A stretch of 64,000 bases of DNA. Origin: Fontisphaera persica (GTDB taxonomy: Bacteria > Verrucomicrobiota > Verrucomicrobiia > Limisphaerales > Fontisphaeraceae). Positions within the stretch are counted from its first letter, which is position 1. Each line of letters starts with the position of its first letter. The notes below the pieces were generated by a model. That model ran no database searches, was not told the DNA's origin, and saw only the letters and a list, made by a program, of their open reading frames with translations. The DNA is taken from positions 2,666,001 to 2,730,000 of the forward strand of contig NZ_CP116615.1 of NCBI RefSeq assembly GCF_024832785.1. The letters run 5' to 3'. Shown here piece after piece: positions 1 through 64,000 of this stretch. Made by a program: the position numbers and the translations under genes.

Positions 1-462
1 CACCACCCCGGCGCCGGCAAAGTTCGGCTCCAAATCGGCGGGCTGCAAATAGCGGGCATTGGTGCGCTCCCGCACCACCACGCGGGGGTCCTGGCGCAAT
101 TTCCACGCCAGTTGGCCGGTCCCCACGTCCACCGCATAGACGCGCGCCGCGCCGTGTTGCAGCAGGCAATCGGTGAAGCCGCCGGTGCTGGCGCCCAGGT
201 CCACGGCCGTCCGGCCGGTGACGTCCACGCCAAAATGTCGCAGGGCGTGCTCCAGTTTAAGGCCGCCGCGGCTCACGTATTTCTCCGGCGCGGCCACTTC
301 CACGGGGTCAGTTTCCCTCACTGGCTGGCTGGGTTTGGCGGCGACCTGCCCCGCGACTCGGACCTGGCCGGCCAGAATCAAACGCTGGGCCTTTTCGCGG
401 CTGGGCGCCAGCCCGCGGGCCACCAGGGCCACGTCCAATCGCGATTTGCCTTTTTCTGCCAT
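1..462 (-). CDS. tlyA: TlyA-type rRNA 2'-O-methyltransferase, N-terminal part
   Basis: The window holds the first 154 codons; the 3' part of the gene lies beyond the left edge. The N-terminus is an S4 RNA-binding domain (about residues 5-60), followed by the family motif [10 protein letters not shown] and then the SAM-binding motif [14 protein letters not shown] with the aspartate-rich strand VYAVDVG. This order (S4, then FtsJ-like methyltransferase) is diagnostic for TlyA/hemolysin-A proteins, which 2'-O-methylate 16S and/or 23S rRNA cytidines in the cytoplasm. The ATG at 462 is the natural start because the S4 domain begins a few residues later. The upstream glycosidase gene ends 43 bases away on the same strand. 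Family assignment is firm; which rRNA is modified cannot be told from this fragment. Confidence 0.9.
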
Positions 463-505
463 GATATCACGCTGCTCAAGGCCGCGCCGAAGCTCCCTTC
501 CCCCC

Positions 506-2656
506 TCATCGGGTGGGGCGGGCGGGCGGCAAGGGGGCACGGGCGCGTTCGAGGTCGCGCTCCACTTCCGGGGTTAGTTGCGCCCAGGAGAAAGGTTGAG
601 CGGAGTTGGAGAGGATGGGGAGCTGGTTGAATTTTTCGCCCAGCGCGGCCAGGCGTTTCCAATGTTGCAGTGCGCGCTCCAGGGCGGCCACCGCCTGTTG
701 TTGTTGCTCGGCGCTGCCCTTGGCCCGCGCCTGAGCCAGCGCGACACCGCCCTGGAGTTTCTCGGCAAAATACTGCGCGTAGGCCGCCCACGCTTCGATG
801 TCATTCAGTTCACACTCCAGCGTGGGATTGGGCCGGGCGCGCTGGCGAATGACGGCGGCCAGGCGGGCCGATTCGGCCGCGTTGCGCTCCAATTCCTCTG
901 CCAGGGAGAGCGGGCTGTGTTTGCCCGCTTCCACCACACCGCCGGCCTTCACAAAATCGGCGATGTTCACGTAGCGTTTGGTGTCGAGGACGGGATGGGT
1001 GATGAAGGAATCCACGTCGAAAAATTTGCGCGGGCCATTCTCCGTCCACGAGGAGAAGCCCTCGGTGTAGAGGTTGCCGTCCCACGTGCCGCGATGGAAG
1101 GAGGCAAAATGGAGTGGGACGCGGCTGGCGAGCTTCCAGGCGCGCAACAAATCGGGACCCAGGCCCGGGCCGAAACGCTCCTCGAGCAACCGCTCGAAAA
1201 CGGAGTCCGGCGTGGCGGGGTCATGCAACAAGCGGCCCCACACTGCATAAAAGAGCCATTGCCGTTCAAAGGCATAGCGCCAGGTTTTATGCGCTCCGGG
1301 AGCGGTGATATAATCGAGCGCCGGGATGTAGCATTCGGAGCCGAGGAGAGCGCCGCCGACGTGCGGGGCGCGCTGGCGGCTGAGGAAAGCGCGGACGAAG
1401 TCCGGCTCGCCCCAGCGCAAGATGAACATGTCTTCGTTGCGCATGGTCCAGACCACCTTGTGCCGGGTGGGCGGCGGATTCCAGTACGCGTCGGACAAGG
1501 GGCCGCCATGCACCATGAACAAATCGGGCGAGGAATGGGCATGGGACCAATTGTGCTTGAACTCCACATAGACCGGCGTGGGGATGTTGGCCGGCAGCCG
1601 TTCGATTTGGGCGCGGGTGCGCCGGTCATTTTCCGCGCTGGTGGTGCCGCCGGAGCCGGTGTTGGCCGAGAGCGGGGCGCGATAGATGAATTTGACGGGG
1701 CGCTGAACGGAGGCCATGGCCGCAAAAAAGGTGGGTTCCAGCCAGTCGCGGCGTTCGTCGGGGGTCATGCCGCCCATGCGTTCGCCCAAGGTGATGCCCA
1801 GCCCCGTTAATTCGGGGTACTCCTCCAGCACCTGGGCCACGACTTCGCGGGTGTAGCGGATGAGAAGGGGATTTTTGTCGCCGTCGCCGTAGTGGCTCCA
1901 GGTCTCGCTCCAGCGGGCCACGTGGTGGGCGCGGGCAAATTGGGGGGTGACAAAGATATTCCAGTTAATCAGATACGTTTCGATGCCCCGGGCCTGGGCG
2001 AGGGCAAAAAGGCCGCGCCAGAGTTTGCGCATCTCCGCCAGCTCGGCGTCGTTCAAGGGGCAGGCTTCGGGAAAGTTTTTGGGACGCACCATGAAAGGAA
2101 AGGGATGCAGGCTCCACAACGTCAGCACGTTGAAGCGGTTTTCCGCCATCATGTCGAGGAAGGCCTCCCAGAAGCGCAAATCCTTGCAGGTATCGCTGTG
2201 CTGTTCGAGGGCCGGGCTGGTGCGATAAGCGGCCCAGGGCAGGTTGAACTTGATGGCGCGAAACTCATGGACAGGTTGAACCTGCTGAGACTCGATTTGC
2301 GTGAGCGGCCGGCCCTGCCGCACGTGTTCGGCGAGGGTGAGCAGGCCGTACATGGCCCCGCGCTCACCGCCGGTGAGGGTGATTTTTCCGCCGGCGTTGG
2401 CGAGGGTGAAGCCATCCTGGGCCGCGCCGGCCAGGCCGCGCTTGAGCGTCACCACCACGTCCGCCGTCCGCGAGGCGCCAGCGGGCTGGCGGGACAAGGT
2501 ATGTCCCTGCTTGCGCAAGGCGGCCTCCAATTTTTGAGCGCCGTGATGAATCGGCGCGGTCTCGGGGGCCACAAGGACATAGTCCGTGGCCAGGGCGGTG
2601 ACGGCTAGCCAGCCATGAAGAGCCACCCAAAACCAAAAATGTTGCATCATGCTCAT
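506..2656 (-). CDS. Secreted GH67-like (alpha-glucuronidase-related) glycosidase
   Basis: 716 residues from ATG 2656, which has a GAGGTG ribosome-binding site six bases upstream; a GTG nine bases earlier is possible. A signal peptide (about 1-24) is followed by a small alpha/beta domain (about 25-125) like the N-terminal domain of GH67 and GH20 enzymes. Next comes a TIM-barrel-like region (about 130-480, with [26 protein letters not shown] and [12 protein letters not shown]) and a mostly helical C-terminal part. The glutamate in LGERMGG is a candidate catalytic residue, by inference only. Related proteins are often annotated as alpha-glucuronidase-like or carbohydrate-binding proteins. The arabinoxylan genes elsewhere in the window make a uronic-acid substrate plausible, but activity is unproven. 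It lies downstream of the SGNH and PmoA-like genes on the same strand. Confidence 0.6.
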
Positions 2657-2751
2657 AGCGTTCACCTCAATGCTGTCCTGTCAGGAGAGGTAACAGGATG
2701 CGCCGCCGACGGAACAGGAGTTTTTTTCTTAAAGGGATGCATCAGGCGTTT

Positions 2752-3819
2752 TTATTTGCCGGAAGGAAGGTTGAGCTTTTGCGCGCGCAAAAAGGCGGCG
2801 AGTTTGCGGGCGTACTCGGCCTGGGAGCGAGCGCTGGGGTGGTCATCGTGCGGGAGGTTGCGGCTGCCCGGCTCGGAGAGGCTCACGGAGATGTCCACCG
2901 TGGCGATGCCCCGTTCGGCGCAGTTCTGAAGGACGCGGGCGGTGTCTTTGCCGCGGGTAATGCCCGCCACCACAAAGAAGATGCCCTCCTCCCGGCATTG
3001 GCGGGCAAATTGCTGCAACACGGCCAGGCTGACCGCCTGGCCGCGGCTCCAGCGGGTTTCGAGGGCGCAGTAGCCCTGCTCCAGCCAGTTCACCAAGGCA
3101 AAGGTCTGCTGCCCGGGCCAGGGCACATAATCCAACGGGGTGTGCTGGACTTCCACGCATCCGTGTTGGTCGAGCCGCGCCCAGGGTTGGTGAATGGGGC
3201 CCAGCCGGTTGTAGGGGGCCACGGCCTTGCGGCGGGCGCGGGTGAGCACATTGCGTTCGTCATGGAAATAGGCGTAATCCACCACCACCACGCGGGGCTT
3301 GGGCAACTGCCGACGAAACTCCTGATACTGCAACCAGGCATGGAGGGTGCCGTAACCATTCACCCCGAAATTAAACACCTCGTACTCCGGCAGCAGGGTT
3401 TGCAACTGCCACGGCATGGTTTCCTCATCATTCAAGGACCAGCCATGCACAAAGGAGCATCCCATCACCCACAAGCCGGGACGCGCCGCGCGCAGGCTGG
3501 ACGAAGGATGGGTGAGGCGCAAGGTGTTGGTGTCATGGGTCATGCGGAAGGTGTAGCCATCGGGCAAGGTGACGGTGAAGGCTCCAGGCAGGTGGGTATA
3601 ACCCAGTTGGGGATGGGGCTGAAAGAGACGCCCGCCCGGCTCCACGCGCACGTGGAGCGTGGCCGGCACGAAGGGGCGATGGCCCAGGGCGCGCGCCAGT
3701 CCTTCGAGCAACCCCAGGAGGAGGAGCAAGGTGAGCGGCAGGAAGATGAGCAAGGCCAGGCGGCGCCGACGGAGGCGGCGGGCAGGCGGGGGTGAGGTTG
3801 CAGCGCGCGATGCCGGCAT
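2752..3819 (-). CDS. Membrane-anchored SGNH/GDSL-like hydrolase
   Basis: 355 residues. An arginine-rich cytoplasmic stretch is followed by one hydrophobic segment (about 23-42), suggesting an inner-membrane anchor with an outward catalytic domain. Block I appears as MGCSFVHGWS (GCS replacing GDS), a glycine/asparagine block as FGVNGYGT, and the final Asp-x-x-His block as DDHPSARSQAEYA. These fit the SGNH-hydrolase fold used by acyl and acetyl esterases and O-acetyltransferase partners. Substrate is unknown. The ATG at 3819 lies 8 bases after the stop of the PmoA-like gene, so the two are very likely co-transcribed. Confidence 0.6.
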   Translation of the reverse strand: MPASRAATSPPPARRLRRRRLALLIFLPLTLLLLLGLLEGLARALGHRPFVPATLHVRVEPGGRLFQPHPQLGYTHLPGAFTVTLPDGYTFRMTHDTNTLRLTHPSSSLRAARPGLWVMGCSFVHGWSLNDEETMPWQLQTLLPEYEVFNFGVNGYGTLHAWLQYQEFRRQLPKPRVVVVDYAYFHDERNVLTRARRKAVAPYNRLGPIHQPWARLDQHGCVEVQHTPLDYVPWPGQQTFALVNWLEQGYCALETRWSRGQAVSLAVLQQFARQCREEGIFFVVAGITRGKDTARVLQNCAERGIATVDISVSLSEPGSRNLPHDDHPSARSQAEYARKLAAFLRAQKLNLPSGK

Positions 3820-3827
3820 GCCTCAAA

Positions 3828-4769
3828 TCAAGGCTGGCGATGGAAACGCGCGGTCTCCTGTTGCAATCGTTCCGGCGTCCAGCGCCCTGGATGGAGAATC
3901 ACGCGATAGCGCAAGGTGAAGGACTCGCCCTGCTTGAGGGTGTGCGGTTCAAAACAGAGGACGGCCGCGTTCACAAAACGCATGGGGCCGTCGTTGATGA
4001 CGTACCACGGGGAAGGCGAATGGAGGTTTTGCGGATGATCAAGGAAAGCAAAGCCACATACCTTGTCCCCCACCTTGCCGGAGTAATCCACGGCGAGGGC
4101 CTGGCCGCGGAAGCGTCCGGTGGCGAGGGAGACGGCGCCGGTGGAGGTGCAGACTTGCACGTCTTCAAACTCACGCACCAGCCGCACGGAAAGGCCGGCA
4201 TAGCCGCCGGGGCCGCGGCCATCGGGACCGGGCGGGGGCGGGGTGCGGTCCAGCAGCACTTCCGGCGCGAGGGCGGTGAAGGTGCAGGTCCAATCTTGTT
4301 GCTGGGTGCCGTCGGCCGCCGGTGGAGCGATGGCGATGGTGCGTTGTTCACGCAGCACCGGCGCGCCCTGGGCCGGGCGATAAGTCAGCTCCATTTGCAG
4401 GCGCGCGGAAAAATCCGGGCGTGTTTCGATTTGGGGCGCGGACCATTCGGTGCGGCCGGCGGGGAGGCCGGTTTTGGCGTCTTCCTCCCAATAATTGACT
4501 TTGTTCAGGTATTTCCAGGAGAACCATAGCGCGCAATGCCAGCGATGGTCCGCGGGCCGGTGCCAGGTCAAGGCCGGGCCGCCGGGCAGGGCCAGCGGAT
4601 GAAAGCAGGGTTTGGTTTCCTGCTCGCGATAAAGGAACTGCCAGAGGGTCTGGCCATCGTGCTCCAAGGCCAGTTGGCCGGGAGCAGTTTTCCACGCATG
4701 GGCCGCCTTGAGGGAAGCCGCCGCCGCGGCCAGCCCCAAGGCGAACAGGACAAGGGTTCGTGCGCGCAT
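3828..4769 (-). CDS. Secreted PmoA-like protein (DUF6807 family)
   Basis: 313 residues with a signal peptide (about 1-25, ending AAHA). The conserved PmoA-like core is visible: KPCFHPLALPGG, then WHRPADHRWHCALWFSW and a tryptophan/tyrosine-rich beta-sandwich region. The name comes from an old methane-oxygenase annotation; the domain (PF14100) has no relation to particulate methane monooxygenase and is common next to sugar hydrolases and oxidoreductases in Planctomycetes and Verrucomicrobiota. Its exact reaction is unknown. It is the first gene of a minus-strand run (PmoA-like, SGNH-like, GH67-like, TlyA). The -10 box of its promoter ends only 6 bases before the ATG, so the mRNA may be leaderless. 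Confidence 0.7.
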   Translation of the reverse strand: MRARTLVLFALGLAAAAASLKAAHAWKTAPGQLALEHDGQTLWQFLYREQETKPCFHPLALPGGPALTWHRPADHRWHCALWFSWKYLNKVNYWEEDAKTGLPAGRTEWSAPQIETRPDFSARLQMELTYRPAQGAPVLREQRTIAIAPPAADGTQQQDWTCTFTALAPEVLLDRTPPPPGPDGRGPGGYAGLSVRLVREFEDVQVCTSTGAVSLATGRFRGQALAVDYSGKVGDKVCGFAFLDHPQNLHSPSPWYVINDGPMRFVNAAVLCFEPHTLKQGESFTLRYRVILHPGRWTPERLQQETARFHRQP

Positions 4770-4775
4770 AGACAG

Positions 4776-4804
4776 AGATTATCCCTGTCGCGCAGTTGAT
4801 GCAA
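4776..4804 (-). promoter_or_regulatory. Sigma-70-type promoter for the PmoA-like gene
   Basis: Read on the minus strand: TTGCAT, 17 bases, TAATCT. The -10 box ends 6 bases before ATG 4769, so the expected transcription start falls at or next to the start codon. It is back to back with the promoter of the plus-strand zinc-ribbon gene. Confidence 0.5.
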
Positions 4805-4837
4805 TGATGTCCATCGCGGCTTTCAGGGTGATTCTGT

Positions 4838-4867
4838 TTGACAAGGCCCGAGGCCAGGTATTGTATT
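4838..4867 (+). promoter_or_regulatory. Sigma-70-type promoter for the zinc-ribbon gene
   Basis: A perfect TTGACA (4838-4843), an 18-base spacer and TGTATT (4862-4867). The start would be near 4874, giving a leader of about 20 bases with a purine-rich GGAGAAG site before ATG 4894. Confidence 0.5.
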
Positions 4868-4893
4868 TAGTTTGGACGGAGAAGTTATGCTTT

Positions 4894-5115
4894 ATGGCCA
4901 TTCCACTTAAAAATCTGATGGCTGAGGGCAAAGGGTTGTCATTGGTGGGGAGTGATGAGCAACGATGTTGCTACTGTAATGTGTTGCTGCAAGAAACCAT
5001 TACGGGCAAACGGAAAACCCCTGAAGGTGAAGCTTGCAGCGATTGTTATTACGAAAAACTTGGCGCCGGGGTGGAACAACATCCATTGATTTGTGGCCGG
5101 GTTGGCCGCGGATGA
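4894..5115 (+). CDS. Small zinc-ribbon protein, function unknown
   Basis: 73 residues. The frame is open further upstream, but ATG 4894 is preferred because GGAGAAG sits at a proper distance before it and it begins MAIPLKNL. Two CxxC knuckles are present (CCYC and CSDC, about 21 residues apart), which would bind one zinc ion as a compact treble-clef or ribbon fold. There is no signal peptide, so it should be cytoplasmic. It sits 80 bases upstream of the PRTase-GNAT gene on the same strand and shares its lower GC content. A separate zinc ribbon next to a phosphoribosyltransferase recalls ComF, where both parts are in one chain; this is an analogy only. Confidence 0.6.
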   Translation: MAIPLKNLMAEGKGLSLVGSDEQRCCYCNVLLQETITGKRKTPEGEACSDCYYEKLGAGVEQHPLICGRVGRG

Positions 5116-5128
5116 TTCTGGCCAGGGG

Positions 5129-5151
5129 CGCAGCGAGGGTTCTTCGCTGTG
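5129..5151 (+). other. Intercistronic hairpin between zinc-ribbon and PRTase-GNAT genes
   Basis: CAGCGA (5131-5136) pairs with TCGCTG (5144-5149) around a 7-base loop; one G-U and one C-G pair extend the stem to 8. No T-run follows on the plus strand, so it is more likely an attenuating or mRNA-stabilising hairpin than a simple terminator. Confidence 0.3.
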
Positions 5152-5195
5152 ATTGGCAAAGGTGATCCTTTCAAGGTAGAAGGGGCTTATTTTTC

Positions 5196-6173
5196 ATGGT
5201 GACCTATTATCTGGGCCGTGAGGAGGTTCTGGCTTATTTACGAGATTTGGTCGAGCGTCTCTCCCAATTTGACTCACCGCCAACCCTGTGGTGCCCGCTC
5301 ACCCGCTCTGGCAATGCGTTATTAGACGCATTGATGGAAACCTGCCGTGAACAACAGCCGGCTTTCCTGGACAACGTCCTGGTGCTGCCGGTGGAAACCT
5401 GTGAGGCGAGCCCACAGGTGCGTTTCCTGCACGGAGAGCCGGATGCGGATATTGCAGGCAGGGATGTTTTGCTGTTTGATGGCGCCATTCATACAGGACA
5501 AACCATGATTCGATGTGTGGAGCAGCTCTTGAATCATGGCGCCCGGTCGGTTTGCTCTTATGCGCTGGTGCTCAAGCGCAGCAGCCGATTCGTCCCCACC
5601 CTCTGGGGCGTGTCCATTGCTGATACGGACCGCGCCTTTTTCCTGCTCGATGTCATCCCCAATAACCGCCTGGATGCGGGAAAGCGACCAATCTCGAAAA
5701 AGAAACCAGTCCTGAGCATTCATCTGCGAGCCTTGTCAGAAAACCATCTGTCGCATCCGCTGGTCTGTTCAGGGGTGGATTCCCTTGACCGGGTAACCTG
5801 GAGCGACCGCTTCTTTGACATGCAGGCGGCTCAAGGAGACCGCTGCACTTACGTGTTGGAGGAGGGCAGGACGATATTGGGTTACGTCACTCTAAGCCAG
5901 GCTGGTGAAACGTCCCTCTCGATTGATGAATTAGCCGTGGACCGGCAGCATCAAGGCAAAAATCTTGGGGCCATCATGATGCGTTTCGCCGACACCATGG
6001 CGCGTCAGCTCAACTGCCTGACCATACAACTGCACGCCATTGCGCAGAAGCGCCCATTTTATGAGGGGTTTGGCTACCGTCTGAAAGCCGACCAGCCCAT
6101 CAAACTGGCCACGGAAGAATACTGGTTGATGCAAAAGCCTTTACTGGAGCCAACAAGATTTGGGCATGGTTGA
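5196..6173 (+). CDS. Phosphoribosyltransferase-GNAT acetyltransferase fusion
   Basis: 325 residues, no signal peptide. The N-terminal half (about 1-150) has a type-I PRTase layout, with a PRPP-loop-like motif VLLFDGAIHTGQTM (the usual Asp-Asp pair is Asp-Gly here) preceded by a flexible-loop region. The C-terminal half (about 190-310) is a GNAT domain: SIDELAVDRQHQGKNLG contains the acetyl-CoA pyrophosphate-binding Q-x-x-x-x-G pattern, and RPFYEGFGY is the usual GNAT C-terminal signature. The protein could therefore bind PRPP or a nucleotide and transfer an acetyl group, but its substrate is unknown. Neighbours are the zinc-ribbon gene upstream and tetR downstream. Lower GC than its neighbours suggests an accessory or acquired gene. 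Confidence 0.7.
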   Translation: MVTYYLGREEVLAYLRDLVERLSQFDSPPTLWCPLTRSGNALLDALMETCREQQPAFLDNVLVLPVETCEASPQVRFLHGEPDADIAGRDVLLFDGAIHTGQTMIRCVEQLLNHGARSVCSYALVLKRSSRFVPTLWGVSIADTDRAFFLLDVIPNNRLDAGKRPISKKKPVLSIHLRALSENHLSHPLVCSGVDSLDRVTWSDRFFDMQAAQGDRCTYVLEEGRTILGYVTLSQAGETSLSIDELAVDRQHQGKNLGAIMMRFADTMARQLNCLTIQLHAIAQKRPFYEGFGYRLKADQPIKLATEEYWLMQKPLLEPTRFGHG

Positions 6174-6208
6174 CATGACCGGTTCATGGCGGGGGAGAAC
6201 TCGACCGT

Positions 6209-6237
6209 TTGACAGGCGCGGGGGAGACGCCTAAGCT
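6209..6237 (+). promoter_or_regulatory. Promoter of the tetR-family gene
   Basis: TTGACA (6209-6214), 17 bases, TAAGCT (6232-6237). The -10 box ends 10 bases before ATG 6248, and no Shine-Dalgarno sequence fits between, so translation from a very short leader is expected. Confidence 0.55.
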
Positions 6238-6247
6238 GCGGGGGCAC

Positions 6248-6931
6248 ATGAAGGCACATGACGCTTCGGCCCGGGAACGATTATTGCGCGCCGCGCTCAA
6301 GCAATTTGCGGAGCGGGGTTATGCCGGGGCCTCCGTGCAGGAAATCGTGGACGAGGCCAAGGTCACCAAGCCCACGTTGTATTATTACTTTGGCAACAAA
6401 GCCGGATTGTACCACGCGCTGATTGACCTGGCCTATGATGAGCGGCTGCGGCTGCTGCAGGAATCGGCGCGGCAGGGGGAATCCCTGGAGGCCCAGCTCA
6501 CCGCCCTCATTCATGCCCAGTTTGAGTTTGCGCGGCGCAACCGGGATTTGATGCGCATTGGTTTTGCCACCATGTTCGCCGCGCCGCGGGAGGTGCCCAA
6601 TCCGGCGCATTGCCTGGCGCGGGCCCAGCGCAATTTCAATTACGTGGTGCAGTTGTTGCGGGAGGCGCAGCAGCGCGGAGAAATCCCGGCGGCCCATGAC
6701 ATCATGGAAATCAGCCTCGCCATTTATGGCATGATGGGGTTTCACGTGCTGGCGCACCTGGCCAATCCGGACCACGCCCTCACTCGTGAACGCGCCGAGT
6801 TCATCAGCCGGCTGTTCTTGAGCGGGCTGCCGGGCGCGGCCAAATCAGCCCCCCGCCCCGCCCCCGCCCAGGCAAAAACCCAGCGCCAGCGAGGGGGCCG
6901 GTCCGCCCGAGCGGCCCAAAAAGCCCGTTAG
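6248..6931 (+). CDS. TetR/AcrR-family transcriptional regulator
   Basis: 227 residues from ATG 6248; an earlier in-frame start at 6209 would place the -35 box inside the gene and is disfavoured. The N-terminal helix-turn-helix is clear (about 10-55: FAERGYAGASVQEIVDEAKV, then TKPTLYYYFGNKAGLY). The ligand-binding half (about 70-195) is helical, and the last 30 residues are an Ala/Arg/Lys-rich tail outside the usual fold. TetR proteins usually repress their own gene and a neighbour, typically efflux or fatty-acid genes; no such target adjoins, so the ligand and regulon are unknown. Its stop overlaps the stop of the convergent fur-like gene. Confidence 0.85.
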   Translation: MKAHDASARERLLRAALKQFAERGYAGASVQEIVDEAKVTKPTLYYYFGNKAGLYHALIDLAYDERLRLLQESARQGESLEAQLTALIHAQFEFARRNRDLMRIGFATMFAAPREVPNPAHCLARAQRNFNYVVQLLREAQQRGEIPAAHDIMEISLAIYGMMGFHVLAHLANPDHALTRERAEFISRLFLSGLPGAAKSAPRPAPAQAKTQRQRGGRSARAAQKAR

Positions 6932-7464
6932 CCGCGCCTGCGGGAAGAGCGGCGGCGCGGAGACGGGGGCGCGTGGTCGTGTTCGTGCTCCTCGTCGTCC
7001 TTGTTTTTGCAGATGCCGCGCTGGCGGAGCTCTTCGCAGGAGGCGGTGAGCTGGAGGCGGCGGGCCTGGGGCTTGAAACCCATCTTGAAGCTGATTTCAT
7101 CCTCGCGCTGGAGGAGCTGCTCGTCCTCAAACTCGAAGATTTTATTGCAGTCCACGCAGATGATGTGGTTGTGCTCGGGATGTTCGGCGTAATTGGGGTC
7201 GTAGTACTTCTGCCCGCGCCCGAAATCCATTTCGCGCACGAGGCCGCTGGCGGTGAGGAGGGGCAGCGTGCGGTACACGGTGGCGCGGGAGACGGTGGGG
7301 TCCACGGCACGCGCCCAGGCCAGGAGCTGGTCGGCGGTGAAATGCTCGGTGGTGTTGAACACGCAATCAATAATGGCGCGCCGCGGGCTGGTCAGCCGCA
7401 ATTTTTGGCGCGCGAGAAACTCCAGGAAGCGTTCTTTGGCCGCTTGCCGCCGGGCGCTCAACAT
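6928..7464 (-). CDS. Fur-family metal-responsive regulator
   Basis: 178 residues. A winged-helix DNA-binding domain (about 15-90, with LTSPRRAIIDCVF and TVSRATVYRTLPLL) is followed by the dimerisation/metal domain with HPEHNHIICVDCNKIFEFED. The His cluster and first CxxC are present; only one cysteine (GICK) follows where some Fur proteins have a second CxxC. The C-terminal tail is unusual, with a short Asp/Glu/His-rich stretch followed by arginines. It could sense Fe, Zn or Mn, or be a PerR; the sequence does not decide. It converges on tetR with overlapping stops, leaving no room for a terminator. Confidence 0.85.
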   Translation of the reverse strand: MLSARRQAAKERFLEFLARQKLRLTSPRRAIIDCVFNTTEHFTADQLLAWARAVDPTVSRATVYRTLPLLTASGLVREMDFGRGQKYYDPNYAEHPEHNHIICVDCNKIFEFEDEQLLQREDEISFKMGFKPQARRLQLTASCEELRQRGICKNKDDEEHEHDHAPPSPRRRSSRRRG

Positions 7465-7477
7465 ACCTTTTCAATGT

Positions 7478-7509
7478 ACCTTAAACCGCGCAGGCTTCAA
7501 CCCTGAAGC
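7478..7509 (-). promoter_or_regulatory. Promoter and inverted repeat upstream of the fur-like gene
   Basis: On the minus strand TTCAGG, 18 bases, TAAGGT, with the -10 box ending 13 bases before ATG 7464. The -35 region lies in the inverted repeat GCTTCA-ACCC-TGAAGC (7494-7509). A repressor bound there would block the promoter, so autoregulation is plausible; the repeat does not match the classical Fur box. Confidence 0.35.
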
Positions 7510-7554
7510 ATGGGCGTGGCGCTGCTCCAGCGGCGCCGCCGCGCGCAACGCTCC

Positions 7555-9213
7555 TCAGGGCGGCGTCTGCAACAGAGCGCCGAATTCTGGCAGCAAACCG
7601 TACTTTTTGGTCCAGGGAGTGTACATGAAGCCGCGCACGTTGCGGAGTTTTTTGGCCAGTTCCAGCCAGCCACGGGTGGATTGGAGGTTGTCGGCGTCGT
7701 AGTAACAGGCAATCAACGTCGAGAAGCCCTGGCTGGCAAAAAACTCGAGGCTCTTGGGCCGGGGGTCGCCGCCCCAGACGGCGATGACCAAATCCTTGGG
7801 CACATGATTCCAGGAGCCGGTGAAGTCCCCCTCCACCAGGTAATAATCACCGTGGGCATTGTGGTGCGGGTCCAGCATGTCGGACCACACATAGACCTGG
7901 GCGCCGGGGTTGTGTTTGCGCAGGGTCTGGGTCTGGCGGGTGATACATTCGCCCAGCAGCTTCGCCATGTCCTTGCCGCGGCAGGCCGCGCAGGTGCCGC
8001 CCATGCGGACTTCGTCCATGTTCAACATGATTTTGCGGGGACGCACTTTCTCCGCAAGCAGGCGGGCTTCGTGGTCCAGGATGTCGTCGAGGGCCGGCTC
8101 GGCCATGCAGACGGTGACCTGCGACTCGTGGATGACCATGGGATGGTACCAGCTCACGCGCAGGCGTTGTCCCTCCTTGATGCGTGAGCCGGGCAGCAGC
8201 TTCAGTGGGGGCGAGGTCCGGTCAATCTGGTAAAAATTGAATTGGGGGTCGGTTAAAGGCGCGTAGTCCCTGCCCTCCTCATAGGTGACCTGCAAATCAT
8301 CGCTGCGGACGGTGACGGGCGTGCCCGGGCGCCGGAGGACATTCAGGGGGCCAATTTCCTCCACTGACCAGTCATCGGTCCAGAAGCGTCCGTCACGGCC
8401 ACCCCACACGCCGACGTAGAGGCGCACCAGGGTGTTGGTGAGGCTGTTGAAGACCAGGGAGAGCCGCCGCCAATCCGTGGTGGCGGGCAGATTGAACTCC
8501 CGGGGGGACAGGCTGCGATTGCCGGCCAGTACCTGCACGCGCAGGGCGCTGGCGGGTTGGAGGTTTTCGGTTTTGACCCAGACGCTAACGCGGTAACAGC
8601 GCCGCGGCTGGACGCGGATTTCCTGCATGACGCGGCCGTGGCCGTGGGGATTGGAGCGGAAGTTTTCCATGCGGAGCGAGGCCTGGCCGCCGTGTCGGAC
8701 GGCAGAGTCCACGAAACTCACCTCGCCGGGCTGGTCATGGAAATTGAATCCGCGCACGCGCTGGCCGGTAAATTCCTCAAACCCCGGATTGTTGAGCGTG
8801 ACCGGCGCGGGCTCGTGCCGCGCCTCGCCGCCCTTGACTTGAAACGCGGCGTTCTCCACCCACAGGCCCTCGGCCAAATGCCGGTCATGGGACAAGAAGC
8901 CGCCGCCGTAGCCCACGGAAAACACCGCGGGGATGAATTCCAGGTGGTTTTTGGCGCAGGCGGCTTTGACGGCTTCCAGGCGGCGGAAGTAATCGTCATT
9001 GCGCTTGCAAAGGGTGTCCAGGCCGAAGGAAAACATTGCGCCGTTGAAACCGCTGCGCCCGGCGGTCTCCAACACCCGCGTGACTTCCTCCACGTCGGCA
9101 TCCCGGCCCAGTCCCCAGCCGAACACCCAAACAAAACGGTCCGTATAAGTGGCACTGTGAACAGGCAGAAGTGCCGCCACAAGAAATGACAGCGCGCAAA
9201 GTCGAGGCTTCAT
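7555..9213 (-). CDS. Secreted GH20-like TIM-barrel protein with inserted carbohydrate-binding module
   Basis: 552 residues with a signal peptide (about 1-20). The beginning (about 25-115: FVWVFGWGLGRD, GFNGAMFSFGLDTL) and the end (about 385-545: KIMLNMDEVRMGG, QVYVWSDMLDP) look like the two parts of one TIM barrel. The middle (about 135-290) looks like a CBM4/9-type beta-sandwich (GFEEFTGQRVRGFNF, YRVSVWVKTENL, WRRLSLVFNSL). An Asp-Glu pair in NMDEVRMGG resembles the GH20 catalytic pair, but this is inference. No family name can be given with certainty. It stands alone with its own promoter and has DUF1501 and PSD1-type genes upstream on the same strand. Confidence 0.55.
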   Translation of the reverse strand: MKPRLCALSFLVAALLPVHSATYTDRFVWVFGWGLGRDADVEEVTRVLETAGRSGFNGAMFSFGLDTLCKRNDDYFRRLEAVKAACAKNHLEFIPAVFSVGYGGGFLSHDRHLAEGLWVENAAFQVKGGEARHEPAPVTLNNPGFEEFTGQRVRGFNFHDQPGEVSFVDSAVRHGGQASLRMENFRSNPHGHGRVMQEIRVQPRRCYRVSVWVKTENLQPASALRVQVLAGNRSLSPREFNLPATTDWRRLSLVFNSLTNTLVRLYVGVWGGRDGRFWTDDWSVEEIGPLNVLRRPGTPVTVRSDDLQVTYEEGRDYAPLTDPQFNFYQIDRTSPPLKLLPGSRIKEGQRLRVSWYHPMVIHESQVTVCMAEPALDDILDHEARLLAEKVRPRKIMLNMDEVRMGGTCAACRGKDMAKLLGECITRQTQTLRKHNPGAQVYVWSDMLDPHHNAHGDYYLVEGDFTGSWNHVPKDLVIAVWGGDPRPKSLEFFASQGFSTLIACYYDADNLQSTRGWLELAKKLRNVRGFMYTPWTKKYGLLPEFGALLQTPP

Positions 9214-9220
9214 AGAGAGC

Positions 9221-9249
9221 AGACTAAGCCAGGCGCAGGCGCGTGTCAG
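9221..9249 (-). promoter_or_regulatory. Promoter of the GH20-like gene
   Basis: On the minus strand CTGACA, 17 bases, TAGTCT. The -10 box ends 7 bases before ATG 9213, predicting a leaderless or nearly leaderless transcript. Confidence 0.45.
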
Positions 9250-9260
9250 GCAAAATTGTC

Positions 9261-9273
9261 CCGGCTTTGCCGG
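9261..9273 (-). terminator. Weak terminator-like hairpin after the DUF1501 gene
   Basis: CCGGC-TTT-GCCGG forms a 5-bp stem 25 bases beyond the DUF1501 stop. On the minus strand it is followed a few bases later by TTTT. The short stem makes strong termination uncertain. Confidence 0.3.
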
Positions 9274-9298
9274 ACTGGGGGCGGGGGCACGGGCGATT

Positions 9299-10780
9299 TC
9301 AGATCAGGATATCCTTGATGACCTTGGACGGCTCGACGCCCGTGAGGCGCTGGTCCAAGCCCTGAAAGCGGTAGGTGAGGCGTTCGTGGTCAATCCCCAT
9401 GCAGTGGAGGATGGTGGCATTCAAATCCCGGATGTGCACAGGTTTGTCCACGATGTTGTAACTGAAGTCATCTGTTTCGCCATAGGTGATGCCCGGCTTG
9501 ACGCCGCCGCCCGCCAGCCAGACACAGAAATTGCGCGGATGATGGTCGCGGCCGTAGTTGTCTCGCGAGAGCGGCCCCTGGCAATAAACGGTGCGGCCAA
9601 ACTCGCCGCCCCAGACCACGAGGGTATCCTCCAACATGCCGCGCTGTTTCAAATCCTGAATCAGTCCGGCGCAGGCGTGGTCCACATCACGACATTGCAG
9701 GGGCAGGTCGCGAGGCAAATCGCCGTGATGGTCCCACTCGCGGTGGAAAATCTGAATGACCCGCACGCCGCGCTCGGCCAGCCGCCGGGCCAGCAAGGCG
9801 CTGTGGGCGAAGGTGCCCGGCTCGGTGACCTCCGGGCCGTAGAGTTTCAGGACGGAGGGCGGCTCGTTGGAAATGTCGGTTAATTCCGGGACGGACGCCT
9901 GCATGCGGAAGGCCATTTCGTACTGGGCAATGCGGGTTTGGATTTCCGGGTCACCGTAACGCAAAAACTGCTGTTCGTTCATCCGGTTCAAAGCCTGGAG
10001 CATATCCCGCCGGGCTTCTACGTCCACGCCGGGCGGATTTTTCAGAAACAGGACGGGGTCGCCCTTGGCGCGCAGGGCCACGCCCTGGTATTTGGAGGGG
10101 AGGAAACCGCTGCCCCACAACCGCTGGTAAAGCGCCTGCGCATCGCGCTTGGCGGACCAGCGGGGCGTCATGACAACAAAGGCGGGGAGGTTGTCGCACT
10201 CGCTGCCCAGGCCATAGGCCAGCCAGGAGCCGAGGCTGGGCCGGCCGGGAATCTGGCTGCCGGTCTGGATGTAGGTCACCGCCGGGTCATGGTTGATGGC
10301 CTCGGTGTGGACGGTTTTGATGATGGCCAGTTCATCGGCCACGGTGGCGGTGTGTTGCAACAATTCACTAAACCATGCCCCGCTTTTGCCGTACTGCTTG
10401 AACTTGTAGATGGAGGGCGCGATGGGGAAACGCGACTGGCCGGAGGTCATGGTGGTAAGCCGCTGGTTGCCGCGCACGGAGGGGGGGATGTCCTTGTCAA
10501 ACAGCTCGGCAAGTTTGGGTTTGTAATCGAGCAAATCAATCTGCGAGGGCGCGCCGTTCATGAAGAGGTAAATAATGCGTTTGGCCTTGGGGGCAAAGTG
10601 CGGCAAACCCGGCAAGGGGGGGTGGGGATGCGCGGCGGTTTTGGGTCCGGCGCTGACGGCGGCCTTGAGGACTTCAGGAAAGAGGAGGCCAGCCAGGGCG
10701 ATGCGTCCCACCGCCAGGCCGGCGTTTTTGAAGAAATGGCGGCGGTTTTGCAGGGTGATGAATTCGTCCAGCGGATGCAT
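9299..10780 (-). CDS. DUF1501 family protein (sulfatase-like fold)
   Basis: 493 residues. The N-terminus has a Tat-like signal ([14 protein letters not shown]) followed by a hydrophobic stretch. The body is a typical DUF1501 protein: [22 protein letters not shown] near the start, [16 protein letters not shown] in the middle and [15 protein letters not shown] with [15 protein letters not shown] near the end. The family is structurally related to alkaline phosphatase/sulfatase enzymes. It is nearly always encoded beside DUF1549/DUF1553 proteins in Planctomycetes and Verrucomicrobiota, as here, with a 28-base gap. Its biochemical role is not established; a part in extracellular polysaccharide use is usually assumed. 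Confidence 0.85.
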
Positions 10781-10808
10781 GAGGATTAAGGGTGCAGGTT
10801 GCAGCGCA

Positions 10809-13800
10809 TCAGTTTTTGGTTACGGCTTCGTCCAGGTTCAACAAGAGATTGGCCACCAGCGTGTAGGCGGCCAGCTCGGTCACGTCGAGGGACTCGTCCA
10901 CCGGCCATTCCCCCACCTTGACCAGTTGCCGCGCGGCCTCGGCATTGGCGCGGTAGCGGGCCAGGTGAGCCTCCAGGGATTGGCGGAGGATGTTCAATTC
11001 GGTGGCATTGGGCGAGCGCCCGGTCACGAGGCGGAAGCCGTAGGCAAGGCGTTGCGGGGGCTGGCTGCCGGCCTCGCGGAGCATGCGCGTGGCGAGCTGG
11101 CGGGCACATTCGACATACGGAATGTCATTCATCAGGAGGAGGGCCTGCAGGGGGGTGTTGGAGCGCTCGCGACGCGTACAGGAGGATTCGCGCGAGGGCG
11201 CGTCGAAGGTGGTGAAAATGGGCGGCGGCGCGGTGCGTTTCCAGAAAACATAAAGGCTGCGGCGGTACAGGGCTTCGCCGTGGTCCTGGGTGTATTTGGC
11301 GGTGTTGCTGGTGGTGTAACCCACCGCCTCCCAGATGCCCGGCGGCTGATAAGGACGCACGCCGCGCCCGCCCATTTTGGGATTCAGGAGGCCGCTGACA
11401 AACAGGGCGCTGTCGCGGATGACCTCGCCGTCCAGCCGAAAGCGCGGGCCGCGGGCCAAGAGGCGGTTTTCCGGGTCGAGTTCGAGCAATTTCGGGGTGA
11501 CTCGGGAGTCCTGCCGGTAGGTGGCAGACAGTAGGAGCATTTTTTGGAAGCGCTGGATGTCCCAGCCCATGGCGATGAATTCCGTGGCCAGCCAGTCGAG
11601 CAATTCGGGATGGGACGGCCAATCGCTTTGCATGCCAAAATCGTTGGCGGTTTTGACGATGCCCACCCCGAAAAATTGCTGCCATAAGCGGTTGACGATG
11701 ACGCGGGCGGTCAAGGGGTGTTGCGGCGAGACCAGCCAGCGCGCCAAATCCAGCCGGTTGGTGGTGGCCGAAGGCGGCAAGGGCGGCAGGAAGGCCGGCA
11801 CGCCCGGGGTGACCTCCTCGCCTGGCTGGTCATACTGGCCGCGCTTCAACACCTGGGCCTTGCGCCGCTGGGCGCCTTCGCGCTCGCGCATGACGAGGGT
11901 GGAGGGGATGGATTCATCCAGTTTTTGCCTGGCTTCCTTGAGCGGGTTTAATTCTTTGAAAAGCGGCTCGAAAACGGCGCGGGAGGGTTGATGAACCTGC
12001 GCCAGGTAATGCTCGCGCAGTTGCTGAAGCTGCTCTGGTTTGAGTTTTTCGAGCGGCTGCTTCACCCACTCCGCCAGAGGGGCGGGCAGTTTTGTCTTGT
12101 CGCCCAGGGCGCGCATTTCCTTGAGCCAGGCCAGGAAGGAATGGGCGGGGTCATTGGCGGGGTCTGGCGTGCTTTGGAGGCCGGCCTCGTCCCAATAGAC
12201 CGTGCCGTCGAATTGGGTGAAGGCAAAACCGGTGACTTTGTCGCCTGCCTTCAAACCCACCTGGGCGGCCTCCACCTCCAAGCGCATCCATTGTCCCGCG
12301 GGGGGGAGCGGACCCATTTCCGTACGCGCCTTTGAATTGCCAGCCCCATAGGAGATGGCCTGGGGGTCACCCCAGTTGGCGCGGTGTTCCCAGCCGTTGG
12401 AGTGAAATTGCAGCATGATGGCCTTGGGCGGGCTGGCGGGGTCCAAATAAACATGGGCAAAAAATCGGGCGGCCGGCCCCACGGTCAGGGCGTTGGTGGT
12501 GTTGAAAAAGTCCTGGGCCAGTCCGCTGGCGGTGCGTTTAAGGGCGCGTTTGCCGCGGTGCACGGGGCCGTCCTTGCTTTCAATCCATTGCGTGGGGGGC
12601 GTGCCGCCGTTGAACTGGGGTTTGGCACCGGTGGGGAAATCGTCGTCCACCCACACGGTGATGACCGGCGCGGCCTTGGGGGCGTTGGTCAGGGTGGCGG
12701 GGTCGGTGTAATTCATGCCGGCGGCGGTCTGGCGGATGCGCTGTTCGAGCGCGGCAATGCGGGCATTGTAATCGGCCAACTGCTTTTCCTGCTCGGGCGT
12801 GGGGAGCTTCAGCGAAGGCGGAGGCAACAGGGCATTGCCGTCCATGGCTGCGTCGGCGGCATTGTTGAAGAAGGCGTAGAGGCGGTAAAACTCCTTTTGA
12901 GAGATGGGGTCGTATTTGTGGTCATGGCACACGGCGCAGCCCAGGGTCAGGCCCATCCACACCGTGGCGGTGGTTTCCGTGCGGTCCACGGCGTAACGCA
13001 CATAGAATTCCTCGTCAATGGCGCCGCCCTCGCTGGTGGTGACGTTGCAGCGATTGTAGCCTGAGGCCACCCGTTGGTCCCGGGTGGGATTGGGCAGGAG
13101 GTCACCGGCAATTTGTTCGATGGTGAACAGGTCAAAGGGTTTGTTTTCATTGAAGGCTTTGACCACCCAGTCGCGGTAGGGCCAGTGGCTGCGTTCGTTG
13201 TCCAGATGCAGGCCGTGGGTGTCACCATAGCGCACGGCGTCGAGCCAGTAGCGGGCCTGATGCTCGCCATAAGCCGGCTGCGCCATGAAACGGTCAAGCA
13301 TGCGTTCGTAGGCGTCGGGGCGCTTGTCCTTCACAAACGCCTCCACTTCCTCCGGGGTGGGCGGCAGGCCGGTCAGGTCCAGTTTGACGCGGCGGACCAG
13401 GGTTTCGCGGGGGGCTTCGGGCGACGGTTTGAGTTTGCGCGCCTCCAAGCCGGCCAGAATGAAGCGGTCCACCGGTGTGCGCACCCAGGAGCGTTGCTTG
13501 ACTTCGGGCAGCGGGGGGCGCGTGGGCGTCACAAAAGCCCAGTGGGGCTGGTACGGCGCTCCGGCTCCAATCCAGGCGCGCAGGATTTCCTTTTGTTCCG
13601 GCGTGAGCTTTTTGTGGGAGGAGGGCGGCGGCATCAGGTCATCGGGGTCGGTGGTGGTGATGCGCTGCCAGAGCAGACTTTTTTCGGGATGTCCCGGCAC
13701 CACGGCCGGGGCGCCGTCGCGGGGAGCCGTGGCGCCTTCGCGGGTGTCCAGCCGGAGGTCCGCCTTGCGGTCTTTTTCGTCCGGGCCATGGCAGTGAAAG

Positions 13801-13949
13801 CAGTTATCGGAGAGAATGGGCCGCACATCGCGGTTGTAATGGATGGTGACGGTGGTGTTATGGCGTGCTGGCGTCGCGCCCCCGAGAGGGCAAGCCAAGA
13901 CACACACCACCGCCGCGCCCCCCGCAATGAAAATGGACGCCCGCCGCAT
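10809..13949 (-). CDS. PSD1-type protein: cytochrome-c-like, DUF1549 and DUF1553 domains
   Basis: 1046 residues with an N-terminal signal (about 1-25). A planctomycete-type cytochrome-c-like domain follows, with heme-binding CFHCH (about residues 51-55). DUF1549 comes next (about 155-360, with [17 protein letters not shown] and [16 protein letters not shown], a second CxxCH), then a jelly-roll-like insert (about 425-590) and DUF1553 (about 745-1010, with [23 protein letters not shown] and [15 protein letters not shown]). Two c-type heme sites imply periplasmic electron transfer. With the DUF1501 gene this is the standard pair of the phylum group; its electron donor and substrate are unknown. 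Confidence 0.85.
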
Positions 13950-13978
13950 GGTTTTCGAGAGCTGCTAATGTTTGGTAT

Positions 13979-14006
13979 AAGTTAGCCACATTGTTGGCAA
14001 GCGCAA
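13979..14006 (-). promoter_or_regulatory. Probable promoter for the PSD1-DUF1501 pair
   Basis: On the minus strand TTGCGC, 16 bases, TAACTT, with the -10 box ending 29 bases before ATG 13949. The remainder of the 201-base gap up to 14150 shows nothing else convincing. Confidence 0.35.
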
Positions 14007-14150
14007 ATTTTACCCGGTGCCTTTTAACCGGCGCCATTCGTCCGGCGTTCCGCCGTCCTGAACTGACCTTTGACCGTGGGCAAGGCAGGCAGGGTCTGGG
14101 CTCACCGGAAAAAGGACGGACCCGCCGCAGCGAAAGGGGGTAACGCCTGG

Positions 14151-17100
14151 CTAAAATCTCCAGAAGAGGGAGGCAAAGAAAGTGCGCTCGCGGGGCAATT
14201 CGAGGTAGGTGTTCACCGGGTTCAGGCGGTAATCCTGGTCGGTGAGGTTGAGGACCCCGAGCTTGATTTCGGCCCGTCCGCGTTTGAGGCGGTACCCGGC
14301 AAAGGCGTTGAAATGCCAGAAATCATCGCCTGGGCGGTCCGGGTTGAAGCCCTGATTGTGCTGCTGGGTCCAGATGCCCTCCAGGCGCGAGAAGAAACCG
14401 CAGCGATGGTTGAAGGCGACGAAGAGGTTGAGCTGATGCAGCAGGCCGCGCGTGTGCGCGGCGGCCAGGGGGCTCATGGTTTCAGGAATGACCGGGATGC
14501 GTTGTTGCACGTCGGCGTGACTGAGGCGGTACTGGGCGCCCAGGCCCCATTCCTCGCCCAGGAGCTGATTTACATAGAGGCGCAGGGTGCGTTCGCGGAA
14601 ATCGTATTGCTCGCGCGTGGTCTCCGGCCGGAAGGGCGGCAGGCCGCGGAAAGCGAAGACCCCCAGCTCGCGGTTGACGTCGGAAAAAAGGATTTCGCCG
14701 CTGGCGCCCAGGTAGGTTTGCGTGGGCAGTTTCTGCTCAAAGGCCAGGCCGAAGATTTCGCCGCGGGAGGCGGGGGTAGGGCCGAACAGGGCGTCCGGGA
14801 CGAGGTTGCGGAGGGCCTGGTTGAAGCCGGCCATCTGGGTTGGCTCAAGGACGAAACTTTGCTCGAAACCGAGGCCGCCGAGGTAGCGCGCGTAACCGCC
14901 GCGCAGGGTGGCTCCCGGGTAAGGGGTGAGGATGAAGCCGGCCTTGGGGGAGATGCGGTCCACGGATTCGGTGCGCGCGGAGATGGGCGAGAGGCGGAGG
15001 TTGACGGGGTACTGGAAATGGTCGTAGGCAATGCCGCCGATGAGCGTGAGCGGCCGGGCAATTTCCCAGGAGTGGTAGGCGTAGGCGCCGAAGCGGTTCA
15101 GGTCCACGGACACCGATTGATTGGCGGCAAAGCCGGGGGTGAAGAAGCCGGGAAAGACGGTGGGATTGCGCTGGCGGCTGGTGACGTCGAATTCGCCCAC
15201 CTGGAGGCGCCCGCCGAAGATGGTGTTGTGGCGTTCGCGCTGGAGGATTTGCTGGAGCTCGGCGGTGTAGATTTCCGAGCGTTCATCCAGTTCCTGGACG
15301 AAGCCCACGGGAATGACGCCGGCCAGCGGGGCAAAGGAATAATCCAGAATCATGGTGCGCTGGGCGGGGTTGCTGACGCGCAGGTGGTCGTGCAGGCGCG
15401 TCACGAGCAACAAGGTGTGGTTGCCGGGGCTCCATTCGCGGTGGTAGCCCGCCATGAGCAACGGCTCCTGATTGTCCTTGAGGCGGAAGGTGCGATGGGT
15501 GGTGAAGGGGTCGTAACGTTGCGAGACGTCCCCCATGGCGCCGTCAAAATAAACGGCCTGGAAATAAAGGCCGTCCTGCTGGGTGATTTGCTGCTTCACC
15601 TTGAGCGAGACGGTGAGATGCTCCAAATCGCGATTGGGCGCGCCATAACCGTTTTCGGCGCGGTAAAGTGTTTCCAGGCTCCAGGCGGTGCCGCCGATGA
15701 CGCCATATTGGGCCGCGCCCTGGAGCCAGTCGCCGTTGCTGGCGTATTCGGTGAGGCTGACGAAGCCCACGCGGTCGCGGTCGAAGAGCCGGGAGTATTC
15801 ATTCTGGCTGATTTGCTGGGAAAGCACGCCGGCATTGGCGGGGGAAAGGAGGTTGGCGAGCAGGTACTCGCTGAGCCAGGGCGTTTCGTAGCGCAAGACG
15901 GTGCCGCGCGGGTCGCGCAAGGCATCATAACTGTTGGCGAGAAAGAGGTGGGCCGAGTAGTTGCCGTAGTCGCTGTACACCGCCTTGAAGGCCTCGCGCA
16001 GGGCCACTTCGGTCAGGCCGGCGTCCTGGTAAATGCCGGCGAGGTTGGCGCTGCGGACGGCGCGGTCCTGGTCCAGGAGCAGGCGCGAGCGATAGACGCT
16101 GCGATTGTCATTAAGGCGGATGGATTCCTCCAAATCACGCACGGCGGCGTTGAGCTTGTTTTCCTGCCGGTTGAGGAGCGCGCGATAAAAGACGGGGGTG
16201 GGGTCGCCGGCATCCAGTTTGCGGGCGAGGGTCAATTCATGCGCCGCCTGGCGGGTATCGCGTCCGTGGCTGTAGGCCTTGCCCAGATAACTGCGCAGCA
16301 GCGAGCGTTGCGGCTCGAGGGCGGCGGCGGTTTGCAAATCTTCCAGCCCCGCCGCCGTCTGTCCCTGGCGGATGCGGCACAAGCCGCGGCCCAGCCAGGC
16401 GTTGCCCAAGGCGCCGTCCAAAGCGATGGCCTGCTCGAAACAGACTTGGGCCTGCGGGATGCGCCCGCGCGCCGCATGGGCAAAACCGCGGAGCACGTGC
16501 GCCTGGGCGTTGCGCGGGGAAAGGGCCAGGGCGCGGTCCAGTTGGGTCTCCATCGCGGCAATGCGGCCAAAGCTGAATTCCAGCTCGGCGACGCGCGCCA
16601 CGGCAAAGCCAAATTCCGGCGAGAGCCGGGCGGCCTGCCGGGCCGCGTTAAGCGCGGAGGGCAACTGGGAGCGGGACTGATAATAATACGATTCCGCCAT
16701 CCACTCGGAAGCCGTGGCGGGCGGCGCGGCGGGGGCGGCGCGCACCTCGAATTTTACGGCTTGAATGACGGTGCGCAGAGCGTTGGCCAACGGAGCGGCC
16801 GGGCTGGCTGCCGGCACTTTGGCGAGCAGGGCCTCGGCGGCATCCACGCGCCCGACTGCCAGCGCCAGGCCGGCACGATAGACGCGCTCGGCGTCGGTGG
16901 CCGGTTCGCGATTGGGCGGGTATTTGTCGAGCGCCCCGAGCAAATGGCCCGCCCGGTAATCGGCCAGTGACGCCGCCAGCTCGGGCAGGCCGTCCAATGG
17001 CAGCTCCTTGGGGTCCAGCACGCCAGGGTAGTAAAGGCACCACTGGATGAGGTTGACGGCATTGATGACGGCGGTTTTTTCCGGGCGTTTGCCCTCCTCG

Positions 17101-17633
17101 ATGAGGGATTGTTCGCCGGAGTTGAGGGCCACCTGGCCCACTTCATTGCTGACGTCCACAGAACCATCAAACACGGCCACCAGGACGGTTTCGCCTTCCT
17201 CGGCAGTGGAGAGGAAAAACTCGGTGCCGCGGACGGCGCCGGAGGCCTTTTTGGCGCGAAACTCCAAATCGGAGGGTTTGCCGCGGTCAAACATGAAGAC
17301 GGAGCCATTTTTGAGGTCCAGCAAGGGGCTTTTTTTGTTGGGGGGCGCCTGGATGACCATGGTGGTGACCTCGCTCAGGCGGAGGACGCTCTGGTTGTAC
17401 AGCCGCAGGCTGGCGCGGCTGTCGCGGCCGGTGCGGATGCGGTCGCCGGGATTCAAGACCTGGTTGGGCTGGGCCGGGGTCCAGGTGTCCTGCCCGGCGC
17501 GGGATACTTCGACTTTGCCCTCGATGGTGAGGATGACGGAGGTGTTGGTCGCTTCCTGGGCCAGCACGGCGCCGGCGCAGGTGACGACGACGGCGAGGAA
17601 CAGACTCCGAAACAGCCATGATAGATTGCGCAT
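14151..17633 (-). CDS. FecR domain-TPR-outer-membrane beta-barrel fusion
   Basis: 1160 residues with a signal peptide (about 1-25). A FecR-like beta domain (about 30-190: VILTIEGKVEVSRAG, VLNPGDRIRTGRDSRASLRL, SGAVRGTEFFLST) is followed by tetratricopeptide repeats (about 225-560). The last 560 residues look like an outer-membrane beta-barrel: alternating amphipathic strands, TonB-receptor-like stretches such as ISPKAGFILTPYPGATLRGGYAR and LNLTDQDYRLNP, and a terminal phenylalanine (FWRF) as in BAM-recognised barrels. No plug domain or TonB box is seen, so ordinary TonB-dependent import is unlikely. The start is 26 bases after the giant gene's stop, so the two are probably co-transcribed. It could be a surface anchor, channel or assembly factor for its partner; this is inference. 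Confidence 0.75.
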   Translation of the reverse strand: MRNLSWLFRSLFLAVVVTCAGAVLAQEATNTSVILTIEGKVEVSRAGQDTWTPAQPNQVLNPGDRIRTGRDSRASLRLYNQSVLRLSEVTTMVIQAPPNKKSPLLDLKNGSVFMFDRGKPSDLEFRAKKASGAVRGTEFFLSTAEEGETVLVAVFDGSVDVSNEVGQVALNSGEQSLIEEGKRPEKTAVINAVNLIQWCLYYPGVLDPKELPLDGLPELAASLADYRAGHLLGALDKYPPNREPATDAERVYRAGLALAVGRVDAAEALLAKVPAASPAAPLANALRTVIQAVKFEVRAAPAAPPATASEWMAESYYYQSRSQLPSALNAARQAARLSPEFGFAVARVAELEFSFGRIAAMETQLDRALALSPRNAQAHVLRGFAHAARGRIPQAQVCFEQAIALDGALGNAWLGRGLCRIRQGQTAAGLEDLQTAAALEPQRSLLRSYLGKAYSHGRDTRQAAHELTLARKLDAGDPTPVFYRALLNRQENKLNAAVRDLEESIRLNDNRSVYRSRLLLDQDRAVRSANLAGIYQDAGLTEVALREAFKAVYSDYGNYSAHLFLANSYDALRDPRGTVLRYETPWLSEYLLANLLSPANAGVLSQQISQNEYSRLFDRDRVGFVSLTEYASNGDWLQGAAQYGVIGGTAWSLETLYRAENGYGAPNRDLEHLTVSLKVKQQITQQDGLYFQAVYFDGAMGDVSQRYDPFTTHRTFRLKDNQEPLLMAGYHREWSPGNHTLLLVTRLHDHLRVSNPAQRTMILDYSFAPLAGVIPVGFVQELDERSEIYTAELQQILQRERHNTIFGGRLQVGEFDVTSRQRNPTVFPGFFTPGFAANQSVSVDLNRFGAYAYHSWEIARPLTLIGGIAYDHFQYPVNLRLSPISARTESVDRISPKAGFILTPYPGATLRGGYARYLGGLGFEQSFVLEPTQMAGFNQALRNLVPDALFGPTPASRGEIFGLAFEQKLPTQTYLGASGEILFSDVNRELGVFAFRGLPPFRPETTREQYDFRERTLRLYVNQLLGEEWGLGAQYRLSHADVQQRIPVIPETMSPLAAAHTRGLLHQLNLFVAFNHRCGFFSRLEGIWTQQHNQGFNPDRPGDDFWHFNAFAGYRLKRGRAEIKLGVLNLTDQDYRLNPVNTYLELPRERTFFASLFWRF

Positions 17634-17659
17634 AAGGAGGACAACTAGGGCATGGTGGG

Positions 17660-20600
17660 TTATTCAAGGCCAACGGCGCGGTAGAATCTGCGGCCAGTGG
17701 CGGCCGCCGGGTCCGCAAACTGCACCTGGGAGCCGGTGGCCAGGTTGGTGCTGATGGGCACCCAGGTGGAAAGGTTGGTGGAAGCTTGAATGACGAACAT
17801 CTGGCCGGCCTTGCCGGTGATGTTCAAGGTGAACACGCCGTTGGAGTAACTGGTGGCGCCGCCGGTGGCAAACCGCAGCGGGGCCTCGACGGTCAAGGTG
17901 GCCACGGCGCTGGTGACGCTGGCGGCCGGATTGGAGACCACGACACGGAAGGAGCCGGCATCGGCGGCCTGGACATTGGTGAGCGCCAAGGTGGCATTGG
18001 TGGCGGTGGCCAGGGGGAGCCAGTTGGTTTGCCCGGTGCGCAACTGATACCACCGGTAAGCCAGCGGGGCCGTGCCGGAGGCGGCCACGCTGAAGGTGGC
18101 GCTGCCGCCGGAGGCCACGCTTTGGTTGACGGGCTGCGCAGTAATCGCAGGCGGCAGGGCCAGCAAATAATTCATGACGATATGGCCCTGGGCGCCGTTG
18201 ACGCCGTCCACGGCCACCAGGTAGGACTGGCCGGCCTGGGCATTTATGCGGACCAGGCTGCGCACGCCGTCCGGGGCGCCATTGTCATCGCTGGCAATTA
18301 ATTGGAGGGTCAGCAGGGATTCCCCCTGATAGACGGCCAGCACGGTGTCAATGTCGCTGCCGATGGTGTCAATGACCAGCACGCCATTGGTCAGCGTGTC
18401 AATGCGGAACCAGCGCGAGGCGCCGCCCTGGATGCCGCCATGCTGGGGTTCGTTAGGTTCGGTGGTGGCGCCATAGTTGTCCAGCACCTGCGTGCCGGAG
18501 CTGCCCGCCGAGACGGAGGCGAAGAACTGGCGTTGCGGGCCGCCGAGGGTCTGGCCGCCGGGGCCGGTGCCGCGGAGCATGTCATCGAATTTGTCATGCG
18601 TGCGGACGTCTTCGAGCACGACGGTTTGATTGCTCTGCACCATCTGGCCCACTTCGAGCACAAACACCCGCGACTGCGCGCGCCGGTCCGGGTTGGCGCC
18701 ATAGACCATGACGTAATACGGGCCAATCAGGGCGCGGGTGAGCGCCGGGATTTGGTAGGTGGCGGCGGTGGCGCCGGCGATGGGCTGGCCGCGGAAGAAC
18801 CATTGATAAGTGGCGGCATTCTGGGCGGTGACCTGCAGGTTGACCGGCGAATTTTCGGGCACGGTGCGGGAGCGCGGCTGGTCGGTGATGATGGGGTAGT
18901 CGGTCACGCCCACCAACAAATTCCAGCTCAGGAGGATGGTGCCGGTGGCGCCTTCCACGCCATCCACCAGGAAGTGGTAGGCATTGCCTTCGCTGACCGG
19001 GAAGGTGATGCGCTCATTGAGGTTGCCCGCCGAGTCTTCATCCCGCTCCACCACCATGAGCGAGTTCAAGGTGTTCCCCTGCAGGACGATAAGCAATGTA
19101 TCGAAGGTGCTGCCGAGGGTGCTGACGGTCACCACGCCGTTGGTGGGGGCCACCCAGGTGGCCCAGACGGAGCGGCCGCCGCGTTTGAAGCCGGTGGGCA
19201 ACTGGTCATCCTGCAAGCCGGTGGCCTCAGTGTTTTGTCCGCGCACGATGCCGGCAGCCACGGCGGGCAGGCTCACGGAGTTGGTGAAACGGTCCCCCAG
19301 GGCCACCAGCGGCGCGTCCAGCAACACTTCCGCCGGCAGGCTTTCGGCGACGCCATAAGGAGTGCTGGCCACCACGCTGTAGGCGCCACATTGAGCCAGT
19401 TGGATGTTGGTGAGCGTCAGCGTAGCATTGGTGGCACCGGGCAGATTCACGCCATTGAGCCGCCACTGGAAATAGAGCGGCCAGGCGCCGCGCGCGGTGA
19501 CGGTGAGCTGATGGGAGCCGCCGGCGGTAACCACCCTGCCCTGCGGCTGCCCCACAATGATGGGCGCGCCTCGCGGGGCGAATACGGCCAGATTCGGCCG
19601 CCAGTCGCCGCCCACGCGGGTGAAGTCGCCGCCGACAATGACGACATTGGTCACGGCAGCCAGGGCCTGCACGCCCAGCGCCTGGGGCGGCACCGTCAAA
19701 TCGGGATTCCATTCCGTGACGGCGCCGGAGACCGCATCCAGGGCCCCCAGATGATTGCGATGGGAGGCGCCCAGGCGATTAAACCAACCGCCAACATCCA
19801 ACACATTTTGCCGGAGGCCCAAGGCCCGCACCACGGCCACATCGCCGGTGGCGCTTTGCGCCGGCACGTTGAATTCCGGCAAGGCCAGCCCGCTGGCATC
19901 GAGCGCCGCCAGCCGCTGGCGGGCGGCGCCGCCGATTTGCGAGAAGGAGCCACCCACATACAGGAGCGGCGCGGGAGTCTCCCGGAGGGCCAGCGCCATG
20001 ACGGGGGCGTTGGGCGCGGGGTTCCAGGCATCGAGCGCGCCGCTGGCGTCCACCCGCGCCAGGAAGGGGCGCAGCGTGCCGTTGATGGAATTGAACTCAC
20101 CGGCCAGGTAAATTTGCGCGCCGTTGGTCGTGGCCCGCAAGGCCAGCACGGGGCCGTCGGGCGCCGGATTCCAATCCAGCAAGGCGGCAGTGTCGGCATC
20201 CACCGCGCCGGCATAAGTCCGCGTCGCGCCCGCCAGGTTGGAGAAGTCGCCGCCCACATAGAGGCGTTTGCCCGCCAAGGCCAGCGCCCGGACGGCGCCA
20301 TTGGCGGCGGCATCCCAAGGCGTGACTTCTCCGTTGAGGATGGAAATGGCGGCGAGGCGGCTGCGCTCCGCGCCGCCGGCGGCGGTGAATTCGCCGCCCA
20401 GATACAGGTTGGTCCCGCTCACCAGCAAGGCGCGCACAGGGCCATTGGCGCCCGGATTCCAACTGGTGGTCTGGCCGGTGGCCAGGCGCAAAGCGGCGAT
20501 GTTGCTGCGAAGGACGCCGCCGGCCACGGTGAACTGGCCGCCGGCAAACAAGGTGTTGTCCTGCAAGGCCAGTGCGCGCACGGGGCCATTGGCGGGTGCC

Positions 20601-23600
20601 TGCCAATTCAGCAAGGCCGCGGTGACGGGATGCACCGCCGCCATGCGCATGCGGGTCTGGCCGCCCATCGTCAAAAACTGACCGCCTGCGTAAAGGGCAT
20701 CCGGCCCCGCCGCCAGGGAGCGCACCACGCCGCCCGCGCCGGGATTCCATGTCCGCAGCGCGCCGTCCAGACGGGCAAAAGCCGCCAGATGCCGGTAAGT
20801 GATGCCGCCGCTGGTGAAGGAGAAGTCACCGCCGGCAAAGAGGGTTTCACCCAGCGTGGCCAGGGCATAAACGCGGGCGTTGGCGCCTGCGGGCAGGGGG
20901 GCCTGCCAGCCCAGGACCTCGCGAGTTTCAGTGTCAAGAAGGGCGATTTTGGGCCGGCTCAGGGTTACGTTGTTATTGGTCAAGGTGTCAAATTCGCCGG
21001 CGACAAACAGGCGGTGGTCATCCACCAGGAAGGCATGGATGGTGCGGTCCACGCCGATGACAAAATCGGTGCGCACCTGGCCATCGCTGGGGTCCAGCTT
21101 GGCCAATCGCGCCCGCGGCAGCCCACCGATGGTTTGGAATTCACCGCCGACATATAATTTGCTGTCCACTTGGGCCAGGGCGCGGACGGGTCCATCGGGG
21201 TTGGGGGCAAAGGGCCGGAGCGCGCCGTCCTGGGTGCGGATGGCCGCCAAATTATTGCGTGGGAGTCCCCCGACCTGGGTGAACTCGCCGCCGACGTAAA
21301 GGATTTGTTCGTGCAGCAGCAGAGCGCGCACAGGCCCATTGACTCCCACCACCCAGGCGGGATTGACGGATTTATCCGGGAGCAGATGCACGAGGTTGGT
21401 GCGTGGGAGCCCGCCGACGCGCACGAATTCTCCGCCAATAAACCATCCCCCGCGGCCGTCAGGTACCACGGCGTAAATGGCTGCGCCTTCCACGCGCGGC
21501 CAGACGGTGTCCGGCCGGGCCGAGGTGGCATCCAAGGCCACGCCCAGACCTGAGTTGGGCCCGACCATGCGGAAATTGCCGCCGAGGTAGAGGGTGCCGG
21601 CGTTTTCGACCACGGCATGCACTGGACCATCAGGCACCCAGAAATCATCACGCGGCACGCTGGCGGGTGGGGCGAGGACGGCGGAGACGGTGAGTTGAGC
21701 GGTGGCCTGGGCCTGGCCGGCGCGGTTGCTCACCACCACCGTATAGGCACCCATTTCCCAGGGGGAAACGTTGGTAATCACCAAGGTGGGTCCCGTCGCC
21801 CCCGCCAGCGGAGTTTGATAACGATACCATTGGTAGCGCAGCGGCGGTGTGCCCACCGCCGTCACGGAGAACACCGCAGAGGTGCCGGGCGGCAGAATGA
21901 CGGACTCCGGCGGCGCGGTAATGACCGGCGGCACGAACACCCGCACCAAGGTGGCCTCGCTGTCCTCATAGCCATAGGCGTTGCTTACCCGAACAAAATA
22001 CAGACCACTGTTGGCCGGTGAGGCATTGGGAATGAGCAGCGTGGCGCTGTTGGCGCCCCAGAGCGGGAAGCCATTGAAGAACCATTGATAACGCAACGGG
22101 GGTGTGCCGAGTGCGCGGATGGTCAGTTCAATGGTTTGGCCTCGGACGACGTCCAACTCCTCCACCTGGCTGACAATGGCCGGCTCCTCCGCCTGTCCCA
22201 GGATTTGAACCTCGAGTGGCATGCTGGTGGTGCTGGCTCCCAAGTCATCTACCACGCGCGCGGTGAACACATATTCATCGCCAGCCGGCAGGTTGGTCAG
22301 CGTCAAGGCTGCCGTGAACCGATTGGTGGCCAAGGGATTCACGCTCGTGCCCACCAATTCCTCGTTGAGGAAGAAGTCCACCTGTTTGACCACGCCGTCG
22401 TCCAGTGTTGAGGCCACCAGCGGGATGATGCCGGGCGCGGTGAAGCGGGCCAGATTGGTGTTGAGGGTGAGCTGCACCGCGGGCGGGACATTGAATACGA
22501 GGCTCAGGCGCACATCGCCGCCGGCGCCCGCGAAGCCCTTGACGGTGATGTAATAAGTGGTCCCCGCGGTGACCTCGAGGGTGAGCAAACTGGCCCCCAG
22601 GCCGGCGCCGCCCACCAGGGTCATGATTTCCGCCCCGCCGTCATCGTCCAGCGCCAGGAGTTGCAGGTTTTGCAGAGTGGTGCCGGTGTACACTTCCAGC
22701 AAGGTGTCAAAGCTGCTGCCCAAGGTGCTGATGAGCACCGTGCCGCTGGCGGGCGCCGTCCAACGGTACCAGAGGGAATTCCCCGCCAGGCCGCCCCACG
22801 GGTCAGGCTCGCCCGGTTCGAGGGTGGCGCTGCGATTATCATCCGTGACCGACACCGCCGGGCCGGTGAGCGGGCGCGCGTTGGCAAACAAGTCATGGTT
22901 AGCGGCCGGCGGGCGCACGGTCACCCGCACCGGCTGGGTCTCAGCGGCCACGCCTGCGGCATCCACCGCCCGGGCGCGGAAGAAGTATTCACCCGGCGGC
23001 ACATTGGTCAGGGTGATTTGGCCGGTAAAGGGCGTGCCGGGCGGCTGGTTGGTGGCGGTGCCCACCAGGATGTTGCCGCGGTAGAATTCCATCCGCGCCA
23101 CGCCATCGCTGTCCTGGGCCTGGGCGCGCAATAGAACCGGCCCCGGAGCCGTCAACACTTCGCCCGCCAGCGGCGAGAGCCAGGTGACCGTGGGCGGCAT
23201 GTTCATGCTGACCAGGAGCGAGTAGAATCCCCCCGCGCCATTGTAACCGTCCACGGCGATGTAATAGGTCTGGTTGCGCCGGGCGGTGAACCACAGGCGG
23301 CTGGTCAGGACGTCCGCTTGCGAGGGGTCATCGTCATTGGAGGCCACCTCCTCCAACCCCATCAAGGAAGCTCCTGTGTACACGGCCACCACGGTGTCGA
23401 AGGTGCTGTCGGCGGTGGTGACGGTGACCAGCCCATCCTGCGGCGCAGTCCAGGCAAACCACACCGAGCGCCCGCCGGGCACGCCCGCGTGGTAAGGCTC
23501 GCCCGGCTCGAAGGTGGCGCCGGCGCTGTTGCCAGAGTAGGCAGCGGAGAGGCCGGTCAAGAGGGCGCGATTGGCAAAATCATCATTGGTGGGAGCGGGC

Positions 23601-26600
23601 GCGACCACCGAGAAACTGACGGGCGGCGATTCGCGCGAAGCGCCCTCGTTGTCATAGGCGGTGGCCAGCAGGCGATAGGTGCCCACCACCAAATTGGAGA
23701 GCACAAAGGAGGCCTCGAAGCGGCCGGCCTGAGAATTCATGGCCCACCCGGCCGGGGAATCGTTAAGCCACAGGTTGACGCTGCTGACCTGACCGTCGAA
23801 ATCCTCGGCGGTCACGCGCACGGTCACGTTGGCCGGGCCATCAAACTGAGACTTGGGCGCGGGCTCGGTGATGACGACCAATGGGGCGCTGTTGGAAGAA
23901 AGGGCCACGTTCAACACCAGGTCATCCAGCAGCAGCGAGCTGAACCGGCCCAAGCCCTGCGCATCCGACTCGAAGACCACGGAGGCAATGTCCGGGCCGT
24001 TGAGGGTAAAGGTGCGCGCCGGGATGTCTTGAGGCGAGAAGAGGGCGTTTTCGCCCACCGCGCTTAATTCCATGCCAAAGCGGTTGAAGGCGCGCGCCCG
24101 CCAGCGGGGGTGATTGGCGCCGGCGGCACCGGCCAGCACGGTCACGCGGGTGAAGCGGACGCTGTCGAGCACCTGCTGGAACTCGAAGCGGTTGGTGACC
24201 GGGCCGCGGGAGGCGGAGACTTGCTCGAGGAGGTTCGAGCCACTGGAGGGTTTGAGGAGGCCCGGATAAACCTGCGTGGCACGCACCACCTGCACCGTGC
24301 TGGCGGGCGTGAGGTTGATGACACGCGCCTGGAAACCGGCCAGGTAATTGCTGAGGGCAAATGGCGTGCTGACGCCGCTGGGCAGCAAGTTGACGCCCTC
24401 AAAGTCCAGTTTGTGCGTGGCCGCATAGTTGTTGACGACAATGCGCACCGGCACGGCGTCCACCGAGGCACCCTGGTGGTCCGTAACTTTGGCGCTGAAG
24501 ACATATTCGCCGGCCCACAGATTGCTAAGTGTCAACCGGTAGTAGGGTTCGACCAAGTGGTCAAGGAATTGATCATTTTGGAAGAATTCCACTGAATGGA
24601 TTCCGCCGTCAGGGTCCGTGGCGGTGACTTCCAGGGTCACAGTGGCAGGAGCGACGAATTCCGCGCCGTCAGCCGGGCTGATGAATGCCACCACGGGTGG
24701 CGTGTTGGGCACCAGGTCCGGCACAAAAAGGCGGGAAAGGACGGCGTCGGCGCCGCCAGCCCCGCCGCTGCTGGTTTCACCGGCCACATACAGGAATTGC
24801 CCGTCCATCGTGAGGGCGTAGGCAAAGTCGTCCTGATGGTACCCTTGGAGCAGGGTGGACAATAAACTTCCCTCCTGCGGGTCCAACCTGAGGACCACCG
24901 CGTCTGCGCCCCCTGCGGTGCCGCCATAGGTGTAACCACAAGCGTATAACCGGCCGCTTTGGGCCACGACACCGGTTAGCACGTCGTCTTCCTCGGCGCG
25001 GTCCAGGATGGTGGACCAGATTATCCAACCCTCCTTGTTCCAGGCTTCCACCAGGAAATCCTGGCCGCTCCAGAAATTATCGGCGGCGCCCACGGCAAAC
25101 AGGATGCCGTTCATGGTGGCCAATCCATGGTATTCGCCCGGGGAGCCCAACATCCGCCACTCCAGCCGGCCGTTGCGGCTGAATTTCCAAAGCGTGGCAT
25201 ACGAGATGCCTTCGATGTCGCAACGCCCGGCCACGTACACGGCACCGCCCATGACCACCACGGCATTGCCCACGCTGTAGTCCACCGGCAAATCCACCGC
25301 AAAACCGGGCGTGCTGATGACCCCGAGGGTTTCAGCCGGGGTATTTTGCTTAAGCTCACTGCTGACCCAGAGTTCACTGCCGCCGGGGGTCACTTTGGCC
25401 ACAAACATCTGCCCGTAACTTTCCGCGCCGCTCTGGCCCTGGCCGGTGACGTACCAGAACTCGCCCTCCGGCTCCTGGCTGCGGGTGATGGCATGGAGGT
25501 ATTCGGCGCCGTTGTAATCAAAAGCGCCGTTGAGCGGTGTGCGGCGGGAGAAGATTTCCAGCCCGTTATTGGCGCCCAACTGCACGAGCACGCCCTTGGC
25601 GGCGCGAGCGGCGGAAAGGAGCGGCTCGTTGTAGCCGGCAAACACCGGACCGGCGGGGGTGGCCAAAACTCCCCTGAACCCATCAGCGCCCGGACGCCCC
25701 GGCCACCAGGTTTGCCACGTAGGCGAGGTGTTGGTGGTGAAGTTTGCGGGGACGCACAGGCCGAAGGCCTCCCCTGCCCCCACTTCCATCACGCCACCGA
25801 CATAAACGGCGTTGGATTGCACGGCCACAGCCAGGGCGGCTTCATCGGCCGAACTGCCCAAAAATAGCACGGCTTGAGTTTGGGGGTTGGCCGCGCGATT
25901 GACCGTTAAAAAGGCTACCTCGCTCTCCAGGGATTCTCCGAGGTCATTATAGACGATGACCTTGTATCGTCCGCCCTGGTTGGCGTTGACTGACGGAAGG
26001 TACAGGTCTGCCGATTGTGCCCCTTCAAGAGCCAGGTCGTCATGAAGCCATTGATAATGCAAATTGGTCCCCAGGGCCTTGACCGAGAGCAGCACCGGGC
26101 TGCCTGCCAACACCACCTGGCTGCGTGGTTGGGCGATGATGGCCAGACGGCTGGCCTCGAAGAAATGGGCGGTGATGGTCCGGTTGCCATTCATGACCAA
26201 ACCGGCCGTGGCATTGGTGCCCACCAGGTCGCCGCTCCAACCGCCGAAGAGGTAACCGGGGTCAGGCAGGGCCGTTAAGAGGACGGGCGTCCCATTGGTA
26301 TAGTAATTGGCCTGCGGGGCGCGCTGGACGTTGCCGCCGCCCACCACGAGCGTGTTTAACGCATAAGTATTGGGTGGCAACGGGGCAAAAACGGCCATTA
26401 TCGCAGGGCCGGGATTGGTCAGGACCAAATCCAGCGGACTGACATTGGGCGTGCCGGTGGGCAGATTCCATTGTTGGAAATAATAGCCCGCGTTGGGCAG
26501 GGCCGAGAGCCGCACACGGCTGCCATAAGGGAAGAGGCGCAACGGTGGGTCGAGCTGCACCACCCCGCTGCCTTGAATGGTTATGGGCAAGGTGGTGCCA

Positions 26601-29600
26601 AAAATGGCCTGAACCTGCCGCGGCTGATTCATCACCACCTGCGTAACCGCGTTGGTGGAGCTGATGTCTCCCTCCCAGCGGAGGAAGCTCCAGCCGGGCG
26701 CGGGCATGGCAGACAAGGTGACCACCGTATTGGAAGGATACGGCCCGGGGGCCGGGCTGGCCGAGATGGCGCCACCGCCGGGGGTGCTGAACGACAGGGG
26801 GAATGTCCAGCCAATTTCCAGGCGATTGGTCACGACTGCCGTCCAGGCGGTGCGGTTGCTGTTGTAGGCGATGGCTTTGAGAATCACCGGCGGGCGCACC
26901 TCGAAGGGTTCGACGTATAGACGGCCGTCGTCAGGATGCAAGTTGTTGGTCGAGTAATAAATGCTGCCATTGGGGAAAGCCGTGGTGAGGAAAACCAGGA
27001 CCGGTGAGTTGTCCGGGAAGAGATGCCGGCCATCCGGTCTGAAGACGCCGTTGATTTCAATGTAAGGGTCCTGCTCAATCACTGTCAGATAGGCGGGGAA
27101 ACTATCCACGCTGCCTGAAGAGTTGCTGACGCGGACAGAATAATAACCTTCGTGGGCCGGTGAGACGTTGGTGATGGTCAGGGTGGCGTTGGTGGCACCT
27201 GCAATGGGAGCCGCGCCAAAGAACCATTGATAGGTGGGCGTAGGCAAAGCTTCCGCCACCACGGTAAAGGTTGCCGTGGACCCCGCCCGCGCCACGGTAT
27301 CCTCCGGATGCTGCAGAATAGTGGGGGGATGATCTTGTTGGATTTCCAGATAGAGTGGCTCGGAGGTGACAAAGCCCAGAGCATTGCCCACTTCAACCAC
27401 ATAATATTGCGCATGGAACGGGGTCAAATCGTTGAGAACCAACCAGGCATTGGTGGCATCGGGAATGGGAACGACATGCCCATACCAGTTATACCATTGA
27501 TAAGACAATGGGCGCTGACCAATGGCTTGGGCCGAGAAAACGGCGGTGCCCCCCACCCTGCCCTTGCGCTCCAACACCTGCGGCAACAAGAACGGCGGGC
27601 CGGAGCCAAGCAGCGCCAGACTATGCCCGAAACCCGCGGCCAATGCCACCACGTTGGTCAGGCCGGGCGGCACCAGCAGCTCGCCATGGCCGCTCTCGCC
27701 CCATACCATCACTGTGCCGTCAGGGCGCAAAGCCACGCTGTGATTTCCACCCGCCGCGATGGCCACGGCATTGGTCAAAACGGGCGGGATGTTGAGCTGG
27801 CCCCGGTCATTGGCCCCCCAACCGATGACCTTTCCATCCATTAACAAAGCCAGACTGTGGTTGGCCCCAGCAGAGATGGCCACCACGTTGCTCAGCCCCA
27901 CCGGCGGACTGGCCTGGCCGTAAGTATTGTCTCCCCACCCCACCACCGTGCCATCGGCCCGCAAAGCCAGGCTGAAGTCTTCACCCGCCGCAATGGCCAC
28001 GATGTTGGTCGCCTGGGGAGGGACGTTACATTGTCCCGATTCATTGGCCCCCCAAGCCACCACTGTCCCATCTTCCAAGAGCGCCAGATTGTGCGCAGCG
28101 TTGGCAGAGACGGCTACCACGTTCATCAATCCCGGGGGCACATTGAGTTGATTTAATGAATTATTGCCCCACGCCACGACGGTTCCCTGATTCAACAAAG
28201 CCAGATTGTGGGCATACCCCGCGGAAACTTGGATGACATTGGTCAGCCAGGGTGGAACCGTGCCTTGGAAATAAGAATTGTCCCCCCAGGCCACCACCGA
28301 GCCGTCACGCTTCAAGGCCAGACTATGATGCTCTCCACAAGCAATGCCGATGATATTGCTCAGCCCCGCCGGCACATTAGTCTGGCCAAAGGCATTATAT
28401 CCCCAAGCCACCACCTGCGCTGGTGCGGTAACAGGTGGTGACTCCAATTGAAGCGCCATGACCGGGCTGGTGACTAAGCCCCGGCTGTTTTGGACCACGA
28501 CCTGGTAGGCGCCGGCATTTTCCGGCCGCACATTGTTCACCACCAGCCAGGGTTGATTGGCGCCGGGGATGGGCACGCCATTAAACAGCCATTGATAAGT
28601 CAGCGGCCACTCGCCACTGGCAGCAACCCTAAACACTACCGGCTGTCCCACATTGGCCCGCCGCGCAGGCAGGACAGGCGCCAACTGGGGCGGGCCTTCG
28701 CCCAGCACCGCGATGCTGTGTTTGCCGCCTCCCGCAACGGCCACCACGTTGCTGAAGCCAAACGGAACAGAAGTTTGGCCCAAATTATTTCTTCCCCAAG
28801 CCACCACGGTGCCATCCGACTTCACGGCCAAGCTATGATGGAACCCGCAGGCAATGGCCACCGCGTTGGACAATCCCGGCGGCACATTGGTTTGGCCATA
28901 ATGGTTATCTCCCCATCCCACCACCGTGCCATCCGCGCGCAAGGCCAGACTGTGGACCCATCCGGCGGCCACTGCCACCACATTGCTCAACCAAGTGGGG
29001 ACCGCGACTTGGCCGGAATTATTAGCCCCCCACGCAACCACCCTGCCGTCAGCCTTAAGAGCCAAGGTGTGATATGCCCCCGCCGCAATGGCCACCACAT
29101 TACTCAAGCCCGCAGGAACATCAAGTTGACCATCGGAATTGCCGCCCCATGCAATAACGGTGCCGTCTTCGCGCAAGGCGACACTATGCCTTGCGCCAGC
29201 AGCTATGGCCATCACACTGCTCAGACCCAAAGGAATATCAATCTGTGACCAATAATTATATCCCCAACCCTGCACAGTTCCATTATGGAGCAGGGCCAGC
29301 GCATGGTCCGCGCCTGCCGCAATGGCCACTACATTGGAAAGGGTCGCAGGGACGGTCATCGGTGCGTATATCTCATCACCACCGGTCCAGTATTCTCCCC
29401 ATGCCTTCAAGGTTCCATCCCTGCGCAAGGCCAGATTGAAGTATTCACCCGCCGCCACGGCGGTGACGTCATGCAGTCCTGGCGGCAACAAATCCAAGGC
29501 TCTGGGCTTGTTCCCCCACACCACCACATTGGCTGGCGGCGGGGGCGAAACAATGACCAAATGGGCCACCGCACTGGTCACCACTCCCCAAGGATTGCTC

Positions 29601-32600
29601 ACCACCACGTCATAGGCCCCGGTGTTCAAGTTTTGGACGTTGGGCAGGAAAAACCAAGGTTGAGTAGCGCCCGTCAACGGCAGGCCATTCAACCTCCACT
29701 GGTAGGTCATGGGGCGCTGGCCTGTGCCAGCGGCATAAAACACGGCCCGGCCCCCTTCCTGGACCCGGGTCTGGGCAACCTGCGGTGCCAGCCGGGGCGG
29801 ACAATTCCCCATCAAGGCTACACTGTAATTATCTCCCCCGCTTATCGCGACCACCTGAGACAAACCCGCTGGCATATTGGTGGCACTAACGCTGTAATTG
29901 TATTCCCCCCATCCCACCAGCGTGCCATCAGCCTGGAGTGCCAGACTGTGAGAATAACCGGCGGCTATGGCCACGACATTACTGAGACCGGCAGGCACAC
30001 TGGTGGCGTCCAAGTCATTGTCCCCCCAAGCCACCACGGTGCCGCCAGAACGCAGCGCCAGGCAATGAGCGCCGCCCGACGCGATGGCCACCACATTAGT
30101 GAGACCAGGTGGCACAAACACCTGGTCGCAACAGTTGTTGCCCCACACCACGACGGTGCCGTCCGCGCGCAGGGCCATGTTGTGCTCATGGCCGGCCGCA
30201 ATAGCGACAATATCCCGTAAACCCTCAGGTGCATAACCCTGGCCTTCCCAATTGTAACCCCAAGCCACCACGGTACCATCGGCCCTCAAGGCCAAGCTAT
30301 GCATTGCACCCGCGCTGATGGCCACGACGTTGCTGAGGCCCGGCGGGGGCACCGCTTGGCCGTAGCCATCACCGCCCCACCCCACCACGGTGCCGTCCTT
30401 GCGCAGGGCCAGACTGTGGTACTCCCCCGCCGCAATGGCCACCACGTTGGACAACCCTGGCGGCACATTGGTTTGGCCACTACCATTGTGGCCCCAAGCC
30501 ACCACCGTACCGTCCGCCCTCAATCCCAGGCAGTGATCATAACCCCCGGCAAGGGCGATAAGATTAGTCAAGCCCGGCGGCACATTGGCCACTCCCCAAT
30601 TATTATTGCCCCAAACTATGACCTGAGAGGTGATGGGTGGCGGGGGTGGCGTTTCCAATTGGAGCGTCATGACCGGGCTGGTGACTGAGCCCCGGCTGTT
30701 TTGAACCACCACCTGATAAGCCCCGGCATTTTCCGGCCGCACATTGGTCACCACCAGCCAGGGTTGATTGGCGCCGGGGATGGGCACGCCATTAAACCGC
30801 CATTGATAAGTCAGCGGCCATGCTCCCACCGCTTGGATAGTGAAGACGGCGTTTTCACCTGGCTGGACAAGTCTTCTTCCTACTTGCGGTGTCACCCGTG
30901 GCGGGCCATGACCGATAAGGGCCAAACCAAAATACGTACCGCCTGCCACTGCCACCAAGTTGCTAAGATTGGACGGAATTTCTGGCGGAACAAAACCCCA
31001 CGTCACCAGCGTGCCATCGGCACGCAAGGCGAAGGTCTGATCCAAGCCCGCCGCCACGGAAACGACGTTGCTTAAGCCGGGTGGCACGTTGGTTTGCCCT
31101 AAGGAGTTGCCCCCCCAAGCCACCACTGTGCCATCCGCTTTCAGGGCCACACTGTGCCGCCAGCCAGCGGCAATCCCCACCACGTTGCTCAAACCAGGCG
31201 GCACCATGAGCTGGTCTTCCGAGTTGGCCCCCCATGCCATGACTATGCCATCCGCCGTGAGTGCCAAGCTGTGGTAATCCCCGGCGGCAATGGCCACGAT
31301 ATTGCTCCAGCCCGGTGGGGCTTCGACGCCGTTACCCCAAGCCACCAGAGTGCCATCTGCCTTCAGGGCCACGGAGTGGGCATGTCCGGCGGCAATGGCC
31401 ACGGCGTTGGTCAGGTCGGCGGGGACCTCCAATTGTCCCAAGTCATTGTCTCCCCATGCCAGCACCTTGCCATCGGCCATGAGTGCCAAAGCGTGCCGTT
31501 CGCCGGCGGCGACGGCCACAGCATTATTAGCCTCCCACGGAATGTTCAATTGGCCGTCGGTGTCTCGCCCCCACCCCACCACGCGGCCGTCCCCACGGAC
31601 CGCCAGGCAGTAGTCAAAATGAGTGGCCATGGAAATGACGTTGGTCAAATCCGGCAACACCTCAGCGCGCTGGCCCCAATTTGGCCCCAAAGGCACCACT
31701 GGCGGCGGAGGAAAGACCCACAAGTTTGCCACCTGGCTGGTCACCACGCCAAAGGCATTGCTTACCACCACATAATACGGGCCGCTCTGATGAAAACCGG
31801 GACTGATTATTAATAAATTGGTCGCGTTGGCCCCAGCAATCGGAGAGCCTTGGAAATACCACTGATAATACAAAGGTTCCTGCCCGTAAGCGACCACGTA
31901 AAACTCGGCGAACTTGCCCACGGTCACCATCGTGTCGAGCGGCGGGCGGAAGATTTCAGGCGGCCAGGGAGGAGGCCCCACATCCAAGGTGGCCACCTGG
32001 CTGGTGACGGCACCAGCGGCGTTGCTGACGACGACGAAGTAAGAACCGGCCACGGAGGAGTTAACGGCCGGTATGGAAAAGACGGGATTGGTCCCCGTTT
32101 GAACCATTGTGCCTTGGAAATACCAATGGTAATAAAGCGGAGGATCACCGGTGGCCACCACTTGGAATTGCGCGGGCAGGCCCTCCGGCACGGTTTGCGA
32201 GGCGGGCTGTTGGGTGATGACAGGCGGCGCCACCGAAGGCGCCTGGGGCACTAGGGGATGCGCAGGGCCGGAGTAAACTACTGGAGAATATAAATAACCG
32301 TAATCTTCGGGGGGGCCACTGTTAAAAAGCCCATCCGTCCATGGCCGCGGATTCACTCCGCCCCCCGGCAGAGGCAACGCCGGCTCGAACCAAAAGGCTT
32401 TATGCGGAAACATGAACGGATAAGAGGGCTGCCATAATCCATTGGTGAAAAAATAGGGCTGGAATTGCTGTGCCAGCTCATTGAAAATCCAGATTTTATC
32501 ACCTTCCATGGCGGGAAATCCAGTGAAGTCGCGAGTAGGAAACAAGGGAGAAAGAACGCATTTCATCTCCGGCACCGCATTGGTCAGATGGCCCACAGGA

Positions 32601-34366
32601 AGCTCGCCTAGCATTCGCAATAGGAATGGCCCGCCCAAAGGATTGTAGAAATAGAAGCCCTCCCCGGGCTTCAGCAACCGCGCTGCGGGAACAAAGCTCT
32701 CGTCCAACCATCCATACAACGTGGAATAGTTATATGTCTCCAACCGGTTGCTGTTAATCAAGACGACCCGCGCATTTTCTGGCGGCCCCCAAAAAGCGCT
32801 GTTGAGGGAGTTATCGCTGGTCCTAAAAGGTTGCGCGATCAAATTGTAGCCTAGTTGCAACTCATACCCCCCACAGCCGAAAACGTTGGTGGCAAAGATT
32901 GTCGTCCCCAAGGGCCCTCGTGCGGCAATCCGATAAAAATGCCAAAATCCAGGAATTACATTAGTATCGTTAACTGTGTGAATTTGCCCCGATAGGCCCA
33001 AGGCATTGGTAACCAAGCTAAAAGCCCCTTGGGGAATATGGCTTCTTTCCACCATCAATTCCCCGGAATCGGAAGAAGCTTGGACAGTAATAACCATCGT
33101 ATTCCCCGTGAGGGTGAAGGAGAGCAACCGCGGGGGGGCGACGACGGAGACGGTGGCCACCTGGCTGGTGATGGCGCCGTAGAGGTTGCTGACCACGCAA
33201 TAATAATTTCCCCGATGGGTGGGGGCAGACTGGAGGTACTGGAGGTAGTCCTGGTTGGCCAAAGGGATGGGAAGCCCATCCTTGTACCATTGGAAAAACA
33301 GCGGATGCGTGCCGTCGGCAAAGCAGGTGATGACAATCTCCTTGCCGGGCGGGCCTTCCCACGATTCGGCATTTTGGGTGATATGGGGCACCAGCCCCTG
33401 CACGAACAGGTTAATTTCCCCCCACGGCCAGCCGTTCAATTCCAAATAATAAGCCCGGTCGCTGGGCGAAAAATCGGCCTGAAGGAAATCCCCTGAGATA
33501 TAACCCCGAATCAGGGTAACTTGGTAATCCTGCGGCCAGGGATAGAGCGGCTCCAACTGGACTTCCAGCCGGCCATTCAAAGCGATGGTCTGGTAACTCT
33601 CAATGAAGCCGTAGTCTGTGATTGCATTAGTGCCGGTGAGATAATAGCGAACTACGGAATTGCTCCCCAAGGTCAGGGTGGCCTGGTCGAGGAGCAATTT
33701 GCCCGAGTGGATTTCCAGCGAGCCCTCATTCTGAACAGTCATCAAGGGCGTCCCAAAATCCTCCGGGTTCAACACCACCGTGCCCGTGCTGGTGAGAAGG
33801 ATGGTGCCGGTGTTAACAAGGCGCACATTGAGATTGCTGCTGATGATGGGTTGGGAGACGTTGATGTCGAAATAACCGCAGTTGGTGATGACGGCGCCGG
33901 TGTGGAGAAACAGGGGCGCTTCTCCGGCCCAGCGGCCGTAGCTCCGCACTTCCAGGGTCCAATCTTGCAGGACGACGGTGTTGGTGTTCTCGATGGTTGC
34001 ATTGGCCATGGCCACCAGGCGCCCACCGCCGCCGCCCAGGGTGCCGGCCTGCCAGTAATAGTAATTTTCGACTACCAGCGTATTGGCCCCACTAATGGTG
34101 CCGCCATGCTGATACAAGTAACCCACCATGAACTGGTTGGTGGAGGCTGGGAGCACGATGTTACCATCATTGACAGTGGCTTCGTCTCCCGGCCCGGGCA
34201 CGCCGGTGGGATTCCAGTTGGTGGCCACATTCCAAGGGCCGCTGCCTCCCCGCCAGACATACGAAGCACCCTGGAGGGGAGTGAGGTGGGGCATCAGCCA
34301 AATCATCACCCCCGCCACAGTGGCCCACAAATGCCACTGGGGCTTCAAGAAGTTCTTGGCTTTCAT
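17660..34366 (-). CDS. Giant secreted Ig/RCC1/PPC/delta-60 repeat protein (5568 residues)
   Basis: Signal peptide about 1-34. Approximate order follows. Beta-helix-like N-terminus (35-327, starting YVWRGGSGPWNVATNW); Ig (328-412); an unassigned part (415-711); two Ig (712-885). RCC1 array 1 (899-1154), Ig, array 2 (1246-1521), Ig, array 3 (1609-1889), Ig, array 4 (1983-2256). Two Ig (2256-2428); chitobiase-C-like (2431-2516); three InlB-type B-repeats (2518-2730); Ig (2733-2821); an SBBP-like propeller (2821-3216). Alternating Ig-like Big and PPC-like domains (3219-4056), with a lectin-like insert at 3313-3491; two Ig; 14 delta-60 repeats (4239-4929); Ig, PPC, Ig, PPC, Ig (4933-5493). The C-terminal module (about 5496-5568, QASTNLSTWVPI) is typical of secreted Verrucomicrobia proteins. 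No catalytic motif, LPxTG or PEP-CTERM is visible. A surface adhesin or binding scaffold is most likely. The FecR-TPR-barrel gene follows in the same unit. Confidence 0.85.
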   Translation of the reverse strand: MKAKNFLKPQWHLWATVAGVMIWLMPHLTPLQGASYVWRGGSGPWNVATNWNPTGVPGPGDEATVNDGNIVLPASTNQFMVGYLYQHGGTISGANTLVVENYYYWQAGTLGGGGGRLVAMANATIENTNTVVLQDWTLEVRSYGRWAGEAPLFLHTGAVITNCGYFDINVSQPIISSNLNVRLVNTGTILLTSTGTVVLNPEDFGTPLMTVQNEGSLEIHSGKLLLDQATLTLGSNSVVRYYLTGTNAITDYGFIESYQTIALNGRLEVQLEPLYPWPQDYQVTLIRGYISGDFLQADFSPSDRAYYLELNGWPWGEINLFVQGLVPHITQNAESWEGPPGKEIVITCFADGTHPLFFQWYKDGLPIPLANQDYLQYLQSAPTHRGNYYCVVSNLYGAITSQVATVSVVAPPRLLSFTLTGNTMVITVQASSDSGELMVERSHIPQGAFSLVTNALGLSGQIHTVNDTNVIPGFWHFYRIAARGPLGTTIFATNVFGCGGYELQLGYNLIAQPFRTSDNSLNSAFWGPPENARVVLINSNRLETYNYSTLYGWLDESFVPAARLLKPGEGFYFYNPLGGPFLLRMLGELPVGHLTNAVPEMKCVLSPLFPTRDFTGFPAMEGDKIWIFNELAQQFQPYFFTNGLWQPSYPFMFPHKAFWFEPALPLPGGGVNPRPWTDGLFNSGPPEDYGYLYSPVVYSGPAHPLVPQAPSVAPPVITQQPASQTVPEGLPAQFQVVATGDPPLYYHWYFQGTMVQTGTNPVFSIPAVNSSVAGSYFVVVSNAAGAVTSQVATLDVGPPPWPPEIFRPPLDTMVTVGKFAEFYVVAYGQEPLYYQWYFQGSPIAGANATNLLIISPGFHQSGPYYVVVSNAFGVVTSQVANLWVFPPPPVVPLGPNWGQRAEVLPDLTNVISMATHFDYCLAVRGDGRVVGWGRDTDGQLNIPWEANNAVAVAAGERHALALMADGKVLAWGDNDLGQLEVPADLTNAVAIAAGHAHSVALKADGTLVAWGNGVEAPPGWSNIVAIAAGDYHSLALTADGIVMAWGANSEDQLMVPPGLSNVVGIAAGWRHSVALKADGTVVAWGGNSLGQTNVPPGLSNVVSVAAGLDQTFALRADGTLVTWGFVPPEIPSNLSNLVAVAGGTYFGLALIGHGPPRVTPQVGRRLVQPGENAVFTIQAVGAWPLTYQWRFNGVPIPGANQPWLVVTNVRPENAGAYQVVVQNSRGSVTSPVMTLQLETPPPPPITSQVIVWGNNNWGVANVPPGLTNLIALAGGYDHCLGLRADGTVVAWGHNGSGQTNVPPGLSNVVAIAAGEYHSLALRKDGTVVGWGGDGYGQAVPPPGLSNVVAISAGAMHSLALRADGTVVAWGYNWEGQGYAPEGLRDIVAIAAGHEHNMALRADGTVVVWGNNCCDQVFVPPGLTNVVAIASGGAHCLALRSGGTVVAWGDNDLDATSVPAGLSNVVAIAAGYSHSLALQADGTLVGWGEYNYSVSATNMPAGLSQVVAISGGDNYSVALMGNCPPRLAPQVAQTRVQEGGRAVFYAAGTGQRPMTYQWRLNGLPLTGATQPWFFLPNVQNLNTGAYDVVVSNPWGVVTSAVAHLVIVSPPPPANVVVWGNKPRALDLLPPGLHDVTAVAAGEYFNLALRRDGTLKAWGEYWTGGDEIYAPMTVPATLSNVVAIAAGADHALALLHNGTVQGWGYNYWSQIDIPLGLSSVMAIAAGARHSVALREDGTVIAWGGNSDGQLDVPAGLSNVVAIAAGAYHTLALKADGRVVAWGANNSGQVAVPTWLSNVVAVAAGWVHSLALRADGTVVGWGDNHYGQTNVPPGLSNAVAIACGFHHSLAVKSDGTVVAWGRNNLGQTSVPFGFSNVVAVAGGGKHSIAVLGEGPPQLAPVLPARRANVGQPVVFRVAASGEWPLTYQWLFNGVPIPGANQPWLVVNNVRPENAGAYQVVVQNSRGLVTSPVMALQLESPPVTAPAQVVAWGYNAFGQTNVPAGLSNIIGIACGEHHSLALKRDGSVVAWGDNSYFQGTVPPWLTNVIQVSAGYAHNLALLNQGTVVAWGNNSLNQLNVPPGLMNVVAVSANAAHNLALLEDGTVVAWGANESGQCNVPPQATNIVAIAAGEDFSLALRADGTVVGWGDNTYGQASPPVGLSNVVAISAGANHSLALLMDGKVIGWGANDRGQLNIPPVLTNAVAIAAGGNHSVALRPDGTVMVWGESGHGELLVPPGLTNVVALAAGFGHSLALLGSGPPFLLPQVLERKGRVGGTAVFSAQAIGQRPLSYQWYNWYGHVVPIPDATNAWLVLNDLTPFHAQYYVVEVGNALGFVTSEPLYLEIQQDHPPTILQHPEDTVARAGSTATFTVVAEALPTPTYQWFFGAAPIAGATNATLTITNVSPAHEGYYSVRVSNSSGSVDSFPAYLTVIEQDPYIEINGVFRPDGRHLFPDNSPVLVFLTTAFPNGSIYYSTNNLHPDDGRLYVEPFEVRPPVILKAIAYNSNRTAWTAVVTNRLEIGWTFPLSFSTPGGGAISASPAPGPYPSNTVVTLSAMPAPGWSFLRWEGDISSTNAVTQVVMNQPRQVQAIFGTTLPITIQGSGVVQLDPPLRLFPYGSRVRLSALPNAGYYFQQWNLPTGTPNVSPLDLVLTNPGPAIMAVFAPLPPNTYALNTLVVGGGNVQRAPQANYYTNGTPVLLTALPDPGYLFGGWSGDLVGTNATAGLVMNGNRTITAHFFEASRLAIIAQPRSQVVLAGSPVLLSVKALGTNLHYQWLHDDLALEGAQSADLYLPSVNANQGGRYKVIVYNDLGESLESEVAFLTVNRAANPQTQAVLFLGSSADEAALAVAVQSNAVYVGGVMEVGAGEAFGLCVPANFTTNTSPTWQTWWPGRPGADGFRGVLATPAGPVFAGYNEPLLSAARAAKGVLVQLGANNGLEIFSRRTPLNGAFDYNGAEYLHAITRSQEPEGEFWYVTGQGQSGAESYGQMFVAKVTPGGSELWVSSELKQNTPAETLGVISTPGFAVDLPVDYSVGNAVVVMGGAVYVAGRCDIEGISYATLWKFSRNGRLEWRMLGSPGEYHGLATMNGILFAVGAADNFWSGQDFLVEAWNKEGWIIWSTILDRAEEDDVLTGVVAQSGRLYACGYTYGGTAGGADAVVLRLDPQEGSLLSTLLQGYHQDDFAYALTMDGQFLYVAGETSSGGAGGADAVLSRLFVPDLVPNTPPVVAFISPADGAEFVAPATVTLEVTATDPDGGIHSVEFFQNDQFLDHLVEPYYRLTLSNLWAGEYVFSAKVTDHQGASVDAVPVRIVVNNYAATHKLDFEGVNLLPSGVSTPFALSNYLAGFQARVINLTPASTVQVVRATQVYPGLLKPSSGSNLLEQVSASRGPVTNRFEFQQVLDSVRFTRVTVLAGAAGANHPRWRARAFNRFGMELSAVGENALFSPQDIPARTFTLNGPDIASVVFESDAQGLGRFSSLLLDDLVLNVALSSNSAPLVVITEPAPKSQFDGPANVTVRVTAEDFDGQVSSVNLWLNDSPAGWAMNSQAGRFEASFVLSNLVVGTYRLLATAYDNEGASRESPPVSFSVVAPAPTNDDFANRALLTGLSAAYSGNSAGATFEPGEPYHAGVPGGRSVWFAWTAPQDGLVTVTTADSTFDTVVAVYTGASLMGLEEVASNDDDPSQADVLTSRLWFTARRNQTYYIAVDGYNGAGGFYSLLVSMNMPPTVTWLSPLAGEVLTAPGPVLLRAQAQDSDGVARMEFYRGNILVGTATNQPPGTPFTGQITLTNVPPGEYFFRARAVDAAGVAAETQPVRVTVRPPAANHDLFANARPLTGPAVSVTDDNRSATLEPGEPDPWGGLAGNSLWYRWTAPASGTVLISTLGSSFDTLLEVYTGTTLQNLQLLALDDDGGAEIMTLVGGAGLGASLLTLEVTAGTTYYITVKGFAGAGGDVRLSLVFNVPPAVQLTLNTNLARFTAPGIIPLVASTLDDGVVKQVDFFLNEELVGTSVNPLATNRFTAALTLTNLPAGDEYVFTARVVDDLGASTTSMPLEVQILGQAEEPAIVSQVEELDVVRGQTIELTIRALGTPPLRYQWFFNGFPLWGANSATLLIPNASPANSGLYFVRVSNAYGYEDSEATLVRVFVPPVITAPPESVILPPGTSAVFSVTAVGTPPLRYQWYRYQTPLAGATGPTLVITNVSPWEMGAYTVVVSNRAGQAQATAQLTVSAVLAPPASVPRDDFWVPDGPVHAVVENAGTLYLGGNFRMVGPNSGLGVALDATSARPDTVWPRVEGAAIYAVVPDGRGGWFIGGEFVRVGGLPRTNLVHLLPDKSVNPAWVVGVNGPVRALLLHEQILYVGGEFTQVGGLPRNNLAAIRTQDGALRPFAPNPDGPVRALAQVDSKLYVGGEFQTIGGLPRARLAKLDPSDGQVRTDFVIGVDRTIHAFLVDDHRLFVAGEFDTLTNNNVTLSRPKIALLDTETREVLGWQAPLPAGANARVYALATLGETLFAGGDFSFTSGGITYRHLAAFARLDGALRTWNPGAGGVVRSLAAGPDALYAGGQFLTMGGQTRMRMAAVHPVTAALLNWQAPANGPVRALALQDNTLFAGGQFTVAGGVLRSNIAALRLATGQTTSWNPGANGPVRALLVSGTNLYLGGEFTAAGGAERSRLAAISILNGEVTPWDAAANGAVRALALAGKRLYVGGDFSNLAGATRTYAGAVDADTAALLDWNPAPDGPVLALRATTNGAQIYLAGEFNSINGTLRPFLARVDASGALDAWNPAPNAPVMALALRETPAPLLYVGGSFSQIGGAARQRLAALDASGLALPEFNVPAQSATGDVAVVRALGLRQNVLDVGGWFNRLGASHRNHLGALDAVSGAVTEWNPDLTVPPQALGVQALAAVTNVVIVGGDFTRVGGDWRPNLAVFAPRGAPIIVGQPQGRVVTAGGSHQLTVTARGAWPLYFQWRLNGVNLPGATNATLTLTNIQLAQCGAYSVVASTPYGVAESLPAEVLLDAPLVALGDRFTNSVSLPAVAAGIVRGQNTEATGLQDDQLPTGFKRGGRSVWATWVAPTNGVVTVSTLGSTFDTLLIVLQGNTLNSLMVVERDEDSAGNLNERITFPVSEGNAYHFLVDGVEGATGTILLSWNLLVGVTDYPIITDQPRSRTVPENSPVNLQVTAQNAATYQWFFRGQPIAGATAATYQIPALTRALIGPYYVMVYGANPDRRAQSRVFVLEVGQMVQSNQTVVLEDVRTHDKFDDMLRGTGPGGQTLGGPQRQFFASVSAGSSGTQVLDNYGATTEPNEPQHGGIQGGASRWFRIDTLTNGVLVIDTIGSDIDTVLAVYQGESLLTLQLIASDDNGAPDGVRSLVRINAQAGQSYLVAVDGVNGAQGHIVMNYLLALPPAITAQPVNQSVASGGSATFSVAASGTAPLAYRWYQLRTGQTNWLPLATATNATLALTNVQAADAGSFRVVVSNPAASVTSAVATLTVEAPLRFATGGATSYSNGVFTLNITGKAGQMFVIQASTNLSTWVPISTNLATGSQVQFADPAAATGRRFYRAVGLE
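19580..21650 (-). repeat. Delta-60 repeat array (14 units) inside the giant gene
   Basis: Fourteen copies of a 45-60 residue unit recur, each with a core such as LYVGGEF, LFAGGQF or LYLGGEF followed by a small loop and AALDxxTG-like strand. Fourteen units would suit two seven-bladed propellers or one long array. The units differ enough in DNA sequence that recent tandem expansion is not evident. Confidence 0.75.
27600..28420 (-). repeat. RCC1-type seven-repeat array 4
   Basis: Seven units of about 38 residues, each with a core like LSNVVAISAGANHSLAL and a VVxWGxN turn (residues about 1983-2256 of the giant). Seven units predict one complete seven-bladed propeller. Confidence 0.8.
28441..28612 (-). 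repeat. Ig-linker DNA duplication, copy 2
   Basis: This stretch, encoding the Ig-like domain with GANQPWLVVNNVRPENAG, is nearly identical in DNA to 30655-30830, with roughly one difference per ten bases by eye. The flanking RCC1 arrays are much more divergent, so the linker was copied or gene-converted recently. Confidence 0.7.
28700..29540 (-). repeat. RCC1-type seven-repeat array 3
   Basis: Seven RCC1-like units (residues about 1609-1889 of the giant); the first is longer, with an insert containing GGDEIYAPMTV. Again a complete seven-bladed propeller is predicted. Confidence 0.8.
29805..30630 (-). repeat. RCC1-type seven-repeat array 2
   Basis: Seven RCC1-like units (residues about 1246-1521 of the giant). 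One unit carries two adjacent cysteines (WGNNCCDQ), unusual in a secreted repeat. Confidence 0.8.
30655..30830 (-). repeat. Ig-linker DNA duplication, copy 1
   Basis: Partner of 28441-28612. It encodes the Ig-like domain with GANQPWLVVTNVRPENAG between RCC1 arrays 1 and 2. Confidence 0.7.
30905..31670 (-). repeat. RCC1-type seven-repeat array 1
   Basis: Seven RCC1-like units (residues about 899-1154 of the giant). The fourth is short, with the turn WGNGVEAPPGWSN replacing the usual spacing. A single seven-bladed propeller is predicted. Confidence 0.8.
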
Positions 34367-34426
34367 GATTATGGAGTTAAGTTATACTAATAACACGAAC
34401 AAAAAAAAGGTGCTTGAGTTGAAAAT

Positions 34427-34454
34427 ACTATAACAAATTTCACATCCTTGATAA
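34427..34454 (-). promoter_or_regulatory. Possible promoter of the giant gene
   Basis: On the minus strand TTATCA, 16 bases, TATAGT, inside a clearly AT-rich stretch. The -10 box ends 60 bases before ATG 34366, leaving a leader that contains a run of eight T. Confidence 0.35.
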
Positions 34455-34497
34455 AGCAAAAACTGTGCGCAGAAGAACGCCTTATTAAAGTTGTAAA

Positions 34498-34515
34498 AAC
34501 GACAACGTTATCGTT
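34498..34515. promoter_or_regulatory. 18-bp palindromic operator candidate upstream of the giant gene
   Basis: AACGACAACGTTATCGTT matches its own reverse complement at 8 of 9 positions and is centred on a CpG, as LacI-family operators are. It overlaps 2.7 copies of the hexamer CGTTAT (34506-34521) and lies 44 bases upstream of the proposed -35 box. The regulator is not encoded nearby. Confidence 0.4.
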
Positions 34516-34548
34516 ATCGTTTGTTCTCAAATTTAAGATATTGTGGAA

Positions 34549-34571
34549 GCTTCCGCCTTGCTGACGGAAGC
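34549..34571 (-). terminator. Hairpin after the GH10 xylanase gene
   Basis: GCTTCCG (34549-34555) and CGGAAGC (34565-34571) form a 7-bp stem with a 9-base loop, 8 bases beyond the xylanase stop. It overlaps a second palindrome, GGAAGCTTCC (34545-34554). No T-run follows, so Rho-dependent ending or 3'-end protection is possible. Confidence 0.4.
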
Positions 34572-34578
34572 CGGGCCG

Positions 34579-35742
34579 TTATTTCGGTTGGGAGAAGTTT
34601 ATCTTCTTACCTTCCGCGACTTCCAGAATGGCGAAGTAAGCGGGTTTGGGCTGAAGTTGGGCATCAAACAGCAGGGGCCGCTGCCAGGAGCGCCACGAGC
34701 GCCGGTCGCTTAATCCCCAAAAGGTGACCCGGGTGATAGTTTTGGAGTGGCGATTGAACACCTCAAACAATTTGGCATAGACTTCAGCCTGTTTCTTGAT
34801 GGCTTCCTCGGAGATTGGCTCATTGCGTCCGCGTGTAGGGAAAGCGCCGGTGTTGTCGCCCGTGGCGGTGACATCCAGCTCGCTGATGCTGACCTTCAGC
34901 CCCAGGGCGGCATAATTTTGAATGGCCTTTTCCACTTCTTCCGGGTTGGTGCTCAAGCTCCAGTGCCCCTGAATGCCCACGCCGTGAATGGGGGCGCCTT
35001 CGGCCTTGAGGCGTTTGAGCAGGAGCAGCGAGCTGGCGTGTTTGCCGCGGCCGCGAAGGGCGCCCTGTTCAATGGAATAATCATTGTAATAAAGCTCAGC
35101 TTTGGGGTCGGCCTCGTGGGCCCATTTGAAGGCCAGGGTCAGAAAATCAGGGCCGATTTTCTGCAGCCATTGGGATTGCCGGAGGTTTTCGGTGGAGTCG
35201 TCTCCGCGGTCACTGATGGCTTCGTTCACGACGTCCCAGCCGATGATACGGCCCTTGTAACGGCCCACCACCGTCAAGATATGCTTCTTCAGCCGTTCCA
35301 TGGCCAGCTCGCGAGTGACGGGCTTGCCGTCGGCGCCCGGCTCAAAGAACCAGCGGCCCGTCTGGGCATGCCAGACGAGGGTGTGGCCCCAGACTTTGAT
35401 TCCGTTTTCTTCGCACCATTTGACCAAGGCATCGGCGGTGGCCCAGTTGAAATTGTTTTCGGAGGGCTGCAGCGGCTGCGGCTTCATGCAGTTCTCCGGC
35501 GTGATGACGTTGTAATGCAGCTTGATGTGCTCCCGTTCGGCGTCCGAGACCATCCGCAGGTCATTGGCGGCCCCGATGAGAAACTTGCCCGCGAAAGCCT
35601 GTTTGAGCGGCTTTTGGGGTGCTGCCGGGGCGGGTGGGGGGGGCGCGGCAGCAGGCGGGGCGGGTGGATTTTGCGCCAGAGTTGCGCCTGCGCCAATCGC
35701 CCATGCGACGAAGGCCCATGCAAAAGGTCGAAGTGGAGTCAT
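34579..35742 (-). CDS. Secreted GH10 endo-1,4-beta-xylanase
   Basis: 387 residues: a signal peptide (1-23, ending TLA), an alanine/proline-rich linker (about 25-47) and one GH10 catalytic TIM barrel of normal size. The acid/base glutamate is in WDVVNEAI (about E174) and the nucleophile in SISELDVT (about E288). GH10 substrate-binding signatures are visible, including ITPENCMKP and GHTLVWHAQ. No binding module is attached. It should cut the xylan backbone, tolerating arabinosyl side groups better than GH11. It is the last gene of the hemicellulose locus, 14 bases downstream of the GH51 gene. Confidence 0.93.
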   Translation of the reverse strand: MTPLRPFAWAFVAWAIGAGATLAQNPPAPPAAAPPPPAPAAPQKPLKQAFAGKFLIGAANDLRMVSDAEREHIKLHYNVITPENCMKPQPLQPSENNFNWATADALVKWCEENGIKVWGHTLVWHAQTGRWFFEPGADGKPVTRELAMERLKKHILTVVGRYKGRIIGWDVVNEAISDRGDDSTENLRQSQWLQKIGPDFLTLAFKWAHEADPKAELYYNDYSIEQGALRGRGKHASSLLLLKRLKAEGAPIHGVGIQGHWSLSTNPEEVEKAIQNYAALGLKVSISELDVTATGDNTGAFPTRGRNEPISEEAIKKQAEVYAKLFEVFNRHSKTITRVTFWGLSDRRSWRSWQRPLLFDAQLQPKPAYFAILEVAEGKKINFSQPK

Positions 35743-35756
35743 GTTGATACGGGAGT

Positions 35757-37766
35757 TTAGGGTTTGATTCGCAATACCGTCAATGAATAAGCAGGTGCCG
35801 TGTACTCAAAAGATGGACGCAGGGTCATTTCGGTGGTTTCCGGCTTCACGGCGGGCGGCTGGTCATCGGCGTTGAAGGCGTCCGGGCCGGGGCCGGTGAG
35901 CAAGATGCGCGTGGCGGGCAAATCGCGCGCGGGCAGGCCCTCCAACTCGATGCGCAAAGTGGCGGCCGCGTCGCTGCCATTGACCATTTTCAAGATTACA
36001 TGGCCGCTTTGAGTATCGCGCACGGCGGAGGCCGCCAAGGTGGCTGGCCTTGCCCCTTGGAAGGCCAGGTCGAGTGCGCGGTTGCCGCTGTTGCGGCTGA
36101 ACAACTGCTGCACGTAATAATTGGGCGTGAGGAAAACCCGGGTGCTGTTGAAATAAATGAGGTCAGGATGCCACTGGGTATGGCCACGGCGGGCAAAGAG
36201 AGGCGCGTAGGAGGCAAATTGCAACACGTCGCCGTTGCGCTCGAAACCGGTCATGCCTGCGGCCTCGGCGAGGGCGGAGCGCAGCGAATTGCGGCGGCGG
36301 TCGCGGTCATGGGCGGCGTATTCGCCCACATACACCTTGGGGCCGTTGCGGTCATAGCGGTCGTAGCGGGACAAGTTGTCCCAAAACCATTGAGGCGGCA
36401 CGTAGTAATGCTCATCCACCAGCGGCAGCTTCAATTCACGCGCAAAGGCCCAGCCTTCGTCAAAATCACGTCCCGCAGCAAAAGGGCCGGAGGTACCAAT
36501 GACCACGATTTCGGGGTGTTTGGCCTTGATGGCCTCGTAAATCATGCGGAAACGTTCCTTAAAAATGGGCGTGATGGCATCCTCGTTGCCCACGCCCAGG
36601 TATTTCAGGCCAAACGGCTCGGGATGGCCGGCGGCGGCGCGTTGGGCGCCCCATTTCGAGGTGGCCGGGCCGTTGGCCCATTCAATTAAATCCAGCACGT
36701 CCTGGATGTAGGCCGGCATTTCCGCCAGGGGGAGTCCCTCCTGGCCGCGATTGGGCGAGCTGCCGGCATGCTGGCAGCAGACGCCGGCGCTCACCACGGG
36801 CAGCGGCTTGGCGCCGATGTCTTCACAGAATTGGAAATACTCGAAATAGCCCAGGCCCATGGTCTGGTGATAGCCCCAGAGGTTGCGCCGGGCGCGGCGC
36901 TGCTCGACCGGGCCGATGGTTTCCTTCCAATTGTAGAAACGATGCACGCCCCCGCCGTGGACGAGGCAGCCGCCCGGAAACCGCATAAACTTGGGCTGCA
37001 AATCCGCCACGGCCTGGGCCAAATCCGCGCGCAGCCCGTTGGGGCGGTGGCGAAAAGTTTTTTCCGGAAAGAGGGAGACCATGTCGAGCGCCAGGCCGCC
37101 GGCCTCATGGGCCAGGAGGACCAGTCGCGCATCGCTGACGGTGCGGGCGGGCTTGAGTTTGGCGCTGACGCGCCGCCAATCGCGGCCTTTGATTTGGAAG
37201 GCGGCCTCAGCCAGGGTTTCGCCGCTGCGAGTCTCCAGACGCAGGGTGACGGGCATGGGGCGGTTGTTGTCCCCGCGCCCCCACATTTCGCCCATGAAGG
37301 CTTGATAAGTCCAGAAGGAGGCCTCGTACGTTTCGCCTGCTTGCAGGGGGATGCCGTCAAATCCCTCATTGGCCAGTCCCACCCCCTCCCCCGGCCGCCG
37401 CACGGTGAGGAGCGCGTAATGAGGATTGTTTTCGTGGATGGGCCGCATTTCGGCCACGCTGACCGAGCCGTCGCCGCCGCCGCGTTTGATGACCTCCCAA
37501 AATTTGAGGGGATGCCAGTCGGGTTGTTCGGTGGGACTGTATTCAAAGGAGCGGTTTTGAATCAGCTCGGCATACAACCCGCCGTCCGCGGCGTAATTCA
37601 AGTCCTCAAAAAACACGCCAAAAATATCGGGGCTAATCGCCCTGCCCGGCTCGCCGGCCTTGATGGCAAGGCTGACGGGCTGGGCGGGGAAACCAGTGGC
37701 GAGGCTGCAGGCCCAAGCGGCCAAGGCCACGGCCCAACGGAGGCGGGAGGCGAAGTTGCGGCGCAT
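35757..37766 (-). CDS. Secreted GH51 alpha-L-arabinofuranosidase
   Basis: 669 residues with a signal peptide (about 1-28). An N-terminal CBM4/9-like region (about 85-235) interrupts the start of the chain, then the GH51 TIM barrel and C-terminal beta-sandwich follow. Acid/base glutamate lies in YLGVGNEDAI (about E395) and the nucleophile in VYVGEYAAHD (about E482). The family removes alpha-1,2/1,3/1,5-linked L-arabinofuranose from arabinoxylan or arabinan. Its ATG is 2 bases after the stop of the CE1-malectin-GH51 gene, so the two are translationally coupled. The two GH51 domains are similar in outline but clearly diverged. Confidence 0.92.
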   Translation of the reverse strand: MRRNFASRLRWAVALAAWACSLATGFPAQPVSLAIKAGEPGRAISPDIFGVFFEDLNYAADGGLYAELIQNRSFEYSPTEQPDWHPLKFWEVIKRGGGDGSVSVAEMRPIHENNPHYALLTVRRPGEGVGLANEGFDGIPLQAGETYEASFWTYQAFMGEMWGRGDNNRPMPVTLRLETRSGETLAEAAFQIKGRDWRRVSAKLKPARTVSDARLVLLAHEAGGLALDMVSLFPEKTFRHRPNGLRADLAQAVADLQPKFMRFPGGCLVHGGGVHRFYNWKETIGPVEQRRARRNLWGYHQTMGLGYFEYFQFCEDIGAKPLPVVSAGVCCQHAGSSPNRGQEGLPLAEMPAYIQDVLDLIEWANGPATSKWGAQRAAAGHPEPFGLKYLGVGNEDAITPIFKERFRMIYEAIKAKHPEIVVIGTSGPFAAGRDFDEGWAFARELKLPLVDEHYYVPPQWFWDNLSRYDRYDRNGPKVYVGEYAAHDRDRRRNSLRSALAEAAGMTGFERNGDVLQFASYAPLFARRGHTQWHPDLIYFNSTRVFLTPNYYVQQLFSRNSGNRALDLAFQGARPATLAASAVRDTQSGHVILKMVNGSDAAATLRIELEGLPARDLPATRILLTGPGPDAFNADDQPPAVKPETTEMTLRPSFEYTAPAYSLTVLRIKP

Positions 37767-37768
37767 GT

Positions 37769-40700
37769 TTAACGGCTGCGAAGTTTCAAAATGGAAATGG
37801 AGAAGGGAGGGAATTCGCGGATGAAGCTGGCGCTCAGGCCCCGGATTTTTTGCGTGCGCGGCACGATATTGCGCGGCTGCTCGATGGAGTTGGTGTCCGT
37901 GAGGGCGTTGGCGGCCAGTTGCACCAGCTCGCCATCGGCGCGGAGGCGCGGCGCGCCGCTGATTTGGATGGCCAGCGGTTGCAGGCGGTCAGCGATATTG
38001 ACGACTTTCACAAAGATTTCTCCGGTGGCGCGGCGGCGGGTGACGCTGAAAAACATCTCGCGAATGGGCTGCGGCGGCGGGGGCGCTCCGCCGCGCGGGG
38101 CGCGCGGCTGCCAGGTGCGGGTGGGGACATTTTGCGTGTCGGTCGCCAGGATTTCATCGCCGTGGATGGTGCTGAACATTTGCTGGGCGTAATAAGCGGG
38201 TGAACCGTAGCTGGTCAGCGCGTCATAACCAATCAAATCCGAGCTCCATTGCATGGAGCGGCCCTGGCCGGTGAGCTGGCTGACGTTGACAAACAACGGC
38301 GCGTAGCAATGCATCAGGACGATGTCGGAATTGCGTTCCATGCCGGTCATCCAGGCGGCGTCCCCCAGGGCGCCTGCCATGTTGGGGGTGGGGGAGCCAA
38401 CCCGCGTGGCCCATTCGCCGCAATAGATTTTCGTGACGTTGGTGCGGGGATAGCGGTCGTAATCAAGCGCGTGGGCCATCATCTCCTCCAGGGAGCGGTA
38501 ATAATGCTCATCCACCAAATCGGGCACGCGGCTGCGGACAATCTGGCTGGGATGCTCGTAGCCGATGGAGGAAATGACCTTGAGGTGGGGGTACTTGGCC
38601 TTGATGGCATCATAAAATTGAGCGAAACGACCGTCATAACTGCCGCTGCGGTCAAACCAGTCTTCGTTGCCAATTTCCACAAAATTCAACTTGAAGGGCT
38701 TGGGGTGGCCGTCACGTGCGCGCTGGGCGCCCCAGCGGGTGGTGGTATCGCCGATGACATACTCGATTTGCTCCAGCGCCTCCTGCACATAAGGCTCCAG
38801 GGCCGGGCCGGGTTCAATGTATTTGCGGTCGAGGGTGTAGCCCGCAAACACGCCCATGATAGGCTCCATGTTCAAATCTTCGCACCACTCCAAAAACTCC
38901 AACAGCCCAAAACCGTCGGTGGACCAATAGCCCCAGGGGCTGCGATGGCCCGGCCGCTGCTCCACCGGCCCGATGGTTTTCTTCCAATCAAACCGCTCGG
39001 CCAGATTGTTGCCCTCGAGGTAATTGCCCCCGGGAAAACGCAGGGTTTTGGGCTGCATGTCAGCCAGGAGCTGCATGATGTCCGGGCGCGTGCCATTGGG
39101 GCGGTTCTTGTAAGTGGGCGGAAAAAGCGAGACGTGCTGAAACCAAATCAGGCCGGGCTGGGTGGTGGTGATGACGAAGCGATTGTCCTTGGAGACGGGC
39201 GCTTTTTTGGTTTTCAAGAGGACCTGGTACTTCTGCCACTGGCCGGTAATCTTCGGCACCACCGCGGTGGCAAACACCTGCTTGCCGTCCTGGCTTTCGA
39301 GCGAGAGCGTGAGCGGGCCGGAAAACTGCTCGGCCCGCGCATAAAACGTGGCGCGGTAGGTGGTGTTGGGACGCACCGGGATGCCCCAAAATCCGCCATT
39401 GGCAATGCCCGCCGGAGCGGCCGCCGAGGCCCGCGAGGCGTCCACTTTCAGGCTCAGATTTAAAGCTTCATTCAGCGGCTGGGAGGGGTCCAGCGCCAGC
39501 GTGGCCTCGCCCACCGCGCTCCAATAGACCGGCTCTTTGGGGTTTGCTTTGAAGGAGCGATTGCGAATCAGCTCCGCGTAGAGGCCGCCTTCGTAGGAAA
39601 AATTAATTTCCTCGGTCATCAAGCCATACAACAGCGGGCTGACTTGGCCGGTCACCTTTCCGGCATCAATCTGGAGCACCGGCATCGGGCCGGTGGCCGC
39701 AGAGGCGCCGGGGGGAGTGGCTGGCGCGGCAGGGGCGGGCGCCGGCGCCGGCGCTGCCGCAGGCGCGGGAGTGGACGGCGCAGCCCCGGCCAGGGCCTCG
39801 GGAATGATTTCAATGGCATTGATTTCCGGGTTCTCCACCTTCGGGGTGAAGGTAATCCGCAACATGCCATTGGTGATTTCCACCGGCACCGTCTCGATGT
39901 AGGCGCGGTTGGGACCGCCGGTTTTCGCCCAAATATCAAAGTCCTTAAATTCGCGCCCTTGCACGTTGTAGGAGAAGACGCGTTGCCCCGGACCGGTGAT
40001 GCCCTCAAACGTCTCGGCAAAGTGCAGTTTCACCACATACTTGCCGTTGGGCAGCGGCAGGGAAAACGATTCCATGGAATAGCGCTCCGTCAGATAAAGG
40101 CCCGGATCCTTGGTGTTGGCAATCACCGTGGCAGGGTCGCGGCCCACCGTCGCGCCGCCTTCAAATCCGCGCTCAGCCTCCCATATATTGCCGGCGGAGT
40201 CCTTGAAAGGGGTGTCCTGGCCGGCCTTGATGCGAATAATCTTGGCGCCAGCCCCCGCAGCGGGGGCGGCGGATGTGGCCGGGGCAGGCTGGCCAGCCGG
40301 CGCTGCGGCGGCAGGCGGAATGGCAATGGCCGGAGGCAGCGGCAAATCCTCAAACAACAACGGCGCCATCTGATAGAGGCTGCGCCGCCAGGATTGCCAT
40401 TCGTGGCCGGTTTGGGGCGACTCATAATAGACGCTGTTGATGCCGGCTTGTTTCAACGCCTCCACGTTGGCTTTGGCAATGGCCGCGCCGTTCTCGCGGC
40501 TGCCATAACTGATAAACACCAGTTTGACTTTCTCCTTGAACTTCGCCAGGTCGGTGATGTTGGAGAGGGAGATGCTGCCGCCGCTGAACACGCCAATGTG
40601 GGAAAACTTGTCGAGGTTGGCCAGGGTGATGGCCCGGGTCTGCATGCCGCCCATCGAGAGGCCGGCCATGGCGCGGTGCGGCTGATCCGCAAGCGTGCGG

Positions 40701-41584
40701 AAGTTGGCGTCAATAAAGGGAATCAGGTCATCCACCAACACGCGCTCGAAGGGGCCAAAATTGAACATCCTCCCGCCAGGACCCATCAGGCCTCTACCGG
40801 GCGGCGGCGGCGCGGGTGCCGGCGGCGGATCACCGGCAGCAGTGGGCGTGGCGGCTGGCGCTGGCGCTGGTGCTGGAGCGGGCGCCGGGCCGCGTCCCGG
40901 CCCAAACGCGCCCGGCACGTAGCTGTTGGCCATGACGATGATGAAGGATCGGGCTTTGCCCGCGGCAATCAAATTGTCCATGATGCGGCCGGTAAAGCCC
41001 TGGCTGCCCCAGCCAGTTTCGTCCTCGCCCCCGCCATGCTGCAAATAGAGCACGGGGTAACGCTTGGTGACGTTCTGGTCATAATCCGGCGGGGTATAGA
41101 CAAAGCAGCGCAGCGTGGCATTGGCGTTTTTCGAGTAAAACCACACCTGCCGAAGCTGCCCGTGCGGCACGTTCTTCAGCGCGTAAAAATCCTGGTCGTG
41201 CGCCGGCACCTCCACGGCGCTGCCCCAGCGGCTGCCGCCGTAAAAATAGAGGGTGCCGGGGTCGGGCACGCCAGCGCCGTCTATGACCAGTTGATAATAG
41301 TGGAAACCTTCGTCCATGGGATTGGACATGCCCGTCCAGGCGCCGTCCTCGCCCTTGGTGAGCGGGTATTTGGTGCCGCCCAGAAAGTCGAGCACCACAT
41401 TCTGGGCCTGGGGGGCTACAATGCGCACGCGCACGCGGCGCTCGGAGTTGACTTGCGGATATTGTTTGCCCGGTTGATTCAAAACCGAAGGCTTCCAATC
41501 ATCCGCCGGTGCATTGGTTTGCGCCTGGCCAAACTGGCCCAGGAGCAAGGCCGACAACAACAGAGTGGTGAGTTGGGTTTTCAT
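37769..41584 (-). CDS. Trifunctional CE1 esterase-malectin-GH51 arabinofuranosidase
   Basis: 1271 residues from ATG 41584, chosen because the signal peptide (MKTQLTTLLLSALLLG...) starts there; the frame is open 54 codons further up. Order: an E-set/Ig-like domain (about 35-125), then a CE1 esterase (about 130-420, nucleophile in GLSMGG, about S310, histidine in TGHEWQSW). Next is a malectin-like carbohydrate-binding domain (about 435-560), a Pro/Ala linker and a GH51 module (about 600-1271, acid/base in GNEDW about E974, nucleophile in CGEWAT about E1057). A Pro/Ala-rich loop interrupts the esterase at about 215-265. One chain could remove both ferulate (or acetyl) and arabinose from feruloylated arabinoxylan. 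Activities are inferred from family. Confidence 0.88.
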   Translation of the reverse strand: MKTQLTTLLLSALLLGQFGQAQTNAPADDWKPSVLNQPGKQYPQVNSERRVRVRIVAPQAQNVVLDFLGGTKYPLTKGEDGAWTGMSNPMDEGFHYYQLVIDGAGVPDPGTLYFYGGSRWGSAVEVPAHDQDFYALKNVPHGQLRQVWFYSKNANATLRCFVYTPPDYDQNVTKRYPVLYLQHGGGEDETGWGSQGFTGRIMDNLIAAGKARSFIIVMANSYVPGAFGPGRGPAPAPAPAPAPAATPTAAGDPPPAPAPPPPGRGLMGPGGRMFNFGPFERVLVDDLIPFIDANFRTLADQPHRAMAGLSMGGMQTRAITLANLDKFSHIGVFSGGSISLSNITDLAKFKEKVKLVFISYGSRENGAAIAKANVEALKQAGINSVYYESPQTGHEWQSWRRSLYQMAPLLFEDLPLPPAIAIPPAAAAPAGQPAPATSAAPAAGAGAKIIRIKAGQDTPFKDSAGNIWEAERGFEGGATVGRDPATVIANTKDPGLYLTERYSMESFSLPLPNGKYVVKLHFAETFEGITGPGQRVFSYNVQGREFKDFDIWAKTGGPNRAYIETVPVEITNGMLRITFTPKVENPEINAIEIIPEALAGAAPSTPAPAAAPAPAPAPAAPATPPGASAATGPMPVLQIDAGKVTGQVSPLLYGLMTEEINFSYEGGLYAELIRNRSFKANPKEPVYWSAVGEATLALDPSQPLNEALNLSLKVDASRASAAAPAGIANGGFWGIPVRPNTTYRATFYARAEQFSGPLTLSLESQDGKQVFATAVVPKITGQWQKYQVLLKTKKAPVSKDNRFVITTTQPGLIWFQHVSLFPPTYKNRPNGTRPDIMQLLADMQPKTLRFPGGNYLEGNNLAERFDWKKTIGPVEQRPGHRSPWGYWSTDGFGLLEFLEWCEDLNMEPIMGVFAGYTLDRKYIEPGPALEPYVQEALEQIEYVIGDTTTRWGAQRARDGHPKPFKLNFVEIGNEDWFDRSGSYDGRFAQFYDAIKAKYPHLKVISSIGYEHPSQIVRSRVPDLVDEHYYRSLEEMMAHALDYDRYPRTNVTKIYCGEWATRVGSPTPNMAGALGDAAWMTGMERNSDIVLMHCYAPLFVNVSQLTGQGRSMQWSSDLIGYDALTSYGSPAYYAQQMFSTIHGDEILATDTQNVPTRTWQPRAPRGGAPPPPQPIREMFFSVTRRRATGEIFVKVVNIADRLQPLAIQISGAPRLRADGELVQLAANALTDTNSIEQPRNIVPRTQKIRGLSASFIREFPPFSISILKLRSR

Positions 41585-41702
41585 GGTTGTGGGTGTTTTG
41601 GGTGATTTATCCTTCCGCCATCCAGCCAAAGCCTCCCCGTCGAGCCGCAGAACCGGCGATGGTTTTGCGCACACCGTCCGGTGCTTTCGCCCCGCGGCGT
41701 CA

Positions 41703-41725
41703 CTGTTCATTTTTTGAGTGAACAG
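41703..41725 (-). other. Intercistronic hairpin between CE6 and CE1-malectin-GH51 genes
   Basis: CTGTTCA and TGAACAG form a perfect 7-bp stem with a 9-base loop, 17 bases after the CE6 stop. No T-run follows on the minus strand, so partial termination or mRNA processing is more likely than full termination. The rest of the 158-base gap shows nothing else. Confidence 0.4.
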
Positions 41726-41742
41726 CACAGCGTGCATGGTAA

Positions 41743-44242
<2,500 letters not shown>

Positions 44243-44267
44243 AACTTGCGGTATTGCCCTTCTGAGA

Positions 44268-46667
44268 TTACGGAGATTCTGGTTTCATCAAACGCACATC
44301 AAACACGCCGCCGGCCAGCGCGCCGGGTTTGGCGGCAAACCGGATGACCACGCGGCCATTGGTGGTCCTGGCCAGCAGCGCATCGGGAATGCGATAGCGT
44401 TTCTCAAAGAACTGGCCCGGTTGGTTGTTGTTCAGGGTTTCGGTGGCCAGGCGTTCACCGTTGGCCAGAATGTCGAAGGTGCGGCCCTGGTCGCCGCCCC
44501 AGTAGGTGACGGACAATTCAACGGCTTTCTCGCCGCGGGTGGCCAGGGAGTATTGAAACCATTCACCGTGGCGCCAACGCCGGCCGTTGTGAAGGCCGGT
44601 GGCGACGCGTTCGCCGGCAAAGTCGTGCTCCACTTCGGATTGCTGCTCGCCGACGGCCACGAAATCCAGCGTGCTGGCTTCGCGCCGGGCCTTGGCGCGC
44701 TCCTCGGCGGCCAGTTTTTCGCGCCGCGCCGCCAAAGCTTCGCGGGTGGTCAATTGCCAGTACATCTGATAGCGCTGGTCGTGCAGCCGGAAAAACGGCA
44801 GGAGGGGCAGGCCGTCGGGCGCGGGCGGCTCGACCACTTTGGTCAGGCGGAATCGCAACGGGCCGGCGGCGGTGTCAGGGATAACATGCTGGGGCAGCTC
44901 GTGGGCGGTGGTGAGGAGGACGGGGACACGGTCCAGAGGCACCAGCGGGCCGCTGGCCACGTGGCCCATGCGGCTGTCATTGGCGTATAAACCACGCAAA
45001 TCATTAGTGCCCGCCGGGGAGGCCAGCACGATGGGTCCGTGCAACAAGGCCACCCAGTCTGAACCATCAGGCAGGCGCTCCACCGTGGTGCGCATGGGCA
45101 GGGCAATTTCCACCTGGTCGCCGTCGCGCCAGGAGCGGCGGAGGGCGGCATAAGAGGAAGGTTGGGAAGAAAGCGTGGTGGGCTGGCCGTTGACGCGCAC
45201 GGCGAGGGCCGGGCCGGCCAGCCAGGCGGGATGCCGCACATAAAGGGTGAATTCGGCCGGCTGCTTAAGGTTCAGGGTCAGGCGGGTGCGGGGTTCGTCC
45301 GGGAAGGCAGTTTCCTGGCGGAGGGTTAGCCCCCAGGAGGGCAGATTGACTTGGGAGGCGATGAAGAGATTCACGTACAGGGCGTTGGTGGCGAGGGCAT
45401 AAATGAACGTGCCGTAGCGGCCGGGGTTTTCCATGCCGGTGCCCACACAACACCAGAAGCACTGCGACGGCTGCGAATAAACGCGGTAATGCTGGGGGCG
45501 GATGGGCGTAAAATAAACGTAGCCCGGCCGCTCCGGATGAATGGAGGCCAGGATATGGTTGTATAACGCCCGCTCGTAGTAATCGGCATAGGCCGCCTCG
45601 GGGCGCAGGGCAAACAAATGCTCGGTCAGCCGGAGCATGTTGTAGGTGTTGCAGGTCTCGGGGCCTTCGCGGTGTTCAATCATGCCGCCAAAGTTGCGGG
45701 GGTCGTTGAAGTGCTCGGAAACGCTGTTGCCGCCGAAGGCAACCGTGCGTTTTTGGGTGACATCTTCCCAGAAAAACCGCGCGCCGGTTTCGGCCTGGGA
45801 GTCTCCGGTAATCATGGCCAGGCGGGCCAGGCCGGTGACTTTGGGAATCTGGGTGTTGGCATGCAGGCCGGTCAAGCGGTCTTCCTTGCGTTTCAGCGGC
45901 TCCAGGACGGCCTGATGGCAAAACCGTTGCGCCGCCTGCAGGTATTTTTTGTCGCCAGTGAGGACATACAAGTCGGCCAGCACTTCGTTCATGCCGCCGT
46001 GCTCCTGCGCCAGCATGCGCTGCATTTGGTCATCGCTGAGTTTGGCGATGAGGTCCACGCACCAATCGCCCAGGCGGGTGAGGACGACACGGGCTTGGGC
46101 GTTGCTGGCCAGCAGCCAGGCATCGCGCAGGCCGGCATAAGTTTTATGCAGGTTGTACCAGGGCACCCATTTGCGATGGATGACCTCCACGCGCCCCTCG
46201 CCAATGGCCTGCCACAGTTCGCGGCTGCCCGGCACGCCGCCCAGGTAGCCGTTGCCGGAGGCGGCCTGGCAGCGTTCCATTTCGGCCACCATGTAGGCCA
46301 GGCGTCGGCGCAATTCCCCATCCGGCGTGTCGGCGCCGGCGGCCATCATGGTGGCCAGTGCCGAGAGGTAATGCCCGGCGGTGTGGCCGTCCAGGCCACC
46401 GCTTTCCCAATTCCCGTAGGGGCGCGCGCGCGGGGGCAGGCCCGCTTCGCGCAGCATCGGCGCCAGCAAGCGGTCCGGCTCCAGTGCCAGCAGATAAGCG
46501 CGGTTGATTTGGACGGCGTTGGCAAATGGGCCGTCCAGCAGCCGCACTTGGGTCAATGGCGGCAGGGCCGCGGCAGTGGCGGGTTCTGCCGCCCGGGCCG
46601 GCAGGGCGAGGCTGGCGGCGGCCAGGGCGGCGAGGAGGCTGCAAAGGGTGTGATGGGTTATCGTCAT
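44268..46667 (-). CDS. Secreted GH127-type beta-L-arabinofuranosidase (DUF1680)
   Basis: 799 residues from ATG 46667, where a signal peptide begins; the frame continues to a TTG at 46691. The (alpha/alpha)6 barrel carries the family's zinc-thiolate site: a cysteine in PETCNTYNML and the cluster CFWCCVGTG, one of which is the nucleophile, plus HEHGGMNE-like substrate residues (QEHGGMNEVL). A C-terminal beta-domain follows, with an extra region (about 690-799) resembling DUF4986/CBM modules. These enzymes release beta-L-arabinofuranose, known from hydroxyproline-rich plant glycoproteins and arabinans. Presence beside GH51 and GH43 means both alpha- and beta-linked arabinose can be attacked. Confidence 0.85.
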   Translation of the reverse strand: MTITHHTLCSLLAALAAASLALPARAAEPATAAALPPLTQVRLLDGPFANAVQINRAYLLALEPDRLLAPMLREAGLPPRARPYGNWESGGLDGHTAGHYLSALATMMAAGADTPDGELRRRLAYMVAEMERCQAASGNGYLGGVPGSRELWQAIGEGRVEVIHRKWVPWYNLHKTYAGLRDAWLLASNAQARVVLTRLGDWCVDLIAKLSDDQMQRMLAQEHGGMNEVLADLYVLTGDKKYLQAAQRFCHQAVLEPLKRKEDRLTGLHANTQIPKVTGLARLAMITGDSQAETGARFFWEDVTQKRTVAFGGNSVSEHFNDPRNFGGMIEHREGPETCNTYNMLRLTEHLFALRPEAAYADYYERALYNHILASIHPERPGYVYFTPIRPQHYRVYSQPSQCFWCCVGTGMENPGRYGTFIYALATNALYVNLFIASQVNLPSWGLTLRQETAFPDEPRTRLTLNLKQPAEFTLYVRHPAWLAGPALAVRVNGQPTTLSSQPSSYAALRRSWRDGDQVEIALPMRTTVERLPDGSDWVALLHGPIVLASPAGTNDLRGLYANDSRMGHVASGPLVPLDRVPVLLTTAHELPQHVIPDTAAGPLRFRLTKVVEPPAPDGLPLLPFFRLHDQRYQMYWQLTTREALAARREKLAAEERAKARREASTLDFVAVGEQQSEVEHDFAGERVATGLHNGRRWRHGEWFQYSLATRGEKAVELSVTYWGGDQGRTFDILANGERLATETLNNNQPGQFFEKRYRIPDALLARTTNGRVVIRFAAKPGALAGGVFDVRLMKPESP

Positions 46668-46701
46668 GAGTGGTTGGTCGAGTGCCGACAAGGCCCGGAG
46701 G

Positions 46702-48066
46702 CTATTCGAATTTCCAATGGTCGAGATTCAGCAGCGCCTTGTCGCCGCCGGTGAATTTGAGGCACAAATCACGCACGCCCACCGCGCCTTTGACTTCGCA
46801 GGACACGGTTTTCCAAGACTGCCCGCCGCCGGTGTTTTCGACCTTGCACGTGCCCACCACCTGGCCTTCAGGGCCGTCCAGCCGCAGTTCAATCGTGCCC
46901 CCCTGCTCGCCGCTGGCCACGCGGGCGGTGAACTTTTTCGCCCCGTTGGCGCCAAAATCCACGCCCACGACGCGTACCCAGTCGCCGTGATGCAGGTCGG
47001 CGAGGCACATGCCACCCTCGCTGCAAGGCTCGGTTTCGACGCCGCTTTGGGCATGGAAGGTTTCGCCCTCCACGCGGGCATAGGGATTCACGCGGCCGAT
47101 TTGCTGCACGCCGTTGGTGGTATAGACGACTTTTTTGATGGAGCCGTCCTCGTTGAAGCCAAATTCTTCGATGGCCAGGTTGCGGCGGAAGCCGGTGGGG
47201 ATGCCGGCCTGGCGGGCGACGATGCGATTATGATAGACGTGGTACCAGCGGCCTTTGAATTCAAACTGGGCGGCATGGTTGTTGTTGTTATTGATGGGCG
47301 GCTGGTCGGCCACGACACCGCGATAGGTGTAACCGTTGATGGGATGATTGCTGGTCATGTAATCAATCCGCATCTGCGCGCGCGGGGTGGTGGAATAGGT
47401 GAAATAATAGACGCCATTGCGTTTGAAGACCCAGGCGGCTTCAAAAAAGTTGGTGGCGTTCATTTTGATGATTTCGCCGTCAATGGTAATCATGTCCGGT
47501 TTGAGTTTGGCCACGCGCACGTTGTCATCCCCGTTGCCCCCAAAGTAGAGGTAGGCCTGGCCGTCGTCGTCAATGAAGGCGCCGGGGTCGAAGAGCCACA
47601 TGTTGCGGGCGGGCTGGACGCCGGGGGTGCCGTGGGTAATCAGGGGTTTGCCCAAGGGGTCTTTGAACGGCCCAATGGGCGTCTCCCCCACCGCCACGCC
47701 GATGTTGGCCCCGCCGTTGCCGAAGTAGAGGAAGAACTTGCCGTCGCGTTCGATGGCGGCTGGCGCCCAGGTGCGTTTGGCCCAGGTGGTGCTGTCACTG
47801 GCGCGGAAAACGGAGCCGTGGTCGGTCCAGTTTTTCATGTCACTGCTGGAAACGCAAATGACGTTGGGGATGTTGTAGCTGCCCTGCACGGGGCTTTCGT
47901 CATCATTCGAGCAGTAGATATACACTCGGTCTTTGGTCACCAGCGAGCTGGGGTCGGCCAGGTAGCGGTGCGACACAATCGGGTAATCGGCCCGGGACGA
48001 CAACGCCGGCGCCAAGGCAAGCAACACGCCGGCGGTGAGTGCGAAGGAGTGGCGAGGGGACTTCAT
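46702..48066 (-). CDS. Secreted GH43 with C-terminal CBM6
   Basis: 454 residues from ATG 48066, chosen because MKSPRHSFALTAGV starts the signal peptide; ATG 48090 is possible. The GH43 propeller (about 28-310) begins YPIVSHRYLADPSSLV (base aspartate in LADPS), has MWLFDPGAFIDDDGQAYLYFGG in the middle and NFFEAAWVFKRNGVYYFTYS with the acid glutamate. Residues about 320-454 are a CBM6 beta-sandwich (AQSGVETEPCSEGG, VRDLCLKFTGG) that should bind xylan or arabinoxylan chains. The layout fits arabinoxylan arabinofuranohydrolases. A strong hairpin separates it from the upstream CE1 gene. Confidence 0.9.
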   Translation of the reverse strand: MKSPRHSFALTAGVLLALAPALSSRADYPIVSHRYLADPSSLVTKDRVYIYCSNDDESPVQGSYNIPNVICVSSSDMKNWTDHGSVFRASDSTTWAKRTWAPAAIERDGKFFLYFGNGGANIGVAVGETPIGPFKDPLGKPLITHGTPGVQPARNMWLFDPGAFIDDDGQAYLYFGGNGDDNVRVAKLKPDMITIDGEIIKMNATNFFEAAWVFKRNGVYYFTYSTTPRAQMRIDYMTSNHPINGYTYRGVVADQPPINNNNNHAAQFEFKGRWYHVYHNRIVARQAGIPTGFRRNLAIEEFGFNEDGSIKKVVYTTNGVQQIGRVNPYARVEGETFHAQSGVETEPCSEGGMCLADLHHGDWVRVVGVDFGANGAKKFTARVASGEQGGTIELRLDGPEGQVVGTCKVENTGGGQSWKTVSCEVKGAVGVRDLCLKFTGGDKALLNLDHWKFE

Positions 48067-48137
48067 GGATTTGAGCGGTTGGGGAATCATCCGTGGGATT
48101 TTCAATCAGGGCTGTTTGGGCTTTGTTTCGGTTGGTT

Positions 48138-48172
48138 GGTGGCGAGGGAGCGGGCGGGCGCTCCCCGCCACC
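48138..48172 (-). other. Strong 14-bp intercistronic hairpin
   Basis: GGTGGCG (48138-48144) and GGGAGCG (48146-48152) pair with CGCTCCC (48159-48165) and CGCCACC (48166-48172), with one bulged base and a 6-base loop. It is the strongest hairpin in the window and sits between the CE1 stop (48197) and GH43 start (48066). No T-run follows, so it more likely protects upstream mRNA or tunes stoichiometry than terminates. Confidence 0.55.
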
Positions 48173-48196
48173 TGGAGCTGCGTGGTGAAACACGCC

Positions 48197-49138
<942 letters not shown>

Positions 49139-49142
49139 TCAA

Positions 49143-51491
49143 TTATTGGCCGTTCCAACGGTACGTTTCACCGCGTGGCAAAGTGATTTCACGAGCGGCA
49201 GTGCCGTACAGCAGGCGGGCCTTGCCGCCGTTGAGGGAGCGGACGGTGGTTTCCAGCAAACGGCCGTCGCGCCAGGTGACATCCACCTCAAAACCACCAC
49301 GCGCCCGCAAGCCGGTGACGCGGCCCGTGGGCCAGGCTTTGGGCAGGGCGGGCAACAGTTCAATTTCCGGCACGGGAGCGGGGTTCAAAGCCTCCTGGAC
49401 GGTGCCCATGCGGCTTTGCATGAGCATTTCCGCAATGCCGGCCGCGCCGCCAAAGTTGCCGTCAATCTGGAAGGGCGGGTGGGCGTCGAACATGTTGGGG
49501 TAAGTCAGGTCGGGGCTGAGGAGGTGCTGCAAAATCTGGTAGGCATGGTCGCCGTCGCCCAGATGCGTCCAGAGGCAGATGCGCCAGGCGGTGGCCCAGC
49601 CAGTGGCCTTGTCGCCGCGCAATTCCAGGGATTTCTTGACAGCGGCCGCCAGCTCGGGGGTGTCGCGGCGGTGGATGTCCCGCCCCGGATACAAGCCATA
49701 AAGATGGGAGACGTGGCGATGGCGGCGCTCGGGCGCCTTCAAATCCCAGTCTTCCAGCCATTCCTGCAACTGGCCGGCGCTGCCAATCTGGTTGGGGGCG
49801 AGCCGGGCGCGCGTGGCGGCGAGTTTTTGGCGGAAATCAGCATCCACGCCCAACAAAGCGGCGGCCTTGATGGTATTGGCAAACAGGTCGCGCAAAATCT
49901 GCATGTCCATGGTTGGCCCGGCGCAGATGGAAGTGCCAAAGGGATGCCCGTTTTCCGGGGAGAGGGAGGGATTGGTGACGAGCCACTTTTTATCCGGGGT
50001 TTCCTGGAGGGTATCGAGGAAGAATTCCGAGGCGCCTTTCAGGACGGGGTAGATGCGCCGCAGGAGAGTGGTATCGCCGCTGTACTCATAGCGGTCCCAC
50101 AGGTGCAGGCAGAGCCAGGCGCCGCCGCAGGGCCACATGCCCCACTGGGGGCCGTCAATGGGGGCGGAAGCGCGCCAGATATCGGTGTTGTGATGCACCA
50201 CCCAGCCGCGCGCGCCGTACATTTTCTGCGCCGTGCGCCCGCCGGTGATGGTGAGTTCCTCCACCATGGCCAGCAGGGGTTCCACACACTCGGCCAGGTT
50301 GCCCGGCTCGGCCGGCCAGTAATTCATCTCGGTGTTGATGTTGATGGTGTATTTGCTGTCCCAGGGCGGGGTCATGCTTTCATTCCAGAGGCCCTGGAGG
50401 GTGGCTGGCTGGCCGCCGGGCCGCGAGCAACTGAGGAGCAGGTAACGGCCAAATTGGTAATACAACGCGGCCAAATGCGGGTCGTTGCCCTGGCCAAAAC
50501 GCCGGATGCGTTCATCGGTGGGCAATTTCATGGCCTCCGACTGTCCCAAGTCCAGCGTCACGCGGCGGAAACGCGGCTGGTAATCCGCCAGGTGAGCGGC
50601 CCGCAACTGAGCCAGGGATTTTTTCGCCGCCGCGTCGAGGGTGGCTTTGACCAGCGCCTCCGGGTCACCGCTGACATCGTCAAAGCGCTTGTAACTGGTG
50701 GCGGCGGTGATGAGGAGGGTGACGGCGGTGGCGTTGGTGACCGTCACCGCCCCGCCCTCGGCCTTCATCTCGCCGCCCTCGGGGAGCAATTTGACGCGGG
50801 CCTGGTATCGGATTTGTCCTTTGATGCCCTGGGCGGTGCCCCCCATGCCGCGCATGACGAGGGTATCCTTGCCTTCGGTTTCCACAGTGGCCGCCATGGG
50901 GGTGCGCATGGAGGCGGTGAAGGCCAGTTTGCCCGGCGGGTCGGCGGTCAGGCGCAAGACAATGACATTATCTAGCGCGCTGGCAAAAACCTCGCGTTGA
51001 TGGCGCACACCGTCGGCGGTGTAGGTCACGGTGGCCATGGCGGTGTCCAAATCCAAGGTTCGGCGATAGTTTTCGGCGTTGGTGCTGCCGGCAAAGGCGA
51101 GCCGCAAATCGCCCACGGTTTGATAGGGCATTTGGCGGAGGGGTTTGGCCATGATTTTGGCGCCAATGAGTTTGGCCGCCTCGCGGTATTTGCCTTCGTT
51201 GACGAGCTGGCGGGCTTCGGGGAGGGCTTCGCGGGCCTCTGGATTGACGGGGTCATAAGGGCCGCCAGCCCAAAGCGTGCCCTCATTAAGCTGGAGGCGC
51301 TCCTGCCCTACACCACCAAAAACCATGGCGCTGATTTTTCCGTTGCCGATGGCCAGGGCTTCGACCCAGCGAGCGGCGGGTTTGTCATACCAAAGTTGGA
51401 GGGAATTGCCGGCACCTGCGGCGAATGAGGCGGCGCGCGCCAAGGTAAGGGCCAGCACCAGCGCCGTGGTGAACCATTGGTGGTCAATCAT
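49143..51491 (-). CDS. Secreted GH95 glycosidase (alpha-L-fucosidase/galactosidase type)
   Basis: 782 residues; signal peptide about 1-25. The N-terminal beta-sandwich begins LQLWYDKPAARWVEALAIGNG and contains LQLNEGTLWAGGPYDP; an (alpha/alpha)6 barrel follows, with LWNESMTPPWDSKYTININ and EMNYWPAEPGNLAECVEP, where GH95 catalytic Asn/Asp residues lie. Known members cut alpha-1,2-L-fucose or alpha-L-galactose side chains of xyloglucan and corn-type glucuronoarabinoxylan. As the first gene of the locus, behind a TATAAT promoter, it hints that the substrate carries terminal fucose or galactose. Confidence 0.9.
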   Translation of the reverse strand: MIDHQWFTTALVLALTLARAASFAAGAGNSLQLWYDKPAARWVEALAIGNGKISAMVFGGVGQERLQLNEGTLWAGGPYDPVNPEAREALPEARQLVNEGKYREAAKLIGAKIMAKPLRQMPYQTVGDLRLAFAGSTNAENYRRTLDLDTAMATVTYTADGVRHQREVFASALDNVIVLRLTADPPGKLAFTASMRTPMAATVETEGKDTLVMRGMGGTAQGIKGQIRYQARVKLLPEGGEMKAEGGAVTVTNATAVTLLITAATSYKRFDDVSGDPEALVKATLDAAAKKSLAQLRAAHLADYQPRFRRVTLDLGQSEAMKLPTDERIRRFGQGNDPHLAALYYQFGRYLLLSCSRPGGQPATLQGLWNESMTPPWDSKYTININTEMNYWPAEPGNLAECVEPLLAMVEELTITGGRTAQKMYGARGWVVHHNTDIWRASAPIDGPQWGMWPCGGAWLCLHLWDRYEYSGDTTLLRRIYPVLKGASEFFLDTLQETPDKKWLVTNPSLSPENGHPFGTSICAGPTMDMQILRDLFANTIKAAALLGVDADFRQKLAATRARLAPNQIGSAGQLQEWLEDWDLKAPERRHRHVSHLYGLYPGRDIHRRDTPELAAAVKKSLELRGDKATGWATAWRICLWTHLGDGDHAYQILQHLLSPDLTYPNMFDAHPPFQIDGNFGGAAGIAEMLMQSRMGTVQEALNPAPVPEIELLPALPKAWPTGRVTGLRARGGFEVDVTWRDGRLLETTVRSLNGGKARLLYGTAAREITLPRGETYRWNGQ

Positions 51492-51517
51492 AATGTTGAT
51501 AAGACATTCAACCTGCG

Positions 51518-51545
51518 ATTATATTGGTGTCAGACGGAAGGTTAA
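51518..51545 (-). promoter_or_regulatory. Promoter of the hemicellulose locus (before GH95)
   Basis: On the minus strand TTAACC, 16 bases, a perfect TATAAT (51518-51523). The leader would be about 20 bases. It is the best -10 box seen in the 17-kb gene run. Confidence 0.55.
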
Positions 51546-51631
51546 TGGATCAGGTTACGAAAAGCACATTAACATTGGAGCCGCCGATGTCGCATTTTTG
51601 GATGACAAGGGTGGCGCAAGAGAAATAAGGC

Positions 51632-51648
51632 CCGCCCGCCACGGGCGG
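51632..51648 (+). promoter_or_regulatory. GC hairpin in the arsM leader
   Basis: CCGCCCG-CCA-CGGGCGG is a perfect 7-bp inverted repeat, 22 bases upstream of the arsM ATG. A second small repeat (CTTGG/CCAAG, 51653-51664) follows. It could be an operator or an mRNA hairpin covering the ribosome site; no ArsR gene is nearby. The remaining 179-base divergent gap shows no clear plus-strand promoter. Confidence 0.4.
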
Positions 51649-51670
51649 CTCTCTTGGCACCAAGCAGCTC

Positions 51671-52441
51671 ATGCAAAACCAAGCTTTTTCCGAGACTGAA
51701 GTACGCCAGCAGGTGCGCACTCATTACGCCGCCATTGCCTTGCAGGCTGAAAAAGGCTGCGGGTGTGGTTGCGGCACCCGGCCAGAAACCCTGGGCTACG
51801 CTGCGGAAGACATTGCGCTGGCTCCCCCGGGGGCGGAGATGGGTCTGGGCTGCGGCAATCCCACGGCGCTGGCGGCCATTCAAGCCGGCCAAACGGTGCT
51901 GGATTTGGGCAGCGGCGGCGGCTTTGACTGTTTCATCGTGGCCCGCAAAACCGGGCCGACCGGGCGGGTCATTGGGGTGGACATGACGCCGGAAATGGTG
52001 GCCAAAGCGCGGGCCAACACCGCCAAGAGTGGCGCCTCGAATGTGGAATTCCGGCTGGGTGAAATTGAGCATCTGCCGGTGGCCGATGCCTCCGTGGACT
52101 GGGTCATTTCCAATTGCGTGGTCGACCTGTCCCCCAATAAAGCGCAGGTGCTGGCCGAGGCCTTCCGGGTGTTGCGCCCGGGGGGGCGTCTGGCGATTTC
52201 CGACATTGTGGCCTTGCAACCCATCCCGGAGGCGGTGAAGGCCGACTTTGCCGCCTACGCTGGCTGTGTGGCAGGGGCCGCCAGCGTGGCCGAATGGCAA
52301 ACGATGCTGCAGCGGGCGGGTTTCAACGAGGTTCAGATTGAGATAAAGGAGGGAAGTCGCGCTTTTATTGAGAGCTGGAGGCAAGGCGCAGGAGAATATG
52401 TGGCGTCCGCCAACATCACGGCGCGAAAGCCAGTTGCGTAA
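51671..52441 (+). CDS. arsM: Arsenite S-adenosylmethionine methyltransferase
   Basis: 256 residues, cytoplasmic, standard length. The SAM-binding motif is VLDLGSGGGFDCFI (about 76-90), with VIGVDMTPEM after it. Conserved ArsM cysteines appear at about C61 (GLGCGNPT), C149 (ISNCVVDLS) and C199 (YAGCVAG), plus an N-terminal Cys cluster (KGCGCGCG). Such proteins methylate trivalent arsenic, making volatile or exportable methylarsenicals. It stands alone, without arsR or arsB beside it, divergent from the GH95 gene. Confidence 0.9.
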   Translation: MQNQAFSETEVRQQVRTHYAAIALQAEKGCGCGCGTRPETLGYAAEDIALAPPGAEMGLGCGNPTALAAIQAGQTVLDLGSGGGFDCFIVARKTGPTGRVIGVDMTPEMVAKARANTAKSGASNVEFRLGEIEHLPVADASVDWVISNCVVDLSPNKAQVLAEAFRVLRPGGRLAISDIVALQPIPEAVKADFAAYAGCVAGAASVAEWQTMLQRAGFNEVQIEIKEGSRAFIESWRQGAGEYVASANITARKPVA

Positions 52442-52579
52442 TCTGAAGTAACAGTTATAGTTTGGCCGTTAAGTCATGTAAATTGCTCTGGTGGAGGTGG
52501 TGTCTCCACTGGGGGAGTGGGTGAGGGCGCGGCCCGGGAAGGCCGGTCCGGCAGGTAACACGCAAAACCAAGCTGAGTT

Positions 52580-53026
52580 ATGGCATTTACAGGTACTGTC
52601 AGCGCCGTCTTGCAACAGAAAAAGCATTCGGCTGTTTATTCCATTGGCCCGGAGCAAACCGTCTTTGAGGCTATTGGCAAGATGGCGGAGTACAATGTGG
52701 GCGCCCTGGTGGTGGTGGAAAATGGACGCCTCATGGGGATGATTTCCGAGCGCGACTACACGCGCAAAGTGGCGTTGCAGGGGAAAAGTTCCAAGGAGAC
52801 CAAAGTGCGGGAAATCCTGACGTTTCCGGTGATTACCGTGACCCCGGCCACCACTGTGGAGGAATGCCTGCGGCTTATGACCCAGCATCGCATCCGCCAT
52901 TTGCCGGTGCTCGAAAATGAGCAACTCGTGGGGGTGTTGTCCATTGGGGATTTGGTGAACTGGATTATCACCACGCAGAGTCAGGTCATCGAGCAACTGA
53001 CGCATTATATTTCCGGCAGTTATTAA
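52580..53026 (+). CDS. CBS-domain pair protein
   Basis: 148 residues consisting almost only of two CBS motifs (about 12-70 and 78-138; EAIGKMAEYNVGALVVVENGR and RIRHLPVLENEQLVGVLSIGD). Such stand-alone Bateman modules bind adenine nucleotides or SAM and are often annotated inosine-5'-monophosphate-dehydrogenase-like, but no catalytic domain is present. The 138-base gap after arsM contains a 6-bp hairpin (52491-52509) and no clear promoter. A strong hairpin terminator follows. Its partner protein is unknown. Confidence 0.85.
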   Translation: MAFTGTVSAVLQQKKHSAVYSIGPEQTVFEAIGKMAEYNVGALVVVENGRLMGMISERDYTRKVALQGKSSKETKVREILTFPVITVTPATTVEECLRLMTQHRIRHLPVLENEQLVGVLSIGDLVNWIITTQSQVIEQLTHYISGSY

Positions 53027-53063
53027 ACGGCCGGGGGGGCGCCGGCGAGCCCTGCCCAAGCCT

Positions 53064-53097
53064 CAAAACACCCAACCTGCCGGTGGCGTGTGTTTTG
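53064..53097. terminator. Bidirectional terminator between CBS and M16 genes
   Basis: CAAAACAC (53064-53071) and GTGTTTTG (53090-53097) form an 8-bp stem, with further inner pairing (ACC-TGCC-GGT, 75-84). The A/T-rich outer ends give a short T-run on both strands, as expected between convergent genes. Confidence 0.6.
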
Positions 53098-53102
53098 TGC
53101 GC

Positions 53103-55667
53103 CTAGGGTTGGGGGTTGATGACCACCACCACCATGCGCTCCGGGCAAAGGTACTTTTCCGCGGCGGCGCGGACTTGTTCGAGGGTCACACCCTGAATGC
53201 GGGCGTCTTCCTGTTCAAAATAATGGCAACCCAGCCCGTAAAGTTCGTCCAGGGCCACCGCCATGGCCTGATGCCCCAAATCCTGCCGGGCAATTTTGCG
53301 CTGGCCGAGGAGTTTGGCTTTGGCGCGTTGCAGCTCCTCTTCGGCAAGGCCCTCACGCCGAAGGAGGGTCGCTTCGGCCAGCATTTCCGCCTCACACAGG
53401 GCGGCCTGGCCTGGCTCCGTGCCGGCGTAGAAGGCAAAGAAGCCGGGGGTCAGGCCGAGGAAGTTTTGGGCGCCCACATAATAGGCGAGGCCGAGCTGGT
53501 CCCGGATGCGCATGAAGAGGCGGCTGCCGAGGTCGCTGCAGGCTTCCTGCAAGAGTTCGAGAGCGTGGCGGTCGGGGTCAAAAAGCGTGACGCCCGGGAA
53601 ACCGATGATGACCAGGGCCTGTTTTTTCTCCAGAGTCTCCGTGTGACGCACCACTTTGGTCAGGGCGGGAGGCTGGGGCAGTGGTGGCAGCGCAAGGCGC
53701 CCGCGCCAGCGGCCCAGCATTTTCTCGATTGCCTTGAGGGCCGGGCCGGTTTGGACGTCGCCGAAAATGGCCAGCACACAGTTGCTGGGGACCACAAGCT
53801 GCCGATGCATTTGCTGTAAATCGGCCAGGGAGAGTTTTTGCACGGAAGCCGTCTCCCCCAGGGAATCCAAGCCGTAACCGGCCGGGCCAAACAGGACGCG
53901 CCGCATCAGGCGGGCGGCGTAGGGAAGAATCTGGTCGCGCTGGTTTTCGAGCGAGGCAAGCTGGACCTGGCGTTCCCGTTCCAGGGCCTCGGCGGGGAAA
54001 ACGGGATGGAGGAGGGCATCGGCGAGGAGGTCCAGGCCGCGGGTGAAATCCGCCTGCAAAACCTCCACGTTCAGGCCGAAAGACTGGTTGCCGCCGTAGG
54101 TATCCATGCTGCCGCCCAGGGATTCGATTTCGCGGGCAAGGCGCTCGGCGGAGCGTTTGCGGGTGCCCTTGAGGAGAAGGCGGGTCATGAGGGTGGTGAG
54201 CCCGCTGGTGTCCAGGGTCTCGGCGAGCACACCGCCGCGCAGGACGGCGCGAAACTCGACAAAGGGCAGGCGATGGTCTTCCTTGAGGAGGACGCGCAGG
54301 CCGTTGGGGAGGGTGAATTTCTCGATGCTGGCGCTGCGCGCGACGGTGATGGAGGGCGCGGCCAGGTGATTGGGCCGCGGGGGCGTGAGGGCGTAGCAAG
54401 TGCGGTTTTCCTCGGTCAAGTACTGGCGGGCCACGCGCTGCAAATCGGCGGCCGTGGTTTTCTTGACGGCCTGCAGGTAACGGGTGGAGAAGTCCAAATC
54501 GCCCGCGGCGAGCCAACTGGCGCCGAGGTCCTGGGCCTGGCCAGCCATGGTTTTGCGGGTGGCCAGCGTGGCCGAGGTGAATTGTTTGATGGCCTTTTGC
54601 AATTCCGCCGGTTTGATGGGGTGGGATTTCAGTTTTTCGATTTCGTCCAGCATGGCCGCGCGAGCCGCTTCCAGTTTGTTGGCGTCCATGACGGCGCTCA
54701 TGCCGAACAGGCCGGGGTTGCCGGGGCTGTAAGTCCAGGCCTCAATGGAATTGACCAGGCCGAGACGCTCGCGCACAGTCTGGTACAGGCGGGAGCTGCG
54801 GCCACTGCCGAGGATGGTGGCCAGGACGTCCAGCGCAGGCACATCCGGATGCCGCAGGTCCGGAATATGCCAGCTAAAATGCACGTGGGCCAGGGCGATG
54901 GGGGCTTCCTCGATGACCTCGCGGGCGGCCAGTTGGCGGGGTTCCTCCGGCAATACCATGGGCGGCAGGGGCCGGGCCTTGGCGTGAGCAAAGTTCTGGC
55001 GGATGCGCTGCTCGACGGCGGCGGCGTCCACGTCGCCCACGACGACGAAAAAGAGGTTGTTGGGGGCGTATTTCTCGCGGTAATAGGCGAGCACGTCCTC
55101 GCGTTTCAATTCGTTGAAAATATCGGGGTAACCGATGACGGTGAAACGGTAGGGGCTGCGGGTATAAGCGGTTTCAAAGAGGCGGCGGGCGGAGCGCTGG
55201 CCGGGGTCGTCATGGGTCATGTCCATTTCGCGGCGGATGACCTCCATTTCCCGGGCCATTTCCTCCTCCGGCAGGGAGGCGTTTTGCATGATGTCGCACA
55301 GGATGTCCAAGGCGACCTGGACGCCTGTATTGGGCACATCAATGTAGTACACCGTGCGGTCAAAGCTGGTGTAGGCGTTGATGTAACCGCCGGCGCTCTG
55401 GACTTCCCGGTCAATTTGGGCGCCCGGGCGGGTGGTGGTGCCCTTGAACAGCATGTGTTCGAGGACATGCGAAAGGCCGGCGCCCAGCCAGCGGCCCTCG
55501 TGAATGCTGCCGGCCTTGCACCAGGCCTGCACCGAGGCCACCGGCGCGCTGTGGTCTTCGCGCACGATGATTTGCAGGCCGTGGTCCAAGGTGATGACCC
55601 GCGCCGCAGGCCCGGAAGCCACACGCCGCTGCCGCGGGGCAAGATTCTGGTGGGCGGCAGACTGCAT
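53103..55667 (-). CDS. M16-family zinc metalloprotease, fused two-half type
   Basis: 854 residues, the full duplicated pitrilysin architecture. The N-terminal half has the inverted zinc motif HVLEH (in LSHVLEHMLFKGT) with a distal glutamate in the following helix. The second half (from about 430) repeats the fold (TLPNGLRVLLKEDHRLPF) without an intact HxxEH, as is normal for the inactive partner half. Such enzymes degrade peptides, often as processing peptidases. There is no signal peptide, so it is probably cytoplasmic. Its ATG overlaps the stop of the Minf_1886 gene (TGATG), so translation is coupled. Confidence 0.9.
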   Translation of the reverse strand: MQSAAHQNLAPRQRRVASGPAARVITLDHGLQIIVREDHSAPVASVQAWCKAGSIHEGRWLGAGLSHVLEHMLFKGTTTRPGAQIDREVQSAGGYINAYTSFDRTVYYIDVPNTGVQVALDILCDIMQNASLPEEEMAREMEVIRREMDMTHDDPGQRSARRLFETAYTRSPYRFTVIGYPDIFNELKREDVLAYYREKYAPNNLFFVVVGDVDAAAVEQRIRQNFAHAKARPLPPMVLPEEPRQLAAREVIEEAPIALAHVHFSWHIPDLRHPDVPALDVLATILGSGRSSRLYQTVRERLGLVNSIEAWTYSPGNPGLFGMSAVMDANKLEAARAAMLDEIEKLKSHPIKPAELQKAIKQFTSATLATRKTMAGQAQDLGASWLAAGDLDFSTRYLQAVKKTTAADLQRVARQYLTEENRTCYALTPPRPNHLAAPSITVARSASIEKFTLPNGLRVLLKEDHRLPFVEFRAVLRGGVLAETLDTSGLTTLMTRLLLKGTRKRSAERLAREIESLGGSMDTYGGNQSFGLNVEVLQADFTRGLDLLADALLHPVFPAEALERERQVQLASLENQRDQILPYAARLMRRVLFGPAGYGLDSLGETASVQKLSLADLQQMHRQLVVPSNCVLAIFGDVQTGPALKAIEKMLGRWRGRLALPPLPQPPALTKVVRHTETLEKKQALVIIGFPGVTLFDPDRHALELLQEACSDLGSRLFMRIRDQLGLAYYVGAQNFLGLTPGFFAFYAGTEPGQAALCEAEMLAEATLLRREGLAEEELQRAKAKLLGQRKIARQDLGHQAMAVALDELYGLGCHYFEQEDARIQGVTLEQVRAAAEKYLCPERMVVVVINPQP

Positions 55668-56092
55668 CAGCCAACCTTGGGCTCCCGCGGGGGGGAAAGT
55701 TTGGAGGAAGGCAGAAAGGGCTGGCGGAAGGCGGTGTCGAAATCGTAGCCGCCCTGAAAATCCGCCCGGCTGTCTTCCTTGGTTTTGCTGAGCAGCCCCT
55801 GCTCGACCATGTTAAAAACAATCTCGCCAAAGTCTTCGCAGCGATGGATGCCCCACTCCTCAAAGACGGTGATGGTCATGGGGCCAAATTGCTTGAGGGC
55901 CAGGTCGCGGATGCCGTCCAGGAGTTGTTGGCCGGTCACGTGCCGGGTGTCGCTGCGGCCGCGGCCGCGGCTTTTCAACATTTTTTGGGTATGTTCGAGT
56001 GCCTCGCGCACAAAGTGGTAAGCTTCCCGGTCATAGCGCGGGTCGCGCTCCAGGATTTTCTCCAGTTCCTCGTCAAAATTAACTTTATGCAT
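55667..56092 (-). CDS. Minf_1886 family protein
   Basis: 141 residues, no signal peptide. It matches the small uncharacterised family named after a Methylacidiphilum protein: YHFVREALEHTQ, HVTGQQLLDGIRDLALKQFGPM and VFEEWGIHRCEDFGEIVFNMVEQGLLSKT. The family is common in Verrucomicrobiota and Planctomycetes and has no known role. It lies between a 45-aa membrane-protein gene (3-base gap) and the M16 peptidase (1-base overlap), suggesting a common function in an operon. Confidence 0.85.
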   Translation of the reverse strand: MHKVNFDEELEKILERDPRYDREAYHFVREALEHTQKMLKSRGRGRSDTRHVTGQQLLDGIRDLALKQFGPMTITVFEEWGIHRCEDFGEIVFNMVEQGLLSKTKEDSRADFQGGYDFDTAFRQPFLPSSKLSPPREPKVG

Positions 56093-56095
56093 AGT

Positions 56096-56233
56096 TCACG
56101 GCTGCAGGGCCCTGGCGGGCGGCGGACTTGGGGGCCGGTTGTTTGCACGGTACCATTTCACTCCCAAACCCAACGCCAGCAGCAGTCCCATCACGGCCAG
56201 CGTCCTGAGCTGTTCCCGTGTTAATAAATTCAC
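56096..56233 (-). CDS. Small 45-aa membrane protein
   Basis: A short gene starting with GTG 56233 and ending 3 bases before the Minf_1886 start. The product begins MNLLTREQLRTLAVMG, crosses the membrane once (about 10-26) and ends in a proline-rich tail. GAGAAGAAG directly precedes the start. The beginning resembles the N-terminal membrane helix of verrucomicrobial ComEA-like proteins, but no helix-hairpin-helix domain follows. An alternative ATG start lies 14 codons later. Function unknown. Confidence 0.5.
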   Translation of the reverse strand: MNLLTREQLRTLAVMGLLLALGLGVKWYRANNRPPSPPPARALQP

Positions 56234-56318
56234 CTTCTTCTCAGTGTGCCATATTTCACGCGGTTTTCACGCAAATTTTATTCACAAGGGATGGACAGAC
56301 TTGAGGTGAAGCCCCGAA

Positions 56319-57929
56319 TCAAGCCTTTTTCGGGAGCCATTTCTGCAGGAATTGGCGGGCTTCGGGCGCGCCCAGGGTCCACAAGACCAGCCCGCCCGCC
56401 ACCAGTCCCGCACCGCCGGCCAGGCCGCCCACCAGAGCATGGCTATACGATGTTTTCCACGTTGCCAGGGCGTCCACGCTCCACAGCAGGCTGCGCACGC
56501 CGAAGGCCATTCCCCCGGCCGTGGCCGCCGCCAGCAGGGCCTGCCAAAGACCCTGGCCTAAAGGAGTCCAAGGGGTCTGGGAGCCATGGCGGCGCACCCA
56601 AAGCCAGGAAAGAACGGTCAATTGAACCAAGGCGCCCAGGGAGCCGGCCAGGGCAATCCCCGGCGCGCCCCAGAGGCGGCTGAACCAGGCGTATAACGGC
56701 AGCGAAGCCAAGGCCACCGCGGTGCAGGCCACCATGGGCAGCCAGGTGTTTTGGAGGGCGTAAAAACAGCGGGTGACAATGGTCATGGCGGCAAAGGCAA
56801 AGGCGCCGGCCAGGTACCATTGCAGCACGGGGGCGGTTTGGGCGGCGCTTTGCGCGGTGAAGCGTCCGCGTTGAAACACCACGGTGACCACTTCCGGCGC
56901 CAGGGCCATTAACACCACCGACACCGGCAAAACCAGCAGCAACAGCCGTCGCAACACGCCAGCGGCCACCTGGTTCAATTCCCCCAGCCGCCCGCTGACG
57001 GCCAGGCGGGTGAGAAAGGGAAAAGAGGCAATGCCCACCGCCTGGCCGAACAATCCCACCAGCGCCCACATGATGCGCAGCGCATAGTTCAGGCTGGCCA
57101 GGGCGCCTTCACCCAGCGGCGCGCCGAAAATGCGGAAGGCCATTTCATTGGAGAATTGCATGCCCAGGCCGAGCACCAGCGGCAGGCTGAGCCACACGTA
57201 GCGGCGCAGGCCGGCATCGCGGAAGTCCAGCACCCAGGTCAGGGGAGGGCGCAAACGGCGCAGGCCGAGGGTCTGCACCAGGGCATTGCCCGCCAGGGCC
57301 CCCACCAGCACGCCCCAGGCGAATCCCTCGACGCCGAGCCAGCGCCCCAAAAAGAGTCCGCCCAGGATGATGCCGCCGTTGTAGAGGAGCGGGGCAAGCG
57401 CGGGCAGCAAGAATTGCTGGTGCGCAAATTGTACAGCCAACAGGAGCGCGCCCCAATAGAAGAAAATTTGCGCGGGCAGAATGATGCGGGTCAGGCGCGT
57501 GACTTGCGCCGGGGAAGCGCCGCCAATGCGGTCGCCCAGGAGGGCGACCAGTTGGGGGGTGAAAATCCATGCGGCAGCCACCAGCAGGGCCATGACGAGG
57601 GTGCCGGCACACAGGAGGTTGTTGAAAAGCCGCCAGGCGCCGGGGGCATCGCCTTGTTGGAGGCGCTCCTGAAACAGCGGGATAAAGGTGATGGACATGA
57701 AGCCCCCGGCCAGGAGGTGGTTGAGAAATTCCGGCAACAGGAAGGCGGCCACGTAGGCGTCCATTTCCGCGCTGGTGCCGCCCATGCCGGCGAGCACCAT
57801 TTCGCGGACGATGCCGAGCACACGGCTGAGCAACACCGACCCCATCATGATGAGGGAGGCGGCGGAGATCGAACGCACCATCTGCCCGTGAGACGATGTC
57901 ATGGATTCGTCCTGTGCGGCGGTCATCAT
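56319..57929 (-). CDS. murJ: Lipid II flippase MurJ (MviN family)
   Basis: 536 residues with about 14 membrane helices. The N-terminal family signature is clear (SLIMMGSVLLSRVLGIVREMVLAGMGGTSAEMDAYVAAFLLPE, quoted here as its key parts SRVLGIVREMVLA and AYVAAFLLPEFLNHLL). MurJ moves lipid-linked peptidoglycan precursor across the inner membrane. The first ATG (57929) is followed by others at 57926 and 57902; the short leader makes the exact start uncertain. It is upstream of the 45-aa membrane-protein gene, with an 85-base gap. Confidence 0.92.
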   Translation of the reverse strand: MMTAAQDESMTSSHGQMVRSISAASLIMMGSVLLSRVLGIVREMVLAGMGGTSAEMDAYVAAFLLPEFLNHLLAGGFMSITFIPLFQERLQQGDAPGAWRLFNNLLCAGTLVMALLVAAAWIFTPQLVALLGDRIGGASPAQVTRLTRIILPAQIFFYWGALLLAVQFAHQQFLLPALAPLLYNGGIILGGLFLGRWLGVEGFAWGVLVGALAGNALVQTLGLRRLRPPLTWVLDFRDAGLRRYVWLSLPLVLGLGMQFSNEMAFRIFGAPLGEGALASLNYALRIMWALVGLFGQAVGIASFPFLTRLAVSGRLGELNQVAAGVLRRLLLLVLPVSVVLMALAPEVVTVVFQRGRFTAQSAAQTAPVLQWYLAGAFAFAAMTIVTRCFYALQNTWLPMVACTAVALASLPLYAWFSRLWGAPGIALAGSLGALVQLTVLSWLWVRRHGSQTPWTPLGQGLWQALLAAATAGGMAFGVRSLLWSVDALATWKTSYSHALVGGLAGGAGLVAGGLVLWTLGAPEARQFLQKWLPKKA

Positions 57930-58078
57930 GCCAGAGGGCGCGTCCGTAGGCCATGATTATTCAACGACGGGAAGCCGGACGCCCGGCCCTAGGAAAACGG
58001 CGCGTCAGCCCTGGGGCCGGGTTGCGGTGACGTGGAAGTATGCCATTATTGCTAATGTCTAACATGAGTAATGCTGCC

Positions 58079-58360
58079 ATGAAGACACTCCGAGGCAAAA
58101 ACGGTTGGCGCGCGGCCGCAGGGTTGCTGCTGGCCGGCGCACTGGCCTGGTGGCTTGCCGCCGGAGCGCATCGGGGATGGACCATGACCAGCGTGCCCAA
58201 GCGGGTACTGGACGAAGTGACCGGCATTGAGGCGGTGGTTTATGAGCAACGCCTGGTGCCGGGGGTGGATGTGCTGGCGGCGGCAGTGGGGGTGGCATTG
58301 CTGATGGTGGGGGTTTCCTTTCTGGAGCGGAAGTCCCGGGTGACCCCGGTTAAAACGTAA
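58079..58360 (+). CDS. Small membrane protein, two predicted helices
   Basis: 93 residues from ATG 58079 (MKTLRGKNGW), preferred because a charged N-terminus precedes the first helix; in-frame ATGs at 58040, 58055 and 58064 are possible. A TAATGT that could be a -10 box (58053-58058) favours a late start. Helices lie at about 11-28 and 64-81, with a roughly 35-residue loop between them. No family is recognised. It lies 37 bases upstream of yceI on the same strand. Confidence 0.5.
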   Translation: MKTLRGKNGWRAAAGLLLAGALAWWLAAGAHRGWTMTSVPKRVLDEVTGIEAVVYEQRLVPGVDVLAAAVGVALLMVGVSFLERKSRVTPVKT

Positions 58361-58397
58361 ATCCCGCCGTCAAGGCGTTCAATCGAGAACTAGAATC

Positions 58398-59018
58398 ATG
58401 AAGAAATCCGTAATGTTGGGCCTCACCTGCGGGTTGGGGCTGGCGTTGGCAGTGGTGGGGGCGCCGCAGACGTTTGATTTTGCGGACCCCAAGGGTGTGA
58501 ACAACGTGGTGTTCAAGCTGGATGCGCCGCTGGAGGCCATTAATGGCAGTGCCAACGGCATCAGCGGCAAGGTGGTATTTGACCCGGAAAATCCCGCCGC
58601 CACCCGCGGAGAAATCGTGGTGAGCGCGTCCACCCTGCACGTGCCCAATCCGATGATGAAAGAGCACCTGCACAGCGCGCAGTGGATGGATGTGGCCAAG
58701 CATCCTGAAATCCGTTTCAAGGCCGAGAGTCTGAAGAACGTGAAAACGGCGGGCGACACCACCACGGCGGAGGTGACCGGACAGCTTACGGTGAGGGGGG
58801 TCACGCGCGAGGTCACAGTGCCGGTGCGTTTTACTTATCTCAAGGACAAGCTCGGCGCGCGGACCAACAACCGGCAACAGGGGGATTTGCTGGTGATTCG
58901 AGCGCAGTTCAGCATCAAGCGCAGTGATTACGGCATCAATCCCGGCGCGCCCCAAGACAAGGTGGCGGAGGAGATTGAACTGACGCTGAGCATTGCCGGG
59001 GCCGCGCCGCGCTCGTAA
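58398..59018 (+). CDS. Secreted YceI-family lipid-binding protein
   Basis: 206 residues with a signal peptide (about 1-21). The lipocalin-like YceI barrel is recognised by FKLDAPLEAINGSANGISG, SAQWMDVAKHPEIRFKAE and GQLTVRGVTREVTVPV (each shortened here). Known members bind isoprenoid chains in the periplasm and respond to stress or pH. It follows the small membrane protein and precedes lptF/G, which has its own promoter. Confidence 0.88.
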   Translation: MKKSVMLGLTCGLGLALAVVGAPQTFDFADPKGVNNVVFKLDAPLEAINGSANGISGKVVFDPENPAATRGEIVVSASTLHVPNPMMKEHLHSAQWMDVAKHPEIRFKAESLKNVKTAGDTTTAEVTGQLTVRGVTREVTVPVRFTYLKDKLGARTNNRQQGDLLVIRAQFSIKRSDYGINPGAPQDKVAEEIELTLSIAGAAPRS

Positions 59019-59096
59019 GCGGCGCCAGGGGGCTGGCGCAGGGGCGGGGGCGGCCAATGGCCTGCCCGCCCTGCCCCGCCGTTGATGCAGTGGGTC

Positions 59097-59125
59097 TTGC
59101 TCCGGCGCAGCCTTTGGCTTAGGTT
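59097..59125 (+). promoter_or_regulatory. Promoter of the LptF/G-type gene
   Basis: TTGCTC (59097-59102), 17 bases, TAGGTT (59120-59125). The -10 box ends 8 bases before ATG 59134, so a leaderless transcript is predicted. Confidence 0.5.
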
Positions 59126-59133
59126 GGGCCGCG

Positions 59134-60249
59134 ATGCGCCTGCTGGACCGCTATTTATTGCGGGAGTTGTTGGTGCCGCTGGGCTACTGCCTCAGCGGAT
59201 TTCTGATTTTCTGGCTGGCGTTCCTCACCTTTTCCGAGATGGACGAGTTCCAGCGGCAGGGTTTGAAGGCGGGGGAAATAGCCACGTACCTGTTTCTGAC
59301 GCTGCCCAAGACGCTGGGCTATGTGGTGCCGCTGGGGTTGCTGCTGGCGATGTTGTACAGCCTGACGCATCACGCGCGGCATCATGAGCTGACGGCGATG
59401 CGTTGCGCCGGGGTGAGTTTGTGGCGGCTGCTGGTGCCGTATCTGGCGGTGGGGACGGTCTGCGGCATGGGTTTGTTTGTCGTTAATGAGGTGTTGATGC
59501 CGCACAGTCTGGATGAAGCGGACCAATTGCTCACCCGCCGGCAGCGGGCGCAGGAGGGGGAGCAGGCCTGGCAGCGGCATGTGGTGTTTCTGGATTACAC
59601 CGGCGGGCACACCAACGTGGTGGGGCCGTTTGATTTTCATCCGGTGACGGGAGAAATGCGCAAGGCGCGGGTCATCTGGCATGCAGCGGATGGCAGCCGG
59701 GTGGAGCTGGCGGCCGAGCGCGGGGTGTACACCAATGGCCACTGGCAATTCCACAAGGTGCAGCAAAACATCTACGCGCCCGGCCAGCCCATTCCCACCG
59801 AGCGCCGCCAGACCGAGGTGCTGGCGCTGCCGGAGTTGCGGGCCACGCCGGCGCGCATCCGGAGTGAAATCAAGGTCAGCAGTCTGAGTGACCTGCGGGC
59901 GGCGCGGGGGATGTCGTTGTCGCTGCGGGAGATTTATGAGTATCGGCGCTGGCATCCGGAGCGGGGGCGGGATGCGCAATTGGACACCAAATGGCATGCG
60001 CGGCTGGCGGCGCCGGTGACGTGCCTGGTGGTGGTGGTGATAGCGGTGCCGTTTGCGGCGCGCAGCGGGCGGCGGAATGTGTTTGTGGGAGTGGCCAGCA
60101 GTGTGTTTCTGGCATTCGCTTATTTTCTGGTGCAGCGGTTTGCGGAGGCGCTGGGACTGAGCGGCCGGCTGGCGCCGTGGCTGGCGGGCTGGCTGCCGAA
60201 TTTGTTGTTTGGGATGGCCGGCGTGTGGCTTACGGCGCGCACGCGGTGA
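59134..60249 (+). CDS. LptF/LptG-type LPS export permease (YjgP/YjgQ family)
   Basis: 371 residues with six predicted helices: three near the N-terminus (LLDRYLLRELLVPLGYCL then a helix, TLPKTLGYVVPLGLLLAML, LVPYLAVGTVCGMG) and three at the C-terminus. A periplasmic beta-jellyroll (about 130-260) lies between. Signature features include the early MRLLDRYL start and HELTAMRCAGVSLWRL coupling helix. It should form the membrane part of the LptBFG complex that extracts lipopolysaccharide; LptF and LptG cannot be told apart here, and no second gene adjoins. Confidence 0.88.
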   Translation: MRLLDRYLLRELLVPLGYCLSGFLIFWLAFLTFSEMDEFQRQGLKAGEIATYLFLTLPKTLGYVVPLGLLLAMLYSLTHHARHHELTAMRCAGVSLWRLLVPYLAVGTVCGMGLFVVNEVLMPHSLDEADQLLTRRQRAQEGEQAWQRHVVFLDYTGGHTNVVGPFDFHPVTGEMRKARVIWHAADGSRVELAAERGVYTNGHWQFHKVQQNIYAPGQPIPTERRQTEVLALPELRATPARIRSEIKVSSLSDLRAARGMSLSLREIYEYRRWHPERGRDAQLDTKWHARLAAPVTCLVVVVIAVPFAARSGRRNVFVGVASSVFLAFAYFLVQRFAEALGLSGRLAPWLAGWLPNLLFGMAGVWLTARTR

Positions 60250-60310
60250 GGGCGGCGGGGGGTGAAGGGGCCCGCGTGGATTAGGCCAGGTTGAGGGAAG
60301 GCAAGGTGCT

Positions 60311-60763
60311 ATGCGTGTGGTAATTCAGCGAGTGTCGCAGGCGTCGGTGACGATTGGCGGACAGGTCAAAAGCGCCATTGGCCCCGGGCTGGTGGTGCTG
60401 GTGGGCATTGAGGGGGTGGACACCGCCGAGGATGTGGAATGGTTGTGCGGCAAGATTGCGCGGCTGCGCATTTTCAATGATGACGCGGGCGTGATGAACC
60501 GCTCGGTGCAGGAGGTGGGGGGCGAGGTGCTGGTGGTCAGTCAGTTCACGCTGCACGCGAGCACAAAAAAAGGCAACCGGCCCAGCTACAGCCGCGCGGC
60601 GCGGCCGGAAATCGCGATTCCCTTGTATGAGCAATTCGTGGCGCGGCTGGGGGCGGAGCTGGGGCGGCCGGTGGCCACGGGGGAGTTTGGCGCGGACATG
60701 AAGGTGGCGCTGGTGAATGACGGGCCGGTGACCATTGTGATGGATTCGCGGGCGCGGGAGTGA
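60311..60763 (+). CDS. dtd: D-aminoacyl-tRNA deacylase
   Basis: 150 residues, the usual length. It begins [17 protein letters not shown], carries the conserved [17 protein letters not shown]-type segment (SQFTL, KGNRPS) and the Gly-cis-Pro motif [11 protein letters not shown] that gives D-chirality selection. It removes D-amino acids mischarged on tRNA. It lies 61 bases after the LptF/G gene on the same strand, possibly in one unit. Confidence 0.95.
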
Positions 60764-60791
60764 GAGGTTGCGCCTGGGCTGCGGGGGCGGA

Positions 60792-60819
60792 TTGACAAAG
60801 GAGGGGAGTCGTTTAAGTT
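60792..60819 (+). promoter_or_regulatory. Promoter of the sugar isomerase-like gene
   Basis: A perfect TTGACA (60792-60797), 16 bases, TAAGTT (60814-60819). The -10 box ends 6 bases before ATG 60826. The start would be at the codon itself, or slightly before ATG 60835. Confidence 0.6.
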
Positions 60820-60825
60820 GGCGGC

Positions 60826-61692
60826 ATGGCACACATGAAAAACTCGTGGTTCAACCGCCGTCATTTCCTCACCACCACCACGGCCGCCCTGGCGGGCGCC
60901 ACCCTCACCCCGGCCTGGTTGCAGGCTGCCGCGGCGCGCGCGCAAATCAAAGTGGGGGCGTGCGTGGTGAATCTGGAGCAGGCCAAACAAGCCGGCTTGG
61001 AGGGCGTGGAAGTGGGAGTGGGCGGGGCGGCGGAGCGGCTGGCGATTGCCGAGCCGGCGACGCGGACGAGCTACAAGGCGCAGATGCAGGCGACGGGGCT
61101 GCCCATTTGCTCGCTGATGATGGGGCTGTTGAACGAATACCCGCTGGCCAGTGACCCGCGCGGGCCGGCCTGGCTGGAGCAGTCCATTGATGCCGCGCAA
61201 GACCTGGGCGCGAAGGTGATTTTGGTGGCGTTCTTTTTCCGCGGGGATTTGCTGGATGAACAGGGGCGGCTGAAGGAGAAGGAGATGGATGTGGTGGTGC
61301 AGCGGTTGAAGGACGCGGCGCCGCGGGCGAAAAAGGCGGGGGTGGTGCTGGCGATTGAGACTTATTTGAATGCCCGCGACAACCTGCGCATTCTGGACGC
61401 GGTGAATCACGAGGCGGTGCAGATGTATTACGACGTGTACAACACGGGCACGACCAAGAAGTATGATTCGCCGGCGGAAATCCGGTTGATGCGCGACCGC
61501 ATCGCGCAGATTCATTTCAAGAACGGCGCCAAGTACCTGGAGGACGAGCCCGCGAAGTTTGAGGCGCTGGCGCAGGCGATTCATGACATTGGTTATCGCG
61601 GGTGGATTGTGCTGGAAACTTCCGCGCCGTCCAAGGACGCGGTGGCGGATGCGCGGAAAAACGCGGCGTTTGTGCGGCGGTTGTTTGCGTAA
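60826..61692 (+). CDS. Secreted sugar phosphate isomerase/epimerase-like protein
   Basis: 288 residues with a Tat-type signal (FNRRHFLTTTTAALAG) followed by a xylose-isomerase-like TIM barrel (AP endonuclease family 2 fold). Metal-binding glutamates are likely in VVLAIETYLNARD (about E182) and in the final GWIVLETSAPSKD; DVYNTGT and IHFKNG supply the usual Asp/His. Such exported members are frequent in Planctomycetes and Verrucomicrobiota and may epimerise sugars or modified sugars; substrate unknown. An ATG at 60835 is a possible alternative start. Confidence 0.85.
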   Translation: MAHMKNSWFNRRHFLTTTTAALAGATLTPAWLQAAAARAQIKVGACVVNLEQAKQAGLEGVEVGVGGAAERLAIAEPATRTSYKAQMQATGLPICSLMMGLLNEYPLASDPRGPAWLEQSIDAAQDLGAKVILVAFFFRGDLLDEQGRLKEKEMDVVVQRLKDAAPRAKKAGVVLAIETYLNARDNLRILDAVNHEAVQMYYDVYNTGTTKKYDSPAEIRLMRDRIAQIHFKNGAKYLEDEPAKFEALAQAIHDIGYRGWIVLETSAPSKDAVADARKNAAFVRRLFA

Positions 61693-61711
61693 AGCCAGGG
61701 CGGGAATGAAG

Positions 61712-61725
61712 CGCGTGAGCACGCG
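61712..61725. terminator. Hairpin between convergent genes
   Basis: CGCGT-GAGC-ACGCG forms a 5-bp stem with a tetraloop in the 54-base gap between two convergent genes. Further G/C repeats follow (CCGCC/GGCGG), but there is no T-run. Confidence 0.3.
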
Positions 61726-61746
61726 GCCGCCGGGTGACGGCGGGCG

Positions 61747-62634
61747 TCAGGGGGCCGGTTTGGGGGCGGGAGGAGGGGGATTGGTGGCCAGGCGCAGCCC
61801 CGGAGGCGGGTTGGACAGGAGGCCGCTCAAGCCGGACTGAAACTGGTCCAGGCGCAGCTCGAGGACTTTCAATTTTTCGTTGAGGAGGGTGATTTGGTTT
61901 TGCAGGTTTTTGACCTGGTCTTCCTGCCGCAGTTTGAGCAGCTCGGTGATTTCCACCAGTTGCTGGAGCTGGGCGAGGGCGGTCTGGATGCGGCCGGCCA
62001 CATCGGGATCAATTTTGAGGAGCGGATCGTACTTGGACAGCTCCTTGGTGAGGCGTTTAAGCTGTTCGAGGGTGGTTTGGAGGAGTTTCTGGCGCTCGGC
62101 TTCCATCTGTTTTTCGAGGTTTTGGAGGCGGGCGGTGTAGTGGAGGTCCAGGGTCATGATATTGCTCTGGCCCAAGTCGTTGAGGGCGCGGGAAAGTTGG
62201 CGGGTGAGGTTGAGGGCGGCGTTGGTGATGGTCATGGCGGTTTCGGTGCGGAGGGCCACCACCGCTTCGCGGTCGGCGCCGGCCTGGCTGGCGGCGAGCA
62301 TGGCCTGGTGCTGGGCCAGGCGGGCCTGGGCGGCGTAATTGGAGGCGATGATGACCATGTAGCGGCCGCTTTGGTCGGTCCATTCCTGGCTGTGCTGGAG
62401 GCGGCGCTCGGCGGTCTGCCAGGACTCAAGAATCAAATAGGTGGCGGTGCCGGCGATGGCCGTGAACAGGACGACAGCCACCAACAACTGCACCATTTGA
62501 GTGCGGCGGGCGCGCTTGAGACACTGGTGCATCTCGGCCGCCGTGAGCAGGCGGTCGCCTACTGCCGGGCTGCCCGAGGTCTGGAAAGGATTGGCGGTTT
62601 TTTCCGGCCCCGGCCGTTGTTCAGGGGTCGCCAT
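61747..62634 (-). CDS. Membrane protein with long coiled coil, function unknown
   Basis: 295 residues. A cytoplasmic stretch (1-46) is followed by one hydrophobic helix (about 47-69, VQLLVAVVLFTAIAGTATYLIL) and then a long, charged, heptad-rich region (about 70-275) that predicts coiled coil, with a Pro/Ala-rich tail. There is no signalling or enzymatic motif such as HAMP or MCP. It could be a structural cell-envelope protein; no family is recognised. A possible promoter (TTGTGA, 16 bases, TTAAAT) lies between 62648 and 62675 on the minus strand. Confidence 0.6.
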   Translation of the reverse strand: MATPEQRPGPEKTANPFQTSGSPAVGDRLLTAAEMHQCLKRARRTQMVQLLVAVVLFTAIAGTATYLILESWQTAERRLQHSQEWTDQSGRYMVIIASNYAAQARLAQHQAMLAASQAGADREAVVALRTETAMTITNAALNLTRQLSRALNDLGQSNIMTLDLHYTARLQNLEKQMEAERQKLLQTTLEQLKRLTKELSKYDPLLKIDPDVAGRIQTALAQLQQLVEITELLKLRQEDQVKNLQNQITLLNEKLKVLELRLDQFQSGLSGLLSNPPPGLRLATNPPPPAPKPAP

Positions 62635-62727
62635 GACAGGGGCTATTTAATATGAGGCGGCGAGAATCACAATGGAAAAAGGCTGGGCGCAATGTGGGAC
62701 GGCCTGCTGGCGGGCCAAGCATTTGGC

Positions 62728-62756
62728 TTGCGGGAACTCGCTCAATGCCCTAGTAA
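62728..62756 (+). promoter_or_regulatory. tRNA-Val promoter
   Basis: TTGCGG (62728-62733), 17 bases, TAGTAA (62751-62756), ending 21 bases before the mature tRNA, a normal spacing for a stable RNA gene. Confidence 0.45.
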
Positions 62757-62777
62757 CGGAGGGGGAGGCGGTGGCGT

Positions 62778-62853
62778 GGGCGCTTGGCGCAGTGGTTAGC
62801 GCGTCTCGTTTACACCGAGTAGGTCGGGGGTTCGAATCCCTCAGCGCCCACCA
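62778..62853 (+). tRNA. tRNA-Val (anticodon UAC), CCA encoded
   Basis: 76 bases including the 3' CCA. All four arms fold: acceptor GGGCGCT/AGCGCCC (7 bp), D arm GCGC/GCGC, T arm GGGGG/CCCTC with TTCGAAT loop. The anticodon loop is TTTACAC, with anticodon TAC at 62811-62813 and T33. The anticodon stem has an unpaired T27/T43 at its top. It reads GUA and GUG valine codons. Its 3' end is followed by less GC-rich DNA with two unknown genes, which is typical of an insertion site, though no integrase or direct repeat was found. Confidence 0.93.
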
Positions 62854-62871
62854 TCAGCAATGTTTTCCTCC

Positions 62872-62899
62872 TTGCAGTGCGGCACGGTTGAATTATAGT
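62872..62899 (+). promoter_or_regulatory. Promoter of the small gene pair
   Basis: TTGCAG (62872-62877), 16 bases, TATAGT (62894-62899). The -10 box ends 8 bases before ATG 62908, again a leaderless type. GAGG lies between but would fall upstream of the transcription start. Confidence 0.5.
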
Positions 62900-62907
62900 G
62901 ACGAGGT

Positions 62908-63354
62908 ATGGAATCCATCCACAACCAGTCTGAATTTGATTACCACATAGATGACAGGGACTGGTCGGCGGTCCAACTTCTGGTAAGCGAACTTCAGGAA
63001 GAACTGGCAGAGCGGCGTTCGCACCTTTTATACCGCCTTGCGGCATGGTCTTTTGCCCTCAAAGTCTTCAAGCGAATCGAAGGTGAGCGCATCGTTGACC
63101 GGCAGCCATCAGAAAGGGACATCAATTATCACCGGGCCATGTTGGGCTTTCTCAAGGGTTGCGGCGAGCTTCTGTTGCATCAATTTAGAATGCACCAGGA
63201 GATTGATCCGAAAGTCATCGGCTTTGGGTTTGATAATCTTGCCGCCACTGTCGAATCGCTGCGCATTTCTGAAAGGATGTGGTACGGCGATATGACCAAA
63301 GCCAGAAGGGAGGAAATTTTGGCCGATGTCTTTGGACCGGAAAGCGCTGCTTAA
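62908..63354 (+). CDS. Hypothetical protein of the tRNA-Val-adjacent pair
   Basis: 148 residues, no signal peptide and no membrane segment. The sequence is helical and charged (LVSELQEELAERRSHLLYRL, MTKARREEILADVF). No known domain is recognised. It overlaps the next gene by 29 bases, so the two are translated together. GC content is visibly lower than in flanking genes. It could be an antitoxin-like or phage-derived gene, but nothing in the sequence proves it. Confidence 0.55.
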   Translation: MESIHNQSEFDYHIDDRDWSAVQLLVSELQEELAERRSHLLYRLAAWSFALKVFKRIEGERIVDRQPSERDINYHRAMLGFLKGCGELLLHQFRMHQEIDPKVIGFGFDNLAATVESLRISERMWYGDMTKARREEILADVFGPESAA

Positions 63355-63559
63355 CCAGATACTGGAAACTCTCTATCAGCTTGAAATTTGCGACGAGTCC
63401 TCGCGGGCTAGAACCTTGGCCAATCTGAACTCCCTTTTAGACCAAGCAGTACAAGGCACCAAGGTTTCAAGGCATGAGCTGCTGGAAGCGCTGAAAGACA
63501 GGATGCTGGAATATCGGAAGGCTCGGCGCAAACAAGACCTGCCTTGGCCCCATATTTGA
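63326..63559 (+). CDS. Small hypothetical protein overlapping the previous gene
   Basis: 77 residues, no signal. It starts in a different frame inside the last 29 bases of the upstream gene. GGGAGG lies 12 bases before the ATG, a rather long spacing. The protein is helical and charged (MSLDRKALLNQILETLYQLE) and has a basic C-terminal third. Function unknown. The 58-base gap to the MgtE-type gene has A/T runs (AAAAATTTTTT) that could act as a weak terminator. Confidence 0.55.
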   Translation: MSLDRKALLNQILETLYQLEICDESSRARTLANLNSLLDQAVQGTKVSRHELLEALKDRMLEYRKARRKQDLPWPHI

Positions 63560-63617
63560 AAGCGGGATTCTCTTCGCGCAAAAATTTTTTGGCAGCCATC
63601 ATGGGTGGGCAAGTGGC

Positions 63618-64000
63618 CTAAAGAAATAACGCGGCGAGGTTGAAGTAGCAGAGGAGGGTGAAAATGTCGGCCAGGGCCAGGGTAAGCGGGCCGGCGGCCA
63701 CCTTGGGGTCCCAGCGGAGGGCGTGAAGCAGGGTGGGAATGCCCAGCCCAACGAAGCACGCGCCCGTGAGGGAAAGGCTGATGCTGCCGCCGATGACCAG
63801 GGCGGCGGGCAACACGCCACGCCAGAGCCAGACGATAAGCGACACGAGGATGCCACAACCCAACCCCAGGAGGAGGGCGGTGGTCATTTCACGCCGCAGG
63901 GCCTTGCCAAACCAAGCCCAGGTGGGACGCGTGGCGCGTAAAGTTTGGATGGCCAGGGTCATGGATTGGATGCTCACGCTTTCCCCCAGCGCGAGGACCA
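63618..64000 (-). CDS. mgtE: MgtE-type magnesium transporter, C-terminal part
   Basis: The frame stays open to the right edge, so the gene continues upstream of the window, and only about 127 codons of the membrane domain are seen. Family features: an SIQSMTLAIQ region (matching the AGNAGSQS-type motif), GPLTLALADIFTLLCYF and several hydrophobic helices. MgtE channels import Mg2+ with cytoplasmic CBS/N domains that are not in view here. Family call is good, but subfamily is undecided. Confidence 0.75.
   Translation of the reverse strand, partial: VLALGESVSIQSMTLAIQTLRATRPTWAWFGKALRREMTTALLLGLGCGILVSLIVWLWRGVLPAALVIGGSISLSLTGACFVGLGIPTLLHALRWDPKVAAGPLTLALADIFTLLCYFNLAALFL

Follow-up and report, generated by a model that had tools for sequence, protein, structure and literature searches.

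A giant Ig/RCC1 repeat protein and an adjacent NsrA-like FecR-TPR-barrel protein of Fontisphaera persica look like a sensing unit

Analysis of a 64,000-nt stretch of the Fontisphaera persica genome (hereafter the window; GCF_024832785.1, NZ_CP116615.1, positions 2,666,001-2,730,000 of the forward strand) revealed a giant repeat protein encoded next to a protein that joins a FecR domain, TPRs and an outer-membrane barrel, hereafter the receptor. In our reading this pair probably serves sensing and not export, because the receptor is of a kind that relays outside signals to enzymes within the cell and because the tail of the giant matches a module that recurs beside such receptors. We consider it probable, from homology and gene linkage, that the protein is an NsrA-like receptor signaling through its FecR domain to a CHASE2 protein and that the giant is a long version of a PPC/Ig partner. 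The features of the pair, in window positions, are as follows.

17660-34366, minus strand: giant Ig/RCC1/propeller-repeat protein (5568 aa, ATG start)
17678-19315, minus strand: barrel-linked module of the giant, about aa 5018-5563 (module profile; conservation relative to the same-genus giant)
17634-17659, minus strand: intergenic gap between giant and receptor (26 nt)
14151-17633, minus strand: FecR-TPR-barrel protein, NsrA-like outer-membrane receptor (1160 aa, ATG start)
17556-17633, minus strand: signal-peptide region of the receptor, about aa 1-26 (helix 2-20 in the model, and sequence; cleavage site putative)
17070-17540, minus strand: FecR domain of the receptor, aa 32-188 in the model and 64-159 by Pfam (Pfam and model)
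15846-16985, minus strand: TPR/helical domain of the receptor, aa 217-596 (Pfam and model)
14157-15773, minus strand: 22-strand C-terminal barrel of the receptor, TonB-dependent-transporter type, aa 621-1159 (Pfam, model, Foldseek/VIA)

Both open reading frames lie where the initial annotation had placed them, with the giant encoded 26 bases upstream of the receptor gene, and neither a consensus promoter nor a terminator turned up in simple scans of the gap. The sole other examined genome of the genus (G011) retains the pair, with a gap of 27 and an upstream frame of at least 4956 aa within the fetched stretch; the two receptors are 90% identical. The immediate neighbors of the receptor in the window are the giant and PSCyt1-PSD1, and no signaling gene was found beside it there. 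On the same strand, 3′ of the receptor, positions 9299-13949 hold PSCyt1-PSCyt2-PSD1 and DUF1501 genes, which were rejected as conserved partners; among 80 tabulated loci (81 loci minus L083, whose barrel was misplaced in gene calling), relatives occurred at the window and same-genus loci only. Upstream of the giant, also on the same strand, positions 34579-41746 encode a GH10 protein, an arabinofuranosidase and a multidomain Malectin/esterase/arabinofuranosidase protein.

The initial annotation had described the receptor as FecR, TPRs and a plugless barrel in one chain, an architecture borne out by Pfam and by a structure model, plugless being meant at that level. Pfam matches included FecR at residues 64-159 (E 6.4e-12), TPRs near 376-478 and TonB_dep_Rec_b-barrel at 720-919 (E 4.8e-9), with no plug family among matches at E<=0.01 and no STN domain among the Pfam matches. 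The model, built from 76 sequences (mean pLDDT 89.4, pTM 0.86), consists in order of a signal helix (2-20), a FecR beta fold (32-188), helices (217-596) and strands (621-1159), which number 22 when counted by hand from the strand listing, and the TPR helices run straight into the first barrel strand. Foldseek and VIA-align showed that the C-terminal part resembles the TonB-dependent transporters OprC, PirA, FecA and BtuB, among others; VIA-align barely covered the FecR part, and its rows bear no weight against other folds for that part. At the level of Pfam and predicted secondary-structure order, the conclusion that the barrel lacks a plug holds, and the conserved residues ~575-620 could enter the barrel.

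The receptor family was found in 74 of the 146 genomes of the order (E<=1e-20) and in 9 of 387 genomes of a phylum-wide draw (E<=1e-40), and is therefore concentrated in the order. Named homologues, taken from the best 80 of 333 relatives, were mostly Verrucomicrobia, Limisphaerales and Pedosphaera, with a few Spartobacteria/Chthoniobacterales bins and some bins labeled Akkermansia or Pontiellaceae. The window genome carries one full-length FecR-TPR-barrel copy; another FecR protein, some 307 residues long, is encoded at G000:C1:2483406-2484146.

Examination of the genes around the receptor homologues revealed mainly signaling functions. Neighbors, defined as genes of at least 120 aa within three genes of the barrel gene, were compiled from 80 regions with upstream room and 80 named loci, giving 131 unique loci. 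CHASE2 proteins were encoded at 77 of these, with none within three genes at the other 54. The remaining classes, called by Pfam on ten representatives and extended by phmmer similarity, comprised kinase-like proteins (22 loci, a count that overlaps that of CHASE2 because some kinase calls are CHASE2-kinase fusions), Fis-type response regulators (13), sigma-70-like proteins (13) and Ig-type proteins (47). At least one signaling neighbor was present at 92 of the 131 loci, and neither a signaling nor an Ig neighbor at 28, many loci being cut by contig ends. At 54 of 124 unique loci the gene immediately downstream of the barrel gene encoded CHASE2, compared to 3 of 439 genes from rank 5 onward, a background that includes repeat loci. 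In a set of 52 full-length CHASE2 proteins, one being the window genome's own and the other 51 encoded at barrel loci, 29 carried a cyclase, 16 a Pkinase and nine a HisKA domain. Eight loci that blast grouping had assigned an upstream CHASE2 gene proved mixed; three of the eight, L107, L111 and L112, encode Ser/Thr kinases with WD40 repeats.

These neighbors bear on two other readings of the barrel. The first, which the initial annotation had proposed, is that the barrel exports the giant or anchors it at the outer membrane, as the 26-nt gap and a large barrel without a recognized plug might suggest. Exporters that combine TPRs with a barrel do exist, namely BcsC and PgaA. The matches of the receptor to them are weak and at the TPR level (the BcsC model gave E 0.049 and 11.4 bits, compared to a cut-off of 858), and no whole-protein match to the BcsC/PgaA family was found. 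Against export or anchoring, the genome has one full-length barrel for about 29 Ig-bearing open frames, the recurrent neighbors of the family are signaling genes, and most barrel homologues lack a giant neighbor, so that this part of the initial annotation is not upheld and we regard it as improbable. The second reading takes the barrel for a nutrient-uptake pore serving the xylan/arabinan enzymes suggested by the GH10 and arabinofuranosidase genes just upstream of the giant. It would fit the TonB-dependent-transporter fold, but the absence of a plug family and the association of the family with signaling genes make it very unlikely.

The reading of the receptor as a sensor gained from its relationship to a rhizobial protein. 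A tblastn comparison of the receptor with plasmids gave FecR-region matches in Sinorhizobium and Methylocystis. A Methylocystis plasmid encodes a 1221-aa FecR/TPR protein with a CHASE2 cyclase directly after it, and on pSymB of S. meliloti 1021 the gene for a ~1200-aa FecR/TPR protein overlaps by 1 nt the gene for a 649-aa CHASE2 cyclase. The receptor profile aligned with the pSymB protein over 997 columns (hhalign, 99.7% probability, E 1.4e-25); the signal came mainly from the FecR and TPR parts, which are in the same order in both proteins, and the barrel part aligned poorly. Because of its replicon, size, domains and adjoining CHASE2 cyclase, in a record without gene names, we take the pSymB protein to be, very probably, NsrA encoded beside CyaK. 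NsrA is described as an outer-membrane receptor that works with the CHASE2 adenylate cyclases CyaK and CyaD1/D2 (PMC7529298, PMC13001267), with its barrel at residues 600-1200, CyaK as its cognate cyclase and, in S. meliloti, a foreign protein as the molecule sensed (PMC7529298). CyaK is listed as SMb20776, and CyaD1 and CyaD2 under chromosomal SMc locus tags (PMC5498481); in the account of PMC7529298, NsrA also serves CyaD1/D2, which are encoded elsewhere in the genome.

The window genome contains two CHASE2 cyclase genes, both away from the receptor. One of them, L116 (G000:C1:3348155-3350299), lies about 0.66 Mb from the receptor gene and encodes 715 aa with CHASE2 and Guanylate_cyc domains; its best match outside the genus is the CHASE2 cyclase encoded 5 nt upstream of the barrel gene of G050, and sequence similarity thus places L116 with the barrel-linked kind of CHASE2 cyclase. 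Cyclases matching L116 at E<=1e-50 were present in 48 of the 74 genomes with the barrel and in none of the 72 without it; the corresponding counts were 61 and seven at E<=1e-40 and 71 and 28 at E<=1e-20, several thresholds being given because they were picked post hoc from the list. Since no signaling gene adjoins the window receptor, pairing with a cyclase would be in trans, resting on homology and co-occurrence, and the 715-aa cyclase is the likely partner.

The giant begins with a hydrophobic, signal-like stretch, in agreement with its earlier description as signal-bearing, and contains RCC1 repeats, many Ig domains, InlB-like repeats, Big_7 and DUF5122 propeller repeats by Pfam. Ig_3 alone has 90 matches in about 29 open frames of the genome (hand count), up to 3968 aa in length besides the giant, and because Ig proteins are so common here, similarity to the giant by itself proves little. 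We therefore replaced a generic test for Ig proteins based on giant similarity with a module profile of 601 positions, built by aligning nine same-strand Ig proteins that adjoin the receptor in other genomes.

The best place for this profile in the window genome was the C-terminus of the giant (positions 50-597 of 601, 336 bits, E 2.3e-100), the only near-full-length match in the genome (548 of 601 positions); the runner-up scored 136 bits over 139 positions. Within the giant, the match at residues 5019-5563 (~545 aa) is the last one, and its layout is PPC-like, Ig, linker, PPC-like, Ig and C-terminal region. The module region is also the part of the giant most conserved within the genus, identity between the two giants being 84-88% over the final ~800 residues and roughly 51-86% in the part preceding them. 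In this comparison one copy is truncated N-terminally by the limit of the fetched stretch, and two bins of 250 residues near 751-1250 contain too little alignment for a score. The module has persisted next to the receptor while the remainder of the giant is variable, which suggests constraint on the module itself. A similar stretch of ~80 residues ending near RFYR occurs at window positions 17660-17900 and at the C-termini of many large extracellular-type proteins of the order, many Ig proteins among them; it has the look of a common C-terminal domain and may be a sorting signal, and the C-terminus of the giant gave zero NCBIfam matches. Very large frames also occur in related genomes, including one of 8489 residues (G001:C3) that carries the module in a genome where the search found no barrel, and one of 9708 residues (G056:C113).

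Linkage of the module to the receptor was apparent from both gene position and genome content. With a module call requiring a score of at least 190 and a span of at least 380 positions, the gene immediately upstream carried the module at 24 of 115 unique barrel loci, compared to 1 of 431 background genes (ranks 4-12), and at 15 of 106 after removal of the nine loci used to build the profile. It was within three upstream genes at 34 loci, 22 of which had it on the receptor's strand and 22 of which had CHASE2 nearby. At E<=1e-50, 65 of the 74 barrel-bearing genomes contained the module, as did 4 of the 72 genomes that lack the barrel (57 of 66 and 4 of 72 when the eight profile-building genomes were removed), with Fisher p-values that overstate independence because the genomes are related by descent; change counts on a tree (module 20, CHASE2 26, sigma 4) are descriptive only, having no shuffled controls. 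Seen from the module, 26 of the first 65 strong places listed, the last of them the window's own, fell no more than 3 kb from a barrel, and 34 were on other contigs, which in some cases reflects short contigs. Other proteins also occur upstream of the barrel. At L066, L074, L089 and L094 a recurrent protein of roughly 450-530 aa is encoded directly upstream; at L074, L089 and L094 the module gene follows one or two genes beyond it, and at L066, where the locus is cut, no module gene was seen. The L089 copy has no Pfam match. At L057 the place of the Ig protein is taken by a protein at least 2072 aa long that matches Lamin Tail, Calx-beta and, weakly, CotH.

Together, the match in the giant's tail and the enrichment of the module beside the barrel argue that the pairing of giant and receptor is real, as the initial annotation had supposed in treating them as one unit, and the rank test and the module search overturned an earlier view in which CHASE2 alone mattered and the giant was irrelevant. 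The same observations count against the two being chance neighbors with no shared role, a reading that could draw on the giant-sized pair being kept, outside the window genome, only in the sole other examined genome of the genus and on the window lineage having no CHASE2 gene beside the barrel, and that we hold to be most unlikely. Judged by the refuting condition of the initial annotation, the outcome is mixed: among the homologues, giants next to the barrel gene are rare and module-bearing Ig proteins in that place are common.

We propose that the 22-strand barrel of the receptor would face outside and that the TPR and FecR domains would hang in the periplasm, where FecR most likely informs a CHASE2 protein of the inner membrane about the state of the barrel. 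The cytoplasmic part of that CHASE2 protein would then make cyclic nucleotide, as reported for NsrA/CyaK. The giant would be a secreted PPC/Ig partner with an N-terminal extension of ~5000 residues, linked to the receptor through its C-terminal module, which could serve as a ligand or co-receptor at the surface or be the cargo that is sensed. Architecture, homology, linkages and co-occurrence are the observed basis of this proposal, and we infer from them the topology, the contacts of FecR with CHASE2 and of the module with the barrel, and the direction of signaling.

A more specific form of this proposal, which we put forward tentatively, is that the receptor senses a protein of its own cell, the giant's module binding the barrel and FecR-CHASE2 reporting export and assembly of the giant. 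The initial annotation had likewise suggested that the FecR-barrel protein reports on assembly; the reporting part agrees with the CHASE2, kinase, sigma and response-regulator neighbors and with the NsrA precedent, and assembly as the signal is a possibility. Rather unlikely, in our estimate, is a shared pathway without contact, in which the receptor senses an outside molecule and the Ig protein or giant is a co-encoded output such as an adhesin. Many module genes run divergently from the receptor gene or lie one gene away from it rather than sharing a transcript with it, and the foreign protein sensed in S. meliloti (PMC7529298) fits such a pathway, but retention of the module sequence next to the receptor, in giants that otherwise vary, argues against it.

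An NsrA-like sensing unit with a secreted partner would have several consequences. What CHASE2 domains recognize is reported as unknown (PMC5192318, PMC10581220), and an order-wide FecR-TPR-barrel family with a recurrent secreted partner module provides candidate ligands for the CHASE2 route. It would also suggest a role for the giant Ig/RCC1 protein, whose function is otherwise a guess, and extend NsrA-type sensing from rhizobia to Verrucomicrobiota. If self-sensing were true, CHASE2 signaling would be driven by a self-encoded surface ligand, and the ~5000-residue repeat part of the giant would be an extension into the surroundings.

In a search limited to open-license PMC papers, no title or displayed abstract among the papers returned described this arrangement in Verrucomicrobia, and comparison with known systems revealed partial likenesses to several. 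The receptor shares the 22-strand barrel of TonB-dependent transporters and lacks their N-terminal plug as judged by Pfam and the model. Like the FecA-FecR-FecI system, it places FecR and a 22-strand barrel of this type in one route, with sigma neighbors at some loci; in contrast to that system, FecR and barrel are fused, plug and STN were not found and no membrane anti-sigma protein was seen, nor does the window have a separate plug/STN barrel with an adjoining ECF sigma gene. The BiofilmReg operon of Burkholderia contaminans likewise co-encodes a FecR-domain protein with a CHASE2 protein, there a LysM-FecR protein, described without a barrel, and a CHASE2 sensor kinase, the system comprising a histidine kinase and a response regulator (PMC5192318). 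Campylobacterota clusters contain a CHASE2 adenylate cyclase, a FecR outer-membrane protein, a TPR protein and a phosphodiesterase (PMC9239204); FecR, TPR and CHASE2 cyclase are thus co-encoded as in the window family, but there FecR and TPR are separate and accompanied by the phosphodiesterase, whereas here they form a fused chain with an Ig partner and a phosphodiesterase was not noted. The NsrA system belongs to another phylum, and the loci of the order differ from it in their recurrent PPC/Ig partner module and in also using Ser/Thr kinase and histidine kinase outputs and sigma-factor neighbors. The window genome does possess a CHASE2 cyclase, as NsrA-type systems do, with its gene elsewhere rather than adjacent. 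Shared by the two systems are a single chain of ~1200 aa with FecR, TPRs and a C-terminal barrel, and a gene that adjoins a CHASE2 cyclase, in S. meliloti and at many loci of the order.

Follow-up and report, generated by a model that had tools for sequence, protein, structure and literature searches.

A giant, probably secreted multi-propeller protein of Fontisphaera persica encoded directly upstream of an NsrA-like FecR-TPR-barrel receptor

Giant exoproteins are abundant in the genomes of this lineage and seldom come with a proposed partner, which raises the question of what the one encoded in a 64,000-nucleotide stretch of the Fontisphaera persica genome (contig NZ_CP116615.1, positions 2,666,001 to 2,730,000; hereafter the window) does, and with what it works. 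Our analysis indicates that the giant is likely a surface-held or released binding scaffold, while gene linkage suggests as its functional partner the FecR-TPR-barrel protein P0001, encoded downstream; that the giant works beside this NsrA-type receptor is about an even call. It is this linkage, and not the size of the giant, that we consider worth following.

The minus-strand frame of the giant runs unbroken from an ATG at 34366 to a TAA at 17660 (5,568 codons, single stop; computed mass 587 kDa, pI 5.0), and the other five frames of the same stretch contain 40–241 stops. Because a 5,127-aa ortholog, 74% identical and with dN/dS of 0.04–0.25, occupies the syntenic position in a species of the same genus (the sister species), the frame is considered a real gene and no accident of assembly, and the single intact 5,568-residue protein described in the initial annotation can be taken at face value. 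No DNA tandem arrays were detected within the gene, so its repeats are not recent copies. The features of the locus are collected in Table 1.

Table 1. Features of the giant gene and its surroundings, with positions in the window.
Feature	Position	Strand	Basis
P0001, 1,160 aa: signal peptide, FecR, TPR, 22-strand TonB-receptor-type barrel	14151..17633	-	Pfam, AF2, homologs
Gene of the giant, probably secreted protein, 5,568 codons	17660..34366	-	Open frame; sister ortholog, dN/dS 0.04–0.25
C-terminal module, residues 5494–5568, ending ...RFYRAVGLE	17663..17887	-	Home-made HMM
PPC domains 3 and 4 with Ig in between, residues 5025–5396	18179..19294	-	Pfam, own-sequence HMM
14 delta-60 (DUF5122) repeats, residues 4244–4935	19562..21637	-	Pfam, own-sequence HMM
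Four Big_7 alternating with PPC domains 1 and 2, residues 3221–4053	22208..24706	-	Pfam, own-sequence HMM
Probable fifth propeller, residues 2838–3205, delta-60-like units at each end	24752..25855	-	Own-sequence HMM
Three InlB-type (Flg_new_2) repeats, residues 2527–2735	26162..26788	-	Pfam, own-sequence HMM
CHB_HEX_C_1 / Fn3_assoc domain, residues 2454–2512	26831..27007	-	Pfam
RCC1 ring 4, residues 1979–2257, 7 blades	27596..28432	-	Own-sequence HMM
RCC1 ring 3, residues ~1613–1892, 7 blades	28691..29530	-	Own-sequence HMM
RCC1 ring 2, residues 1247–1521, 7 blades	29804..30628	-	Own-sequence HMM; AF2 model with flanking Ig
Ig+RCC1+Ig unit, 443 residues (798–1240), not in sister ortholog	30647..31975	-	Ortholog alignment
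RCC1 ring 1, residues ~892–1155, 7 blades; sister species without ring 1	30902..31693	-	Own-sequence HMM, ortholog alignment
Beta-helix/autotransporter-passenger-like N-terminal region, residues 35–320	33407..34264	-	Sequence pattern only; no Pfam match
Signal peptide, residues 1–34, cleavage near LQGA/SY	34265..34366	-	Sequence, by eye
Promoter-like site TTTATC-17 bp-TATAGT upstream of giant, kept in sister	34427..34455	-	Alignment, by eye
Xylan/arabinoxylan genes: GH10, GH51 with CBM, esterase-malectin-GH51, acetylesterase, GH43, GH127	34579..46691	-	Pfam

The giant gave Pfam matches to RCC1_2 (E 6e-213), WD40_RLD, the RCC1-like domain (3e-176), Ig_3 (8e-67 and 4e-52), Big_7 (2e-42), Flg_new_2 of the InlB type (1e-28), DUF5122, i.e., delta-60 (1e-21), PPC (4e-9) and, weakly, CHB_HEX_C_1 (1e-5), and to no catalytic family. 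Its signal peptide was judged by eye. Repeats were counted with HMMs made from the protein's own sequence beside Pfam, which yielded 14 Ig, four PPC, four Big_7 and three InlB domains, 14 delta-60 units with two further delta-60-like stretches (within residues 2838–3205), and 30 RCC1 matches that resolve into four arrays of seven blades, most of the rings being closed by their first and last half-units. The four seven-unit RCC1 arrays of the initial annotation were thereby recovered, as were its four PPC-like domains, 14 delta-60 repeats, InlB-type repeats and chitobiase-like part, while its "about fifteen" Ig domains became 14 of Ig_3 type plus the four Big_7. The 14 delta-60 repeats would make two seven-bladed rings, and the region framed by the two delta-60-like stretches is a probable fifth propeller.

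The prediction that the RCC1 arrays form seven-bladed propellers was upheld for the unit count in all four and at the level of a fold for one of them, as AF2, given the four paralogous copies, modelled ring 2 together with the Ig domains on either side as a ring of seven blades that an N-terminal strand closes (pLDDT 81). Its best PDB matches are BLIP-II structures (3qi0/1jtd, TM 0.88 of target, 40–42% identity), so that both the seven units per closed ring and the likeness in structure and sequence to solved members place ring 2 with the RCC1/BLIP-II propellers. Since BLIP-II binds proteins tightly, the RCC1 rings of the giant would be more likely to bind proteins than sugars, and by analogy with this one relative we regard protein binding as moderately likely. 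RCC1-type repeats had been presented as less well known from bacterial surface proteins than from eukaryotic nucleotide-exchange factors; secreted bacterial proteins with RCC1-like propellers, BLIP-II among them, have been described (PMC9218822).

The sister ortholog differs from the giant in only one large respect, a gap of 443 residues (798–1240) that corresponds to one Ig-ring-Ig unit and leaves it with three rings against four. Rings 2, 3 and 4 of the giant pair with sister rings 1, 2 and 3 at 69%, 62% and 75% identity, respectively, while ring 1 is 48–51% identical to all. A recent duplication of a whole ring was considered and rejected: blades are ~54% alike both within and between arrays, compared with 62–80% for orthologous rings, and a register signal is absent. 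Nor does ring 1 stand out in its similarity to other RCC1 proteins of its own genome (38–41%), for which reason loss in the sister species and an older gain would both account for the difference. The two orthologs are ~58% identical at the N-terminus and become more alike towards the C-terminus, near which identity reaches 89%, and dN/dS stays at 0.04–0.25 along the whole protein, although these ratios are rough with synonymous sites near saturation. The ortholog thus appears to be under purifying selection, and window dN/dS, read with the same saturation in mind, gave no sign of positive selection, the N-terminal region being merely faster.

The size and domain mix of the giant had been called rare, which our survey contradicts: the protein is a member of a class that is common in this lineage. 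Of the 58 genomes sampled from the order, 51 contain RCC1_2 repeats, the longest such frame reaching 9,708 aa, and the F. persica genome alone has 90 Ig_3 matches as well as C-terminal-module frames of up to 6,802 aa. The C-terminal module, common to many large exoproteins of the order, was matched 51 times (about 50 places) in this genome by a home-made HMM and alignment search. The longest of these frames exceeds the giant and holds three matches to the RFYR C-terminal module (G000:C1, about 1039500–1042847); the 9,708-aa open frame with RCC1 repeats belongs to another genome of the order (G057:C113, about 10936–15360). SprA of the type IX translocon was searched for and had no match in the F. 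persica genome, nor in the control genomes. Giant genes are reportedly discussed in the planctomycete literature, and giant Ig adhesins are known in other bacteria (PMC10619420). Our literature search for giant Ig proteins of Verrucomicrobia gave just one unrelated survey.

The P0001 gene follows that of the giant on the same strand after 26 bp, and its product ends in a phenylalanine. Its sister ortholog is 90% identical and again has the giant immediately upstream, at a similarly short spacing. An AF2 model built from 32 homologs (pLDDT 87) has 22 barrel strands, the closest solved barrels are TonB-dependent receptors, and the structural matches listed cover the TPR and TonB-receptor parts only; no plug family appears among the Pfam matches up to E 1. 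Homologs of P0001 are found in 34 of the 58 genomes of the order sample and in two of 195 genomes of a phylum-wide sample (at most three candidates scored per genome), with a single copy in F. persica. Profile-profile comparison aligned P0001 to a Sinorhizobium FecR-TPR-barrel protein over 1,009 columns (probability 99.9), and in the S. meliloti pSymB homolog the stop is overlapped by the start of a CHASE2 reading frame. From this layout, and from the position of nsrA directly upstream of cyaK, we take the pSymB homolog to be NsrA. NsrA is described as an outer-membrane receptor (barrel residues 600–1200) that acts with the CHASE2 cyclase CyaK and responds to ribosomal protein uL2 (PMC7529298, PMC13001267); perception of an extracellular protein with a rise in cAMP is reported for S. 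meliloti alone (PMC7529298). P0001 has the NsrA-type layout, with FecR, TPR and a C-terminal barrel in about 1,200 aa, and we call it NsrA-like, not NsrA, because its own genome has no CHASE2 cyclase gene adjoining it, a PSCyt/DUF1553 gene lying directly downstream instead. The genes that follow P0001 on the same strand (window 7555–13949) encode this planctomycete-type PSCyt/DUF1553 protein (1,046 aa), a DUF1501 protein (493 aa) and a CBM_4_9 protein (552 aa), and ORFs of matching lengths lie likewise downstream in the sister species. A literature search for FecR-TPR outer-membrane proteins in Verrucomicrobia gave no report.

The linkage was followed across 80 receptor loci, nearly all distinct (three pairs are >80% identical). 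Counting only cyclases related to a linked seed, at most 1.2 kb downstream and on the same strand, a CHASE2 cyclase lies directly downstream of the receptor in 40 of the 66 relatives' loci with enough sequence, and the one linked cyclase examined combines CHASE2 with a cyclase domain. ORFs of at least 400 aa with Ig or C-terminal-module matches make up 25 of 79 within 2.5 kb of the receptor, compared with 5 of 129 beyond that distance (Fisher p 5e-8) and 16 of 202 in the control (p 2e-6), which comprised 38 regions from a subset of the relatives, with genes called by a greedy ORF rule. Exoprotein linkage covers about one-third of the usable near ORFs, not all. Domains found in the neighbours include Ig, SBBP, FG-GAP, Calx-beta, RCC1 and DUF5122 (delta-60), and their genes lie variously upstream and divergent, upstream on the same strand, or downstream. 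An Opitutales locus reproduces the arrangement in the window, with a 2,415-aa protein encoded 50 bp before the receptor on the same strand; at this locus (L161, 2563–20474) the receptor homolog sits between the 2,415-aa Calx-beta/FG-GAP protein and a 2,345-aa RCC1/delta-60 protein, both of which have a trypsin-like domain. F. persica itself has unlinked cyclases and none beside the giant-receptor pair; among them is a 715-aa CHASE2 cyclase with a full-length identity of 39.5% to a linked one. Most of its giants (about 50 C-terminal-module places) have no adjoining receptor, of which there is a single copy. None of the papers searched describes an exoprotein as a component of NsrA-type receptor systems.

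The surroundings offer a different reading, in which the giant is an adhesion scaffold tied to xylan degradation, attaching cells or enzymes to plant polymer and grouped with the GH10, GH51, GH43 and GH127 genes, the receptor being incidental or a regulator of the locus. Directly upstream, about eight hemicellulase and esterase genes (GH10, two GH51, esterases, GH43, GH127 and GH95) share the giant's strand, and the sister species has retained a GH51-like gene upstream as well. These adjoining genes are also the whole basis of the plant-polymer tie drawn in the initial annotation. Against this tie, the giant has a promoter-like region to itself, which is conserved, and in the sister species its gene is set apart from GH10 by a stable hairpin and T-run (-18.3 kcal/mol; the version in the window is weak, -5.2 kcal/mol). 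Moreover, the giant lacks a carbohydrate-binding module except for one weak CHB_HEX domain, its RCC1 rings resemble a protein binder, and the recurring neighbours of the receptor in relatives are Ig/propeller exoproteins. We therefore hold this reading unlikely, and the xylan genes are probably a separate unit of mere positional neighbours; the link to the giant is only positional, although a common role in polymer use is possible. A LacI-operator-like near-perfect palindrome, AACGATAACGTTGTCGTT (34498–34521), was considered as a switch shared with the xylan genes; about 0.01 such sites are expected by chance in the window, and it was dropped as evidence because the genome has only this one copy and the sister species has not conserved it. 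Amid the hemicellulase cluster, a plus-strand ORF of 512 aa (46666–48204) has no Pfam match.

Two further readings keep the giant and the receptor and change the relation between them. P0001 might export the giant across the outer membrane, or anchor it there, by recognising the C-terminal module, as would suit an operon-like pair, a barrel with no canonical plug family match in Pfam, and the number of C-terminal-module proteins beside receptor homologs (19 of 79 near ORFs vs 11 of 202 in the control). The TPR-barrel layout is, in addition, found in the exporters PgaA and BcsC, but TonB-receptor-type barrels are not known to export proteins. Export through the barrel becomes less likely because some 51 C-terminal-module places share one receptor homolog in this genome; several genomes rich in RCC1 repeats have no receptor at all, and the cyclase-adjoining homolog acts as a receptor in S. 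meliloti (PMC7529298). We thus judge export to be very improbable. Equally, the giant could be one of the order's many modular giants with no specific partner, its adjacency to the receptor having arisen by chance; giants abound both in this genome and across the order, and about two-thirds of receptor loci are devoid of such a neighbour. Chance adjacency nevertheless seems quite improbable when the short giant-receptor spacing is kept between species and the enrichment at receptor loci is significant, falling to background beyond 2.5 kb.

Our best explanation, to which we attach an evenly balanced confidence, is that of a scaffold working beside an NsrA-type sensor. The binding or adhesion scaffold of the initial annotation is retained in its non-enzymatic nature, its multi-propeller/Ig make-up and its seven-bladed rings, and what had been missed is the candidate partner, P0001. 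At least four and probably seven beta-propellers would serve as binding heads, the RCC1 rings being of the protein-binding BLIP-II type, and the Ig, Big_7 and InlB-type domains would act as spacers. The giant and P0001 would be expressed together and most likely act side by side. At the surface, the scaffold would catch or present ligands or partner cells; the receptor, an NsrA-type outer-membrane protein with periplasmic FecR and TPR on a 22-strand barrel, whose gene adjoins that of a CHASE2 adenylate/guanylate cyclase in relatives, would report the state of the scaffold inward, presumably through the unlinked CHASE2 cyclase in this genome. Surface location, type of ligand and contact between giant and receptor are putative here, and the receptor may sense the giant itself, sense what the giant has bound, or anchor it. 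A more specific version, a three-part surface sensing system of a giant Ig/propeller antenna, an outer-membrane NsrA-type FecR-TPR-barrel receptor and an inner-membrane CHASE2 cyclase, is doubtful at present; in it the giant would either present captured protein ligands to the receptor or be the receptor's own ligand. Linkage to a receptor type with known cAMP output turns one class of giants into a testable question, and it places NsrA-type receptors, known from the control of rhizobial symbiosis, in a distant phylum as well, where extracellular proteins recur beside them.

Compared with known systems, P0001 shares the 22-strand barrel of TonB-dependent receptors, but it has no plug family match and FecR-TPR replaces the usual N-terminus. 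With NsrA-CyaK of Sinorhizobium meliloti it shares FecR, TPR and barrel over the whole length, and its relatives share the CHASE2 cyclase directly downstream; unlike NsrA-CyaK, the receptor of Verrucomicrobiota often has large Ig/propeller exoproteins as neighbours, and at the locus described here the cyclase is not adjacent. BLIP-II, also a seven-bladed ring and a secreted bacterial protein, consists of one free ring and inhibits beta-lactamases, whereas the giant strings four rings between Ig domains. GhpA, the grappling hook surface protein of Aureispira, is also a multi-Ig giant, but the likeness is a weak structural match (rank 46) restricted to Ig-like domains, short of a common architecture. 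Finally, the giant resembles other giant exoproteins of the PVC phyla and other bacteria in being probably secreted, free of catalytic Pfam families, longer than 5,000 residues and composed of Ig and beta-propeller repeats, and it differs from those known in combining four RCC1 rings and 14 delta-60 repeats in one chain and in having a receptor gene in an apparent operon.
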